A program made the translations under genes and the position numbers. Shown piece by piece: positions 1-64,000 of a stretch of DNA of 64,000 nt. The notes beneath the pieces are model-generated. The model saw nothing but the letters and a program-made list of their open reading frames with translations. It made no database searches and had not been told where the DNA came from. How positions within the stretch are numbered: the first letter of the stretch is position 1; each line of letters starts with the position of its first letter. The stretch is from Bryopsis sp. KO-2023 (Eukaryota; Chlorophyta; Ulvophyceae; Bryopsidales; Bryopsidaceae), in NCBI GenBank assembly GCA_030272585.1, contig BSYQ01000002.1, positions 6,758,001 through 6,822,000 on the forward strand, written 5' to 3'.

Positions 1-740
1 AGGTGGTGGAAATTAATTTTTTACATTCTCAGATTCGACTCACAGGATGTGTGGGGCACTGGAAACCAGCCATCCAACATTTGCGTTTGTTTGAACATGT
101 GGTGAAAGCCAGCCAGCCAGCCAGCCAACATTTTTTCATGTGGTGAAAATGAACCAGCCAACCACCATTTCCACATGTGGTGAAAATGTCGGTGGAGGCC
201 ATGTCTGACACCCCCCCCCCTGTTCTGGAGATTGAAGGGGTGCAATGCATTATCGATGTGTATGCATGAGGTAAGCAATCCAGAATGAAAACAAAATGCA
301 GCTTTACACCTGAATGGGATGATTGGTTGTTTGAATTTCTCGATTCTCTTTTTACCTTCGTGAAACCAAAAAAAGAAAGGAAAAAATATCCATGAAATCA
401 GAAAAAAAAGAAAATCTAGGTGTGGCCTAGATTGACCTGACTAATCTTCCTACCATAAACTCTACCTCCTAAGAAATCATCCATTGTGGAAATTTTGAAT
501 TGAGCGCCTCAGTTCCCCCCCCCCCCCAACACGAACACGCTCTTTGTCCAAATCATTGAATGTGCACCTGCAATTTCACTAGAGGTTGATTCAGCGAGCG
601 TGGATGTGAGTTCTGTTTCGAATATATGCAAACGCAGGTAGCGAATCTCTGGACATGGTTTTCTAGTTCTTTACAATAGTGGGGTGGATGGCGTAACAAC
701 AAAAGAAAGGTGAAATTAGCCGGACTTTGCTGCATTAGGC
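1..740 (+). repeat. Dispersed repeat R1, copy 1
   Basis: This matches 57.78-58.42 kb in the same orientation. Antisense copies lie at about 53.42-53.90, 39.18-39.54 and 33.48-33.70 kb, with a sense fragment near 14.24-14.40 kb. Shared landmarks are a run of CCAG units, a GTGGTGAAAATG block, GGTGGAGGCC, a C-run, TGTTCTGGAGAT and a TATGCAT block followed by a GTAA donor-like site. Short reading frames exist but none is long or consistently open across copies, so I call it a repeat and not a gene. Confidence 0.7.
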
Positions 741-1575
741 ACCTGATTCGGAAGTTTAACTGGAATCAATCAAGAAGGTTTATAGATAAGGGGAAGACAT
801 ACATATATATGCCTATGTATACATATTTGTATACAGGAATAGCTCTCATAAGCTTCGGTTTTTTCAAAAAAAAAAGGGGGGGGGGGGCAACCAGCCATCG
901 AAGAGCCACCACGAAGGGGTGGTGCCCCTCAGTAGGCTGAATAATAAAAAAAGGAAATGGCTCAGGAAATGGATGCTGTCTTCCTTGATGCAATGCCCTG
1001 CATGAAACCAAAAGAAGAAAAATAAACAAGAGGAGGCAAGGAAAAGGCGAGTCACCAGCCAAAAAGGACACTAAAAAGGTAAAATGGAGAAAGGAGATTT
1101 TTTTTGGGGGGGGGGAAAGAAATGTTCGAAAATTCTACCAAGCGAGGCTGCGGTGGTAAGCTCGTCAAAAATGAGGGTGGGGGGTTTCATGCGGGGGGGA
1201 CTCCTGTGAGGTTTTCCCCTGAAGATGAGATCAGCAGGATGAAGGCGTCTGACCTGGGGAGGGCTAGAGATAAACACTCGAAGCAATTAAGAGACAGACT
1301 GCACTTCAGCTCGCCCAGGCTGTCATGCAGAAACTCTGTTGCATGCCGGTTGCGACACTTCCATTTGCGATTCTGGTGTATTCACCTTTTTTGTTGGTTT
1401 CTTTTCCAGCAAGTGTTTTATCTTATCCTTTTTTGATTTTATTTCTACCTTTCAAATAATAATGGGTTTTACTTTATTTTATTTCACTTTATTTTTTTCT
1501 TTTTCTTTTTCCAAAGAGGCTGGAAGGTATTGAATTTTTTTTCAATTTTTTTTTTCAAATTTGTCATATATTTTA
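741..1575. other. Intergenic, no gene seen
   Basis: AT-rich spacer with homopolymers (an A/G-run near 870-890, a T/G-run near 1098-1115) and pyrimidine-rich tracts. I see no convincing exon. Confidence 0.5.
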
Positions 1576-2609
1576 CAGTAGTGATTCCGATATAGTGCCG
1601 CTCGATATAGTGCCGGCTTTCAGTATAGTGCCGCTTTTCTTCCAGAACCAGAACTGAAACGATATAGTGCCGTTTTTGGCAAAACCGGCACTATTTGAAA
1701 CATCTGCACAAGGATGATTAAATCTAACAGAAAACTTGAAAATGAAGAAGCCGCAAAAAGCATCAATCAATCAATTACAGCAAAAAGAGGCCATCACCCC
1801 CAAAAAAACATCACAAGCGAGTTCTGTATTACGAGAAAATTTCATGTCAGACTGAAGTCTCATCAGAACACTCCGTCCCTCCCTTTGCCTGTGGCGGCCT
1901 GCCCACATTGATGCTGTAAATATTGAGGCGGAGAAAGCTTGGTGCTGTGCGTTTAGTGGACGAGAAACTGTGACACTTCGAAAGGTAACTAATGGCTAGA
2001 ATTTAGTGGTGTAAGATTTGTGGCTAAAGATATGTGGTTCAGAGTCGAGATAGTTTGTGGTGGCGACGAGTGTTGGAAAAGGATAAGAAGGGACTTATGG
2101 AACGGAAGACCTAGATACAACCAAGAAAAAGACTATATCCTTGCTGCCAAAATCGGATCTGTACTATAAATAATCTCATTCAATTGGGTCTGACGCAACA
2201 CTGTAAAAAACGTTTTGGTCTTTCTTAGTTACAATTCCCATGCAGCGTTGCTAAACGGACGGACAGATCGAGGTCAGGTGCGAGATCGCTGGAGGGTGCG
2301 AATATCCCTGCGGTGTGCGTCACAAACCGGTTCATGATTTGTGTCAACAGAGTATTGATGGGTTTCTAGAAGTACACGATTTCTTTTCGCAAAAGTAGCG
2401 GGTTGGGAATGTGGGTGGAACAAATTAAACTTGATTTTTTTTGCGACACAATAAAAGCTTTGCTCGCGTAAGTGTTGGTTCTTCGCACTCGCAGCACCCA
2501 GTCCGACTGGAAATCATGGATCGGGCGCTGATTCGATATTGTGCCGGTTTCGATATAGTGCCGCTTTTTCGCTGGGGCGCAAGGCGGCACTATATCGGAA
2601 TCACTACTG
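1576..2609. mobile_element. TA-flanked non-autonomous DNA transposon (pogo/Tc1-mariner-like MITE)
   Basis: The left end begins CAGTAGTGATTCCGATATAG and the right end is its exact reverse complement, giving a perfect TIR of about 26 bp. Both ends are flanked by TA (1574-1575 and 2610-2611), the target duplication of the Tc1/mariner/pogo group. GATATAGTGCCG recurs several times just inside both ends as subterminal repeats. No transposase-sized ORF lies inside, so the element depends on an enzyme encoded elsewhere. The perfect TIR suggests fairly recent movement. Confidence 0.88.
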
Positions 2610-2611
2610 TA

Positions 2612-4793
2612 TTCTTTTTCTGCGCTCTGCTGAGCCATCCCTCAGGGCTTCTTGCACCGTTCAATTTTCTATCTTTCAAAACCGAGGGTTGCAAAATCCC
2701 CTGTCCTGTCGCATCGCCACTGCCAGAAACTCAACCCCCTTTTGCACATTGTTAAATGATAGGCACATCTGCTGTCCATTCCCTGATTTCTAGAATTTCA
2801 AGGTGGATTTGTATTTTGTAGTTTTTTTTTTTAATTTGGATTTTATTTATTTGGGCTCAGGCCTCTCTGAGCTGCGCAACAGGATCAAGGCACTGACATT
2901 CATTTTTTCATTTTTGCTCGGGTGTCCTTGGGCTGTGAAATATCAGTGTCATATAAGATTATTGCTGTAATGATTCATTTTTTACATTCCCTCTGCAGGC
3001 TTGTCTTTATATGTATTGGACAGCGTTGGGTTAAATGCTGCCCTTCGACACTGGAGGGAATTGCCTTTGAATTTTTGAAACTCCATCAAGCAGGGTGGCT
3101 TCATTTGGGAAACCCCCTAAGATTCATTTTTGGGTTTTTTCATGAGGTTGACTGACTTTGATTTCAATGGCTAGGGCTGGCTCCTGTATCGACATACATT
3201 TTTGGGCTTTTGAGGAGGAGGGGCATCAGTAACAGAAAAACTGCACCCAACAGGTGGAGAAGGCATTTAAAAAAAATGGAAAGTGTTGGAAAAAAGAAAA
3301 GGGAAATAGTTATGGAAAGAATCAGTCCAAGTGCTTTTTCGAGTTGGTCGCTGAGCTGGCATTGATTGGCGAAGGACCTTGTGTAAATCAACCCGGAGGG
3401 AAAACATGTGATTGCAGAAAGATGTCCTTAATTTGTTTCACTATATTATTGTCAGAAACTGACCTGAGTTTGGATTAAAAATGCAGGTGTTTTTCTTTGG
3501 ATTTCTTTTCAACAATTGTTCCAACCACACCTCTCACTGTTTGAGCTTCAGGGAGATTTACACTTGGCACTCCAACTATATAACTACTAGTTGTTACTGT
3601 ACAACTAACTATTTGAATACCTACATATACCAGCATTTAAATGATAATCAACAACAAGAACAGCACCCCTTTGGGCAACCAGTTGAGCCATTACACGTCC
3701 CCCTGGGATTGTGCTTTCCCAAACGCAATACAGATATTGAAAAATAAGTTCACCTCCTCCCTCACTCTCCTAACAAGTCAACGCAAATCCGACAATCTTT
3801 CAACCCGTTCCAAACATGTTGGCGGCGAACTCATGCATCACCTCTTGCCCGATATGGCACAGCTTAAAAAAAGCACGAGCCTTTCTTGCTGCATCTCTTG
3901 TGCATCCACAGCAAGATTCGAGACTCAATGCTGCACGCTCTGGCGGTTTCTGCGTCGAATTAATTGGCGATGGCAGTCTTGATGATGGCTTCAGCAGAAG
4001 GCGTCTGAAATTCTGTCCTGTGTCGTTCACACAAACGTCGACACCGTCGCCGCCCTAACCACCAGAAATCGACCACCCGTATGTCACACTGAAATTCAAA
4101 AAAAAAAAAAAAAAAAAGCTTTTTCCTGCACAGCAAAATGTTAAAAAGAGAGAATGCACCCAACCGTCTTTTTAGATTGGGAGGAGTAACAACGAAGAGA
4201 AGCGCTTCTTTGGATTTGTTCTCGTCCCCCCTTCTCCGCGTTGAATACCTCGCTGCTGCTTTTATTTTCAATATTCCAAGTCTCAGGGAATCAAGGAAAG
4301 CCAGATACCGTGGTTCATCCTTTTCTTCCTTAACAACCTGTTGTGTGCAACTGTGGAGTGAAACCAGCGACCAGAATGACGAGATTTTCAAGTAGAGCAA
4401 CAGCACCAACACCAACACCAAACAAATAAGGAAAGCCTTTCCCGGAAAGGCATGGCAGCACATGCGATTTCGTTCTTGAAACGTGGCGCGCTCTTGTGGT
4501 AGTAACGACAGTTATCGATGCACCTTGCTTTTTCCGCCTCCTTCTGGCGTGTGTTTTGATATCAATCGGCGAGTTTCTGTCCATGTGCAGTACGCGCGCG
4601 GGTTGGGTCAGGTTGGGTCACCGAAAAGATAGGAAGGGGGCACACGTTTGCGAGTGTTCGCTCAGCGAGTGCGAAGAACGTCTCATAGTGTTCCCTCAAG
4701 TCACAACGGACACGACAGACGCGACCACACCTCCTTGAAGCTTCAAAAGGTCTCGCTGCTCGACAGTTTCAATCGAGTCTTGTGGACACAACA
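2612..4793. other. Intergenic, no gene supported
   Basis: Contains T-runs, a poly-A run at about 4100-4118 and short overlapping ORFs on both strands, none with a recognisable motif. A 167-residue minus-strand ORF at 3960-4463 is crossed by the poly-A tract and looks accidental. The final 200 bp probably contain the promoter of the ankyrin gene that follows. Confidence 0.45.
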
Positions 4794-7700
4794 ATGGATT
4801 CCGCCCAGCAGCCAAACAGCTGGAGGGGCCCTTGGGGTGAGGCAGCCGAAGACAAGCTTGGCAACGAGCCCATGTCGGACGGTCGGGATGGTTCCACACG
4901 AGGTAACACCGCGTTCTTCTGCTTGTATTCTCACAAACGACGTGCTCTTTTTTGGAACAGCAAGGTACGTCGCTACCACATCAGGCACTGCACAGCATTC
5001 TTTCTTTTTCGATCCACGATAGACGCCTGCGAAGCTCCGTGTTGTTTGTGGGAATGTTGTCCGGAAGGGTCGTTCCGTACAGTCGTCGTATCAGCTAGAA
5101 AACGTGCGTCCATACGTTCCCTTACCTGATCAGGTTCCGACACCGTTGCAGTCAGGGGCCTCACTGAGCTTTTTTTGGGTGTTTTTACAGGGAAGCGTTT
5201 GGGTGAGCGTGAGAAGCTAGATGCTCAAGCGGAAATCGCTCATCTTCGTCCCCGTCTGAATGAACTGGAAGGCCCAGGTGAGTTTCTTGAGGTTATCACG
5301 CGCAGTTCTCAGAAAGTCTCTATGCGAGGTGAAGGAGCTTTTTTGAGGGAGTTGAAAAGCACATGCACATGTGCCTGCCACCACGTTGTTTTTATGTTTT
5401 TGGCTAGGGCGGGCTCCAGACGTGTCGGACGGTCGAATTGTTTACGATTGTATTTATTTCCCCTTCAGCAGGGTGGAGAAACAGACATCACACTATATTC
5501 CTGTGAAAAACCACCTTGTTGGTTTCCTGGACGATGTCTGGGATGCAAGTAATCTATGCCCAAAATGACCGTAGTCGCAAAGAAATCGTTGTAAAAGACT
5601 TTTTTTTCTGGTTTCACGTTTGGCAGTCCCAGGGTCAAGGCTGCAACAGTCGCTGATGAAAGTCGACAGCGTTTCTGATGGAATACACTCGTTAAAGGTA
5701 CTTCGGTTGTCTTATTTTCTTATCTTCACACAATCAATCGACCCAGACTATTTGACTATTCTTCCTATCTTCACTAAATAGTTAACCCCCAGACGAGATA
5801 CTCGTTTCTGTGGTATCGCCCAGGTCGCCCTTGACGCAAAAGATGCGCATCTACACTGCGTCCTGGAGAAACTCGAGGAAAAGAACCGTTGCATATCTGC
5901 CAGGGATGCCATCGCTGCTGAAAGAGATGCTTTGCTCTCAAAGGCTCTCTCCCGCATAGACGAGTTGCAGACACAAAATGTGGGTTTTCAAGAAAATGTC
6001 ACTGAGCAGCTGAAGGCTTTTGGGCAGCTGCAAACAGAGAACAGGTCTAGACTTTGCGAGAAGGATATGGAGATGCCGGTAGAGAAAGATGCCATGATAA
6101 AATATCTACAAGCGAGCCTCGAGAGGGCCAGGGAACACGAGATTGAAGCTGTACGAGCTCGAGGTACGCCCGCTCAAGATGTCAAAAACAGGAGAGATGT
6201 GGTCCCTATTTTTTTGCATCATTTATAGTTGGGATAAAATGGTATGAGTGAAGGTTTTTTGTTATCGTTGTAGCGAGCTGTGAGGAAAAATTGACGGGGA
6301 AAGACGAGAAGATCACAGCGCTGGAACAAAACATCAGGGAGCGAGATGAAGTGATTAACCGGAAGGAGGATATGATCAGAGCAAGTGCTGAGAGCCACGA
6401 GATTGAGCAAAGAAATGTGATCCAAAAAAAATGCAGCGAGATGAAAGCGTTGAGAACAGAGTTTGACGACATAAGTATGACACTACGAAAAACCTACCAA
6501 ATCCTCGGTTCTACATTCCGCCAGCTATAATGTTCGTCATCACATTTTCAATACACGCACTCCACTCATCCCATAAAATTTAAATATTTTCGGATTATTT
6601 TGTTGCAGAGAGGATTGTCGCTTCTCATGTCCAGACGGGACAGGTAATTTTGTGATGCATTGCAAGTTTTGGTTATATTCTGGATATTCTTATTGTCCTC
6701 GAAAAAAATGTAATTTTGCTTTTGATTTCCTGTTGTCTTGAGGAGACAAGTGCAGGATTGCTTTTGAATGCTGCCGAAGATGGTAACCTTCTACAAGTCA
6801 AGGTAAGAAAATCCTGATTCTCTGACTGAACTTGTTTCTTCTTATTATCGCATGCAAACATATTACTTATTGCTTCAGACTTTTTGAATAGATGGTGTGA
6901 CAATGTGCATTTTTTAGGCGTTCATATTCATGGGATTTGATGTAAATACTCAAGACGAAGAAAAAATGACCCCACTACACAAGGCTGCCGAGTATGGTCA
7001 TCTTTCTATCATTGCAACTCTACTTTCAGCAGGTTGGCCAAGAATTTGAAAAGAAGACTATGTTTGCTATTTTTTTCTCTCTCTCTCTCTCTGTTTTCAT
7101 TAGAGATGGCATTTTTTTTCACCTTAACAGTTGCTCGTATCCATATAAATCTATAACCATTTTTCAAGCCAAAGAAACTGTTTTCAAGCAATTGCGTTGC
7201 ATTGATGCTTTTACCAGGTCAGAACTTCAGTATTTCTGTTGATTGTGAATAAGCACTTGCTTGGTCGTGCATGATCAGGGGCAAATATTCATTTGAAAGG
7301 GCATCTGGGAAATAGTGCCCTAAATGTTGCATGCAGAAACGGCCACCTCGAAGTGGTCGAGGCATTGATCCACTCTGGTAAGCCTTTGCTCGCTTATTTT
7401 CTCTTATCAATCATTCAAACAAACAAAGTGCGATTTTCCCCACTGAAAAAGAAGTGTCAGCGTTCATAAATGTTGCTGTTACGGCCCAGCCACTGTAAAA
7501 GTTGCGGTCTAGAAAGCTTGGAACTCGTCCAAATGTCCACAAAAAGGAAACTTTCGCTGAATGAACAGAAAAATATATTAGTTGTGCATTGTCGTCCGTG
7601 TTCAGGTGCCAGTGTTAATAAGAAATGTGACTTCAGCTGGACTGCGCTGCATAATGCATCTCTAAATGGCGACTTCGCAGTGGTGAAGGCACTGTTGCAC

Positions 7701-8438
7701 GCTGGTAAACTGTTGCTCCTTTCTTTGTTTTTTAATCAATATGTTTACACGAGAAAAAGGAAAGGGAATTCAACTGATGGGAAAAAAGTAGCTTCAGTTT
7801 TCAATATCATTATCGCATAAAAACGGCATAAGAATTCGTTTTCTTTTTTTTTTGATGGACAAGATAAGGATCTATTGATCCCTTTTTCAGGGGCATATGT
7901 CGATGCACAACGTAGCGATGGAAAAACGGCGCTACATTTGGCGTCCATGTATGGCCGCCTTGATATCGCCAGGAAATTGATCGACGGTGGTAGGTCACTC
8001 CGATTTGTCAGGTTTTTTCTCAGCTGTTCAGGGTGACACTCCCATCAAGACGGTACAAATTCATGAAAAAATCCGGCTACTGAGCAATTTTTTAAAGAAT
8101 GTTTGCAGGCAGGAAAAACAAATCAAATTATGGTTTTCTCACAGCTTATAATTTCTTTCAAGGGGGGTTGTCTAGCAGATACGCACTTCTATCAACATCA
8201 AAGAAACGTGATTGGATTAGAAAAAGCCTGGATTCCCTGTGAAAAAAAACAAAAACGCTCGTACTAACTTTCAGGACCCATGATATCTCTGTCTTCTTTG
8301 TTTTTCGAAGGTGCAAGGAGAGACGTTTGCGATGATAACGGAAAAATAGCTTCGGAGATTGTGTGGCAAAAGAGACAGGATTGCAACGAGTCACTCAAAA
8401 AAGAGATTGAAGACCTTCTAAATATCTTAAAGCGATGA
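4794..8438 (+). CDS. Multi-exon coiled-coil / ankyrin-repeat protein
   Basis: I assembled 12 exons by frame and GT-AG sites: 4794-4902, 5191-5277, 5627-5697, 5824-6163, 6274-6474, 6609-6643, 6743-6802, 6918-7032, 7279-7377, 7606-7704, 7891-7989, 8311-8438. Phases agree at every junction and give about 480 residues ending in TGA. Start ATG lies in ACAACAATGG. Exons 2-6 encode a Glu/Lys/Arg-rich coiled coil. Exons 7-12 encode about five to six ankyrin repeats, with motifs such as TPLHKAAEYGHL, SALNVACRNGHLEVVEAL, TALHNASLNGDF and TALHLASMYGRLDIA. Exons 9, 10 and 11 are each exactly 99 nt, begin and end in phase 1, and hold one 33-residue repeat. Ankyrin domains bind proteins and coiled coils oligomerise; the partner is unknown. 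Exons 1-3 are least certain, and extra small exons between 4902 and 5191 cannot be excluded. Confidence 0.85.
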
Positions 8439-8734
8439 GCAGCTGCATTTCGACCGTTCCTTTTTTCTACTTAACTCACTGTAGTAGTAGCGAAGAAAAG
8501 AATAATTGTCTCTATTCTATTGTGTTGTTTTTTTTTAGGAGGTATCTTTTCCGCTCTGTTTGTGGTGATATTTGCTCTTTCATCACAAATCCTGCGTGGA
8601 GTTAGGTCTTTTGTCGTTTGCTTTATGTTTTCTGTTTTTAAAAAGGGGAGCCTTTTTGTGCAGACAGATGGGTAGACAAGAAGAACCTCCCCAGATTTTG
8701 AACCGATTAAAACGGGATAACACATTCCTTGCAC

Positions 8735-10260
8735 CAGCCCTGTAACGTAGCATACACATCGATCCATCAAGTGACGCATGGAAAAAACTGAGGGCCAAGG
8801 AATGATCCAGATCTATTTTTTGATTCGATCCCACAACTCAGGGTGAGGCTGGACAGGTGGTGTTCACTGCAGTTAGCTCTGTTGTACACACTCATTTCAC
8901 ACTCGTTTTCTTTCCCACTCTGTGTATAGGATATATCCTGCCAACGAACAATTTTTTCTCCCACTTTCCAGAAGTCCGCAATTTGATTATTATTGTACAA
9001 CCTATCAACTCTTCAAATTTCCACAAAAATGTTTCAACCAATTTTGTGACCTCTTTCTTGTACAGAAGAAAGAGTTTTTCACATTTCTTATTCACAAGTC
9101 TATATTTTGGACCAAGATAACTCCTTGGCTACTGTCTCACTTCTTTTTTGCTTTTTGTGACTGACCCATTAGTATATCACTCTTTTTCCCCCACCCAAAT
9201 TTTGCAGCTGATTCGAAATACAAACTCAGCTGAAATCTCAGAAGGGATTGAGAGGAACAACACACTATTAACCAAAAATTGCCTATCATCCACCAAATCT
9301 TGAAATCCATTATCAAAAAAGCCTCCTAAATAGACCCCACCATCCTGCCAGAAATTTTTTATTTTTTGTTTAAACACAAACAAAAAATTCAACCCAACAG
9401 AACCCAGCCCACAGATTTCTGATGGAACAGATTTGCTCCCCCCCAAGCACACACACACAAACACAAAACCACACCTCTAACTTCCCTATGTATTGAAGTA
9501 TCCAGGAAAACCACCATCATGAGGGTCTTTTCTAAGAACACCAGAATATCCCCGAAAAGATACACACCAAACCCCAAAAATGCAAAAAGTTTTTGGAGGG
9601 TTCTGTTAGAAATGAACCCACCGAAGAAAAGTCTGTTCACCACAAAAAGAGATTCAAAAACAAGAATAAAGAACCCACTGAAATGGGAAGAACTATTTTA
9701 TTTAATTTCCGTAAAATACACCCTTTCTTCTGACAAGGATAAAGTATTTTAGCTTTTTTTTTTTTTTAATCCAAGGCTTCCTTGTCCAGTTCAGGCCTCA
9801 TCTATTCTTGTTTAAAAGATAACGCCCTCATTTTCGAGAAAATCTGCCCCCAGTTCAAGACAGTTCATCGAATTACTATCATTATTAAACTGAGTGGTGG
9901 ATCCTCCTGCCCCCCCCAACCGGAAAGAAAAAACACCACACACATGCAAACTATAAATCGAACAATGCGGTATCTTTTTTTTTCCATACCACTGTGTTTG
10001 TAGAAGATGGTCTAGCGGTTTAAAAAAAATGCGGCAAAGAAATTGCCTGTAAGAAAAGCGACCACAAACTGTTTAAAGAAATAAGGCATCATTGGTGCTG
10101 GAAAAACATGGTCCCTTGCTGAACCAAAGTGAACATACCTGAACAAGAGAAAGCCACATGATGTAATTTTTTTTCTATATCAGTTGATCTATGTTTTGCT
10201 AAACAGACTCCTGAAAATCGGGCCAGCCAACCGCAAGTATTTTATCTAGAAATCAAGTTG
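8735..10260. repeat. Dispersed repeats R2 (8.74-9.33 kb) and R3 (9.70-10.26 kb)
   Basis: R2 shares long near-identical stretches with 31.71-32.33 and 51.74-52.33 kb (GGGCCAAGGAATT, GTTCACTGCA, CCAACGAACA, TGACCCATTA blocks). R3 matches 38.20-38.76 kb, and part of it occurs inverted near 19.92-20.12 kb. At the other R2 loci the repeat sits in the spacer of a divergent F-box pair. Here no F-box gene is adjacent, so this may be a relic of a duplicated spacer. No gene is seen in this stretch. Confidence 0.65.
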
Positions 10261-10282
10261 CTGCTGCTGGCCCCAGTTTCAC

Positions 10283-10720
10283 CTGGGGACTGACAGTCGA
10301 CACCACACGAACCAGGGCCACGGGTTGCAGTTTTATCAGAGGACTTCAGCCCACTTCAGAGACTTCAGTCAGAAAATCGCTTCGTTGAGAGGGATTTATT
10401 CTGCAAAGTTTTCACTGGGACGACTGCAGCACACACGAAAAACGCTCGAAAGTGCAACCAAGACCACATACCCTCCGAAAAAAAAAAAGCACATCAGAGG
10501 TGTGAAAGATGTCGAGAAACGGTTCATAGAAATCGCGAAGGATGGCGAGAAGGAACGAGTGGATTAAAAAAAAGCAAAGCCTCATCTCAGCAAATCGTGT
10601 TTTTCTGGCAGAACTTCCCAACTCTTCCCAGCCCTTGATAAGAACTTCGTCCACACCACCTAGTTTCCAGCCTTCCTCGATCCCCTCGCAGGAAACACTA
10701 ACACTACTTCTCCCTCTATA
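10283..10720 (+). repeat. Duplicated segment with a conserved ORF, copy 1 (partner at 22.77 kb)
   Basis: Direct-orientation match to 22.77-23.21 kb. The frame containing FVERDL, KNARKCNQDHIPS, HQRCERCRETV and NREGWREGTSG is open in both copies, and a 6-nt length difference in an A-run keeps that frame, which hints at former coding selection. A CxxC pair (RCERC) is visible. Upstream of the shared frame the copies differ by a one-base indel, so the 5-prime part is not preserved. I do not recognise the protein; it may be an exon of a decayed gene. Confidence 0.5.
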
Positions 10721-11077
10721 GGTAGGCCCTGTGAGCGGCGTGGAAATAAGGCATGTGCTGTCGATATCACGTTTTTGTGCGGCCTGTACTGTGGGATCCT
10801 CCTCCTGGCTACCAAAACCAGGCAACTGTTGGATTAGGGAAGAAAAACAGTGGTCCTTGCATGGAGGGTCGCAGCAGCTGGTTGGACTTGACCAATTTGA
10901 AGAGACACGTGGGGCGAGGCTGGTGCCCACGAAAATCATCGAAAACAATTTCTTATGTTCGTGAACAAAATGGACTCTTGTTTCAAGAAAAGGAGCAAAA
11001 GAGGCGCAGCCAATAAAACGAGATAAATTGAGCAGTCCCTCTGAGTGTGTATCCCTGGTGAACCCTGTGATCAGCTC

Positions 11078-11460
11078 TGGTGCATTGTCCTCCCACCGAG
11101 GTAGGCGGCCAGTGAACGCTGCTCGGTTTCCCGCCTGGCGCTATGTCTGACACCCCACCCATCCCGCCGCCGACTCTTCAGAGAAGGAGCCAGAATAGAC
11201 CCACCCCTTGGAAAGGGTGCACCATCGACGCTCAGCACAGGACCAGGGACAGACACCCTCGATCCACGCTCAACAGTCCCCGCTTGGGTGATAAGCAGGC
11301 GCTACCCTGCTCGACGTTCTATTTCCCGTGTTTAAACCTGGCCATTTTCAAGTTTGGGGGTAGGATGCAAGCACAGACGACAAAACGAAATGTCAGTTCT
11401 GCAAAGCTCCAGCGCACTCTGCGTGTGGAGAACGAGGTGCACAGAGTGGACGGTTGTTCC
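11078..11460 (+). repeat. Duplicated segment with a conserved ORF, copy 1 (inverted partner at 28.3-28.7 kb)
   Basis: Inverted match to 28328-28715. The reading frame with RPTPWKGCTI, AQH-TRD-H-RS and LNSPRLGDKQ is preserved in both copies despite many substitutions, suggesting protein-coding origin. It overlaps the downstream side of the minus-strand lectin-like gene. The family is not recognised and no complete gene model can be built from it. Confidence 0.5.
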
Positions 11461-11469
11461 GATGTACAA

Positions 11470-12245
11470 TCACCATTGTGACCCTGGTAAAAAGACTGGG
11501 GACCCCTTGATGAATGGAAAGCACACCCACCGTTGGAGCTTCACGTTCCACTCTGTGCACCTCGTTTCGCCGGTCACCGCAACCCTGAAAACGTCGTAGG
11601 TGTCCAACAAATCAACCGACCACCAGGGGTTGCGCTCTCCGTGGAGGGTATGAGAGCAGCTTCTTCCCGCCCATTTTATGTTCTTATCCCCATCAACAGC
11701 TTTCGAGGACAGTCCTCCCTCTGGGACAGTTTTATCTTTGTAAACACTAGACTGCGTCGTAGGTTTGCCCCGTGAAACCAGCTTCTCTGTGCGTTTCATC
11801 TCCCGTTCATGGCACTCCCCCTTCTCGAGCTTATCATTACGGCAGCACCCCATGACGTTCTTGTGGTACCCAACGAACTTTTGGTGGTACGTGAACCCAC
11901 CAACTCTGTTCCTTTTTTGGCAGCCCCCAACCCCTGTTCCCCAAGGCCCGAAAGAAAAGCCATCGCAAGCCGGCGTGGAGAGGCATTCCCTTTTCGCAGC
12001 TTCGAGTGAGGGGTAAGAAGATCACTTGAGATCTTCACCTACGGACTCCAAGTATCCACCCTCGACCTTGAAAAAGTCGCACTCAGGGACGGAAAGGGCT
12101 GCAACACAACCAGAAGATCGTCAAAGATCCCTCATTCCGCTGTTCTGGCGACAAAGCTCTGTGATACGCTGATTCCTGTACCTGGCGAGAGGGCGCTCAG
12201 AAAAACGGCTGCGATGATGCCGCCTATGGTGACGAGATTCGGCAT
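11470..12245 (-). CDS. F-type lectin-like (fucolectin) secreted protein, 3-prime end unresolved
   Basis: Exon 1 (12245-12182) encodes a hydrophobic signal-like start, MPNLVTIGGIIAAVFLSALS, and ends at a GTACAG donor in phase 1. Exon 2 probably begins at 11786 after a CACAG acceptor and encodes the first half of an F5/8 type C / F-type lectin fold: RGKPTTQSS, SKAVDGDKN, RSCSHT, NPWWSVDLLDTY. Proteins of this fold bind fucose-containing glycans outside the cell. The RxDxxxxR/K signature expected after the VxVTN-like strand is not visible; the frame continues as TGETRCTEW and stops, so an intron near 11570 or a degenerate second half is likely. A second signal exon lies upstream at 12561-12624. 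The FTP domain call is strong; the complete gene model is not. Confidence 0.62.
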
Positions 12246-12560
12246 GATGTGGGTTTGAAGTGCTGCGCCCGAGTGTGCATTAAATGGACGCTCTTTGTAG
12301 TACAGTAGTCACGCTTAACCTCGATCGATAGGGCTTGGGTTCCTTCAAACACAGCAGGTTCGAGCACAGCCTACGTGCGACGACCGCTTCTCTCTCCCTT
12401 GAGAGGGACCCACCTCGTGGCAAGGGGGGGGGGGATACCGTGTGCAGGTTTGGTCGCAGCCCCCTGGCGATCAGGGTGTTCATCGGACGACTAGCATTTT
12501 GGCTGCTGGCTGGAACCCAATCAATTTTCTTCCTTGTTTGGAAAAAGAGAAAAAATCCAC

Positions 12561-12624
12561 CTGATAGTATGGCGCTGAACATAACGGCTGCAATGAGGCC
12601 GGCTGTATTCAGAAAATTTGGCAT
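12561..12624 (-). other. Alternative first exon (second signal-peptide exon) for the F-type lectin gene
   Basis: Encodes MPNFLNTAGLIAAVMFSAIL and ends in phase 1 at a GTGGAT donor. It has the same 64-nt length and phase as the exon at 12182-12245, and their flanks are also similar (a 12.18-12.29 kb segment repeats at 12.57-12.67 kb). Both could splice in frame to the lectin exon starting at 11786. Either this is a choice of first exons or one copy is a relic of tandem duplication. Confidence 0.5.
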
Positions 12625-12716
12625 GGTGTTGGTGAGGAGTGGTTGCGGCCGAGTGTTCTAAATGATATCTATGTGGTACTCACATAGACCCCAAAACCAG
12701 CGAACGACAGGACTGA

Positions 12717-13016
12717 ATGGCTACTGCTTATCGCCAGCGTTTCGTAGAGCGCATCCATCCTATTCAGTCGAAAATAGAACAGAAATCGCTCTTCTTGCCT
12801 GACATTGCCGAAATTCTCGATTTCGATTCGCAAGAACTTGATGGAGTTTTCGACAAGGGAACACTCAACACGCAACGGCAACATGTGGCAACATGTGACA
12901 GTCGATTGATTGCCCAAATGAAAAAACTAGACCACAACCAAACAGCAATGTTCTTTTCACCAAGAGAGCCAACCCCTCCCATGTCCAATCAAAAGCCAAG
13001 TTCCCTACAACCATGA
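12717..13016 (+). CDS. Hypothetical 99-residue ORF
   Basis: ATG start at 12717. The predicted protein is polar and mixed-charge, with no recognised domain, signal or membrane segment. It is divergent to the lectin gene and about 90 bp from its upstream signal exon. No homologue exists in the window and no splice evidence supports it, so it may be chance. Confidence 0.22.
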   Translation: MATAYRQRFVERIHPIQSKIEQKSLFLPDIAEILDFDSQELDGVFDKGTLNTQRQHVATCDSRLIAQMKKLDHNQTAMFFSPREPTPPMSNQKPSSLQP

Positions 13017-13019
13017 AAG

Positions 13020-16000
13020 CCAAGATTTGCATTCCTCCTCTTTATCAGAGTGGCTCTCACAAAGCAAAGCAGTGGAATAAATATTTGGCACTGAAAACAG
13101 TGCTGATGCCAGCAGAAACCCTGGCCTTGCTTTTGCACCATGTTCGAGCAGAAGGGGTGCTGCATCCCATTTCCCCTGAAACGGACCACCTGACCGATCC
13201 AGGAAGAAGGCGATCGTGGAGCGCGCGCGTGTCTGGAAATCTTGTTCCACGCAGTAACATTTTTGGCGGCGCGGGTGTTCCAATGGCTTAAAAACGCCAC
13301 CAACGATTGATCGTCTGCGTCGCCACGGCTCCCCCAAAACGTCGACGGAAGCAGTTATGTTCCAGAAACAAATCAACCTCCGTGCCCTAACCCCCATACA
13401 CCCGCAATCAACTCCACGATCGGCCGACCCGATCTCTTCAAAAGCGGATATGGAAAACGGCATCCAGCCTCGCACAACAGATCAAAGAAGGATCTTGGGA
13501 GGGGGGATGTGCGAACAGGGTGCGAGTGCCGACCATTTTTGCAAGCGTTTGAGTATTGCGGTTCGTTCCTCTGACTTTAGGCATTCGTTCTAGTGCTGTG
13601 ATCATCATTCTATCAGTCCGTGCTAGAGGAAACAAAAGTGGGAATAACATAACATAACATAATTACACGCGAAGAAGCCTACCAGCTGCCCGAGAAGATG
13701 CTTAACTTGGTGCGATCTTGGAACGCCGAATGGGGCAGAAGTGTGAGATTCCAGGCCTTCCTTGACCCTCACTTTTTTCTTGTGAGGGGAGGAGAGGGGA
13801 GAGGGTGCTTTTTTAGAATAGAATGGGTTGGGAATGTATGTGCACAGCAAGAAAGGCTGTTAGTTTTTGTTTGCTTTTTCAATTGAGAATTGGAAGCCAA
13901 GGGCAGCGATTGATGCAGGGCTGATTGAAGCCAGGGTAGATTGCATGCCGGGATTGAAATGAAATCAATGCTGATTTGAATTAGACATCTGCCATCATAT
14001 TTTAAAACCACAATAGTGTATTATGCAAATGGAAAAAAGACCATCGTCCTTTGCTGGAAACAGCCTCCATCAATATTTCCACCACAGAGAGAAATCCTCC
14101 AAAAAAAGGGTAAAACTACCAACAGCTTCCCTCCAGCTTCCCTCCAGCTTCCCTCCAGCTTCCCTCCAGCTTCCCTCCAGCTTCCCTCCAGCTTCCCTCT
14201 GCAAACCAGATGTTATCCTTATCTACCTTTACTTTGGGGGTTCGCTGACCCCCCTGTTCTGGAATTGAAGGGATGTAATGTCTTCATGTGTGCAATCAGG
14301 CGATTAATCCAAAATGGCACTCTGTTCCTGAGTGGAATAATTGCCTGTAGAAATACCTTGTCTTTTCTGTTTTTATTTTTATTTTCAAGGGGGCCATGGG
14401 AATAGATTAATCACGACTCAGGAGTTTCTCTTCTGTTTTTTCTTCCCTGCAACGAAGCCGTCTGTGGCCATTAGAAATAAAAAAAAAGAATAGTTTGAAA
14501 AAAAGAGAGAAAAGAAACAACCAGGAAGATAGAAACAATTTCCCCTGACAAAAATGCTGTGGGGAGTTTATCATCTTCCATGAGTTTTTCAAAGATAATA
14601 AAACCCAACACCTTAGCTCCGCCCCAGTTTTTCCTCTCTCTTTTTTCTTGAGTTCACTCCACAATGAGCGATTTCTTTTTTGTGAAACCAAAGATGTGCA
14701 GCAGTGACTGACTGTTCATACCCCCATGGTCCAAGAGCTGAACTGTGTATATATTTTTTTTTCTTGAACAAAAATCATATTCGAAAATGATTGAGAAATT
14801 ATTGGAGTAGGGTTCGATTCCCCTCTGTTGCCTCAATTAAGAAAATCTCTGTACATTCTTCTAGTTTTTCATCTTTCCTGATGTCTTTGTGGGTAAGTGT
14901 TTTTCCTTCAACTATTTTTTTTGAGTATGTGAAAAAAAACAAAATGATGAAAATGGTCTTGTCTTTAATGTGCCTCTATCTCAAATTTTTTTGTCCCAGA
15001 GGTTTCAGGTGAAAGCTGACTCTTTGTTTTGGTACAAAAACTTTCGGTATTATCTAAACTGATATATTTATTCTATTCTTCAATTGGTTTGTTTCCTCTT
15101 CTAAAAAAGATCAACACCATTCAGGATGGGTATGGGAAGAGTAATGCAAAAAAAGTGGGAATGTATTTTTCTTGTGCATTTTTTGTTTCTTGTTTTTTTC
15201 TTTCTAGGGGACAGGGGAATTCTCTGCTGAGTCCTGAAAGGTACCGTAAATACTCTGATGGAGATTGCCTGAAATAGGGGCAATATTTCTCAAAACTTTT
15301 GTTTCCTTTTTTTATTTTAAGGAATAGATAACCCATGAAATTAACATGGTCTTGGACTTAAAACAACATGCTGAAAACCCACACCAAGGAAAAATAAGAA
15401 AGTCTCTTGTTATGGCCTCCTGAATAGTCTGCCCTTTAGTCTGGGAAAAAATCAACCTTGTTTTTTCAACTGAACACATATTTCTTTTTCTCAATTTTTC
15501 CTTTGATATGCGGATCAACGGAACGCTCTTGGAACGTGATTTGATTCAGGGTGAAATTTTTTTTTGGATTGATGTCAATTGTAGGAAAGGCATCAGAGCC
15601 AGAGCAACTGCGGGGAGGGGCGTTCAGGAATGACTTGCAGAAAGCCAAGAAGAGTGAAAAAGAATGAGGGGAAGAAAGAATATTCTCCGCTGAGAGGGAC
15701 ACAAACAGAAAGGTAGGATCTGCCTGTCCCCCCCCTCCTCTCAAAAGAATGTAGATCTGACCTAGAGAAGCAACAATGAGAGAAAGGGAACCAACAGATT
15801 TTAAGCGAGTTGAGTAGATCTTGTATGTAAACTAATTTTCATGTAATACATTCTAGCCTTCCTTTTTTTGGTTCTAGAAATACACCTGCACCTGGCTGCC
15901 ATATAAAAAAGTGACGCATGGAATTATTACAATAAGAAAAAAATTTGCTGTCGGACGTTTTTTGTGGACTTTTTACATCCTCTCTCTTTCTTGGTGTAAA

Positions 16001-16844
16001 CAGGGCAGGTTTGTTTTCCTCCCTACGATAAATAAATGAGGAAAAGAGGGGAAAAAATTCCTTATCGACACTTCCCATCTCCCTTCCTCTTTTGGTGGGT
16101 AGCTGGCACTGAACATGAGCTGAACCAAAACAGACCACCACCATAAAATCATGTGAGCTTTTTCAATCAGGGTGTGTTTAGTTTTGGTTCAGCATGTGCA
16201 AGTTAGGAGGAAAATCAAGAGAAATTTGCCTGGATCGAGGGGGAAAATGTACCCATCAATCAGGAGAATCCCCTCAACCAGAGATCCATAAAAAAATGGG
16301 GAACGGAAAGAAGGAAAGGGGGAGGAACCCCCTTTCCTTCTCTCTTTTTTTTTACCCTGTCCCAGAAAGCGGCGTGGTCTGTGGTATCTTTGGTGGTGTG
16401 CCTGCGGCGGGAGTGACAACAACAACAGAGGATGAAAAAACAATCCAACAAACACAGAAGAATATTACATTTGAACAAAAACACACCAACTAGATATTTT
16501 TGTTCATGTGTTGCTGGTGCTGCTCGAAAGTCTCCTCGTCCACGTTGTAACTCATCCCCAAACGCCTCGGGAGAGGGGCGTGGATTTCGAATCAGTTTGG
16601 AAAAGTTGAGCTTTGCATTCCCATCACATCATACCAAAAAAAACAATTTCTTTCAAGGCTAACACTTTCAAACTCAAGAGACACCACCAAATCATTAGAG
16701 AAGGCTATTGAAAGTTCGGTTCGTAACAGATTCACATGCGGATGAGAATGCTCCTCTCCTTCTCTTGCTACTTCAACACTCCAACACCATAAAAATCGTG
16801 GATACAAACCCCCAAATGCAATTTAAACCAAAGACCATAACTTC
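13020..16844. other. Long spacer without a supported gene
   Basis: Contains an R1 fragment (about 14.24-14.40 kb), an 11-bp minisatellite (listed separately), an ATAACATAACATAATTACAC block at 13646-13668 that recurs at 42.17 kb, and many T- and A-runs. Overlapping minus-strand ORFs at 13.0-13.5 kb show no recognisable motif. A GTTCGATTCC block near 14810 resembles a tRNA T-arm but has no cloverleaf around it. Confidence 0.5.
14123..14202. repeat. 11-bp minisatellite, about 7 copies
   Basis: Tandem CCAGCTTCCCT units in the R1 fragment region. The only visible variation is at the array edges. Confidence 0.9.
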
Positions 16845-17894
16845 TCAATTATTAGAGGAAGAGTGGGCCAAAAAGTCCCACACCAAGATTTTCCCATCTT
16901 CCCTCACAACAATCATCTTGTCCTCACTCAAGAAAAGATCTTTGAGGTCACGTCCGACGTAGAACTTCTCGTGGCAACGATCCTCCTCGACGATACCGCA
17001 AACCACCACTTCCATTGAACCCCTAGAAAAGTATGCAAATTTGCTTTCGTTGGACCCCATATAACAGAAGTACTCGCCAACGTTCATAACTCGCACACAT
17101 TCAAAGTTTTCTCGACCCCATATTCGGACGGTTCCATCCATGGAGCCACTGATGATCAGGCGATCATGGACTCCAACCCCTTTGACGCGGTAAGAGTTCC
17201 CCTTGAGCGTTGCCACACGTGCGGAGGAGGTCAAGCACCACATTTCGAGATCCCCATTGGCTAACCCGCATATCAACAAACCCACTTCCGCTGCGAAAGT
17301 CGCACACTTGATACTTTTTTCCCTCTCCTCCCCATCACCCTTGACATCATTCAAAACCTTGTCTCGAGTCCAATCCGCCTTGCTCCACAAATCAAGACCC
17401 CCCGCACCACCAACGGCCACGTGTTCTCCGACGTCCACGATCACATCAACCTTGAAACTAAGGATGAAAGATGAGAGTCTTTGCAAGGCAGGAACTTCCA
17501 ACACTACCACGGTTTGGTTTGCAATCTTGCAAAGAAGCATTCCATCCACGAAACACAAACAGGTGTGTGTTGGCCCCAAATATTTCTCGGTGGAGACCTC
17601 GCCTTTTTCAACGTTCACCAAGGTAATCCCCGACCATCCCGAGATCGCAAACATCTCGCCTCCCTTGACACAACCGACAATACTCCTTCGATTCTTGAGG
17701 AACTTAATACACTTGGGCACAACGGTGCCACATCGCCAGGCCCTCTCGAGACTAATTTTTCTGGCGAACTGCTCTTCTTTGGTCACAACGTTTCAAGCCT
17801 TGTCGACGCAAGAGCACCTGGCCAAAGTCCTTGGAGAGAAACCCTCAAAGATTTTACAAAGAAGTTCTCTTGGGAGTTCCCATACGATTTTCAT
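16845..17894 (-). pseudogene. F-box/WD40 protein, subfamily B, with in-frame TGA in the F-box
   Basis: From ATG at 17894 the frame reads MKIVWELPRELLCKIFEGFS and RTLARCSCV, the F-box of this family. It then meets TGA at 17795-17793 and continues in the same frame through KEEQFARK, LERAWRCGTVVP and seven WD-like blades (LDLWSKADW, LEMWCLTS, VRIWGREN, ILVWDFLAHS). The TGA sits exactly where paralogues at 40.3 and 49.9 kb have Trp of KAWNDATK, so one TGG-to-TGA change explains it. No other break is seen over about 350 codons. SCF substrate receptor by family. It is either a young pseudogene, a read-through allele, a sequencing error, or a gene whose product starts downstream without the F-box. 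Confidence 0.75.
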
Positions 17895-17899
17895 CACGC

Positions 17900-20605
17900 A
17901 CCCTCTCAATTGTGCAACCCCGACGAAAAATCACCTTGCCCCCTCGCTCGTCAGTTTCTGCAATCCGACGTTTCAGTCAATTATCGCATCGAACAGGGAA
18001 GTTGCGGACGTTCTCAGTTGCTCACTTTCTATCCCTGGCGTTGGATCGAAAAGGTTCGACGTAAAAGAGCACCAGGCATCGATCGGGTCCAGCAAAGCGC
18101 CCAACCCTGCCCAGTAAACGCCCCTTTCGCAACGGCTTTTCACGCCAAGACAAGAGCAACCCAACAGAAAACCGTTGGTGAATCCCTGGACTCGACAATA
18201 GACTTCACGCACCTGGCGATTTTCTCTTTGGCACCTACGGGTCTTTTTTCCAATTGGTGCGAAGAAAGTCTCCAAACAAAACAGCAGCAGTGGTGGATTA
18301 AGCAGTGTAATGGATCTGTAATGGCGCTGGTGTTTCTGTCCAACGATGTTACGACAAAAAGTGTTACAGAATAAGACATACAAACAAAGATAGCCTGCCA
18401 AATTATAGTTCGAGCGGATCCCATACACTCGCGTACACGTACCAAATGTCTATTCAAACATTCTCCATGACCTCCTCAGCGCATGGAACCGCGAAGTTGG
18501 ATACACTGGCGCTGCGCTTAAGTCTTCTTCGTCCACTCTTTGAACCCCAGGGGCAGACGTCGAATCACCCTTTCGTCGACCTGATCAATTCGAAATTTTC
18601 AAATCACTTGTTAAGTTGAGTATTGGACTTGTCAGCTATAAATTCAGGAAACAAGGAGTGACTGCCGAAAAGAACCAAACATGACTAAATTGATCGACCA
18701 TAAAAGCTGTGAGCAGGAAGAAGCCATCATGCCCCGCAAGCAAGCCTACCAGTTTTGCAATAGACACCCCCCTCTTTTTGCTTGTGGTCGAAGTGGGAAG
18801 CTTCCTTCGAAAAAACATAGAACAGGTGGCTATTCTATTTGGGGGAATTTTTTTTTGATACAGTCGGTTTCTTCTGCACTGTTGTGAGCTGCTGAATGCT
18901 GGCGAGTTCCTTCTTAAATGAAACAGAATACTGCACCTGGGTACCACCATCCTGAAATCCCCATCTTTCTAGGAAAAGGATTTGGTAGTTCCTCCCAACC
19001 TCAGGGATAGAGATCTAGTCAAAATGCCAGACAGGTGGATGTGGATCCTGACTTCTTTCATCATCGGCACGCTTGCACAAGCCACAAAGCTCTGGCACTT
19101 TGAATAATAGAATGTGCAACTCCGAAAAATTAAATTACGTCCTTGGTCTGATGAGATTCTGGAAGATGAGTCCTTCTTGGAGCAAGATTCCACTAAAGCT
19201 TTCTGTAACAATGAAGTAACAATGAAGTGGGACTCTAAACACACGAATGATTTCCACAATGGCAAACCAATCTGGGGGCGCCGCTACTGCTGTGTTGAGA
19301 TAGACCCCCGTCCATCTGATAGACTTTGAAAAGCAAACCACCTCAAACGCTTCTTTTCATGGGCAATCTGCCAACATCTTGCACTGATTTAAACACGAGA
19401 CGATTCAAACGAAAGTGACGATCTCTGCGCAGAAAAAAAACCCAATACGTTGGAAAAAAAAGACGGCCGACGGTGGGTTTTCTTCCTCCTGGATCGATGT
19501 TCTCGGGTCACGTAATGTGTACGACACAAGATCTCTCGCACCATTTGGCACAGACGGTCCCTCAGTAGTGACTTCAGTTCTACAGGGGGGTTCCACACCC
19601 AAAAAAGTCAACAGCCCAGACAAATATCCACACAAAAAAATCCCCGTTCTTGTTTTCCACTGGTCAAGATTGACCACCATGAAGAAAAAGGCTTTATTCT
19701 CCCAACCGCCACATCACGTGCATCTGAATAATAATTCCTCATCCAACAGCCGCCATGCGCGCTCGAATTAAACACACGTCTATATCATCGCGAGTAAGAT
19801 TAGAAGTTTTTCTGAAAGGGAAAAAACACAGAAAAGGGAGTACATAGTCTTACCCTGGGACTGGTGCGAAATGGCCTGAACTAGGTGCAGATCTTTTCGA
19901 AACTGGGTGTGTGTGTTTTCTAAACAAGAATAGATAAGGTCACAAGGAAGCTTTGAAATAAGAAAAACTGCTCAAATACTTTGTCCTCGTCAGAAAAAAG
20001 GATCTTTGTTACTGATACCATTAGGGTTTTCCCTATTTCAGTGGATTCTTTTTTTTCTAATCTGTCTTTGTAGTGAACAGAGTTTTCTTTGGTAAAACTG
20101 TTTTTAAACAAAAACACTCCAGAAATGATATTTTTCGTGCAGTGTTGAGGGTTGGTCTGTTTCTCTGAGTTGCAGTCTCAATGTTCTCAGGCCCCAGGAG
20201 AATTGTTGAACATTGTACAATGCCTCATGACTCATGAGTCATGAGGCATCTAGGAGATTCCTGTTAGGAAGAAGAAAACCACCAAGGAGTACAAGCAGCC
20301 AGAAATTTTGTGTATCTTTTTCTGGTGCTTTTCAAATCAAGGGAACATCGTGAAAAGAATAGTTGTTGGAGGATTTACCATGTCAGTTTGCTGTTATTTT
20401 ACACTCTCTTTTGATAGTATGTCTGTAGTCCTATCCACTTGTAATGTAACTTGTTTCGACCAAAAGGATCCCCTGTGCATTGTTTTACGAAAAAGAGTGG
20501 GGATTGATTACCTTTTGAATGGGACAAATCAAAGAGGATTTGTCTTCATGTCACTGTTTTGCCTATGGGATCAAAACCATTTGCAATTCTTTCTGTGCAC
20601 AAATT
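17900..20605. other. Spacer without a supported gene
   Basis: Holds the upstream region of the minus-strand F-box locus, a near-palindrome ATGCCTCATGACTCATGAGT-like at 20219-20247, and a segment at about 19.92-20.12 kb that is an inverted relative of R3. Long overlapping ORFs up to 18.4 kb are antisense shadows of the F-box locus. No other coding signal is convincing. Confidence 0.45.
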
Positions 20606-21588
20606 CAACAAAACACGCACACACCGAAAACAACAGCAGTTTTTTCCGAACATGCATGAAAATCCCCCCAAAACAAGTAAAAGTAAAAGCGAAAACGAAA
20701 ACAAAACCCCGCCGGCGGTTTCAGCACCGGCGGCTACGACCTCCCTGGCGCATCTGATCATCCCTGTCAATTCGAGAGTGAAGGTTCGAACCCGGGACCT
20801 GGCGGCCAGGGATCCTCTAGCAGATCCCCTTGACCAGCGGGCGAACGATGACACGCAGCGATGTCGCACTGAAGCCCCCCCCCCCAAACGATGATTCACC
20901 CACCCGCCAGAAGCTCGAGCGGAGCGTGCGTCGAGCGGCTCTCCGACGTCTTCGAAGACGTCTTCACAGCTAAACCAGCTGTCAATCCGAATCGCTGTCC
21001 TCGCGATGCTCACGCGTAGTGGTGACCAAAGCCACCAACGAGTCAGGTGGGTGAGAGGGTGGGGAGCTGTTGTGTGGGGGACAGGAAAACGCTTTCCTGT
21101 TCTGGAGAAGCTCGATCGAGCTCTCAAGGTTTGGGTATGCAATCAAACGCACCAACGGATGCCATGGTTTTGGCGCGGCGCGCCTGAGCTCTGGTGATTG
21201 CGGGAAGAATCTCATTCGTTTTCGTGGAACGAATCCAATGGTTTTCAATTGGGGAGGGGGGGATTCTCCATTCTGTCTTTCTTTTGGATTTTCATCCATG
21301 TCGGCTGATTTTGTTTGGTCGGGGGATATGCCCGTGGTTGGGGGATTTTGATGCATGCATGTTGGTGGTCGGCCTTGATTGGTGGCTTGTTGCAACCTGT
21401 GGCAAGTTAGGCTCTGGCTGGTCAGAGCGCCCAATCCCAATGGGGGTGTGGAATGCCCCTCGAAAGGGATGTCCGTCAGTCAGACTGTTGGGTGCAGCCA
21501 AAGCCATCTTTTCCAAGCTGGTTGGAAAAGTAGATGGGTGGGGATTGGGTGGTTTCTGGTTGGAGCTGCACCCACAGTCCGACTGATC
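20606..21588 (+). repeat. Inverted-repeat family, arm A (partner B at 23.36-24.05 kb)
   Basis: Nearly the whole segment recurs in reverse complement at 23358-24051; B lacks about 250 bp of A (roughly 21190-21440). The last 140 bp also match 24144-24302. A stretch on the minus strand at about 20770-20850 has an A-box-like GCCCGCTGGTCAAGG, a TGCTAGA loop, a CTGG-CCAG stem and a GGGTTCGAACC B-box. It resembles a decayed tRNA-Ser(GCT) and is conserved in B. GC content is clearly higher than in flanking DNA. The element class is unknown; a tRNA-derived or foldback element is possible. Confidence 0.75.
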
Positions 21589-22757
21589 CTGAGGTTTGCG
21601 ACAGTATTAAGGTTTAAGGTTGTGGAAATAACGTTTTTGTTTTGAAGGAGATCAGAAAAGTGAGCCAACACATGGACATCGTTCTTTCTCTTGATATCCA
21701 GTAGATAACTGGGGATCCCGTCCTCAAAAACAAATATTCAATCTGTCAACCATCTTTTTATGCTAGACTTTTGTTTGAAGCTTCAAGAGGAATTTTTTTA
21801 TCCAGGACACTCTTCCCACCCAAAATCGAATTCGCCCAATTACGTTTCTAAGATCTGATGAAAAAGTTGATTCGCAAAAACAATTCCTGGCCTTGTGGCT
21901 TTTGATCTCAATTTTCAACATCCTCCGCGTTCGTAAATTCCAGCCTCTTGGAACCCAATTTGTTTTAAGGCAGCCGACAATGGTTTTTTTTTTTTTTTTT
22001 TCTGAAACCCAATACGAATGATAGTGAAAGAAGTACAGGGGCCCTCCCAGATTAGCCAAAGTTGGAGGGTTATTCTTATTGAGGCCATCGGCTTCTATCA
22101 TCTTTTTCACATTTGATTGGGCTTCTGCTTTTTCTTACTTTTTTTTCCTGCAGTGCTTTGCCTGTTCATCACCTATCATCCACAAATATTCAGTTTTATT
22201 ACCTTGATGGCTGTGAGGTCCCCAATTCTGGATGCACCAAGGCCTGCTTGATTGTATATCGATTTCCCCTGAAAAAAAAAAACATCAGATGGAAAATCAG
22301 ATATCCAAAAAGACTTAAATATTCGATTGTCGAGGCTTCACACGTGTGAAGAATGATTAATCATTCTTGACATTGTGGCAAGCCCCTTTGTGAAACAAAA
22401 GAAAAAAAGCTTTGAAGTCAATTCAGAAAATGACAGGCCCCTTTGTTTTGTAGAAAAACTGCTTGAGACCTTTTTCTTGTTGCTACCCCGAAAAGTAAAG
22501 CTACAAACACTGTAGCTCCCTACACTTATTAGGATAAAATTAGTCCACAGGGTAGCATCCCAACACAGATTCTCAATCGAATTTAACAGTCCGATTCTGT
22601 CCAACACCGGATTTTTTTTTTCTCCCAGCTCCCCCAGTAGCAAATCAAAGAAGAATAGTGGAAAGTGAGAACAATTTTTTCAAAAGTCTTCAGGAAGAGC
22701 GGTCTATCGAAGTGAGGGACATAAAATTAGAGGTGTTCAAAAAAAGGAAAAGTGTGC
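21589..22757. other. Spacer inside the inverted-repeat pair, no gene seen
   Basis: AT-rich with T-runs (about 21980-21999). It ends near the start of the 22.66-23.13 kb ORF. No domain is recognised. Confidence 0.45.
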
Positions 22758-23209
22758 AGGGAAACCGAAACACTCACCTGGGGACAGACAGTCGACACCA
22801 CACCACCACAGGTCCACGGGTTTCAGTTTTACCAGAGGACTTCAGCCAACTTCAGAGACTTCAGTCAGAAAATCGCTTCGTTGAGAGGGATTTAATCTGC
22901 AAAAATTCCACTCGGACGACTGCAGCACTCACGAAAAACGCTCGAAAGTGCAACCAAGACCATATACCCTCCAAAAAAGCACATCAGAGGTGTGAACGAT
23001 GTCGAGAAACGGTTCTCAGAAATCGCGAAGGATGGCGAGAAGGAACGAGTGGATTCAAAAAAAGCAAAGTTTCCGCTCAGCAAATCGTGTTTTTCTTGCA
23101 AAACCTCCCACCTCTTCCCAGCCCTTGATAAGGACTTCGTCTACACCACTTCGTTTCCAGCATTCTTCGATCCCCTCCCAGTAAACACTAACGTTACTTC
23201 TCCCTCTGT
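22758..23209 (+). repeat. Duplicated segment with a conserved ORF, copy 2
   Basis: Direct copy of 10.28-10.72 kb. An ORF from 22658 to 23128 (156 residues) covers the shared frame, including HQRCERCRETV and NREGWREGTSG, and is basic. Only the shared part is supported by comparison with copy 1. The family is not recognised. Confidence 0.5.
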
Positions 23210-23357
23210 GGTCAGTGGGAGGGAGGGAGTTTCAAAGGAAAAAAAAGCTCTTTTCCTTTTTTAGAAGAGGAAGCTCTGCTGAGAGAAAAAATGTCAAGAG
23301 GGAAGTTGAACGAAAAAAGAGGAAGGAAATACTTGGAGTAAGCAAATCAGTATATAT

Positions 23358-24051
23358 GTTCCAACCAGCTCCAACCAGAAACCACCCAATCACCACCCAT
23401 ATACTTTTCCAACCAGCTTGGAAAAGATGGTTTTGGCTGCACCCAACAGTCCCTTTCGAGGGGCATTCCACACCAGCTCAGGCGCGCTGCGCCAAAACCA
23501 TGGCACCCGTTGGTGCGTTTGGTCGCATACCCAAACCGTGAGAACTCGACCGGGCTTCTCCAGAACAGGAAAGCGTTTTCCTGTCCCCCACACAACAGCT
23601 CCTCACACTCTCACCCATCCGACTCTTCGGTGGCTTTGGTCACCACCACGCGTGAGCATCGCGAGGACAGCGATTCGGATTGACAGCTGGTTTGGATCTT
23701 TGAAGACGTCGGAGAGCCGCTCGACGCGCCCGCTCGAGTTTCTGTCGGTTGGGTGAATCATCCTTGGGGGGGGGGTACTTGAGTGCGACATGGATGCATG
23801 TCATCGTTCGCCCGCTGGTCAAGGGGATCTGCTAGAGGATCCCTGGACATCAGGTCCCGGGTTCGAACCTTCACTCTCGAATTGTCATGCGCCAGAGAGG
23901 TTGTAGCCGCCGGTGCTGAAACCGCCGGCGGGGTTTTTGTTTTTTTTTAGATTTTACTTTTTACCTTTATTGGGGGGGATTTTCATGCATGTTGGGGAAA
24001 AAAAACTGCTGTTGTTTTCGGTGCCCTTGTGTGCGTGCGTGTTTTGTTGAG
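23358..24051 (-). repeat. Inverted-repeat family, arm B
   Basis: Reverse-complement counterpart of arm A, with the tRNA-like block at about 23.80-23.89 kb on the plus strand. The loop between arms is about 1.8 kb. C-runs and G-runs differ in length between arms, and there are scattered substitutions, so the arms are not freshly duplicated. Confidence 0.75.
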
Positions 24052-24143
24052 TCCTGGATGTTCATGGCTCTGTTAGAAGTTGCACTAACCCACTTGGTAT
24101 CCCAACAAAAGCGAAAAACCCCACAGCCAACCCATCCGCCCAT

Positions 24144-24302
24144 TCCTTAGGATCAGTCAAACTGTGGGTGCAGCTCCAACTAGAAGTCTACAAATCACCA
24201 CCCATCTACTTTTCCGACCAGCTTGGAAAAGCTGGTTTTGGCTGCACCCAACAGTCAGTCTGACTGACGTCCCTGACGTCCCTTTCGAGGGGCATTCCAC
24301 AT
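24144..24302 (-). repeat. Inverted-repeat family, terminal fragment C
   Basis: A third copy, in the same orientation as B, of the terminal 140 bp of arm A: GACTGTTGGGTGCAGCC, CTTGGAAAAG and GGAGCTGCACCCACAG blocks, with a GGATCAGTC edge. An AGTCAGTCTGACT palindrome lies inside. It marks the conserved outer end of the family. Confidence 0.7.
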
Positions 24303-24650
24303 CTCCTTTGGCTACCCGGACCAGCCACGTGCACGTGGTTAATTATCCACTCGAAATCGGATGGAGCAAGCGATAAAGACCTTTGACTGAGCTCTGACCG
24401 ACTGAGGTTTTTTTTTTTTCGAAAGTTGAAGGGAAAAAAAAAAGAACACTCTCGACTGGCGGAGTGGCCTTGGACTCAAAGGTCGAATCTTACAGAACAA
24501 CTCGGTGGTACAAACGAGGAAAAGTAGGGCAAGGTTTGCAGCGAATAGACCAGTGTTACTTATGCCATATAACAAACACCATATCTGACATTATTGACAG
24601 ATATACCCCAGAAAAAAACGAAATCGTATCAAATAAAAACGTGACACCAC

Positions 24651-25757
24651 TCAAAAGTGCTTGGAAAAATCCCAATGCCAAATCTCTCCAAACCTAGTCA
24701 CAACTGTTAGCTTTTCGTCCTCCACCAAGACCTGATACACCATTTGTTGTACTTTCTGGAAACAAACAAAGCTCTGCACACACTCCTCCTTAGTTTTATC
24801 CCATATTTTCACAGTTCCATCGCAAGATCCGGAGAAAACACGACCTCCTTTGATACCAACTGATGTGATGGTTTTCGTGTGACCACGAAATGTGTGCACA
24901 TGTTTACCACTGTTCACTTCCCACAAGCGAATGTTTCCATCCCACGCTCCACAAAATATCAATCCATCAGAAACACTCATGGAACTCACTCCCCATTTTT
25001 GTCCACTAATGACTCTAAGGCACGCATTATCAAGTAAGTTCCATATTCGAATAGTCTCATCTTCCGAACCACTGATCAAGAGATTGCCTTCCTCCGGTAA
25101 GATCCGCCAAACCCTGTGTTTGTGACCTTGAAGGGAGGTAACGAGCTCCCATACCCCTTTTTTCCAAATTTCAAGCTCCCCATCCACCCCCCCAATAGCC
25201 ACGTTGTCGCCAAGGTCCGGAATCGACAAGATACTCTTGTTGCAGAAAATTGACACGTTGAAAAGCAGCCTCCATTCGTTTGAGATATCCCATCCGCACA
25301 AAGATCCATTGCAACCCCCACCAACAAGCATCCCATCTATGAAAGAAAGACTGTTTTGTGGGCCTACCTCCCCAATGTGGAAGTGAAACGTGGTACTACA
25401 ATCAAAAACGGTTTCTCCCGTGTTGAAATTTATCACCTTGAGCTTGTGGTCGTCGGTCAAGGCAATAAGGTTTTCCATCACAGCACATGTCAGCAATGGT
25501 AAAATTCGAAGAGGTTCCCGATGGATAACGGGCTGTGGTGGATCATGCAACCATGCACGCTCCAAGCCAATTTTTCTTTTCAGGTCAAACTCTGTATCCA
25601 TAACTTCACGCCAAGACTTGGCCACACAAGAGCATCTAGCCAGCGTTTTCGCCGAAACCATTTGGAAAATGTCGATAAGGATATCTTTGGGCAAGTCCCA
25701 TTCGATGGTGAAAGAGTCGCTGGTGTTGGAACGATGATCTCCCTTCCAGCCAAGCAT
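24651..25757 (-). CDS. F-box/WD40 protein, subfamily A (368 residues)
   Basis: F-box near residues 18-60 (IEWDLPKDILIDIFQ, TLARCSCVAKSWREV), then the family linker LERAWLHDPPQPV, then a seven-blade WD40 propeller: LCGWDIS, LEIWKKG, IRIWNLLD, IRLWEVNSG, VKIWDKTKE, IWHWDFS. Expected to act as a substrate receptor of an SCF ubiquitin ligase, with the F-box contacting Skp1 and the propeller reading the target. The frame is uninterrupted and ends in TAG. Paralogues start at MSD; here that ATG is replaced (codons read NTSDS), so the ATG at 25757, 13 codons upstream of that site, is the most likely start. Further in-frame ATGs exist upstream at 25787 and 25862. Confidence 0.85.
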   Translation of the reverse strand: MLGWKGDHRSNTSDSFTIEWDLPKDILIDIFQMVSAKTLARCSCVAKSWREVMDTEFDLKRKIGLERAWLHDPPQPVIHREPLRILPLLTCAVMENLIALTDDHKLKVINFNTGETVFDCSTTFHFHIGEVGPQNSLSFIDGMLVGGGCNGSLCGWDISNEWRLLFNVSIFCNKSILSIPDLGDNVAIGGVDGELEIWKKGVWELVTSLQGHKHRVWRILPEEGNLLISGSEDETIRIWNLLDNACLRVISGQKWGVSSMSVSDGLIFCGAWDGNIRLWEVNSGKHVHTFRGHTKTITSVGIKGGRVFSGSCDGTVKIWDKTKEECVQSFVCFQKVQQMVYQVLVEDEKLTVVTRFGEIWHWDFSKHF

Positions 25758-25759
25758 TC

Positions 25760-27983
25760 TTAACACCACCTGCCATACTGGATCCATCCAGCCTCCAGTC
25801 CAAATGATCTTCTCAAAACTTCCCAGAGAGACGAAATTGTCCTCGACTCCAGCCTGTGTCATCCACAGAAAATTTACTGTTTCCAGATTCCAATTCAAAC
25901 TTCATTTTATCGTGAAAATCGTGACAGTCAAGAAAACATGTTCACTGGACTTTGTCCGAGACAGCGCAAACGCACCTGTATGCGGTTCTCCGATGTCCCA
26001 CTGTTTTTCGCACGATACTCATCCCTCTCTTCCAGGTATTCGAGACGTGCAGGAAGACCGGGGTTTTCTTTTTGAGCATCTGGCGTGTCTCCTTCAGTCC
26101 AACGCGTTGCTGCAAAAACGCGCATTCACACACATTTTTCTCCCCTAAATACAACCGTGCCAAAGATACGTTGCTGGCTGACAAGACACCAAGACAACTT
26201 TTTTCAACTTTTTCATAACAACACAGAGTATATGAGGTATCGCGCTCGTAGATCGAGGCACTAAAAAGTATGTGTTATGGCGACTGATGCTTTCGAAGGC
26301 AGGCCCAACGAAATGCGGGTCCGTGCGAATATGAACCCAAGGAGATGCCTCTACCTCGCGGGGAAACATCATGATTCGCTGACATTTGCCCGTTGTGCTC
26401 AATCGTTGTGCTCAAGGACTTCTCCAAGAGTGTCTCCAACTACTGTATTGCAGGACGGTAAGTCTAACGACTTCTTCCAACAAAAAACTGTTTAAGACTG
26501 TGGAGCTGCGAGAACTTCTTCAGCCTCAAGGCTGCGTCTGTCGCTGTCTGTCGCAGGCCGAGCTCGGGCCTCGAGGGAACAGCTGCATATTCCGTCGAGT
26601 TCGCTGAGTGGACTGTAGCATACTGTAAATCTGTCTATTGTTTCGGTGATCGAACCCGACTCAACCCGCGTGCGTGTTGCACACAGACACGAAAAATATT
26701 TGCTGTTTTGAGGGCGGAGAGACACACCCCGTTCAAAATTGGGGGACATGATCACATGCTGGTCACCTATGACCCTGAACACCCCGAAGAAACACTGGAT
26801 TTGGCTCTATTATTGGACACGGGGGAGAACGTTCCTTGAAACTTTAAAAAGCAGCAAAAAACCCACTGCGAGACCTCTGCTGACACATCAAGGCAGGAAG
26901 GTTCTAATCAAAAAGTATGTCAGAGTAACCCCTCCCAAGGAGTGAAGGGTGCTGGTTATATACACGTGTTTCCGGGCGCTTCGGAAAAAGCGAGAGGGAA
27001 AATGGAAAATGGAGAAAATGGAGATAGGGAGAAGGCTGTTGGGGGACAGGCAAGGAACTCTACATACAGTTGTGAAGCAAACTCCTTCAAGGAAGAAGAA
27101 GATCCTGCCCTCCAGGATACGATTCCCAGTGCGACAAGCTTATCCGGCGGAAGCCCTGCGGAAACAGGGACCACCTCAGGCTCTGTTTCTGGATCTAGTA
27201 CAAATCCCCTTGGGAGTCAAACCCAAGCTTCCAGTTCCCACCAGAGCTCCTCAGTCGCACTCTCAGTTGCTGAGGTCACCGAGTCAGAACATGATCCTTC
27301 TTCAAGGGAATTCAAATTGTGGACGTTCATGGATTTGGGCCGATCGCTTATGGTTCTGATGTAAATTTTGGTTTGGTTTGGTTTGGTTTGGTTCTGATTT
27401 GGATGGGCTTATGGTAGTTGGCCGATCATCAATAGAGCTGCATTCAACATTCTTTGAAAACCTGACACACCTGCAGTTGCTCCATGGACAGGGAATCCAA
27501 GACGGGAAGCTGCCGTCTAGGAAACCCGAGCCATTTTCTGGTTTGAACACTTCCGCCTGTATATTAGTTGAGGATTCTTTTGCAACAAGTTCTGGTCCAG
27601 GGGCGGAGAGTGGGATTTTTGGAAGAGAACTGAGTTTCAGTAATGTTTCAACACGATTTTGTTTTCTTGCCTTGTTTTCAAATGCTGAACCATTTCTTGA
27701 GAAAAAAGATCGTCCTGTAAGATGATTGGAGGAGCAGCCAGAAAAACCCAGGTCTTTTAACCCCTGTTCAATTTGGAACCCAATGGAAAAAGAAGAGCAC
27801 TCAATTTCAGCTTCCAAGTTTCGATTCCTCCTTGACTGCCCACCATTGTCGCTTCAAACATGCGTTCCAACAGGGATGATGCTACCAGAAAAAAAGAAAA
27901 GACCAGGAAGCATACTGCGATCGAACTGAAAAAATTGGACATGGTTTTCTTCGTTAGTGCAGCAAGGTCATCATTATTGATGG
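25760..27983. other. Spacer with unclassified ORFs
   Basis: A plus-strand ORF at 26942-27364 (140 residues) is Ser/Thr-rich and low in complexity. A minus-strand ORF at 27302-27817 (171 residues) and a plus-strand ORF at 27378-27725 overlap it. None has a recognisable domain, and at most one strand can be coding. A TTTGG microsatellite lies at 27367-27395. Confidence 0.35.
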
Positions 27984-27989
27984 AAAAAA
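27984..27989 (-). terminator. RNA polymerase III terminator of the tRNA-Arg gene
   Basis: A run of six T on the minus strand begins two bases after the discriminator base of the tRNA. Confidence 0.7.
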
Positions 27990-27991
27990 GC

Positions 27992-28064
27992 CATCCACGG
28001 CAAGACTCGAACCTGCAGTCTTCTGCTCCGGACGCAAACGTCTTCTCCAATAGGCCACGTGCAC
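27992..28064 (-). tRNA. tRNA-Arg (anticodon CCG)
   Basis: A 73-nt cloverleaf on the minus strand: acceptor GTGCACG/CGTGGAT (one G-G mismatch and one G-T pair), D-arm TGGCCTATTGG, anticodon stem TTTGC/GCAGA around loop GTCCGGA, T-arm GCAGG-TTCGAGT-CTTGC, and a T6 terminator. A-box and B-box sequences are intact. One D-stem mismatch (C-A) and the acceptor mismatch leave open a slightly decayed copy. No intron. Confidence 0.8.
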
Positions 28065-28327
28065 ACTCGACAATTCCAATGCTGATTGGCTTCATACCTG
28101 AGATCAGTACTGACTACGAGGGTCCCAGAAGTCCAAAAACACCTTCCGCCCACACAACAGCACATATAAGGCGCTACCCTTTACAACAATTAAAGGCAAC
28201 TCGTTTTCGGATTTTCTTTTCTTATTCTCTTCATGAGTTCATGCAGAGCTTCAGCTGTGTATGTGTTCTCCTCTCAACGATGTGCCCCCAGTTCCTTCAG
28301 CATGTTGATCCCGGTGATTTGTTTACC

Positions 28328-28715
28328 GAAACAACGTTCCACTCTGTGCACCTTGTCCTCAACTAATCAGAGTGTGCTGGCGGCCAGCAGAACTGACATT
28401 TGGTTTTGTCGCGTGTGCTTTAACTCCGACTCAAAGCCTGAAAACGACGTGGCCTAAATCTATGTTACAGAGTGTCGAGCAGGGTAGCGGCTGCTTATCA
28501 CCCAAGCGGGGACTGTTGAGCTTGGATCGAAAGTGCTTGTCCCTGGTCTTGTGCTGAGCGATTATGGTGCATCCTTTCCAAGGGGTGGGTCTGCTCTGGC
28601 ACCTTCTCTGTGGAGTCTGTTGAGTCGGTGGTGGAGTGAACGAAGTGCTGGGCAAAGCGCCAGGCGGGAAACTGAGCAGCGATCACTGGCCGCCTGCTTC
28701 GGTGGGAGGATAATG
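28328..28715 (-). repeat. Duplicated segment with a conserved ORF, copy 2 (inverted)
   Basis: Inverted relative of 11078-11460. On the minus strand the frame with RPTPWKGCTI, AQHKTRDKH and LNSPRLGDKQ remains open. Flanking identity is lower than inside the frame, consistent with a former exon. Confidence 0.5.
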
Positions 28716-28739
28716 TTCTAGAGCTGAGTACAGGATTGA

Positions 28740-29344
28740 CCAGCGACAGACAGCCAGAGGGACCGCTCGATTCTTTTTGTTAAGTTAGCATGACTTGTGG
28801 AATCCTGCTGAGCCTCCTTTGCTTCTTGTTTTTCACCATCAGTCCATTCATGTTCACGATCAAAAGAAGAATTGTTTGTTGATTTTCGTGGGCACAAGTG
28901 GCCAAGTGGCCAAGTGGCCAAGGTGTCAGACTTCAAGTCTGGCAAAGCGCAAATGTACCCAGGAATTTGCTTACAAAAGAACCCACAAAGCGCTTCACAA
29001 GGAAAATCGATTTGATATCAACCTCGACGATGCAGGGTGGATAAGTCGTCGACAGTCGACAGTTCTCCACACTTTCTTCAAATGGATATAGAATATTGTT
29101 TGTTGCTCCACTCGATGTAACAATGTGATTCAACAGTATAATTTGATGTTTGTTTGCTTATTTGTTTGCTTAACTCAAGCAACAAGGCCTATTATGCCTC
29201 TCATAAGATTGTGAAAAGGATCATATGATTCCAACTGACGTGGGGTTTGTAGATTATTTCCTGAAAAACACAATTTTCTTCCTCAAACAAGCCTAACTCA
29301 ATCCGTCAAGATCACTTCTGTTAGATATTTGAGAAGAGAGATAC
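28740..29344. other. Spacer, no gene seen
   Basis: A triplet of CAAGTGGC units at 28899-28922 is followed by a hairpin, CAGACTTCAAGTCTG, that imitates a tRNA anticodon arm with a TCA triplet. There is no T-arm, so it is not called a tRNA. Confidence 0.4.
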
Positions 29345-29352
29345 TAAACCGC

Positions 29353-29735
29353 CAGTCATGGGCTGAACAGGACAGGGTTCTGTGCAGGTTCTGTGCACCC
29401 TGTGCAGGTCTGTCCTGTGCAGCGGAATTGCACAGGACAGAACAGGACCGACTGTCTGTGCTGTGCACAGATCGGACCTGTGCTGCACAGGTGAGCAGAC
29501 CTGCACAGCACAGCACAGAACTGCACAGAATCTGCACAGAATCTGCACAGAATCTGCACAGATTTTGCACGGAATCTGCACAGAACTGCACAGAAACTAC
29601 ACAGATTTTGCACAGACCCTGTCTGTGCTGTGCTGTACAGGTCTGTGAACCTGTGCAGCACAGGTCTGACCCTGTGCACAGAACAGACAGTCTGTTCTGT
29701 CCTGTCTTGTGCACAGGGGTCTCAGCCCATGTCTG
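29353..29735. mobile_element. hAT-like MITE built of CTGTGCA repeats
   Basis: The ends are CAGTCATGGGCTGA and TCAGCCCATGTCTG, a 13-of-14 TIR starting with CAG. The flanks TAAACCGC and TTGACCGC match at 6 of 8 positions, as expected for an old 8-bp hAT target duplication. The interior is almost entirely CTGTGCA/TGCACAG units, in opposite orientation in the two halves and tandem in the centre (CACAGAATCTG units), so it could fold into one long hairpin. No gene. Confidence 0.7.
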
Positions 29736-29921
29736 TTGACCGCTTGCGTTCTCTGAACTCAAATTTATTTAAACAAAAAGCGATCAAAGATTTTTGGTCG
29801 AATATCTCACAAGACAACAAACAAACAAACATCAAATTACATTGTGTAGGAGATGCCGCAAGAGCATCTCCCCTTTAAGTGTACCTCCCAATCAATGAAC
29901 TCATGATGTCACAGAATTGTA

Positions 29922-30992
29922 TCAAACAACACAATGCTCACAACCCTTTAATATTGTTTGTTTGTTTGTTGAAAACAACCCTTTGGAAAAATCCCACTCC
30001 CAAATATCCCCGTTATGAACGGCCACCAACTTTTCATCATCAACCCACAACACATGCATCACGTTTTTCGTGAGGAAAGTTCGCATACACTCGCCCTTCG
30101 TTGTATCCCATATTTTTATCGTTCCATCAAAAGATCCTGTGAACATCCGACCTCCTTCAACAACAACGGAGGTCACAATTGTTTCATGACCTTGAAAGGT
30201 TTGCACGTGCTGGCCGCTTTCCAATTCCCACGAGCGAATGTTACCGTCCCAAGCTCCACAAAAAATGAGTCCATCATTAACAACCATTGACCTCACTCCC
30301 TTTTTCTGTCCACGAATAACTCTGACGCAGGCACCATCAACTAAGTTCCAGACTCGAATAGTCTCATCCCTGGACCCACTGATCAAGAGATGGCCTCCTT
30401 GGGGCAAAATGCAACGAACACCATCTTCATGACCTTGAAGGGATCTGGTAGGCTTCCACACCCCTTTTCTCCAAATTTCAAGAGCCCCACTATAGCCCCC
30501 AATCGCAACGTTGTCGCCAAGGTCCGCTATAGACCAGATGCTCGAATCGAAATTTTTAACGTGGAAAAGCTTCTCCCATGTGGATATATCCCATCCACAC
30601 AGATCACCTAAGCCACCCCCAGTCAGAAGCATCCCATCCATCAAACAAAGACTAGACACTGCGATCTCCTCACAATCAAAAACAAAGTCTTCCCTATCGA
30701 CATCAAACACCTTGAACCCTTTGCGACCACCCAAGGCAATGAGATCCTTTATCTTGGCAGAGCTTGATGTGAAAAAATCAGTTTGACCTATGTGAATGAT
30801 GGGCTCTATCGGTTTATGCAACCATGCACGCTCCAAGCCGATTTTTCTTTTTAAGGACGATTCCTCTTTTGTAACGTCTCGCCAAAATGTGGCCACACAG
30901 GAGCATATAGCAAGCGATAGAGCAGGAATTTTTCGAAGAATATCGACCAGGATATCCCTGGGCAAGTCCCATTCCATTGGAATATCGCTCAT
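29922..30992 (-). CDS. F-box/WD40 protein, subfamily A (356 residues)
   Basis: ATG at 30992 begins MSDIPMEWDLPRDILVDIL, so the F-box occupies about residues 7-50 (SLAICSCVATFWRDVTKE). The linker LERAWLHKPIEPIIH follows, and then seven propeller blades with closing motifs FKVFDVD, LCGWDIS, LEIWRKG, IRVWNLVD, IRSWELESG, IKIWDTTKG and IWEWDFSKG. GSxDxTIxxW patterns are well kept. Predicted SCF ubiquitin-ligase adaptor in cytosol or nucleus. Single uninterrupted exon. It is divergent to the 34643 gene across a 3.6-kb repeat-rich spacer. Confidence 0.9.
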   Translation of the reverse strand: MSDIPMEWDLPRDILVDILRKIPALSLAICSCVATFWRDVTKEESSLKRKIGLERAWLHKPIEPIIHIGQTDFFTSSSAKIKDLIALGGRKGFKVFDVDREDFVFDCEEIAVSSLCLMDGMLLTGGGLGDLCGWDISTWEKLFHVKNFDSSIWSIADLGDNVAIGGYSGALEIWRKGVWKPTRSLQGHEDGVRCILPQGGHLLISGSRDETIRVWNLVDGACVRVIRGQKKGVRSMVVNDGLIFCGAWDGNIRSWELESGQHVQTFQGHETIVTSVVVEGGRMFTGSFDGTIKIWDTTKGECMRTFLTKNVMHVLWVDDEKLVAVHNGDIWEWDFSKGLFSTNKQTILKGCEHCVV

Positions 30993-32871
30993 GGTGGCGT
31001 CTCGCTCTTGAAAAAGAGATCTTCTTCCTTCCTCCTGGATTCACAATATCACGTGGTCAAACGAGCGAGACTTTTATCGCCTTGCCCATCGCGCAACTCT
31101 CTCAAGGCGAAAAAAGAAGTGTTGAGACTCCCAGCACCAGAAAAAGCAAAAAGAGGCCATCGCCCACCCGCCGCACCTCTTATCAAAAACACCACGACCA
31201 AAACGCACAGAGACTAGGTGATACTAAAAGCAAGAAAAGGAGTTCTTGTTGAAAATTCCCAAGACCAACCCCCGGCGTCGCAGAGCCACTCAGAAGGCGT
31301 TCTCTCATTGTCAGCTGCTTTTTCCCTGGCCAAAGTCTAGAAAGAAAGAAGAAACCCTCGTCGCTCGCGCTCACTTTCAAAAGGAAGGACCGACGCAGGG
31401 AGGCTCTTGCGTTCCTGCGGCGTATTCGAGATACGGCTTTGCTTTTCGAACGCACAGGGGTGGCGAGGTCGCCACGAAGATTTCACCCAGTGAGTTTTTC
31501 GACTATGGAATTGCAAGCAGTCGCTCCAGCTGCCAATAAAGATCGTCGGAAACTGTGGAGAGCGTTTTTCGAGGTCGCATCCGTCCCTATCAGTCGCAAT
31601 CAGTGAGGGAGAGTTTTTTATCGTTTCTATCCTTTCTGTCGCTTTGATGGACCAAGCCAGACGTGTTGCACACGACGAAAACTTTGCAGCAGAAACGCCA
31701 GTGATTGAACCAAAAATTGCATGGAATTTCTAATGGTTTGGACTGAGGGCCAAGGAATTACATCGATTCATATTTTAATTTTATCCCAAGAATCAACTCA
31801 GGGGGGCCTGGCCAGGTGATGTTCACTGCAGTTGGCTCTATTGCACACACTCATGTCACATTTTTTTTTGTTTCTCACTCTGTGATGCCAACGAACATTT
31901 TTTCCTCCCACTTTCCAAAAATCCGCTAATAGAATTCTTTTGTACAACCTATCAACTCTCCAACTTTCCAAAAAAATCTTTCAACCAATTTTTGATACCT
32001 GATTCTTGTCTCTGTAGAAGAAAATTTTTTCCATATTTCTTTTTTTCAGGTCTATATTTTGGACCAAAATAATCCCCTCTTTGATGTCTCACTTTTTTTT
32101 CCCTCTGCGACTGACCCATTACTCTCTCACTTTTTTTATCTCCCTCAAACTTTGCCACTGATTCAAAATACAAAATCATTCAAAATCTCAAAGGGGGGTG
32201 ACAGAAACGATACAATCAAGTTTGCTGCTGTTGGCCCCAATTTTAATCCAGTGCTGAGGTCTATTTTCAATTTTTTTGTGGAGGGGGAAGCAGCCATTGA
32301 CATTTTACCCCTATAACATGCCCAGTAGGAGTAGTTTTTTCAACTTCATTTTTCTCCAGCTTCATTTGGCCTCGCAGGTGCATGGTGGTCCATCCTTTTT
32401 TTAATATTCTTGGGTTTTCTGGAGTCCAGCAATTCAACCACCGCCGCTTCCTTTGTTCTTTTTCTCTTTTTATTTCCAGGGAGAGGGGGGGGGAGAGGTT
32501 GTCAGCATCATAGCATCAGGCTTCTAGATGTCAGCCTACATGGGAAAGAAAAAAAGAGGTTACACTGTGGGGGAATTCAAAAAAAAAGAAAATCACTGTT
32601 CATGTGTGTGTTTCAATTAATTAAAACTGGAAAAAGACAAATGTGCAACTGACTGCATTAGCCACAAAACATTACAGGAACTCTGGTGCATTTGGCTTCT
32701 TTTGTTTTGAAATGTTCCTTTCAGTCATCCCTTTTTTTTTGTTTCAGGGTCAAACCGAAACGTGCACAATGAGATCCCTTGCAGGGAAAAGTAATCCAGA
32801 AAACTGGATTTCAAGTGAAAAAAAGACCCTCCCACAAGAAATCTCTCCACGTTCTTTCCCAAAATATAAAC

Positions 32872-32904
<33 letters not shown>

Positions 32905-34642
32905 CTGGAAATGTTTTTTCCATAACCTTGTTTTGAATAAAGGCATCGACCATTATCTAGAAACCAGTCCGATGTGACGACGACCCCTGTCCACAGCCCA
33001 ATGCAGAACCATGAGCAATTTTGATTGAAAAAGAGTGTGTTAAAAAAATTCTAATGCAGGACCAGCTGTTGATATTTTGTGGGTCAGTGACCCACCAAAA
33101 AAAAGAGTCATTGGCAATACTTATCCCCCATTTTTTTGTGTCCCTATTCTCCCCCAACTCAAAGGAATTCCTCCCTTTAGAGGGCTGGATTATCCACTGC
33201 CACTGTTTTTCCTTCTTCTCTCTTCTTTTCTTTCTGTCTCTTGTTTTCTTTTCAAATCTTCAGCAGATGGGTGGGTGAAAACTAACCTGATCTATAAAGC
33301 CCTCCGGTTATTCCTGCAGTCCTTTTGATACGGGCCTCCTGTTGCTGCTCGTTAAATTGGAGAGTCCAGTTGATTTCTGCTTTTCGTTTGCCGCAATCCA
33401 CCCCCTTGTCAATAATCAGAAAACCACCTCCAAGTTTTTGCCACCTGAGTTTTTAGCATTCTAAAAACGAAATTCAAATCCATCACCAACAAATCGACAT
33501 TGGTTGGAAATACACATGCACATTCAATGATTCAGACAAGAGATGAGGAGAAAACTGAAATGTTCAATTTCAAAATTGATTTTCCACAATGCTTGGTTTC
33601 TTGGGAAGTAGGATTTACGATGGGACGATTGGTCAGGTCAATCCAGGCCACACCAACTTTTTTTCCATTTCAGAGAGGTCTTTCTCTCTGGTTTCTTCAT
33701 AAAAGAAAGCAAAATACCGCTCCCCGGGTGTATCATATTTTTGACCGGCTGGCAAGCTTCACCACAAGCGCCTTGAGGGGGCGCTGCTCTGTCAGACTGG
33801 GTCTGCAGCGGAACGTAGAAGATTAAAAAAAAAAAAAAAAAGATAAAAAAAAAGATAAAGATAAAGGTTCGTGGGCACTAGAGCCAGAACCCCTTAACGC
33901 GCGCGTGAAAAAAAAAACCGACACCAAGCCGCTGGACCTATGTTTTTTCTCGACGCCAATCAGCCCACTCGAAAGAAAATCTCAAGAAGGGGGGTCTATT
34001 GAAAGGAAAGAAAATTTGCATAGTCACTCTTCCACTCACTGAATAAAAAATTGACCTCGACCCTCTGTCGACTTGTCGAATCATCAGCGTCGATCAATCC
34101 GACAACACCGCCGCCGCAGTTGAACAGAGCTGTTATCTCAACCCCAAAACAGCTTTCACGGACAATCAAATACCTCCCTCTACCGGAAACGTTTTTGATA
34201 TCAGATTACTTCACGCAGGTGGGTTTGCTCGGCGTTACCTCTTAGGCGTAGGTTTTTCGCCTACGCTGTTCTCAGTTACAGCGGAGCGGACGGTTCGACA
34301 AGTGCAGAGTGGGTTACTAGGACTGCAAGTTTGGTCTTAGTGGTCTTATTAAGAACGTTCGACCAACGTTTTTCTTCTTTTTTCCCGCCCGGCTTTAGCC
34401 GTCCTCCTTCTGAATTTTCGGCAACATGGGGGAGGGGGGTGAACATGGCATTGTTTCGGCTTTGTTGGTGCTCTCGGCTTTGCTGGTGCTGGGTGTCCCC
34501 ACAGCTCGTTTTTTTGTTGAAAAGACGTTCGCTCTCGTCAGGGCGATAAAGTTCTGGCTTTGGAAAGCCTCGTTTTTTAGGGAGCATAAAAAGTATTGGT
34601 TGATCGACTGATTATCTGTTCGAATTGAAGGGGGCTGCAACC
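30993..34642. repeat. Spacer of divergent F-box pair, homologous to 50.94-54.85 kb
   Basis: Holds, in order, the upstream region of the minus-strand gene (GCGGCGTA, GTCGCATCCGTCCCTAT and TTTGATGGACCAAGCCA blocks shared with 51.3-51.67 kb), R2 plus extension (31.71-33.34 kb), antisense R1 (33.48-33.70 kb), an A/GATA-rich tract (33825-33866) and a leader with CAATCCGACAACACCGCC and TACTTCACGCAGGTGGGTT. The same order occurs at 50.94-54.85 kb, and the last part also precedes the 40348 gene. GCAG|GTGGGTT looks like a conserved 5-prime leader splice donor. No gene is seen here. Confidence 0.75.
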
Positions 34643-35689
34643 ATGAGCGACTTTATTCGGGTCGAATGGTACTTGCCTAGGGAGATCCTGATCGATATTA
34701 TGCAGAGAATTCCTGCTCGATCGCTTGCTAGATGCTCTTGTGTGGCCAAATGTTGGCGAGAAGTTACAAAGGAGCAGTCAGACTTGAAAAGAAAAATCGA
34801 CTTGGAGCGTGCGTGGTTGGATGAACCAATCGAGCCCACTATTCACAATGAACAGAGTTTTTTTTTCGTGGAGTGTTGTGCCAAGATCAAGGATCTCATT
34901 GCCTTAGGTGGTGATGACGGATTCAAGGTGTTCACTTTCGATCGAAAAGAATTTGTTTTTGAATGTACGGAGATTCGCCATGTGCATTGTCTTTCTTTCA
35001 TGGATGGGATCCTTGTAATCGGCCATACCAATGGTGACTTGTGTGGATGGGATATATCCACATGGAAAAAGCTTTTTTGCGTCTCAATTCTCGATTCGTA
35101 TATCTTATCGATTGCAGACCTTGGTGACAGCGTGGCTATTGGGGGCGAAGATGGGGATCTTCAAATTTGGAAAAAAGGGGTGTGGGAGTTGGGGAGATCC
35201 CTTCAAGGTCACGAAGATGATGTTACATGTCTCTTGCCCCAACCAGGCGATCTCTTGATCAGTGGGTCACGGGATAAGACTGTTCGAATATGGAACTTAG
35301 TTGACAATACTTGCCTTAAAGTGTTGTGTAGCCTCACAGCGATGTCCCTTTGTGTTTCTGATGGACTCTTGTTTTGTGGATCGTATAATGGTATAATTCA
35401 CTTGTGGGAGTTTGAAAGCGGCAAATACGTGCAAGCTTTTCGAGGTCACAAAAGACATGTGACCTCCTTGTTTGTTAAAGGGGGTCGAATGCTCTCAGCA
35501 TCTTGTGATGGAACGACAAAAATATGGGATACAACAAAGGAGGAGTGTGTGCGGAGTTTTGATTGTTTGCAATATCTGGAAAAAGACGTCTTTCAAAAGT
35601 TGAATCTGATATGGGTTGATGATGGAAAGCTGGTGGTCGTTGGCAGTCCTGCGGAGATTTTGGAGTGGGATTTTTCGAAGGGGTTGTAA
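34643..35689 (+). CDS. F-box/WD40 protein, subfamily A (348 residues)
   Basis: ATG at 34643 (MSDFIRVEWYLPREILIDIM) matches the start of paralogues. F-box to about residue 50 (SLARCSCVAKCWREVTKE), linker LERAWLDEPIEPTIH, then a WD40 propeller with LCGWDIS, LQIWKKG, VRIWNLVD, IHLWEFESG, TKIWDTTKE and ILEWDFSKG. Uninterrupted, ends TAA. Predicted substrate receptor of an SCF ubiquitin ligase. The conserved leader upstream contains a possible donor GCAG|GTGGGTT near 34218, so a spliced 5-prime leader is likely. Confidence 0.9.
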   Translation: MSDFIRVEWYLPREILIDIMQRIPARSLARCSCVAKCWREVTKEQSDLKRKIDLERAWLDEPIEPTIHNEQSFFFVECCAKIKDLIALGGDDGFKVFTFDRKEFVFECTEIRHVHCLSFMDGILVIGHTNGDLCGWDISTWKKLFCVSILDSYILSIADLGDSVAIGGEDGDLQIWKKGVWELGRSLQGHEDDVTCLLPQPGDLLISGSRDKTVRIWNLVDNTCLKVLCSLTAMSLCVSDGLLFCGSYNGIIHLWEFESGKYVQAFRGHKRHVTSLFVKGGRMLSASCDGTTKIWDTTKEECVRSFDCLQYLEKDVFQKLNLIWVDDGKLVVVGSPAEILEWDFSKGL

Positions 35690-36730
35690 GCAATACCTAC
35701 TAGGCATCTTGTTGTTTTATACTGTTTCGTTATTTTACCCGTTCAATGATTGGAGGTGCAATTTTAAAGAGGACCGCTCTTACGAATTTGTCTTACCTTT
35801 TTTCAATAATCAATTTTCTCATCTTTGCTTGTTTTTCTTTTTTATAATCTCAAATCTCTATGAATTAAGAGAACACAAGTAGTTCAATTTCCCCATTCCT
35901 TAACACCTTTCTGAAAAATTGTGGTAAGGTGTTATACCCTCTTTCCCGCGCGAAGAGAAAGAATGGAGTTAACAGAAAAAACGCACACACTGTCATTGCC
36001 CTGTGAGTTTGGGCAGCACGTATCGGAAACCAGTTCCCTGTTGACGACACAAAACCCGTCTCGAATTTAACGGGCGTTCCACTCCTCTTCTGAGGTCAAT
36101 CAACTTAGTTGGCGGCGCTCAAAACATCACATTCACTCAGGAAGTTCACGTAGCCAGCAAAATCGGCGAAAGGATAAAAAAAAACTCGCAGGGGAATTGT
36201 GTCCCAAAACCTTTTGAAGGCAAACTTGACTTCAAATTTCTTCTTTAAAGATAGGAAGGCAGTGATTTAGAATAGGAATCAGGGATCTCCGCGACTGGGA
36301 AAAACCAGTCCCCAAAAGAGCCCCCAAAAAGCGAACTCGCATCAAGACCTGTACTTTTGAGGTGGAGCCCTTGGGGATTTTCACAGCACACCAGGAGCGA
36401 AAAGATAGAGACAGGAGCTCAATTCAGATCATTTCCTTGCTAGTGGTGACACAGTTTGGGGGGGAGTGAGTCACGAGGTCTTTGTATCGTCGACTCTGAT
36501 CAGAAGTCCTGGCCTGAAAAATATTCCAAACCCACCAATCGTACTCCCATTATAACATGGGTAGGAGAAGAAAAGAGTGATCTTATAGAACCCACAAGCC
36601 TAAATTTCAATTTCAGTGTGGGAAGGAAAGAGAGTGACCTTCCAAAAAACCCCAACCCCGATCTCAATCTCCCAGTCCTTGCAAAAAGAGGGAAAAAGAA
36701 TGACCAATCGGAACGATTGATACAGTCACT
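35690..36730. other. Spacer, no gene seen
   Basis: 3-prime flank of the F-box gene, followed by AT-rich sequence without motifs. The right part contains GAGTGA(T/C)CTT-like elements near 36572, 36635 and 36748 that lead into the composite module. Confidence 0.4.
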
Positions 36731-36734
36731 CTCT

Positions 36735-37402
36735 CACAGAAGGAGAAAAGAGTGATCTTCTAATCACGTGATCTCGCGCATCGGCAAGGAAAGAAACGGT
36801 GGGGTTGATGGGTCCCATCAATCGGACAGAAATTTCAACATCAAGAGTTTCTGTCATTTCTCCGCCGGTCGCACCGCGCGTCATAAATATTCACGCAAGC
36901 AATTTTACTTCCACAAGTTCCACGAGTTACACAAGTTCACAAGCGCTACGTTTCGTTTCGTTTCGTGTCGTTTCGTTTTGTTCCGTTTTGGTTTTGGTTT
37001 TGGTTTCCTGTTGGAACTGGTGTTTTTATTCCGTTGGGATGATACGAACATTTTATGTTCGTAGTGGTTGTCCGTGACTGGATTACTTCCGTACCATTTG
37101 GTCGGACGAGATCTTGTCCATCCCAGTTGACTCTGTTTGATCGACTGGGTCGGGGACGAGATCCCTCGATCTCGTCCCGGACAGACCCTATAAGTACCGT
37201 CCCTAAACCACAAACCTAACTCTCTTATTCTCCCTCAACAACCTCGTGATCCCTACAAAGGCACCCGGCCCTTTGGGGCCTCGACTTTGTATCATGGGAT
37301 CGACGTTCGGGGACAAATGTCCACGACTGAATTCCCTCTACCACAAAAATACAAGAAAAGTTTCGTTCGTGAAACAAATACGGCTTTGTTGCGTTCACAA
37401 GT
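36735..37402 (+). repeat. Composite satellite module, leader of copy 1
   Basis: Shared with 59.19-59.40 and 60.10-60.47 kb: an ATCACGTGAT palindrome, CGCATCGGCAAGGAAAGAAA, GTTGATGGGTCCCATCAAT, CGCACCGCGCGTCAT, then T/G-rich CGTTTCG and TTTTGG runs, GTTGGAACTGGTG, and a block with ACAAATGTCC and AACAAATACGGCTT. Copy 1 carries a solo LTR (37040-37294) absent from copy 2. It ends where the 9-bp minisatellite begins. Confidence 0.75.
37040..37294. mobile_element. Solo LTR of an LTR retrotransposon (fossil)
   Basis: A 255-bp insertion relative to the second copy of the module. It begins TGATAC and ends GTATCA (TG...CA with a 6-bp inverted end) and is flanked by the 5-bp duplication TGGGA. A TATA-like CCTATAAG lies near 37189, as in an LTR promoter. 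No internal retroelement region is present, so only the LTR remains. The intact TSD suggests moderate age. Confidence 0.75.
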
Positions 37403-37682
37403 TTGGGCAGTTTGGGCTGGTTGGGCAGTTTGGGCTGGTTGGGCTGGTTGGGCTGGTTGGGCTGGTTGGGCTGGTTGGGCTGGTTGGGCTGGTTGGGCTG
37501 GTTGGGCTGGTTGGGCTGGTTGGGCTGGTTGGGCTGGTTGGGCTGGTTGGGCTGGTCGGGCCGGTTGGGCTGGTTGGGCTGGTTGGGCCGGTTGGGCTGG
37601 TTGGGCCGGTTGGGCTGGTTGGGCCGGTTGGGCTGGTTGGGCCGGTTGAGCTGGTTGGGCTGTTGGGCTGGTTGGGCTGGTG
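37403..37682 (+). repeat. 9-bp minisatellite GGTTGGGCT, about 30 copies
   Basis: Nearly pure GGTTGGGCT units with a few T-to-C variants clustered at the right end. Because the unit is a multiple of three, all plus-strand frames are open (GWA, LGW or GLV repeats). I treat that as a by-product and not as a gene. Confidence 0.92.
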
Positions 37683-38134
37683 GTGATGATTTGGGGGCTT
37701 TGATTTATTTTTCTGGTTGTCTAGAGGTGCTGAGGTTGAGGTGTTTCAGGGTGGTGATGATTTGGGGGCTTTGATTTATTTTTCTGGTTGTCTAGAGGTG
37801 CTGAGGTTGAGGTGTTTCAGGGTGGTGATGATTTGGGGGCTTTGATTTATTTTTCTGGTTGTCTAGAGGTGCTGAGGTTGAGGTGTTTCAGGGTGGTGAT
37901 ATTTGGGGGCTTTGATTTATTTTTCTGGTTGTCTAGAGGTGCTGAGGTTGAGGTGTTTCAGGGTGGTGATGATTTGGGGGCTTTGTTTTTTTTTCTGGTT
38001 GTCTAGAGGTGCTGAGGTTGAGGTGTTTCAGGGTGGTGATGATTTGGGGGCTTTGTTTTTTTTTCTGGTTGTCTAGAGGTGCTGAGGTTGAGGTGTTTCA
38101 GGGTGGTGATGATTTGGGGGCTTTGATTTTTTGA
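37683..38134 (+). repeat. 71-bp satellite, about 6.5 copies
   Basis: Unit GGTGCTGAGGTTGAGGTGTT... with TTTGGGGGCTTTGATTTATT and TCTGGTTGTCTAGA. It is homologous to the 68-bp units at 60.6-64.0 kb. The plus strand is strongly G/T-rich. Confidence 0.92.
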
Positions 38135-38199
38135 TTAATGTTCCGCTTGAAGAAAGACAGATTTAAAAACAAAGCAAAAACATTTGACTGAAATCAGAC

Positions 38200-40347
38200 T
38201 TTTTTTCTGTAGCCCTGTTTTCTAATGAGGATAAAATATTTTAGCATGTTCGTTGTAATCTTAGGCTTTCCTGTTCATTTCAGGACTCGTCTAATCTCGT
38301 GTAAAAATTAAAACACCCATTCTGAAAAATATATGACCCTAGCTCAGGTCATTTCATTACATTGTTATTATTCTGACAATAACTGTTAGAACTCAGTGGA
38401 AGACCACTCACCATTTGTTCTCCTTTTTCCTATCCCACTTTGTTTTTTGAAAGATAGTGTTGCTGCTAAGAAAGTGGCAGGAAAAAATTGTTGGAAACAA
38501 AACAAAACAAAAACTGTAGAAAGAAAAAACGACATCCTTGATGCTCGAAAAAACACGGCCCTATGCTCAACCAAACTGAACATACCCTGATAAGGAAAAG
38601 CGAAAAAACATCTTTTTTTTCCCTAGTTAATGTTAAGTTAAACAGCTTCATGATAATGGGGCCAGACAACTACAAGTCCTTTTTCTAGAAATCAAATTTG
38701 CTGCTGCTGATCTGCCCCAACTTTTTATCCACTGCTAAGGCCTACCCAATACTATAGTGGTGGTGTTGAATATAAGAGTGCGAAAAAAAAACCCCAGGAT
38801 ACTCTGAAGGGTGTTAACCTTTTTTTGCAAGGACAAAAAACAAACATTAAATTGGCAGCCATACAATCGTGAACTTAAATCGCCCCTCAGTCGTGTTTTA
38901 TATAGGTGCTTTTCAAGAAAGAAATACAATCCACATCATTACCTAGAGTTGTTGTGTTAAGCTCAAGTGGATATTCCTGGGAATCTAGGAGAGGAGCCCC
39001 AACGATTCGATCGACCAGCCTGACTTTGGGGTCGATAGAATCAAATTCCATTCTCTAAGTTGAAAGGCATCAACAGCAGGAACTCATGCTTTTATTTTCT
39101 TTTTTTATTCATTGTGGAGGCAAGCCAGGGGTGACTGATCTCTTGCAAGGCTTTAAAAAAACGTGTTTTTTCGATCCTTTTCTATGCCCTAGTTTCATTT
39201 GGGCTGGAAATTATGGTGGGACAATCCAGGCCACACCAATGGGTTGTGTTTTTCATTTTTTCGATTTCACAGAAGATATTCAACAGTCAGTTTGCAAGGG
39301 GGTATCTTGCTTGAATCAAGAAAAAGGGAAAAGTTGAACTAGATAATTGGACAAGGAACTATTTCATTCAGGTGCTAAGTGAGATTCTGCCATCAGTGCC
39401 ATTTAAGCAATTACCTGATGCATACACATCAATCCATTGCACCCCTTCATCTCCAAAACAAAAAGGGGGGTGGTCAGGGAGGTCCCCACCAGCATTTTCA
39501 CCACCTATGGAAATGCTTCCATGAAGGTCAGGCTCGACAATTATTCTTCTTTTCAGGACTAAATCTTTCAGAAATCGTGGTCCAGGCCTGTAATTTTTCT
39601 GGACAGCGGGACGTCAGCGTCCCCTCAAACAGGTTAAGGAAAAAAAAAGGAATAAGGCGATACCGGTCGCTCTGCCAGTCCTCCGTCTCGACGCCTTTCG
39701 CATCTTTCAGAAAGAAAATTCGAAAACACTGGGGATCGCCTGCAAAAAATGGTCGTCACTCTTCCACTCTCACCTGGCTGCAGAAAAATTTGACCTCGAC
39801 CCCCTGTCTACTCGCCAGCTCATTGACGCAGATCAATCCGACGCCGCGACCATAGTTGAAAAGAGGTGTGATCGCAGTCAACGAACAGCTTTTTCGGACG
39901 ATCGAGTCCCTCCCTTTGCTGGAAACGTTTTTGATATTAAATTACTTCACGCAGGTGGGTTCGTTCAACGTTACCTCTTCGGCGAGGGTTTATCGCACTC
40001 GCTCGTGTTCTCTTGGATATCAATCTGTTGCTCTTATTTTTTTGTGGCTTGTCTCTGCTCTACCAGTCCCTTGTCGACAGACTTCCCTTTGTTTTTCGAT
40101 CGAAGTGTTGATCAGGAAGCACTCTCGAACAATACGTCCATCCAGGATCACTCTTTTCTCTTTATCGTTTACTCAAGAAGGATCCTCTTTTCAAGGGTGT
40201 TTCCTTTTTCTTAAGATTTTTTTTTTTTCCCAAGGGGTCTGCGTGAGAATCGGTCACGGTGAAGTGGTGCTTTGGTTCTGGTGTATAGGGAGGTCTCTAG
40301 GGGTTGATCGTCACAGCTGTTGCCGTTGTGCTGTCGAGCTTTGCAGA
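38200..40347. repeat. R3, antisense R1 and F-box leader
   Basis: R3 relative at 38.20-38.76 kb, antisense R1 at about 39.18-39.54 kb, then the leader shared with the 34.6 and 54.9 kb loci (AATCCGACGCCGCGACC, CAGCTTTTTCGGACGATCGAG, TACTTCACGCAGGTGGGTT). It is the upstream region of the 40348 gene. An open frame runs from 39856 into the F-box gene, but paralogues support the start at 40348. Confidence 0.65.
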
Positions 40348-41439
40348 ATGAGTGACTGCGTGCCTGTTGAGTGGGAGCTGCCGAGTGGCGTTCTTGGTCG
40401 AATCTTCGAAGGGTTCTGTGCAAGGACCTTGGTCAGTTGCTCCTTGGTTTCTAAGGCTTGGAACGATGCCACCAAGGATGATCGTTTCGCGAGAAAACTT
40501 GGGGTGGAGAGAGCCTGGCGATGCGGCACTGTTGTGCCGAAACGTATCCCGTTCCAGAAAAGTCAGTGGCCTGCAAGCCTGCTTTCTGTTCAGCGGAGTT
40601 GTGTTAAGCGGGGCCATATGATTGCGATTTCGATGGGGACGGAGATTAGATTGCTTGATGCTGGAAAAGGCCAGGTCTCCGCCGCGGTTTCTCCAATGAC
40701 TTTCACCTGTTTGTGTTTGATCGATGGCATCCTCCTTGGCAAGAGCGGGTGTGGGGACCGACGCGTGGTAGTCCTAGAAATACCCGATTTGCAAAGCACG
40801 ACCTCTTTCGTGCTCAGTTTCAGAGTGAATGTGATTGTGGACGTCGGAGAAGAGCTCGTGGCCATAGGTGGTAAATGTGGGGGTCTCGAGCTGTGGAGAA
40901 AGGCGGATTGGACTCGTGCCAAGGTCTTGAATGAAGTTGTTGACCAGGGTCACGATCTCAAGTGTGCGGCTTTCGATACGGAAAGGGGTCTGGTGATATG
41001 TGGATTGAGCAGTGGAGATCTCGATGTGTGGAGCTTGGCCTCTTTTGCTTGCGTGAGGACGCTCAAGGGGTCTTCCTACCCCGCCCGCCACGTGGATGTT
41101 AATGACCGTTTCATCATCAGAGGGACTAGGACTACCATTCAGATATGGGCTCAAGAAACCTTCGAGTGTGTGCGAGTTATCTACGTTGACCCCTTCTCTT
41201 TCATGGGGTCAAACGAAAGCAAAGTCGCATTCCATGGGCGATACTTGGGTGGCGTGATGGTTCGTGATGTTGCCGAGGAGGATCGTTCCGTCCACAGGTT
41301 CAATGTACAATCCAAATGGTCTCACACCTTAGGTATTTTTCTGACCGAGGACAAGCTAACTGTTGTGACGCTCAGGAAAATCTTCGTGTGGGACTTTTTA
41401 GCCCATTTTCGTTCCAAGAGTACGAAGTCTGAGTCTTAG
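40348..41439 (+). CDS. F-box/WD40 protein, subfamily B (363 residues)
   Basis: ATG at 40348 begins MSDCVPVEWELPSGVLGRIF. F-box to about residue 50 (TLVSCSLVSKAWNDATKD), linker LGVERAWRCGTVVPKRI, then a divergent seven-blade propeller: IRLLDAGKG, VVVLEIPD, LELWRKADW, LDVWSLASF, IQIWAQETF, VMVRDVAEE and IFVWDFLAH. Uninterrupted, ends TAG. Predicted SCF-type ubiquitin-ligase adaptor. Subfamily B differs from A by CGTVVP in place of LHEP after ERAW and by the FLAH tail. It is in the same subfamily as 16.8 and 49.9 kb but on the opposite strand. Confidence 0.88.
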   Translation: MSDCVPVEWELPSGVLGRIFEGFCARTLVSCSLVSKAWNDATKDDRFARKLGVERAWRCGTVVPKRIPFQKSQWPASLLSVQRSCVKRGHMIAISMGTEIRLLDAGKGQVSAAVSPMTFTCLCLIDGILLGKSGCGDRRVVVLEIPDLQSTTSFVLSFRVNVIVDVGEELVAIGGKCGGLELWRKADWTRAKVLNEVVDQGHDLKCAAFDTERGLVICGLSSGDLDVWSLASFACVRTLKGSSYPARHVDVNDRFIIRGTRTTIQIWAQETFECVRVIYVDPFSFMGSNESKVAFHGRYLGGVMVRDVAEEDRSVHRFNVQSKWSHTLGIFLTEDKLTVVTLRKIFVWDFLAHFRSKSTKSES

Positions 41440-42660
41440 TTGAACTCCTTTTGTTACGGCCGTTAAGTCTTTACAGTGGCTGTAACACTTTTCGCATGGT
41501 CGACCATCCAAAAGATGGTTTTTTTGTGTGTAATTGAGATCTGCGAAGTGCTACAAATCCCCACATCTGATTTGCTCAGTGGATTAATCTACAACCACAC
41601 TGTCGAGCAAACTCTCAGTTGGCCCGATCCGGCGACTACCAATTTCATTTGTTGAATGGCTGAGATACCATCCCAATTATGCTGGGAAGAAGAAGAAAAT
41701 GAAAGCAGAAAAACAAGACATTGGGCGGTTTCTGTGATTGCGTATCGCTGGTGGGTCCTATGCATGGATGTGGTGCATGCATTTTTTAAGCTAGTTCTTG
41801 GGAAATTTGTGAAAAATGTCTTCTGTGCATAATAAAATTCATCATGACTCCCCCTAAAAAGGTTTCCCCCCTGATCTTCAAAATATGGATTCAGTCGTAT
41901 GGGTACGACACCCTTTCTTTCTTTGTCTATTGGGACAGAATTTACCACGACTCCAAATTTTCTCAGTTGGCATAAGGAAAAAATGTTAAACCAGGGAAAC
42001 CTTTGTTTGGCTTCTTTCCAATTGCATAAAACAGTTAAAGCTCTGTGTAGCAATTTGTCTCCACTGCTGTAGAAATTCAATTAAGCGACATGGCGTTAAA
42101 TCCTGTTATATTTTTTTTCTTTTAATTCTCTCAGGAAAGACTATTCCCTGACATAGTTTCTTTGAGGACTTCATAACATAACATAATTACACAATTTGAG
42201 GACTTCCACTCGTGGCCACCAGTAAGACTAAAAAAACACAAAAAAACACGTTGGGAAGAAGAGTGGCTCTTCAAAACCACCATGTGAAAGAGCAACGGAG
42301 ACATAACTACCACATCTTTTTCTGCCAATTTTCTGAGAGGATATTTTGAGAAGTGAAGAACGTTTGAATAGGAAAACCAGTAGCCAACTGTAGAAATTTT
42401 AGAAAACAGGGATCGTTATGTTTCATTTCGATTTTTGAAACAGTGGGGGAAAAAGCAGTACACAGAGTAGAAAATGAATGACTGTTTTTGTCTTGAAAGG
42501 TGCGATGTGAAATTTTATTCGACAAGAGGTGGGCCCTGACAGACACTGTTTCGACAGCTCGTCACCTCTTGGAAAAATCCATCTATCTCTCCTGACTGGG
42601 GCTGACTATTAAAAAAAGAGCATAAAGGAAACAAAAGGGGTTGAGGTAAGAAACACCAGA
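41440..42660. other. Spacer, no gene supported
   Basis: A minus-strand ORF at 41589-42080 (163 residues) has no recognised motif. A CATAACATAACATAATTACA block at 42173 matches one at 13.65 kb. Confidence 0.4.
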
Positions 42661-42689
42661 CACTATGGGAAATTGCCGTCTGTGCGATG

Positions 42690-43545
42690 TATTTCGCTAC
42701 ATCGCACTTACACCCATCCATCCCGTGTGGCGTCAATTTCACATCGCACAGCTGTGCGACAAAGGTGGACCGTTTACGCGATGTATGGCTGTGCGATGTC
42801 CCCACCGGTGACGACTTTTTGTTGTTACATCGCACAGAATACATCGCACACAGTACATCGCACACAATCGTTTCAACATCGCAGGAAGCATCGTCTACAT
42901 CGTGTAAACGGTCCATCTTTGTCGCAGACAAGCCACTCCAGCCCAGTTTCTGATAGTACATCGCACACAATCGTTCCAACATCGCAGGAGGCATCGTGTA
43001 CATCGTGTAAACGGTGCAACTTTGTCGCACACAAGCCACTCCGGCCCAGTTTCTGATAGTACATCGCACACAATTGTTCCAACATCGCAGGAGGCATCGT
43101 GTACATCGTGTAAACGGTCCAACTTTGTCGCACACAAGCCACTCCGGCCCAGTTTCTGATAGTACATCGCACACAATCGTTCCAACATCGCAGGAGGCAT
43201 CGTGTACATCGTGTAAACGGTCCAACTCTGTCGCACAGGATGAATCTAAGCGATGGTAGCAAAGATCGTCACGTTGTTTCGAATGATGGATGCGATGGTG
43301 AACGTACTCTCTGCGATGTTACATCATGGATTTTTTGCCGTGCGATGTGCGTGAATATGTGTGCGATGATCTATGTTCGATGTCTTCCACTGTGATGCTT
43401 GAAAAGGTCTGTGCGATGTGATTCTCATTGGGAGAGACCGCAAACATATCCTGTGCGATGTACTTGTGATAATGGAGCTTTTCCTGGGCGATGTGATCAC
43501 GGTTTTATGAGATTTCAGAGACATGCTGTGCAATACGAATGTGAT
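42690..43545. repeat. ACATCGCAC / GTGCGATG repeat zone with a 103-bp tandem array
   Basis: The plus strand carries dozens of ACATCGCAC words in the left half and GTGCGATG words in the right half (after about 43250), so the halves are complementary. Inside, a 103-bp unit (GATAGTACATCGCACACAAT ... CCCAGTTTCT) repeats about 3.5 times, with unit starts at 42952, 43055 and 43158. Long minus-strand frames here are repeat artefacts. No clear TIR or target duplication was found. Confidence 0.85.
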
Positions 43546-44449
43546 TGCGTGACAGATTGAAAGACATGCTGCAAGATATGGAAATTACACGACATAATCA
43601 TAATCATAATCATAATTACAACCCACAGCAAAAGAGAGCCATCACCCTCTATGATATGGAAATTACACGACAAAACTCTACACCCAAATAATCAGAAATT
43701 TGGTTTCAAATTGGTCTAGTTCTCCATCAATGTCACATGTTTCTGTTCTTCCTATTCATTCTCTTTTTCTTCCTTTCGGAACCCTCTCGTGGTTAAAAAC
43801 ATAGCACCTATGGCCTGACTTTGGGTTCTGCCGATTGCAGCCACATACCAAATCGAAATGAAGCCCTGTTCAGAAACCCACAAACTCCATTGTTATTTCT
43901 TGCTTTCAGTTCCAAAAAAACAAAACGAAAAAGGAAAACAGGGCTCAGGCATCTCTTCAAACCCCCCCCCTGTCTTTCTAAACCGTCCAAATTATCATGG
44001 AGGTTGCAGAAATGTAGGCGGCCACCATTCGGGAAAGGATCAGCAGCCAGCAGCCAGCAGCCAGCAGCCGTATCGAATCAATTTGTAGTGCTTGAGTTCC
44101 AACAAACAGTGCTCCGGCAATCCTCCAAGACAGACACCAGCGAAGCCTCGGAATTGGGTTTCCCCAGTTTTGCATGATTGTCGAAAGATGCTGAGAAATT
44201 GGAAAAAAAAAACGAATCAGGAATGGGAAAGAAAAGAAAAGAGAGAGGGCCAGAAAACAGGCTGGCCCATGCAGCACAGCCCATTCACTATGCAAAGGAG
44301 TGATAGGCACTCACCGATTCAATAAAGAAAACAACTGAGATCCCCATTCAGAAAAAGTATAGTATAATTAAATTAAAGCAAAAATAAAGTAACATATATA
44401 TATATACATTTATTTTTTATTTTTTTTCAAACCGCTCCTCTCTCAACAG
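43546..44449. other. Spacer with simple repeats
   Basis: ATAATC microsatellite at 43591-43615, a duplicated GATATGGAAATTACACGACA word (43576 and 43657), a CAGCAGC-type run at 44040-44070 and a TA run near 44395. No gene is seen. Confidence 0.5.
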
Positions 44450-44891
44450 GACACCAAATATATCAAAAGCAAAACTCATGCTTTGAAAAAACACGCGGAC
44501 GATGTTCTCAGCCATGTTTATTCGCAAGTGAAGCTATTGGATGATGCCGGAAAAGCGGACCTGCAGTGGCAGCCCAGCAGAAAGAAATTCGAAAATACCT
44601 CAAGGGGCATTTCGACAATGTCGAAGCCGTTTTGAATCACATTCAAACCTCAGAAGATAAAAACCACCAGCTGACCTACGAGGAACATGAGGTATTTTTT
44701 AAAATTTATGTTTTTTTTCTCCTTTTTCTTCTCAGGGGGAAAATAAACCTCGATATGTGAGCAAGATGGCTTTCAGCATTCATTTACTTTTTACTCATTA
44801 AATATCTTGGTTTTTTTTGTTGTTTTCCCATATCTGATGCAGCAGAGGGAAGAAGGGGGGAGGCTGGTCTGTGCGGACGTATTTCACACAG
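44450..44891 (+). pseudogene. Coiled-coil exon pair with a frame break
   Basis: Exon 44450-44691 follows a pyrimidine-rich CAACAG acceptor and ends at a GTATTT donor; exon 44843-44891 follows ATGCAG and ends at GTAACA. The first part reads DTKYIKSKTHALKKHADDVL and LDDAGKADLQ. The second part continues as VAAQQKEIRKYLKGHFDNVE and EDKNHQLTYEEHE in a different frame, so one base has been gained or lost near 44564. The composition is that of a charged alpha-helical protein; the family is unknown. No start codon or upstream exon was identified. Confidence 0.4.
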
Positions 44892-45082
44892 GTAACAAGG
44901 TGGATATGATGCGTGTCGCTTCTGTAAACGCAGACGGAGGAAAGAAAAAGGGGACGGGAAAAAAGAGAAAAAAAAATTGTTGCAGGAGTGGGGCTAAGAA
45001 AACTGACTGGAATTCTCAGATAGGAAATTGAAAACCATGTCATGCATATACTGAACTCTAAACAAAGAAGGAAAAGAAGGTT

Positions 45083-45310
45083 TCCTGTGAACAAGATTCC
45101 AGTACAGACCCAAACCCCATTTATTTGTTCGTGCTTGGAGGGGATGTCGCACCTCGAACTTTTCTCGTTGAACTTTCCGGTGGTCCTCTGCATTTTTCAA
45201 ACGTTGGCCGGCTTGGGTGAGGTCGTATTTGTGATGTTCATTGGCGGTCTGCCTTTCCCGAGAAGCTCTGGCCCGAGGCAAATGCTTCTCTGGTTCGGAC
45301 TCCGTGTTGG
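45083..45310 (-). CDS. Possible exon of an unrecognised charged protein
   Basis: On the minus strand, after a CCCTGATAG acceptor, a frame reads PANTESEPEKHLPRARASRE, then KYDLTQAGQRLKNAEDHRKV and LYWNLVHR. Charged helical composition. It lies downstream of the transposase locus on the same strand and could belong to that element or be unrelated. A plus-strand ORF at 45466-45744, with donor-like GTAACT at 45723, competes for the neighbouring stretch. Low certainty. Confidence 0.25.
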
Positions 45311-45786
45311 CCGGCTATCAGGGCATTGAAAAGAAGTTGCAAGGGACAAAAAAAAGAAAGAAAACGATAAAAGACGCACAGTCAAAATCTCACAGCCGTC
45401 AAACAATGCTCTTGCTCCGCACCGCGAATGGAAACCTGGCAGAGGGAGTGCAATAATGCGATAGTATGCGCCGCAAAACGATACCTGCGGAAACTCCCAT
45501 CAACGGCACAGATTCCCTGGATGATTCGGAATCATTGATTCCCCATTGTACAGTCATCGAGGGGATGTTTGTGGTATGTGCGTCTTTTCCTACTGTCTGG
45601 TCTGACATTCCCGACAACTCACTCATCACGTGGACGTCTGCATGGAAAATTCCAATTGAGCATGTTCGCGTCAGGGGGTGGATTAACTTTCCTCGCTGCT
45701 TGGAAAAAGGAACCAATTTTCAGGTAACTCAATCTCCTACATAACAAGGGTTCGCTTTATCGTCAGATTCTGATAAAACCAAAAAG

Positions 45787-48749
45787 TTACATGCCTTTGT
45801 ACATACAAAAAAAGTTCTTGTTCCCCTCAGTCAAGCGCATCAATTTTGTTGGAATATCCTGCAAGAGTACCGGGTACGAATCGAAACGAGATCCCCCCAC
45901 AGTAACACTAAACAGGTTATCCAACGAAACCGGCCTAGTGCCACACCCGAACACCGCGGTAACGTAGTTGATCTGCCAAAGATCAACCAATGCAACCACA
46001 TGAGACTCTCGCATCTCGAACTCTGAGTCCACAACGAAAAAGAAACCCCTAACTACCCCCATGAACATCTCCGAGACCCCCGATCCGTCAACAAACGTAG
46101 TAAAGACGTATGTCGAATCAGAGGCTCTCGTAGAGCTCGACCAGCCCATGGAAAAAAACTCCTCACTACCGTCCACCCCTTTCCGCAACACACGTGTCGT
46201 GTCGTGGAGGGTACCGGGGCGCAACTCATCTGCAGTCCATCCTGGAAGCGAGAAACCCCACCTACGACAAAGAAGCCATTGAAACTCATTACATAGATGA
46301 TGCAAGGTCTTCAAGAGCTTAAAAACCAAACTTTTTCTTTGCTTTTGAGGGTTGAATCCAAAAAAAAAAAGAGGACAGAACGATGTGGGGGATGATGAAT
46401 CATCACTAGTGCTGCAAAAGATAATTGTTCTTGAAGTAATGTCTAACCTGTCCATGGCGTCACGCACAACTGATGCAAACAGGGTGGCGTCCCTGCCCGA
46501 GACTCGATGAGCCTGGAACGAGAACGTGTGGGAGGTGGTGACAACCTCCGTCAAAGGCCTGGCGCGCTCTGGATAGAGGATGCTCTGGACGACATCCTTC
46601 TCCTGATGGGTGAAGTGGTTCTCAAAACCACGCAAGGCCCTACATCCAAAGCGAGAGAAATCGTGTCGACTTCACGTAACAACAAACTTAATGTAGCCGA
46701 TGCCAAACATTCATACTACTATTCCCACCTCTCCGCAATGATATCGTTTGCAATTGTCTCTCCCGCAGTTCTCTTGATTCGTCCCGAGGCCACCCGCTTG
46801 ATGATCCCTAATCGTCGCTCCACCCACATCTCGTTGTATCTCGAGCACCCTCCTCGTAAAGTCTCTTGCCTGTATCCAATGCAGATCATCCGATGAAGGT
46901 TGGATGTGCAAATAATCGGTCCAAACAAGGCTTGTGCTCTCCTACGTTAGCAAAAGACAGTGTGAATCAATCCTTCAAAGATGTACCCATCGCATCCCGG
47001 AAAGAGAGAACAAAAAGTCTTGAATAAAATCAAATGAATAACTTCACCTCAGATTTCGTGCAAAAAAGTTAGTACCTGGCATATCGGACCAAAGCCTCGT
47101 GGGCCTCACGAGCACGCTCAAGGAAGACATCCATCGTGGGTGTCACTGATGCTCGGTGACGTGTGTAATGCCTTGCGGCAGTACACAAGTCTCTCCATGC
47201 CAATAGCTCATCTCGAAGGAGGGAGCCGTTGAACACGAATGCCTCGTAGCCCCTACACATGTTATAACAAAAAAGACCTTACAATAATGCGAATCTTCTG
47301 CTTTCAGCGATCTCGATTCATTTTATTCACCTTCTCCTCACCTAACAAAGAGCATGAGATCAAACATGTTCTCATACACGACGTCCGATGTAACGTCCAC
47401 AAGGGTGCCATCAAAATCGGTTGGGAGATGCACCCCTGCAAGCGCCTGTCGGTAAGTCCGAAGAGACTCCTTCCTCTCCCTCGTCTTGAAGCGTGCCTTG
47501 ATCTTAAAAAGGAACACAAACTTCAATGCTTTTCATTAAATACTTTGTTTTTCATGGCCTCTTGATACGAATAACTTATTTCCGCACGTAATAAAACGAT
47601 ATCAATCAAGTGAGTACTATTTATAATTTATTGATACATGGATACTATTTTCCTTTACCTGAGTCAGAAATCCCTTTACCAACCCGAGCATCATGAGGTG
47701 GCCAACACCAACCACCTTCATGATGTCGGGGGTGAAGTACGTCAAGTCCATCAGCACTGAAGCACCTCGGATATGTGCCTGCTCTGGTGTCAGAACATTG
47801 ATATTTGCAAGGTCGGCGGCATGCATGTACTCGTCCCTGGTCCTATGCGAATCGCTGTCCGTGGGCCTCCACCAACGCGAAATCTAATCACAACGAAACA
47901 TAAGTGGTCACGCAAACACACGCCTTGCTTGTCGAAAATCCACCGATGAACATTATAAACGCAATTCTTGTATTGTCGTTGACCATACACACCGGATCGC
48001 TCCGGCCCAACCATCTCATCACGTCAATGTCATCATCGGTCCGCCTCGACGCCTCCAAGTAACCAAGATACCTGATGTCACACAAAAGATCACGTTACAT
48101 CGTCGAACATGTGGCTTACATGGGTGACTCGTAATGCTTCAACGCACTAAGAATCACCTGTGTCCATTACACTCAGGGACCCATGTTGTCACCCCGTGAC
48201 AGTCCGGACAATGGTTTATTCCCGCGTGGCCTCGAGCCATTACGATTTTTTGAAGCCACGGGGAATCACCTGCCACGGATGACAACACGGCGAAATGTTG
48301 CTCTTCACGCATGGAGAGCATCGCGTTGTCGCTCCTGCCACCCCGAGCCGGCCACCACCCCCTCAAGCGAACGCCTTCTTTTCCGGGGATTAGCTTTTGG
48401 AAGTCCCTTACAATAAGCTTTAAAAGGGCTTGGAGACTGGTAGGCTTCACCAGTCTGGAGGCTTGGCCAAGGGGTTTTTTCTTAGTCCCTGCCCGACATT
48501 GGACACGTCCTCCATCACGTCAGACAGTGTGCAATCCCCAGGTCTATTTGATTCTTTGGCTTTTTTTTTCCGTGTGGGGATCAACACCTGAGCAAAACAC
48601 AACGTGGGGACAAAGCTACACTTTGGGTGCAACGACATTTTTTCATCCCTTACTGCTCCTTGTTGATAAGGCCCATCCCTTCGGAGACAAGTGGGGCAGA
48701 TGAACTTGGACATCGATTTTTCCTTTCCTTGATGAATGGTCAAACCCAT
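45787..48749 (-). mobile_element. Decayed Tnp2-family (CACTA/En-Spm type) transposase, multi-exon
   Basis: Minus-strand exons, approximately: 48749-48158, 48071 to about 47900, 47883-47659, 47502-47342, 47252-47076, 46941-46729, 46639 to about 46420, and about 46300-45787. Family signs are an N-terminal CPTCLRRDG, then VAGDSPWLQKI with HCPDCHGVTTW (the zinc-like pair before the catalytic region), then VLMDLTYFTPDIMKV-VGVGHLMMLGLVKGFL (the Tnp2 position of D-MHNL-LG--K), then GGCSRYNEMWVERRLGIIKR, and a C-terminal FFFVVDSEFEM-VVALVDLWQ region. There is a frame break near 48450. The His/Asp core reads GVGH where relatives have D-MH, so it is probably inactive. CACTA-type ends were not identified. 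Known role: cutting and moving its own element. Confidence 0.7.
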
Positions 48750-48820
48750 CCCTTCGGAGACAAGTGGGGCAGATGAACTTGGACATCGATTTTTCCTTTC
48801 CTTGATGAATGATCAAACCC
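48673..48820. repeat. 72-bp tandem duplication at the transposase start
   Basis: Two near-identical 72-bp units (CCCATCCCTTCGGAGACAAG ...). They duplicate the codons of MSKFICPTCLRRDG at the 5-prime end of the transposase frame. Confidence 0.85.
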
Positions 48821-49855
48821 AAGTCACGTTCTGACGGAGCCTCTTTTCTGCCCTCGTCTCTGTGGTGTGCCAGGATATTATTGGAGAGGCTGGAATTAAA
48901 GCGATCAGAAAAATAGACGTGTGAAACTAGATCAAATCGAGGCAATTACACTGTGAAACGAACCTTTTTGGTCGTGTTGGGTTGACTCTTGGGGTGTGTC
49001 ATTTCGTCACACTTTTGCCACTTTTTAAGGGATCCAATACACTCATTGTAATAACTTTTTCACACGATTTCCAAGGATTGTTGCACACTGAGAAGGACAA
49101 AAGCCGATCTTTTCGATCAAATAACCGTAAATAACCGTAACCGTGACGAATAGAAATCACCAATGAAAACAAACGAGAACGGAAATCTCTTACCAAACTT
49201 ATAAATCGTTTCTCGATTTCAATAGTTAGAAATTTCTTGCAGGAAGTGAAAGGGAACACACCAGAGGCTCAACTTTTCCCCAAGAAACATAACTGTCAGA
49301 AAGAGAGGTTGCAATTTCCATCCCATCGTTCTCTGTTTCTTTATCTTTTCTCTCACTTTTTCCACAAGGTTACTACTGCACTTCATCCCCAAGGACAGTT
49401 TGAAAATCCCTCTCCTTGTCCTCTAGTCTGTCATAAAAGAGAAACACCTTCTTTCCCCTTCTATCAGGGACAAAAACCTTTATGTTGTAAAAACTTGTGG
49501 AAAAACAAAAAAACGGTAGATAGAAATCAAATCTCCCTTTCCCAAAGAGCAGGAATGCTAAAAAAAAAACATTGGAAAATTTCTGTTTTAAAGAGGATAT
49601 TGACTCTAGCTAAGGTCAAACATCACCTCTTCCTCCCTCAAAAAAATCAGCTTCGAAAAGAAAATACCCTGCCCTTTTGAGCACCATAAATGCAAGTTTG
49701 CTTCCCAAGAAAAGAGGTATCTGTTTGCCTCCATTTCTTTTTTTTGAGAAGACACAAAACGAGGTCCCGAAACACATGTACCTAGCTTTTCTTGATTAAC
49801 AGTGTGCAAAAGACTTATTGTGACTAAGATCAAAACTAAAAAGCTTTACTAGTTT
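48821..49855. other. Spacer, no gene seen
   Basis: AT-rich, with a short ATAACCGTAA tandem near 49122-49141. It is the 3-prime flank of the minus-strand F-box gene. Confidence 0.4.
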
Positions 49856-50941
49856 TCATTCTTTAATGCAAGAATGGCCCAAAAAGTCCCACACCAAGAT
49901 TCTCCCGTCACGCCTCACAACAATGAGCTTGTCCTCCGTCAAGAAGAGATCCGAGAGGTCACCTCCTACATGAAATGTGAGGAGGCAACGATCCTCTCCG
50001 GCAATGCCTCTAACCACCACTTCCTTCGAGCCTCTCGAAAAGTATGCAAACTTGGTTTTGTTCAACGCCAAAACACAGAAAACACAGAACCACTTGCCAA
50101 CGTTCATACCTAGCACGCACTCCAAGGTGTCTTGACTCCACATCCGGATGTTACCATCCAAAGAGCCACTAATGATCATACTGTCATTGGCATCAACGCA
50201 TATGACAAGTTTGGGATGCTCCTTCAGCGTTGTCACATGTGCGAAGGTCGCTAAGCTCCACACTTCAAGATGCCCGTCATCCAATCCACATGTTAAGAAA
50301 CCGGAATCCTCAGCGAAAGCGGCACACCTGATTGTTTTCCTCCTGGCATGAGGAAAGCCGTTATTTAAGACCCTTGCTTGATTCCAATCGATCTTGCGCC
50401 ACAACTCTAAACGACCAAATTCACCACCAATGACCACGTGATCTCTAGCATCCACGATCGCATTAACCTTGAAACCGACGTCCAGAGAGGCGATCTTCTT
50501 GAATTCGGGTATTTCTAAGACCACCACGGTTTGGTTGCTATGTTCGTACACCAACATTATCCAACAACCACTGGCATTGATCAAGCCCAAACAGGGATTG
50601 CACATATCGGGGCCGTATATAGTGAAGACCTCGCCGTCCTCAGTGTTTACTAAAATTATCTTTTCATCTTCCCACGTTGCAAGCATCTCGCCCTGCCCAA
50701 CACATTTTTCGATCGGAGTCCTCCGGTCTTTGGGGAGCTCGATACACCTCGGCATAACGGTGCCACATCGCCAGGCTCTCTCTAGGCAGACTTTTCTGTC
50801 GAAACGATCTTCCTTGGTGGCATCGTTCCAAGCCGTAGCAACACAGGAGCACCTGGCCAGTGTCCTTGGGGAAAACCCTTCGAAAATTTTACCAAGAAGT
50901 CCACTCGGCAGCTCCCACTCAACCCTCACGTAATCGCTCAT
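49856..50941 (-). CDS. F-box/WD40 protein, subfamily B (361 residues)
   Basis: ATG at 50941 begins MSDYVRVEWELPSGLLGKIF. F-box to about residue 50 (TLARCSCVATAWNDATKE), linker VCLERAWRCGTVMPRCI, then blades IILVNTED, VVVLEIPEF, LELWRKIDW, LEVWSLATF, IRMWSQDTL, VVVRGIAGE and ILVWDFLGH. Uninterrupted, ends TGA. The open frame extends upstream of the ATG without support from paralogues. Predicted SCF substrate receptor. It is divergent to the 54856 locus, in the same arrangement as 29922/34643. Confidence 0.9.
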   Translation of the reverse strand: MSDYVRVEWELPSGLLGKIFEGFSPRTLARCSCVATAWNDATKEDRFDRKVCLERAWRCGTVMPRCIELPKDRRTPIEKCVGQGEMLATWEDEKIILVNTEDGEVFTIYGPDMCNPCLGLINASGCWIMLVYEHSNQTVVVLEIPEFKKIASLDVGFKVNAIVDARDHVVIGGEFGRLELWRKIDWNQARVLNNGFPHARRKTIRCAAFAEDSGFLTCGLDDGHLEVWSLATFAHVTTLKEHPKLVICVDANDSMIISGSLDGNIRMWSQDTLECVLGMNVGKWFCVFCVLALNKTKFAYFSRGSKEVVVRGIAGEDRCLLTFHVGGDLSDLFLTEDKLIVVRRDGRILVWDFLGHSCIKE

Positions 50942-53900
50942 TTCTGCAAAGCCACCACTGAGAAAACACCAGCAGCCAGGCCGTCCCTCTGTTCCCACGT
51001 GACGTGCACGACCAGTTCCGATCGAGCTTCGGGTTTTTTGGCGGAAAAATAGGTCGGACACACCTGCCGCGAACGGTAGCACCAAAAACACAGTGTCGAA
51101 CAACGTTCCTGGGAAAGAAAAAGAAGCGGGCGACGAAGAAAGTGAAGCGACCGCCTGACTGATGCCCCTTGAAACTACCTCTTTGTTGAAAAGGGAGGGC
51201 CACAGGTTGAAATATCGAAACCGCGACACCCGTTCACTTCAACATAAGCGCGTAAGATATACAAGCCGCTCCACTCAAAAAAAGCAGTCTCTCGTTTTCA
51301 GTTACCCTGACCCTGAGGAAAGTAAAAAAAGATCCTCGTAGTCACTCGCGCTTACTTTGAAGAGAAAGGACTTGGTGACTGCGGCGTACTTCAGATGCTT
51401 TTCGACAGCGACGGATTGGCGTCTCTGCAGTTGAGGTGGCGAAATCTCCACGGGTTTTCACCCCAAACGTTCTTTCCGACTGTTTGATTGGAGGATGGAA
51501 TCCTCAGCTGTCGATAAAAATCGTTGGGCGACTGTGAATTTCACAGCTGGAAGCATTCAGATCTTTAATCGTGGTCGCGTCCGTCCCTATCTGTCGCAGT
51601 AACTACAAAAATATTTTTTATCGGATACGTATCTATTCTTTCTGTCGTTTTGATGGACCAAGCCATCTCTCTTTTTTGGCAAGAAAATAGACCCCAGCGA
51701 GCTTTGCAGAAGAAACGCCATCTCCCTCAACGACGTTGTTATTCAATCAAAATTGCATGGAATTATTTAATGGTTTCGACTAAGGGCCAAGGAATTGTCT
51801 TGATTTATATTTTGATATGATCCCTGAGTTGTGGGATGATGTTCACTGCATTCAGCTCTGTTGCACACACTCATGTCAGCCTTAATTTCTTTCCCACTTC
51901 ATATAGAGGATGGATATATCCTGCCAACGAACAGTTTTTTTTCCCACTTTCCAAAAGTCCGCAATTAGATTTTTATTGTACAACCTATCATTTCTCCAAC
52001 TTTTCACAAAAAAGTTTCAACCAATTTTGTTGCCTGTTTTATCTCTACAGAAGAAATTTTTTCCACATTTCTTATTCACAAGTCTTTTTTTTTGACCACA
52101 ATAACTCCCTGGCTAATGTCTCATCTCTTTTTGCCTTCTGTGACTGACCCATTAGTCTCTCACTCTTTTCCCCTCCCCAAAACTTTTCCACTGACTCGAA
52201 ATATGAATCATTCATCATCTCAAAGGGGAGCGACAGAAACAATACAATCAAGTTTGCTGTTGCTAGCCTCAACTCTTGATTCACTGCTGAGGTCCCTTTT
52301 CAACATATTTTTCTAAGAAGGGGAAAGCACCCATCGGAATTTGAATCCTATGCCAATAAGGAAGAATTTTTTTAGCTTCATTTTTTCCGGCTTCATTTGG
52401 GCTACCAGGTGCATGGTGGTCCATCCTTTTTTCAAATTTTTTGGGGTTTTCTAGAGTCCCGATTTCTTTTTGTTTTTCTTAATTTTCCTTTCCAGGGAGA
52501 GGAGAGGTTGGCAAAATCAGTCTTCTGGATGTCAGAAGCTACATCCAGAAAAAAAAAGAAAGAAAAGGAAAAAAATAAAGAAAAAAAAGAAAGAGAAGGG
52601 TTCCACATGTGGAGGAATTAAAAAAAAACGCATCACTGTCCATGTGTGTGTGTTTCAAGAAAAGTCAATTGACTGTATCAGACACAAAAAAATTCCAGTG
52701 ACTCGTATACATTTGGGCTCCTTTTTATTTTCAAAGATTCCTTTTAGTCATCTCTGTTTTATATCAGGGGTCACTGGAACACAAAGGAGTGAAAGTAGCT
52801 TGTAAGCATGAACTTAAAAAAGAAATGGATTTCGAGAAGGAAAAAAGTCTTGCCCACCAGGAATCCCTTTATCCTTTTTTTCTAAAAATATGAACGAAGC
52901 TTCTTTTCTACTAATTCTGAAGCTTCCTTTTTCCCTCACCTTGTTCTGGATCATAGCATCCAGAATGGTGAAAATCGATCCGATGTGACGGCCCCTGTCC
53001 ACAACCCAATGCAGAATCTTGAGCAATAGAGTTGAAAAATATAATCGAAGACTTTTCTATTGCAGGTGCAGATGTTGATAATTTGTGGGTCGCTGACCCA
53101 CAAAAAAAAAAGTCATGGGCAACATTTTTCTGCAACTGTTTTTCTCCTTATTTCCCCCCATCCAAAAGGAAGCCTTCCCTTTAGAGGGCTGACTTTTCTT
53201 TTCTTTTTCTTTTCTAAGCGAATGGGTGGGTGGAAACTAACCTGACCTATCAAGCCCTCTGGGAATTTCTGATTTCCATCGAGACGGGGCTCATGTTGTT
53301 GCTGTTTCACGCTAAGGACAGCCCGCAGCATCAGAGAGTCGAGCTGTTTTCTTCTTTCTTTTCCTTTCTTTGCAATCCGAAAAAAAACATCAAGAACTGA
53401 AAGAACATGTCCAGCTCCCCACTATCTGAGTTTTTATGATTTTCGAAACAAAATTCAAATCGATCTCAGGTTCAGCCTTTGGAAGTGAGAATTTCATAAG
53501 AGTGAGGTGTTCCATTGAAAAATCATTATTCCTTAACAGGAAGGCTGATTTCTTGGCAGGTAGAGTTTATGGTGGGACAACCCAAGCCACACCAATGAGT
53601 TTTTTTTCCATCACTTTTCGATTCCACAGAAGATTTTCAACATTCAGTTTCTAAGGGGGTATCTTGTCTTAATAAGGGAAAAGAAGAAATATGAAAGAGA
53701 AACTTAACAAGTGAATTCTTTCATTTAGGTGTAGAGTGGAATTCTGCCTTTCAGTGCCAATAAAGAAATTACCTGATGCATACACATCAATGCATTGCAC
53801 CCCTCAATCTCCAGAAAAGGGGGGGGGCAGCCATGGCCTCCACCCACATTTTCACCACACATGGAAACGCTTCCATGACCGACATTGTCAAGGTTAGATC

Positions 53901-54855
53901 CCAACACTCTTTTTTACGACAAATTTTCGTTCGATTATTGCACCCCAGGTCCAGCCTATCTCTACCCAGGTGGCAAGCCCCTCCACAAGCGGCTTGAGGG
54001 GGCGCAACTCTGTCATACTGGGTCCGTAGCGAACGATGGCACTCCAAATCCAGCAGCTTTGAATGGCGGCCTAACCTCCTCATAATGGAGCGGCAGAATA
54101 CAATACCGACGTTCTATCTGTAAAAATATTCGTGGGCGCTAGAGACAAAACCCCCCAACGCGCGCGTGAAAAAAAAAAAAACTCGACACCAGGCCGATGT
54201 ACCTTGGTTTTATCTCGACGCCATCCAGACCACCCAAAGTAAACTCCAAGAAAAGGGGTCGATCGGAAAAAGGTCGTCGCTCTTCCACTCACTGCAGAAA
54301 AATTTGACCTGACCCCCTGTCGACTTGTCGGGTCATCAACGTCAATCAATCCGACAACACCGCCACCATAGTTGAAAAGAGGTGTGATCACGGCCCACAA
54401 ACAGCTTTTTCGGACGATCGAGTCCCTCCGCCACGTTTTTGACTTTTGGACCAATAGCAGGTGGGTTCGCTCGGCGTCGATTCTTCGGCGTAGGTTTCGG
54501 CTACGCTTTTATCAGTTACAGTGGGGAGTAGGGTCTGACAAGTGTGAAGAGGGTTACTGGGGCTTCAAATTCTATCCATAGACAAGGGAGTGGTCGTGGG
54601 AACGTTCGACCGACGTTTTCCTTTTATATGTATATAAATAAGATTTTTTATCGCCGTCTTTCTTGTGAATTTTGACAACGCGGGGAAGGGGAGCCTTACT
54701 TTGCCTTTGCTGTTATTGGCCTTCGCCACAGGTCTTTTTTTTCTTGAAAAGAGTAATGTGCTTAGCAAGGCGGTGGGGTATCACTTCAGAGAGCACCGTG
54801 TTTTGAAGAGTAGAGCAACTGTTGACTGATTTGTTGATGGTCGAAGGGCGCTAGC
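50942..54855. repeat. Spacer of second divergent F-box pair
   Basis: Same order as 30.99-34.64 kb: minus-gene upstream region with GTCGCGTCCGTCCCTATC, R2 plus extension (51.74-53.34 kb), antisense R1 (53.42-53.90 kb), then the plus-gene leader with CAATCCGACAACACCGCC and GCAGGTGGGTT. R1 is better preserved here than at 33.5 kb. No gene is seen. Confidence 0.75.
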
Positions 54856-56479
54856 ATGAGCGACTCTATTCCAGTGGAATGGGACTTGCCCATAGATATC
54901 CTGGTCGATATTTTTCGAAGAATTCCTGGCCTATCGCTTGCGAAATGCTCTTTTGTGGCCAAATCTTGGCGACAAGCTATAAAAAATGAGTCATCGCTCA
55001 AAGGGAAAATCGATTTGGAGCGTGCTTGGTTGCATGAACCAATAGAGCCCATTATTCACAAAGGTGAAGATGGGTTTTCCACATGTTCTTGGGCCAAGAT
55101 GGAACGTCTGATTGCCTTGGGTGGTTTTAACGGGTTCAAAGTGTTCGATCTCAATCGAAGCGAATTTGTGTTTCATTGCGAGGATATTTTCTCGGGGTAC
55201 ACTCTCTCTTTCATGGATGGGATACTTGTGACCGGGGGTATCCGGGGAGACTTGTGTGGATGGGATATATCCACATGGACCAAGCTTTTTTGCGTGTCAA
55301 TTTCTGATTACTGTAATACGCAAATCTTTTCGCGCTACCTTATTTTCGCGCGCGGACCAAAGCACGAAAATAAGGCAGGCGAAAATAAAGCAGGCGCGAA
55401 AATAAAGCAGGCGGAAAAGAAAGCAGGCGCGCGTGTGGACTCGACGCAAAAGTACCCCTCGAGCACAAGAAAACCCAAAGTGTCGATTCAACGCACAAGC
55501 ACTGTTGATGTCGCGTCCATCGACTCGACGGTGGGGTCACATGCGTCGACCACAAGAACATGCTCGGTCTCTTTCCTTCTGTTCAGAGAGTTCATCGTTT
55601 CGGTGACTGTAGAACCGTTTTAGGCACAACTACGGAGGCACAACCCAGTCTAGGGGCGAATTCAAAACACAGCCACAGAATGTGTGGAAACACATTCCAC
55701 ACTCTGACTTTGAGAGTGTTCTTTTTGACGCCACGCAAATCTTTCACATTGCTTTTTTCTCGCACCTGCTTTATTTTCGCGCTACCTTGTTTTCGCGCGC
55801 GGACCAAAGCGCGAAAATAAGGCAGGCGAAAATAAAGACTAGCGATCCTAAAGCAATCTGAAAGATTTGCGTATTACAGTATCACATCTCTTCAATTGCG
55901 GACCTTGGCGATAATGTGGCCATCGGGGGTGCATATGGGGATCTTCAAATTTGGAGAAAAGGGGTGTGGGAATTGGATAGACCCCTTCGAGGACATGAGC
56001 ACAATGTTTTTTGCCTTCTTCCCCAACCAGGCAATCTCCTGATCAGTGGGTCGGGGGATGAGACTATTCGAATATGGAACTTAGTCGACAATGTCTGCCT
56101 TAGAGTGATTCGTGGACAAAAAGAGGGAGCGCTGTGCATGATCGTTTCAGATGGACTCATCTTTTGTGGAGCGTTTGACGGTAACATCCGCTCGTGGGAA
56201 TTTGAAAGCGGCCAGCACGTGCAAACCTTTCAAGGTCACACAAATAGTGTGACCTCCGTCTTTGTCAAGGAAGGTCGCATGTTCACAGGATCATATGATA
56301 GAACGATAAAAATGTGGGACACATCAATGGGCGAGTGTGTGAGGAGTTTTGATTGTTCGCATAATCAGGATCAAGACGTCGGGCGACAAGTGTATGTGTT
56401 ATTTGTTGATGATGAAAAGATGGTGGCTGTTCGAAATAGTGGGGAGGTTTGGGTGTGGTCTTTTTCTCAGGGGTTATAA
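54856..56479 (+). pseudogene. F-box/WD40 gene, subfamily A, split by a MITE
   Basis: ATG at 54856 (MSDSIPVEWDLPIDILVDIF) opens a normal subfamily A protein through LERAWLHEPIEPIIH and LCGWDIS to VSISD. A 569-bp element (55311-55879) follows, and then the propeller continues (SSIADLGDNVAIGG, LQIWRKG, IRIWNLVD, IRSWEFESG, IKMWDTSMG, VWVWSFSQG) to TAA at 56479. With one TA copy and the element removed, the frame rejoins exactly as in paralogues. Unspliced, translation enters the element and stops at 55621-55623, giving 255 residues: the F-box, about two blades and an alien tail. Outside the insertion the coding sequence is clean, so the hit is recent, or the product is still used through splicing. 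Confidence 0.88.
55311..55879. mobile_element. TA-flanked MITE inside an F-box gene
   Basis: The ends are CTGTAATACGCAAATCTTT and its exact reverse complement (19-bp TIR), flanked by TA at 55309-55310 and 55880-55881 (Tc1/mariner-type target). The interior has two direct copies of a block with CGCGCTACCTT, TTTTCGCGCGCGGACCAAAG and AAAATAAGGCAGGCG, plus GGCGAAAATAAAGCA repeats. No transposase. The TIR places GTAATA at the left end and TTACAG at the right end, resembling a splice donor and acceptor. Confidence 0.92.
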
Positions 56480-57227
56480 GCATTACCTTGTTTGAATCAA
56501 TTTTGTTATATCATGTGTAAAAAGCAATGCAATTATTGATTCTCGTCGCCTTTTACGAGATGACAAAACGCGGGAATATAATCCGAAGCCTCCAAGTGGG
56601 AGGGAGCGAAATCGTCGCGACAAGGATCAGCTAGTAGTTTTTCTTTGAGAGCATTTATTCGTTGAAGAAAAAACAAGGGCATGGGAGTTTCTGTTTCCAC
56701 GAAGTTTTTTCTTTTGCTTTTCAGGTAGGAATGGGACAAAAAACTACGACATAGGACTTCTCATTTTACTTTTTTTTTCGAAGAATAGTCCTATGGATGT
56801 CTTCATGTAGAATTGAAGAGTGTGTTTTTCCAGGGGCCGGGGGGGGAGGAACCATAAAAGGGAACCAAAAGGATCTCAACTCGCAAAACAGCCCAAACCT
56901 CTTTGGAAAAAAATGAAAAAAAAACAAAAAACAAGTGAAGATAAGATAAGAAACAGGTTTCTTTCTCAGGGTAACGAAATCATTTGTGAAGGTAACAAAG
57001 AAAACGAAAAAAGTTATGGAAAGATATCCCAAAAAAAATGTATATATATATAATACCTCTGGGTGATGAAAGATGCTCTAAGAATGTTTTTTATCATTGG
57101 TGTTTTCTTCCAAAATAAAATAAAAAGCATGGATAACAAAACTTCTGCTTATCACTAGTATTTTTTTCTCTTTGTTTTCCTTAGTTTAATTCTGAAAGAA
57201 TAAATCTTTTTTTTTCTTTTCATAAAG
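56480..57227. other. Spacer, no gene seen
   Basis: AT-rich 3-prime flank of the F-box locus with A- and T-runs. Confidence 0.4.
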
Positions 57228-57651
57228 ATGCAGATCAGCGACTGTTCGTCCCTACAGGCTCAAGCAACTGAGCCGGACGAGAGGGGAATTACACCCGCAC
57301 CTGGTGGGCAGATCTTTGCAACTGACATTTCAAAAAGTGTTTTTAGAAATTGATTATATTTGAGATAATTAGGTGGAAATTGGGACAGTAGAGGTTCGAT
57401 TCCCATGTGCGTCTTTGATAAAAACAATTGTTCCCTTTTTTTTTTTGATATTGTCTTTTCTTCAACCTCAGAAAAAAAAGAGAGGGTGTGTTGTTTCCTA
57501 TTCATAGACTTGACTAAAACTTATTTTCCCCCAGAGATTTTGGAAGAAAGTCCAAGGTGTAATGGCACAGAGGTCAGTGCTGTTCTTAAAACATTTGTAT
57601 ATATTTTATTCATCTCACTTTTTTTTTATTTTTTCTCAGTTCCATTCAATT
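57228..57651 (+). CDS. Possible small multi-exon ORF
   Basis: An ATG at 57228 opens MQISDCSSLQAQATEPDERG in DNA richer in GC than its surroundings, ending at donor GTGGGC. A CCCCCAG acceptor near 57534 and a short frame ILEESPRCNGTE with donor GTCAGT keep phase, and a TTTCTCAG acceptor near 57640 leads soon to a stop. The product would be about 42 residues, with no recognised domain. Exon logic is the only support. Confidence 0.2.
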
Positions 57652-57779
57652 TAATACATAGATACAATATTTTCTTTCTTTTTTTTCGTTTCTCAAAAAG
57701 TTTGACCCCCCTTTTTTAGTACCTTCTTTTCTTTTCTTTTCTTTTCTTTTTGTTTCACACTTTTATGTCAAGCACTGCC

Positions 57780-58420
57780 TGCCTGATGGTGGTGGTAATT
57801 TACTTCTTACATTCTCAACTCTGAGCTATAGCATGTGTGGGGTGCTGGAAACCAGCCAGCCAGCCAGCCAACATTTCCATATGTAGTGAAAATGTCGGTG
57901 GAGGCCATGGCTGACCCCACCTCCTGTTCTGGAGATGAAGAGGTCCAGTGGAATGATGTATATGCATCAGGTAATTGCTTAATTGACAATGAAACCAGAA
58001 TGCAACTCTGAACCAGAATGGAATGATTGCTTGTTAAAGTTTCTGGTTTCCTTTTTTTTTTCATTCAAATAAGAAACCCCCTCGCAACCTGAACATTGAG
58101 CCCTGCTGCCGAATTTTTTTCCATTGTGAAACTTGAAAGAAAAGATCCTATGAAATTGAAAATGAACTCGTATGGCCTAGATTGACCCAACAAATCATCC
58201 AAACCTAAATTCCACCCCCACAAAAAATTCAGTTTTCTTGTTGAGGAAAATAGATTTCTCAATGGAACACCTCAGTTCCCTCCTTCCCCCCTTTTTCCTA
58301 ATCACTGAATGTGCTCTTGTATTTATAACCACTGGCAATTTGATGCGGGTGGATGTGAATTCTGTTTTCAAATTGTGCAAAGTCAGGCACAGGCTCTGAG
58401 TGATGAGGATGGGTTGAAAT
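57780..58420 (+). repeat. Dispersed repeat R1, copy near right end
   Basis: Sense copy matching positions 1-740: CCAGCCAGCCAG run, GTGAAAATGTCGGTGGAGGCC-like block, TGTTCTGGAGATGAAG, TATATGCATCAGGTAATTGC, then the TTCAAATTGTGCAAAG region. A short frame MSVEAMADPTSCSGDEEVQW is open in this copy only. Confidence 0.7.
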
Positions 58421-59185
58421 GAAAAGATGAATCATGTGGACTGAAATGCATTGGGCAGCAACAGGAGAAAATATTAAAAAATATATAAAATAAAACAAAA
58501 TAAAATAATATAATATAATATTGAAAATTAAAACTGTATTGTCTGGGATGTGGAAGTTGTGCGAGCAATTACGAGTAGACATTGAATGCTGTGACATCCC
58601 ATCCATTTTTGAGTTCATGGGTTGCAACAGCAAGCAGCAGCTCTATCTTCTGGTGGGACTTGATTTAGAGGGTCAAAAAGGTTGTTACCTTTTTTTCCCC
58701 AGTCTGAGGAAGTGGTGAAGACGACCTCCTGCTGGGCACAGGGTTGAAATGGCGATGGCTGCACCCCACTCAACAAAAAAAAGTTGGGAAAAATGCTTTT
58801 GTAAAGCGTTGCAATCATCCCTGGCTGCATGTCTTTTGAAAACATGAGGGCATTCAAAATTTAGCTTGTGAGACTGACAATTGATTCTTTGTTTTTGTCC
58901 TTGGAGAAAAAACAACGTTCTGGGTACCTCCCTTTCGATTTTTTCAGTTTTTCATTTTTCGCACTCTTATGTTCAACGCCGCCACTGGACCCCAGCAATG
59001 CATCAAAACTAATTGAACAATCCAGGATAGCCTGTGATGTTGAGTCAAGTATAAATTTTTACGACATTTCATAATGATAACCTTGAGAAAAAAAAAACAA
59101 ATAATTTTTTTTAATAATAAATCAGCACAAAAACGAAGCCACCCCATCAAAAGCCAACAGTCCCTGAAGGGGAAAAGAGAGTGAC
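58421..59185. other. Spacer, no gene seen
   Basis: AT-rich, including an AATATAAT-type run at 58490-58525. No motif. Confidence 0.4.
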
Positions 59186-59407
59186 TATTCAGAACCGATT
59201 CACGCAGCCACTCACTCACAAGAGGAGAAAAGAGTGAGCTTTTTATCACGTGAGCTCGCGCATCGGCAAGGAAAGAAACGGTGGGGTTGATGGGTCCCAT
59301 CAATCGGACAGAAACCTCCCAATCAAGAGTTTCTGTCAATTCTCCGCCAGTCGCACCGCGCGTCATATATATTCACGCAAGCGATTTTACTCCCACAAGT
59401 TCCACAC

Positions 59408-60101
59408 CGGTTGTGGTAAACACCGAAAACTACCGAAAACCACCGAAAACCACCGAAAACTACCGAAAACCACCGAAAACTACCGAAAACCACCGAAAAC
59501 TACCGAAAACTACTCACGAAAACCACCGAAAACTACCGAAAACTACCGAAAACTACCGAAAACTACCGAAAACTACTCACGAAAACTACCGAAAACTATA
59601 GAAACTGTAACTATGCAGCGATTACCCTTTATAAAAGGAAAAGGGAAAGATAAATATTCAAGACTATTTCAAACAAGACATTTGCTTTCAGAGTGGTAAC
59701 AAGTGAGTCTCCGAGTGATAGTACTTATCGGCAAGTGGGTATGCAAGTGTGACCCTCGGGATTCGAACCCGAGTCAACCAACCAAGGAGCCACTGGAACC
59801 AAACCAAGAGTCCATACCATTTGTAACATATTCACTCATATAAACAAAATGAATGTATTAGTTTCTTTTGTGTGTAATGGGTTTTCTCGGTGGACTCCCC
59901 GTTATAAATTTGTTTTTACTGTTCAAGTTTTCGTTTTATCATGTCGATTTTTATAGTTTTCGGTGGTTTTCGGTAGTTTTCGGTGGTTTTCGTGAGTAGT
60001 TTTCGGTGGTTTTCGGTGGTTTTCGGTAGTTTTCGGTGGTTTTCGGTAGTTTTCGGTAGTTTTCGGTGGTTTTCGGTGGTTTTCGGTGTTTACCACGACC
60101 C
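59408..60101. mobile_element. TIR element with 9-bp TSD (MULE-like), arms made of ACCGAAAACT repeats
   Basis: Flanked by the exact 9-bp duplication GTTCCACAC (59399-59407 and 60102-60110), the size typical of Mutator-like elements, at a site that is uninterrupted in module copy 1. Outer ends are CGGTTGTGGTAAACACCG and the complement of GGGTCGTGGTAAACACCG. Just inside, both ends carry 10-bp ACCGAAAACT/C tandems (about 59420-59600, and inverted at 59955-60090). No transposase. A tRNA-like block lies in the middle. Confidence 0.85.
59747..59813 (-). other. tRNA-like relic with A and B boxes
   Basis: The minus strand reads TGGCTCCTTGGTTGG (A-box-like), soon followed by a perfect T-arm, CTCGGG-TTCGAAT-CCCGAG. 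The anticodon arm is missing or reduced and no acceptor stem closes, so it is a truncated tRNA or a tRNA-derived piece inside the MULE-like element. Confidence 0.45.
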
Positions 60102-60465
60102 GTTCCACACAAGTTCACAAGTGCTACGTTTTGTTTCGTCTCGTTTTGTTTTTGGTTTCGGTTTCCCGTTGGAACTGGTGTTTTATTATGTTGGGATCGA
60201 CGTTCGGAGACAACTGTCCGCGACTGAATTCCTTTCTATCGCAAAATACAAGAAACTTTTCGTTCGAAAAACAAATACGGCTTCGTTGCGTTCACAAGTT
60301 TTGGTTTTGGTTTTGGTTTTGGTTTTGTTTTCCCGTTGGAACTGGTGTTCTTATTCTGTTGCGATCGACGTTCGGAGACAAATGTCCGTGACTGAATCCT
60401 TTCCAGTCGCAAAATATAAGAAACCTTGCGTTCGTGAAACAAATACGGCTTTGTTACGATCACAA

Positions 60466-60575
60466 GTTTGAGCTGGTCGGGCTGGTCGGGCCGTTCGGGC
60501 TGTTCGGGCTGTTCGGGCTGTTTGGGCTGTTTGGGTTGGTTGTGGGCTGGTTGGGCTGGTTGTGAGCTGTGGTCT
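60466..60575 (+). repeat. Degenerate GGTTGGGCT-type minisatellite
   Basis: A short run of GGGCTGGTC, GGGCTGTTC and GGGCTGGTT units between the leader and the 68-bp satellite, in the same position as the 37.4-37.7 kb array. Confidence 0.8.
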
Positions 60576-61276
60576 GTTTGGTTTTTTTACTGGTTGTCTT
60601 GAGGTGTTTCAGGGTGGTGATGATTTTGGGCTTGATTTTTTTACTGGTTGTCTTGAGGTGTTGGGGTTGAGGTGTTTCAGGGTGGTGGTGATTTTGGGCT
60701 TTGGTTTTTTACAGGGTAGCTAGAGGTGCTGAGGTTGAGGTGTTTCAGGGTGGTGATGATTTTGGGCTTGGTTTTTTACTGGTTGTTTTGAGGTGCTGAG
60801 GTTGAGGTGTTTCAGGGTGGTGATGATTTTGGGCTTTGGTTTTTCACAGGGTGGCTAGAGGTGCTGAGGTTGAGGTGTTTCAGGGTGGTGGTGATTTTGG
60901 GCTTTGGTTTTTCACAGGGTGGCTAGAGGTGTTGAGTTTGAGGTGTTTCAGGGTGGTGGTGATTTTGGGCTTTGGTTTTTCACAGGGTGGCTAGAGGTGC
61001 TGAGGTTGAGGTGTTTCAGGGTGGTGATGATTTTGGGCTTTGGTTTTTCACAGGGTGGCTAGAGGTGCTGAGGTTGAGGTGTTTCAGGGTGGTGGTGATT
61101 TTGGGCTTTGGTTTTTTACAGGGTGGCTAGAGGTGTTGAGTTTGAGGTGTTTCAAGGTGGTGGTGATTTTGGGCTTTGGTTTTTCACAGGGTGGCTAGAG
61201 GTGCTGAGGTTGAGGTGTTTCAGGGTGGTGATGATTTTGGGCTTTGGTTTTTCACAGGGTAGCTAGAGGTGCTGAG

Positions 61277-61742
61277 CAGAGATAGGACTTTCCGGTTACG
61301 GTACCGTAAACCGTACCGTAACCCCACTCCGGTCACTTACGGTTACGGTAGTTACGGTCCGGACCGGAGTGGTTTTCGTGCTCGGAACCGGACCACCGTA
61401 CCACTCCGTACTGCTCCGGTACCGGACCGTACCGACCGTAACCACCGTACCAACCGTAAACCGTAAATAGTAACCCCCGCAGGGTCCCGAGAACCCAAAG
61501 GAACCCAGGGGGATTCGAACCCACGACCTTACAGACTACAGCCTAACGCTTTAGCACTGAACCACACTACTTCACGATGATTTAGGGGCTACCGTAGCTA
61601 TACCGTACCTGTTCCGTACCGTAAAAACAACATATTACTCCGGTTACGGTACGGAGTTACGGCCGTAATACGGAACCGTAACTCGACCGTAACCGGACCG
61701 GACCGTAGCCGGACCAGAATTTTGGCCCAAGTCCTATCTCTG
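61277..61742. mobile_element. hAT-type MITE inside the satellite
   Basis: Perfect 14-bp TIR CAGAGATAGGACTT/AAGTCCTATCTCTG, with an exact 8-bp target duplication GTGCTGAG (61269-61276 and 61743-61750) taken from the satellite unit. The interior is dominated by ACCGTAAC/GTTACGG words in both orientations and contains a tRNA-Tyr-like block. No transposase. It inserted after the array had formed. Confidence 0.93.
61507..61573 (-). other. tRNA-Tyr-like relic inside the hAT MITE
   Basis: The minus strand reads GTGTGGTTCAGTGCTAAAGC (D-arm/A-box), GGCTGTAGTCTG (loop with a GTA triplet), and GTGGGTTCGAATCCCCC (T-arm/B-box) in tRNA order and spacing. The anticodon stem is only partly paired and the acceptor stem does not close, so it is a pseudo-tRNA or tRNA-derived insert. 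Confidence 0.6.
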
Positions 61743-64000
61743 GTGCTGAGGTTGAGGTGTTTCAGGGTGGTGATGATTTTGGGCTTTGGTTTTTCACAGG
61801 GTGGCTAGAGGTGCTGAGGTTGAGGTGTTTCAGGGTGGTGGTGATTTTGGGCTTTGGTTTTTTATAGGGTGGCTAGAGGTGCTGAGGTTGAGGTGTTTCA
61901 GGGTGGTGATGATTTTGGGCTTTGGTTTTTCACAGGGTGGCTAGAGGTGCTGAGGTTGAGGTGTTTCAGGGTGGTGGTGATTTTGGGCTTTGGTTTTTTA
62001 TAGGGTGGCTAGAGGTGTTGAGTTTGAGGTGTTTCAGGGTGATGGTGATTTTGGGCTTTGGTTTTTCACAGGGTGGCTAGAGGTGCTGAGGTTGAGGTGT
62101 TTCAGGGTGGTGATGATTTTGGGCTTTGGTTTTTCACAGGGTGGCTAGAGGTGTTGAGTTTGAGGTGTTTCAGGGTGGTGGTGATTTTGGGCTTTGGTTT
62201 TTCACAGGGTGGCTAGAGGTGCTGAGGTTGAGGTGTTTCAGGGTGGTGGTGATTTTGGGCTTTGGTTTTTCACAGGGTGGCTAGAGGTGCTGAGGTTGAG
62301 GTGTTTCAGGGTGGTGATGATTTTGGGCTTTGGTTTTTCACAGGGTGGCTAGAGGTGCTGAGGTTGAGGTGTTTCAGGGTGGTGGTGATTTTGGGCTTTG
62401 GTTTTTCACAGGGTGGCTAGAGGTGTTGAGTTTGAGGTGTTTCAGGGTGGTGGTGATTTTGGGCTTTGGTTTTTCACAGGGTGGCTAGAGGTGCTGAGGT
62501 TGAGGTGTTTCAGGGTGGTGGTGATTTTGGGCTTTGGTTTTTCACAGGGTGGCTAGAGGTGTTGAGTTTGAGGTGTTTCAGGGTGGTGGTGATTTTGGGC
62601 TTTGGTTTTTCACAGGGTGGCTAGAGGTGCTGAGGTTGAGGTGTTTCAGGGTGGTGATGATTTTGGGCTTTGGTTTTTCACAGGGTGGCTAGAGGTGCTG
62701 AGGTTGAGGTGTTTCAGGGTGGTGGTGATTTTGGGCTTTGGTTTTTCACAGGGTGGCTAGAGGTGTTGAGTTTGAGGTGTTTCAGGGTGATGGTGATTTT
62801 GGGCTTTGGTTTTTCACAGGGTGGCTAGAGGTGCTGAGGTTGAGGTGTTTCAGGGTGGTGATGATTTTGGGCTTTGGTTTTTCACAGGGTGGCTAGAGGT
62901 GCTGAGGTTGAGGTGTTTCAGGGTGGTGGTGATTTTGGGCTTTGGTTTTTTATAGGGTAGCTAGAGGTGCTGAGGTTGAGGTGTTTCAGGGTGGTGGTGA
63001 TTTTGGGCTTTCCTTTTTTACAGGGTGGCTAGAGGTGTTGAGTTTGAGGTGTTTCAGGGTGGTGGTGATTTTGGGCTTTCCTTTTTCACAGGGTGGCTAG
63101 AGGTGCTGAGGTTGAGGTGTTTCAGGGTGGTGGTGATTTTGGGCTTTGGTTTTTTATAGGGTGGCTAGAGGTGCTGAGGTTGAGGTGTTTCAGGGTGGTG
63201 ATGATTTTGGGCTTTGGTTTCCACAGGGTGGCTAGAGGTGCTGAGGTTGAGGTGTTTCAGGGTGGTGGTGATTTTGGGCTTTGGTTTTTCACAGGGTGGC
63301 TAGAGGTGTTGAGTTTGAGGTGTTTCAGGGTGGTGGTGATCTTGGGCTTTGGTTTTTCACAGGGTGGCTAGAGGTGCTGAGGTTGAGGTGTTTCAGGGTG
63401 GTGGTGATTTTGGGCTTTGGTTTTTCACAGGGTGGCTAGAGGTGTTGAGTTTGAGGTGTTTCAGGATGGTGGTGATTTTGGGCTTTGGTTTTTCACAGGG
63501 TGGCTAGAGGTGTTGAGTTTGAGGTGTTTCAGGGTGGTGATGATTTTGGGCTTTGGTTTTTCACAGGGTGGCTAGAGGTGCTGAGGTTGAGGTGTTTCAG
63601 GGTGGTGATGATTTTGGGCTTTGGTTTTTCACAGGGTAGCTAGAGGTGCTGAGGTTGAGGTGTTTCAGGGTGGTGATGATTTTGGGCTTTGGTTTTTCAC
63701 AGGGTAGCTAGAGGTGCTGAGGTTGAGGTGTTTCAGGGTGGTGATGATTTTGGGCTTTGGTTTTTCACAGGGTGGCTAGAGGTGCTGAGGTTGAGGTGTT
63801 TCAGGGTGGTGGTGATTTTGGGCTTTGGTTTTTTATAGGGTGGCTAGAGGTGCTGAGGCTGAGGTGTTTCAGGGTGGTGATGATTTTGGGCTTTGGTTTT
63901 TCACAGGGCGGCTAGAGGTGCTGAGGTTGAGGTGTTTCAGGGTGGTGGTGATTTTGGGCTTTGGTTTTTCACAGGGTGGCTAGAGGTGTTGAGTTTGAGG

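Follow-up and report, generated by a model that had tools for sequence, protein, structure and literature searches.

An F-box/WD40 gene family of Bryopsis sp. KO-2023: upstream modules, coding sequences and a putative receptor repertoire

Loci and upstream modules in the window

The window analysed here is a 64,000-nucleotide stretch of the genome of Bryopsis sp. KO-2023 (C2:6758001-6822000, where C2 is contig BSYQ01000002.1, 8.8 Mb long, in an assembly of 91.09 Mb and 28 contigs). Pfam matches and open reading frames (ORFs) confirmed the seven F-box/WD40 loci of the first-pass annotation (Table 1). An F-box or F-box-like match above the Pfam curated cut-off was obtained for six of the seven loci, as was a WD40 match; the β-propeller matches of the ORF at 39856 are weak (best 24.9 bits, below the Pfam cut-off). 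The intact, stop-bearing and transposon-split states described earlier were all found: five loci are open, one has a stop and one is split by a 569 bp element. Subfamilies A and B do not strictly alternate as had been proposed, since their order along the region is B A A A B B A. Both B proteins share 27% identity with A_right1.

Four of these loci form two head-to-head pairs, with the left-hand genes differing by type as previously noted (A in pair 1, B in pair 2). P1 and W1 denote pair 1 or its S+A unit (module S with the A gene downstream of it), P2 and W2 denote the same for pair 2, and S1 and S2 are the respective spacers. L-numbers refer to loci that were compared with the window.

The family has the scale of a chromosome and is concentrated on C2. 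A genome search with the A protein gave matches at at least 114 places, at least 98 of them on C2 and mostly between 4 and 8.7 Mb; at least 95 B matches were found genome-wide, at least 87 on C2. From 364 F-box candidates, 150 were scored, of which 116 lie on C2; these counts are lower bounds. C2 makes up 9.7% of the assembly, yet bears most of the A, B and F-box matches. The weakest matches belong to other subfamilies, and the counts per contig were tallied by hand. TTTAGGG repeats were read at contig ends, and an LHCII exon has a single difference from Bry-Lhcb1 (Bry for Bryopsis corticulans) in 127 residues, counted by eye, which fits an origin in Bryopsis or a very close relative. RWP-RK, checked for a link to a mating locus, gave five matches; the one on C2, at 1.96 Mb, is remote from the cluster.

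Table 1. Features of the window, and related loci on C2 (the latter in contig coordinates).
Feature	Position	Strand	Remarks
B-type F-box/WD40 pseudogene	16845..17894	-	In-frame stop inside F-box region; WD40-positive, 16845-17792
A-type F-box/WD40 gene	24651..25757	-	Open; start codon uncertain; F-box-positive ORF 24651-25901; WD40-positive
A_left1	29922..30992	-	Open; left gene of pair 1; F-box-positive ORF 29922-31040; WD40-positive
Module 1, A-type proximal upstream, pair 1	30993..31288	-
Module 2 of pair 1	31280..31696
Module S of pair 1 (A-gene upstream DNA)	31697..34642	+
Tract, W1 vs L072 (C2:4742500-4748000)	33277..35790	+	99.4% over 2500 sites; left flank 82%
A_right1	34643..35689	+	Open; structure modelled; F-box-positive ORF 34604-35689; WD40-positive
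A-type upstream pieces (S-right) before a B gene	39211..40012	+	71-80%
B-type F-box/WD40 gene	40348..41439	+	Open; WD40 part weak in Pfam; F-box-positive ORF 39856-41439
B gene (B50)	49856..50941	-	Open; left gene of pair 2; F-box-positive ORF 49856-51238; WD40-positive
Tract, B50 vs L065 (C2 7.11 Mb)	50740..51546	-	97.4% over 800 sites
Module 2 of pair 2	51239..51719
Module S of pair 2	51720..54855	+
Tract in S, W2 vs L070, 2 Mb away	52772-53571	+	97.9%; flanks 74-82%
Tract in S, W2 vs L069	52788-53794	+	98.0% over 1000 sites; beside it 81.7, 73.7%
A_right2	54856..56479	+	Split gene; right side of pair 2; F-box-positive ORF 54838-55623; WD40-positive, 55862-56479
MITE-like insertion in A_right2	~55311..55879		TA target duplication, inverted ends (read by eye)
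Module 2 beside A gene	Pair 1, 6.964 Mb
Module 2 beside B gene	Pair 2, 7.11 Mb
Module 2 beside other F-box gene	8.598, 6.900, 8.208, 7.845, 7.738 Mb
P3, clearest further pair: other F-box gene	8598234-8599271	-	Followed by module 2
P3: A gene	8603272	+

The spacers of the two pairs are homologous, as claimed, and their similarity is not one of short common repeats, because they align over long stretches (31286-33484 with 51271-53465 at 66% identity; 33719-35096 with 53940-55309 at 68%). Piecewise queries resolved the spacer into three parts: an A-type proximal sequence of about 250 bp (module 1), module 2 of 0.4 kb and module S of 3 kb. Module 1 (S1 1-248) was also located, by coordinates, a short way ahead of some 20 further A genes. 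Module 2 corresponds to S1 240-634, and S begins at S1 657 and S2 482.

Module 2 was found at 11 loci, where the nearest listed gene is A in two, B in two and another F-box gene in five, with none in the remaining two. Three of the five other F-box genes are 29-31% identical to B, and none is in the A list. The B gene at 39.8 kb is preceded by A-type upstream DNA at 39.2-40.3 kb. Because gene types are mixed on the modules in this way, gene type and upstream module type are uncoupled.

Spacer order had been suggested to be the stable part of the region. This holds for the join of module 2 to S, which occurs in P1, in P2, at 7.11 Mb and at 8.60 Mb (at the last across 41 bases of S, as far as the query reached), but there is no single stable block, as S also joins other left neighbours. 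Among them are two flank types that recur at other loci and a reverse-transcriptase frame (RVT_1), the latter in L072. In seven S+A units, the 1.5-2 kb to the left of S revealed no A- or B-like gene.

Further pairs were sought by coordinates in a gene list that held 92 of the 98 A and 54 of the 87 B matches on C2, together with some F-box-only matches. A divergent F-box gene lies within 5 kb on the far side of module 2 at six of the 11 loci, compared with 0.12 at random positions; with P1 and P2 left out, it does so at four of nine. At the other five loci the partner is 12-14 kb away (two), is in the wrong orientation (two) or is not listed (one). The right-hand gene of P3 (L011) has only 0.2 kb of S in its 1.5 kb upstream region; P3 and the other candidate pairs are based on coordinates. 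The head-to-head layout is thus recurrent but not universal, given the partners missing or misplaced at five of the 11 loci and the seven units with no A- or B-like gene found to the left of S.

Histories of spacers and coding sequences

The two pairs, described earlier as duplicated, share their layout but are not recent duplicates of each other. Both spacers have nearer relatives at other loci than each other. The distal spacers of P1 and P2 are 75% identical and the right-hand coding sequences 76%, so these spacers are no more alike than the genes to their right. Between groups, spacer conservation likewise does not exceed that of the coding sequences: for L066 and L071 the spacer is 76% and the coding sequence 82% identical. 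Within a group of six S+A units, distal spacers are 85-91% identical versus 75-79% for the coding sequences, with the spacers more alike in all 15 pairs. Spacer identity in this group stays at 86-89% between -2.9 and -1.5 kb, then falls off gradually and reaches 58% near -0.3 kb. The spacer of L071 is of the S1 type (86% identical to that of pair 1), yet the coding sequence of this locus is nearest to those of L066 and L067 (82 and 81%).

Trees of nine units were compared by the AU test in IQ-TREE. The gene tree was rejected for the spacers (p = 2e-15) and the spacer tree for the genes (p = 0.0026); most nodes of the coding-sequence tree are poorly supported. A single tandem history common to gene and spacer trees was therefore not recovered, since each tree is rejected by the other data set, and spacers and coding sequences are, by these alignments, of different histories.

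One explanation of the contrast is that the spacer is under purifying selection, whether as a regulatory region acting in both directions or as an RNA that lacks annotation, and that the coding sequences are just faster. The flat 86-89% identity of the distal spacer over 1.4 kb in six units with linked coding sequences at 75-79% would fit, as would the position of S ahead of many A genes: 19 of the 29 A loci outside the window carry one alignment to S that spans 300 bp or more. However, synonymous divergence, and not just amino-acid divergence, exceeds that of the spacer: for six units whose coding sequences are open, dS ranges over 0.36-0.63 against a spacer distance of 0.09-0.30, in 15 of 15 pairs. 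The 97-99% tracts described below are, moreover, limited to some pairs, and the same interval is far lower in others. The spacer as an RNA or protein gene was rejected, with no Rfam match in four loci or in the window spacers and no Pfam match in the three scanned spacer ORFs of at least 120 amino acids. We regard purifying selection on the spacer as an unlikely cause of the pattern.

The tracts of near-identity (Table 1) are specific to certain pairs of loci. The W2 tract interval is about 85% identical in W2-L066 and W2-L067 and 52-76% between pair 1 and pair 2. The B50-L065 tract spans the upstream region and the start of the F-box, with flanks of 88% and 85%; the first 69 residues of the two proteins are 98.6% identical and the rest 67%. 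The right side of pair 1 is also affected, in that a 2.5 kb stretch containing A_right1 matches a locus 2 Mb away at 99.4% identity. A permutation test that assumes even rates gave 0/1000 in 36 of 37 comparisons, mild contrasts included, and 8/1000 in the other; with 0/1000 nearly everywhere, this test alone does not discriminate. What discriminates is the contrast between pairs at the same place, and tracts of 96-99% that are confined to particular pairs suggest conversion across distances of up to 2 Mb. Inside the coding sequences, a GENECONV-like search gave a weak signal with all polymorphic sites (six of 325 pairs) and none with silent codons (0 of 325).

A sharp junction lies at 31280-31288, where the A-type proximal sequence of A_left1 stops and module 2 starts. 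From this meeting of A-type proximal sequence and module 2, the left-hand gene of pair 1 was most likely replaced by an A gene with its own proximal sequence. The polarity of the replacement rests on the five loci at which module 2 lies beside other F-box genes, so the A gene could have been first. The gene replacement or conversion after duplication proposed in the first-pass annotation is well supported by the junction, the tree conflict and the pair-specific high-identity tracts.

The spacer, or the whole S+A unit, might instead spread as a transposable element. S has a common left end beside unlike flanks; 15 of 20 spacer loci (L039-L058) are without an A- or B-like gene in their 1.5 kb flanks, and at least 14 of these spacer loci show S joined, at a single base, to a dispersed repeat block. 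Yet the identity of the S+A unit declines gradually toward the gene without a sharp end, an unsystematic look noticed no terminal repeat or target duplication, and no transposase match was obtained in the scanned window ORFs, which makes mobility of this kind improbable. The junction of S with the repeat block, 575 bp in length, was also considered as the insertion of a site-specific element into the A upstream regions and rejected: at L026, one such locus, the A gene downstream is preceded by an S of its own, and for that reason the loci with S and the 575 bp block look like a separate S-derived repeat.

Predicted structure and the variable face

A model of A_right1 was generated with AlphaFold2 using seven window sequences. 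It comprises F-box helices and a seven-bladed propeller (pLDDT 86.3). The best Foldseek match was Fbw7-Skp1, followed by β-TrCP/FBXW11 and a designed propeller; the top 20 hits have TM scores by query of 0.64-0.76. A search of viral folds returned WD40, BTB/WD and F-box proteins of giant viruses as well as phage proteins, at 8-16% identity. Five exon-level matches to Skp1 were found in the genome, on C8, C10 and C2.

Variability was calculated for 26 non-redundant genes from 35 open entries; the nine entries dropped were two double entries, four near-identical copies and three with odd ends. Mean entropy was 1.66 in top-face loops, 0.77 in bottom loops, 0.76 in strands and 0.68 in the F-box and N-terminus, and a difference between top and bottom loops as extreme as this occurred in 0 of 20,000 permutations. 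Top loops hold 21 of the 30 most variable sites, and position 2 of strand a holds five more. The two neighbours of the first residue in strand a have a mean of 2.55 versus 0.88 elsewhere in the propeller (0 of 5000 permutations). The mean at W-7 is 2.20 (0 of 5000), that at W-6 is raised at 1.62 (133 of 5000) and that at W-5 is not raised (0.93). As mapped on the model, variability is concentrated on the substrate-binding face of the propeller. Site counting gave no significant positive selection after correction (ω of 0.52; best site p = 0.012 uncorrected).

Such variability could reflect relaxed constraint in a decaying, functionless family, and two broken loci out of seven in the window and the ω value would agree with this. 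We consider decay very unlikely, because the variability lies on the binding face while the bottom loops, strands and F-box are conserved, and because 35 of 40 examined A entries are open (best matches; two loci were entered twice).

A proposed receptor repertoire

The reading that we favour, with a probability of roughly two in three, is a fast-evolving repertoire of SCF-type ubiquitin-ligase receptors diversified by cassette exchange and gene conversion. The proteins, with an F-box and a seven-bladed WD40 propeller, would be putative SCF-type receptors; each member would bind a different, presumptive target and pass it to Skp1/Cul1 for ubiquitination. Given the hypervariable substrate-binding face, the family most likely acts as a repertoire. 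The genes would be placed behind reusable upstream modules, and repeated rounds of non-allelic recombination, by gene conversion and by replacement of cassettes, would homogenize these modules among copies that can lie megabases from each other. A coding sequence with its proximal 250-300 bp could thereby be moved behind an unlike upstream module, and replacement of the left-hand gene is the simplest explanation of pair 1. The analysis itself shows the domain make-up, the modelled structure, the hypervariable face, the sharp junction, the mosaic of identities and the conflict of trees; we infer the direction and order of events, and recombination, not another copying process, as the source of the junctions. 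Plain tandem duplication of one ancestral pair with later loss and divergence, without exchange, would explain the likeness of P1 and P2 in layout and in the juxtaposition of module 2 and S but is hardly credible, as it is contradicted by the AU tests and the gene/spacer tree conflict, by unlike gene types on one module and by near-identical tracts common to loci 2 Mb away.

The SCF receptors Fbw7, β-TrCP and Cdc4 are among the closest solved folds and likewise have F-box helices followed by a WD40 propeller. Receptors of this type are encoded by few genes and have a conserved substrate face; the Bryopsis family, by contrast, is large, and its members are single open frames in which this face is hypervariable. 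The trypanosome VSG cassettes with their 70 bp upstream repeats are similar in that a conserved upstream sequence is retained and the coding part behind it is exchanged. In contrast to VSG, the Bryopsis family is not known to have an expression site, to switch or to contain a repeat array.

In the HNWD non-self receptors of Podospora (het-d, het-e and het-r), four selected positions are reported, of which the d-a loop and the b-c turn have two each (PMC1805685). This is also a WD40 family with variability at the top face, and by our own mapping three of the four HNWD positions are hypervariable in Bryopsis; W-6, conserved in HNWD, is raised in Bryopsis. HNWD proteins have NACHT where the Bryopsis proteins have an F-box, and repeats are exchanged within and between HNWD genes. 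Positive selection is reported for HNWD, unlike the result of site counting for Bryopsis given above. No NACHT domain is among the Pfam matches listed for nine window ORFs, which are short. The plant and nematode F-box families (FBA/FBK and nematode F-box) resemble the present one in their lineage-specific, partly tandem expansion but have another C-terminal domain, and swapping of upstream modules is not described for them in the part of the source available (PMC3719486). The FBA domain (S-locus SLF/FBA family) is not among the window Pfam matches listed, which contain WD40 instead.

The family may tentatively be read as serving non-self recognition in a coenocytic alga: a repertoire of hypervariable SCF receptors, encoded for the most part in one chromosomal domain, with the common upstream modules as homology arms for swapping whole cassettes. 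We hold this to be possible but doubtful; non-self proteins may be the most attractive class of target. If true, the repertoire would combine a ubiquitin-ligase version of the fungal HNWD system with an exchange architecture like that of VSG, and would possibly guard the cytoplasm as it mixes with the outside when the giant cell is wounded.

A literature search of one library, with relevance judged by title, found no published account of the Bryopsis F-box/WD40 family, and to our knowledge few such lineage-specific recognition repertoires have been described in green algae. A large F-box family that varies most at its target-binding face and has decoupled upstream and coding trees would offer a new place to study the origin of repertoires. 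How a siphonous alga might tell its own cytoplasm from non-self cytoplasm, microbes or viruses is a question that the Bryopsis family makes testable.

The S-derived repeat and its 575-bp block

The repeat derived from S, the ~3-kb upstream module of A-type F-box/WD40 genes, was compared at 14 loci. At these loci S stops at one common base (position 3069 in the numbering of the pair 1 spacer, S1), a few bases ahead of a 575-bp block. The block is ~95–99% alike between loci and the adjoining S part is 72–95% alike in most pairs; the S parts of the spacer loci L047 and L048 lie above this range (98%). Further copies of the block were found on contigs C3, C6, C7, C8, C10 and C16. The left ends of the copies vary, whereas the right ends fall mostly at 558–575, a pattern that resembles a retroelement 3' end.

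Other features

The remaining features are listed in the table. The two SRP RNA genes are ~77% alike and inverted relative to each other. The F5/8 type C domain is predicted to have a lectin-like fold. Two partial Skp1 matches (C2:761725–761781 and 808592–808657) share contig C2 with the F-box cluster. The B gene located at 7.11 Mb on C2 contains a copy of the palindromic element (94.7% alike). Segments 10279–10717 and 22774–23207 are 90% alike; this similarity and the large inverted repeat may represent either fold-back or nested elements.

Features in the window and the 575-bp block (window positions unless a locus is named)
Feature	Position	Strand	Remarks
SRP RNA gene	11026–11315	-	
ORF with F5/8 type C (galactose-binding) domain	11470–12021	-	
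Large inverted repeat	20605–24311		arms 85% alike
tRNA-Arg	27990–28065		close to SRP RNA gene 28474–28773
SRP RNA gene	28474–28773	+	
70-bp array	37679–38129		unit similar by eye to 68-bp satellite unit
Palindromic element	59406–60103		
Long satellite array	60599–64000		68-bp unit; break near 61.4–61.6 kb
575-bp block	L042:3866–4440		further copies C2-wide

Near-identical copies on C2

The A gene of L072, an S+A unit (C2:4742500–4748000), encodes a protein 98% identical to that of the right-hand A gene of pair 1, and its open frame stops at codon 42. It may be a recent pseudogene or, alternatively, a recent donor. L047 and L048, far apart on C2, are 98.3% identical over 3.85 kb. The pairs L017/L018, L032/L033 and L035/L037 were also judged, from very short tree branches, to be near-identical distant copies on this contig. 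The near-identical locus pairs would be segmental duplications inside the chromosomal domain of C2 that carries the F-box family.
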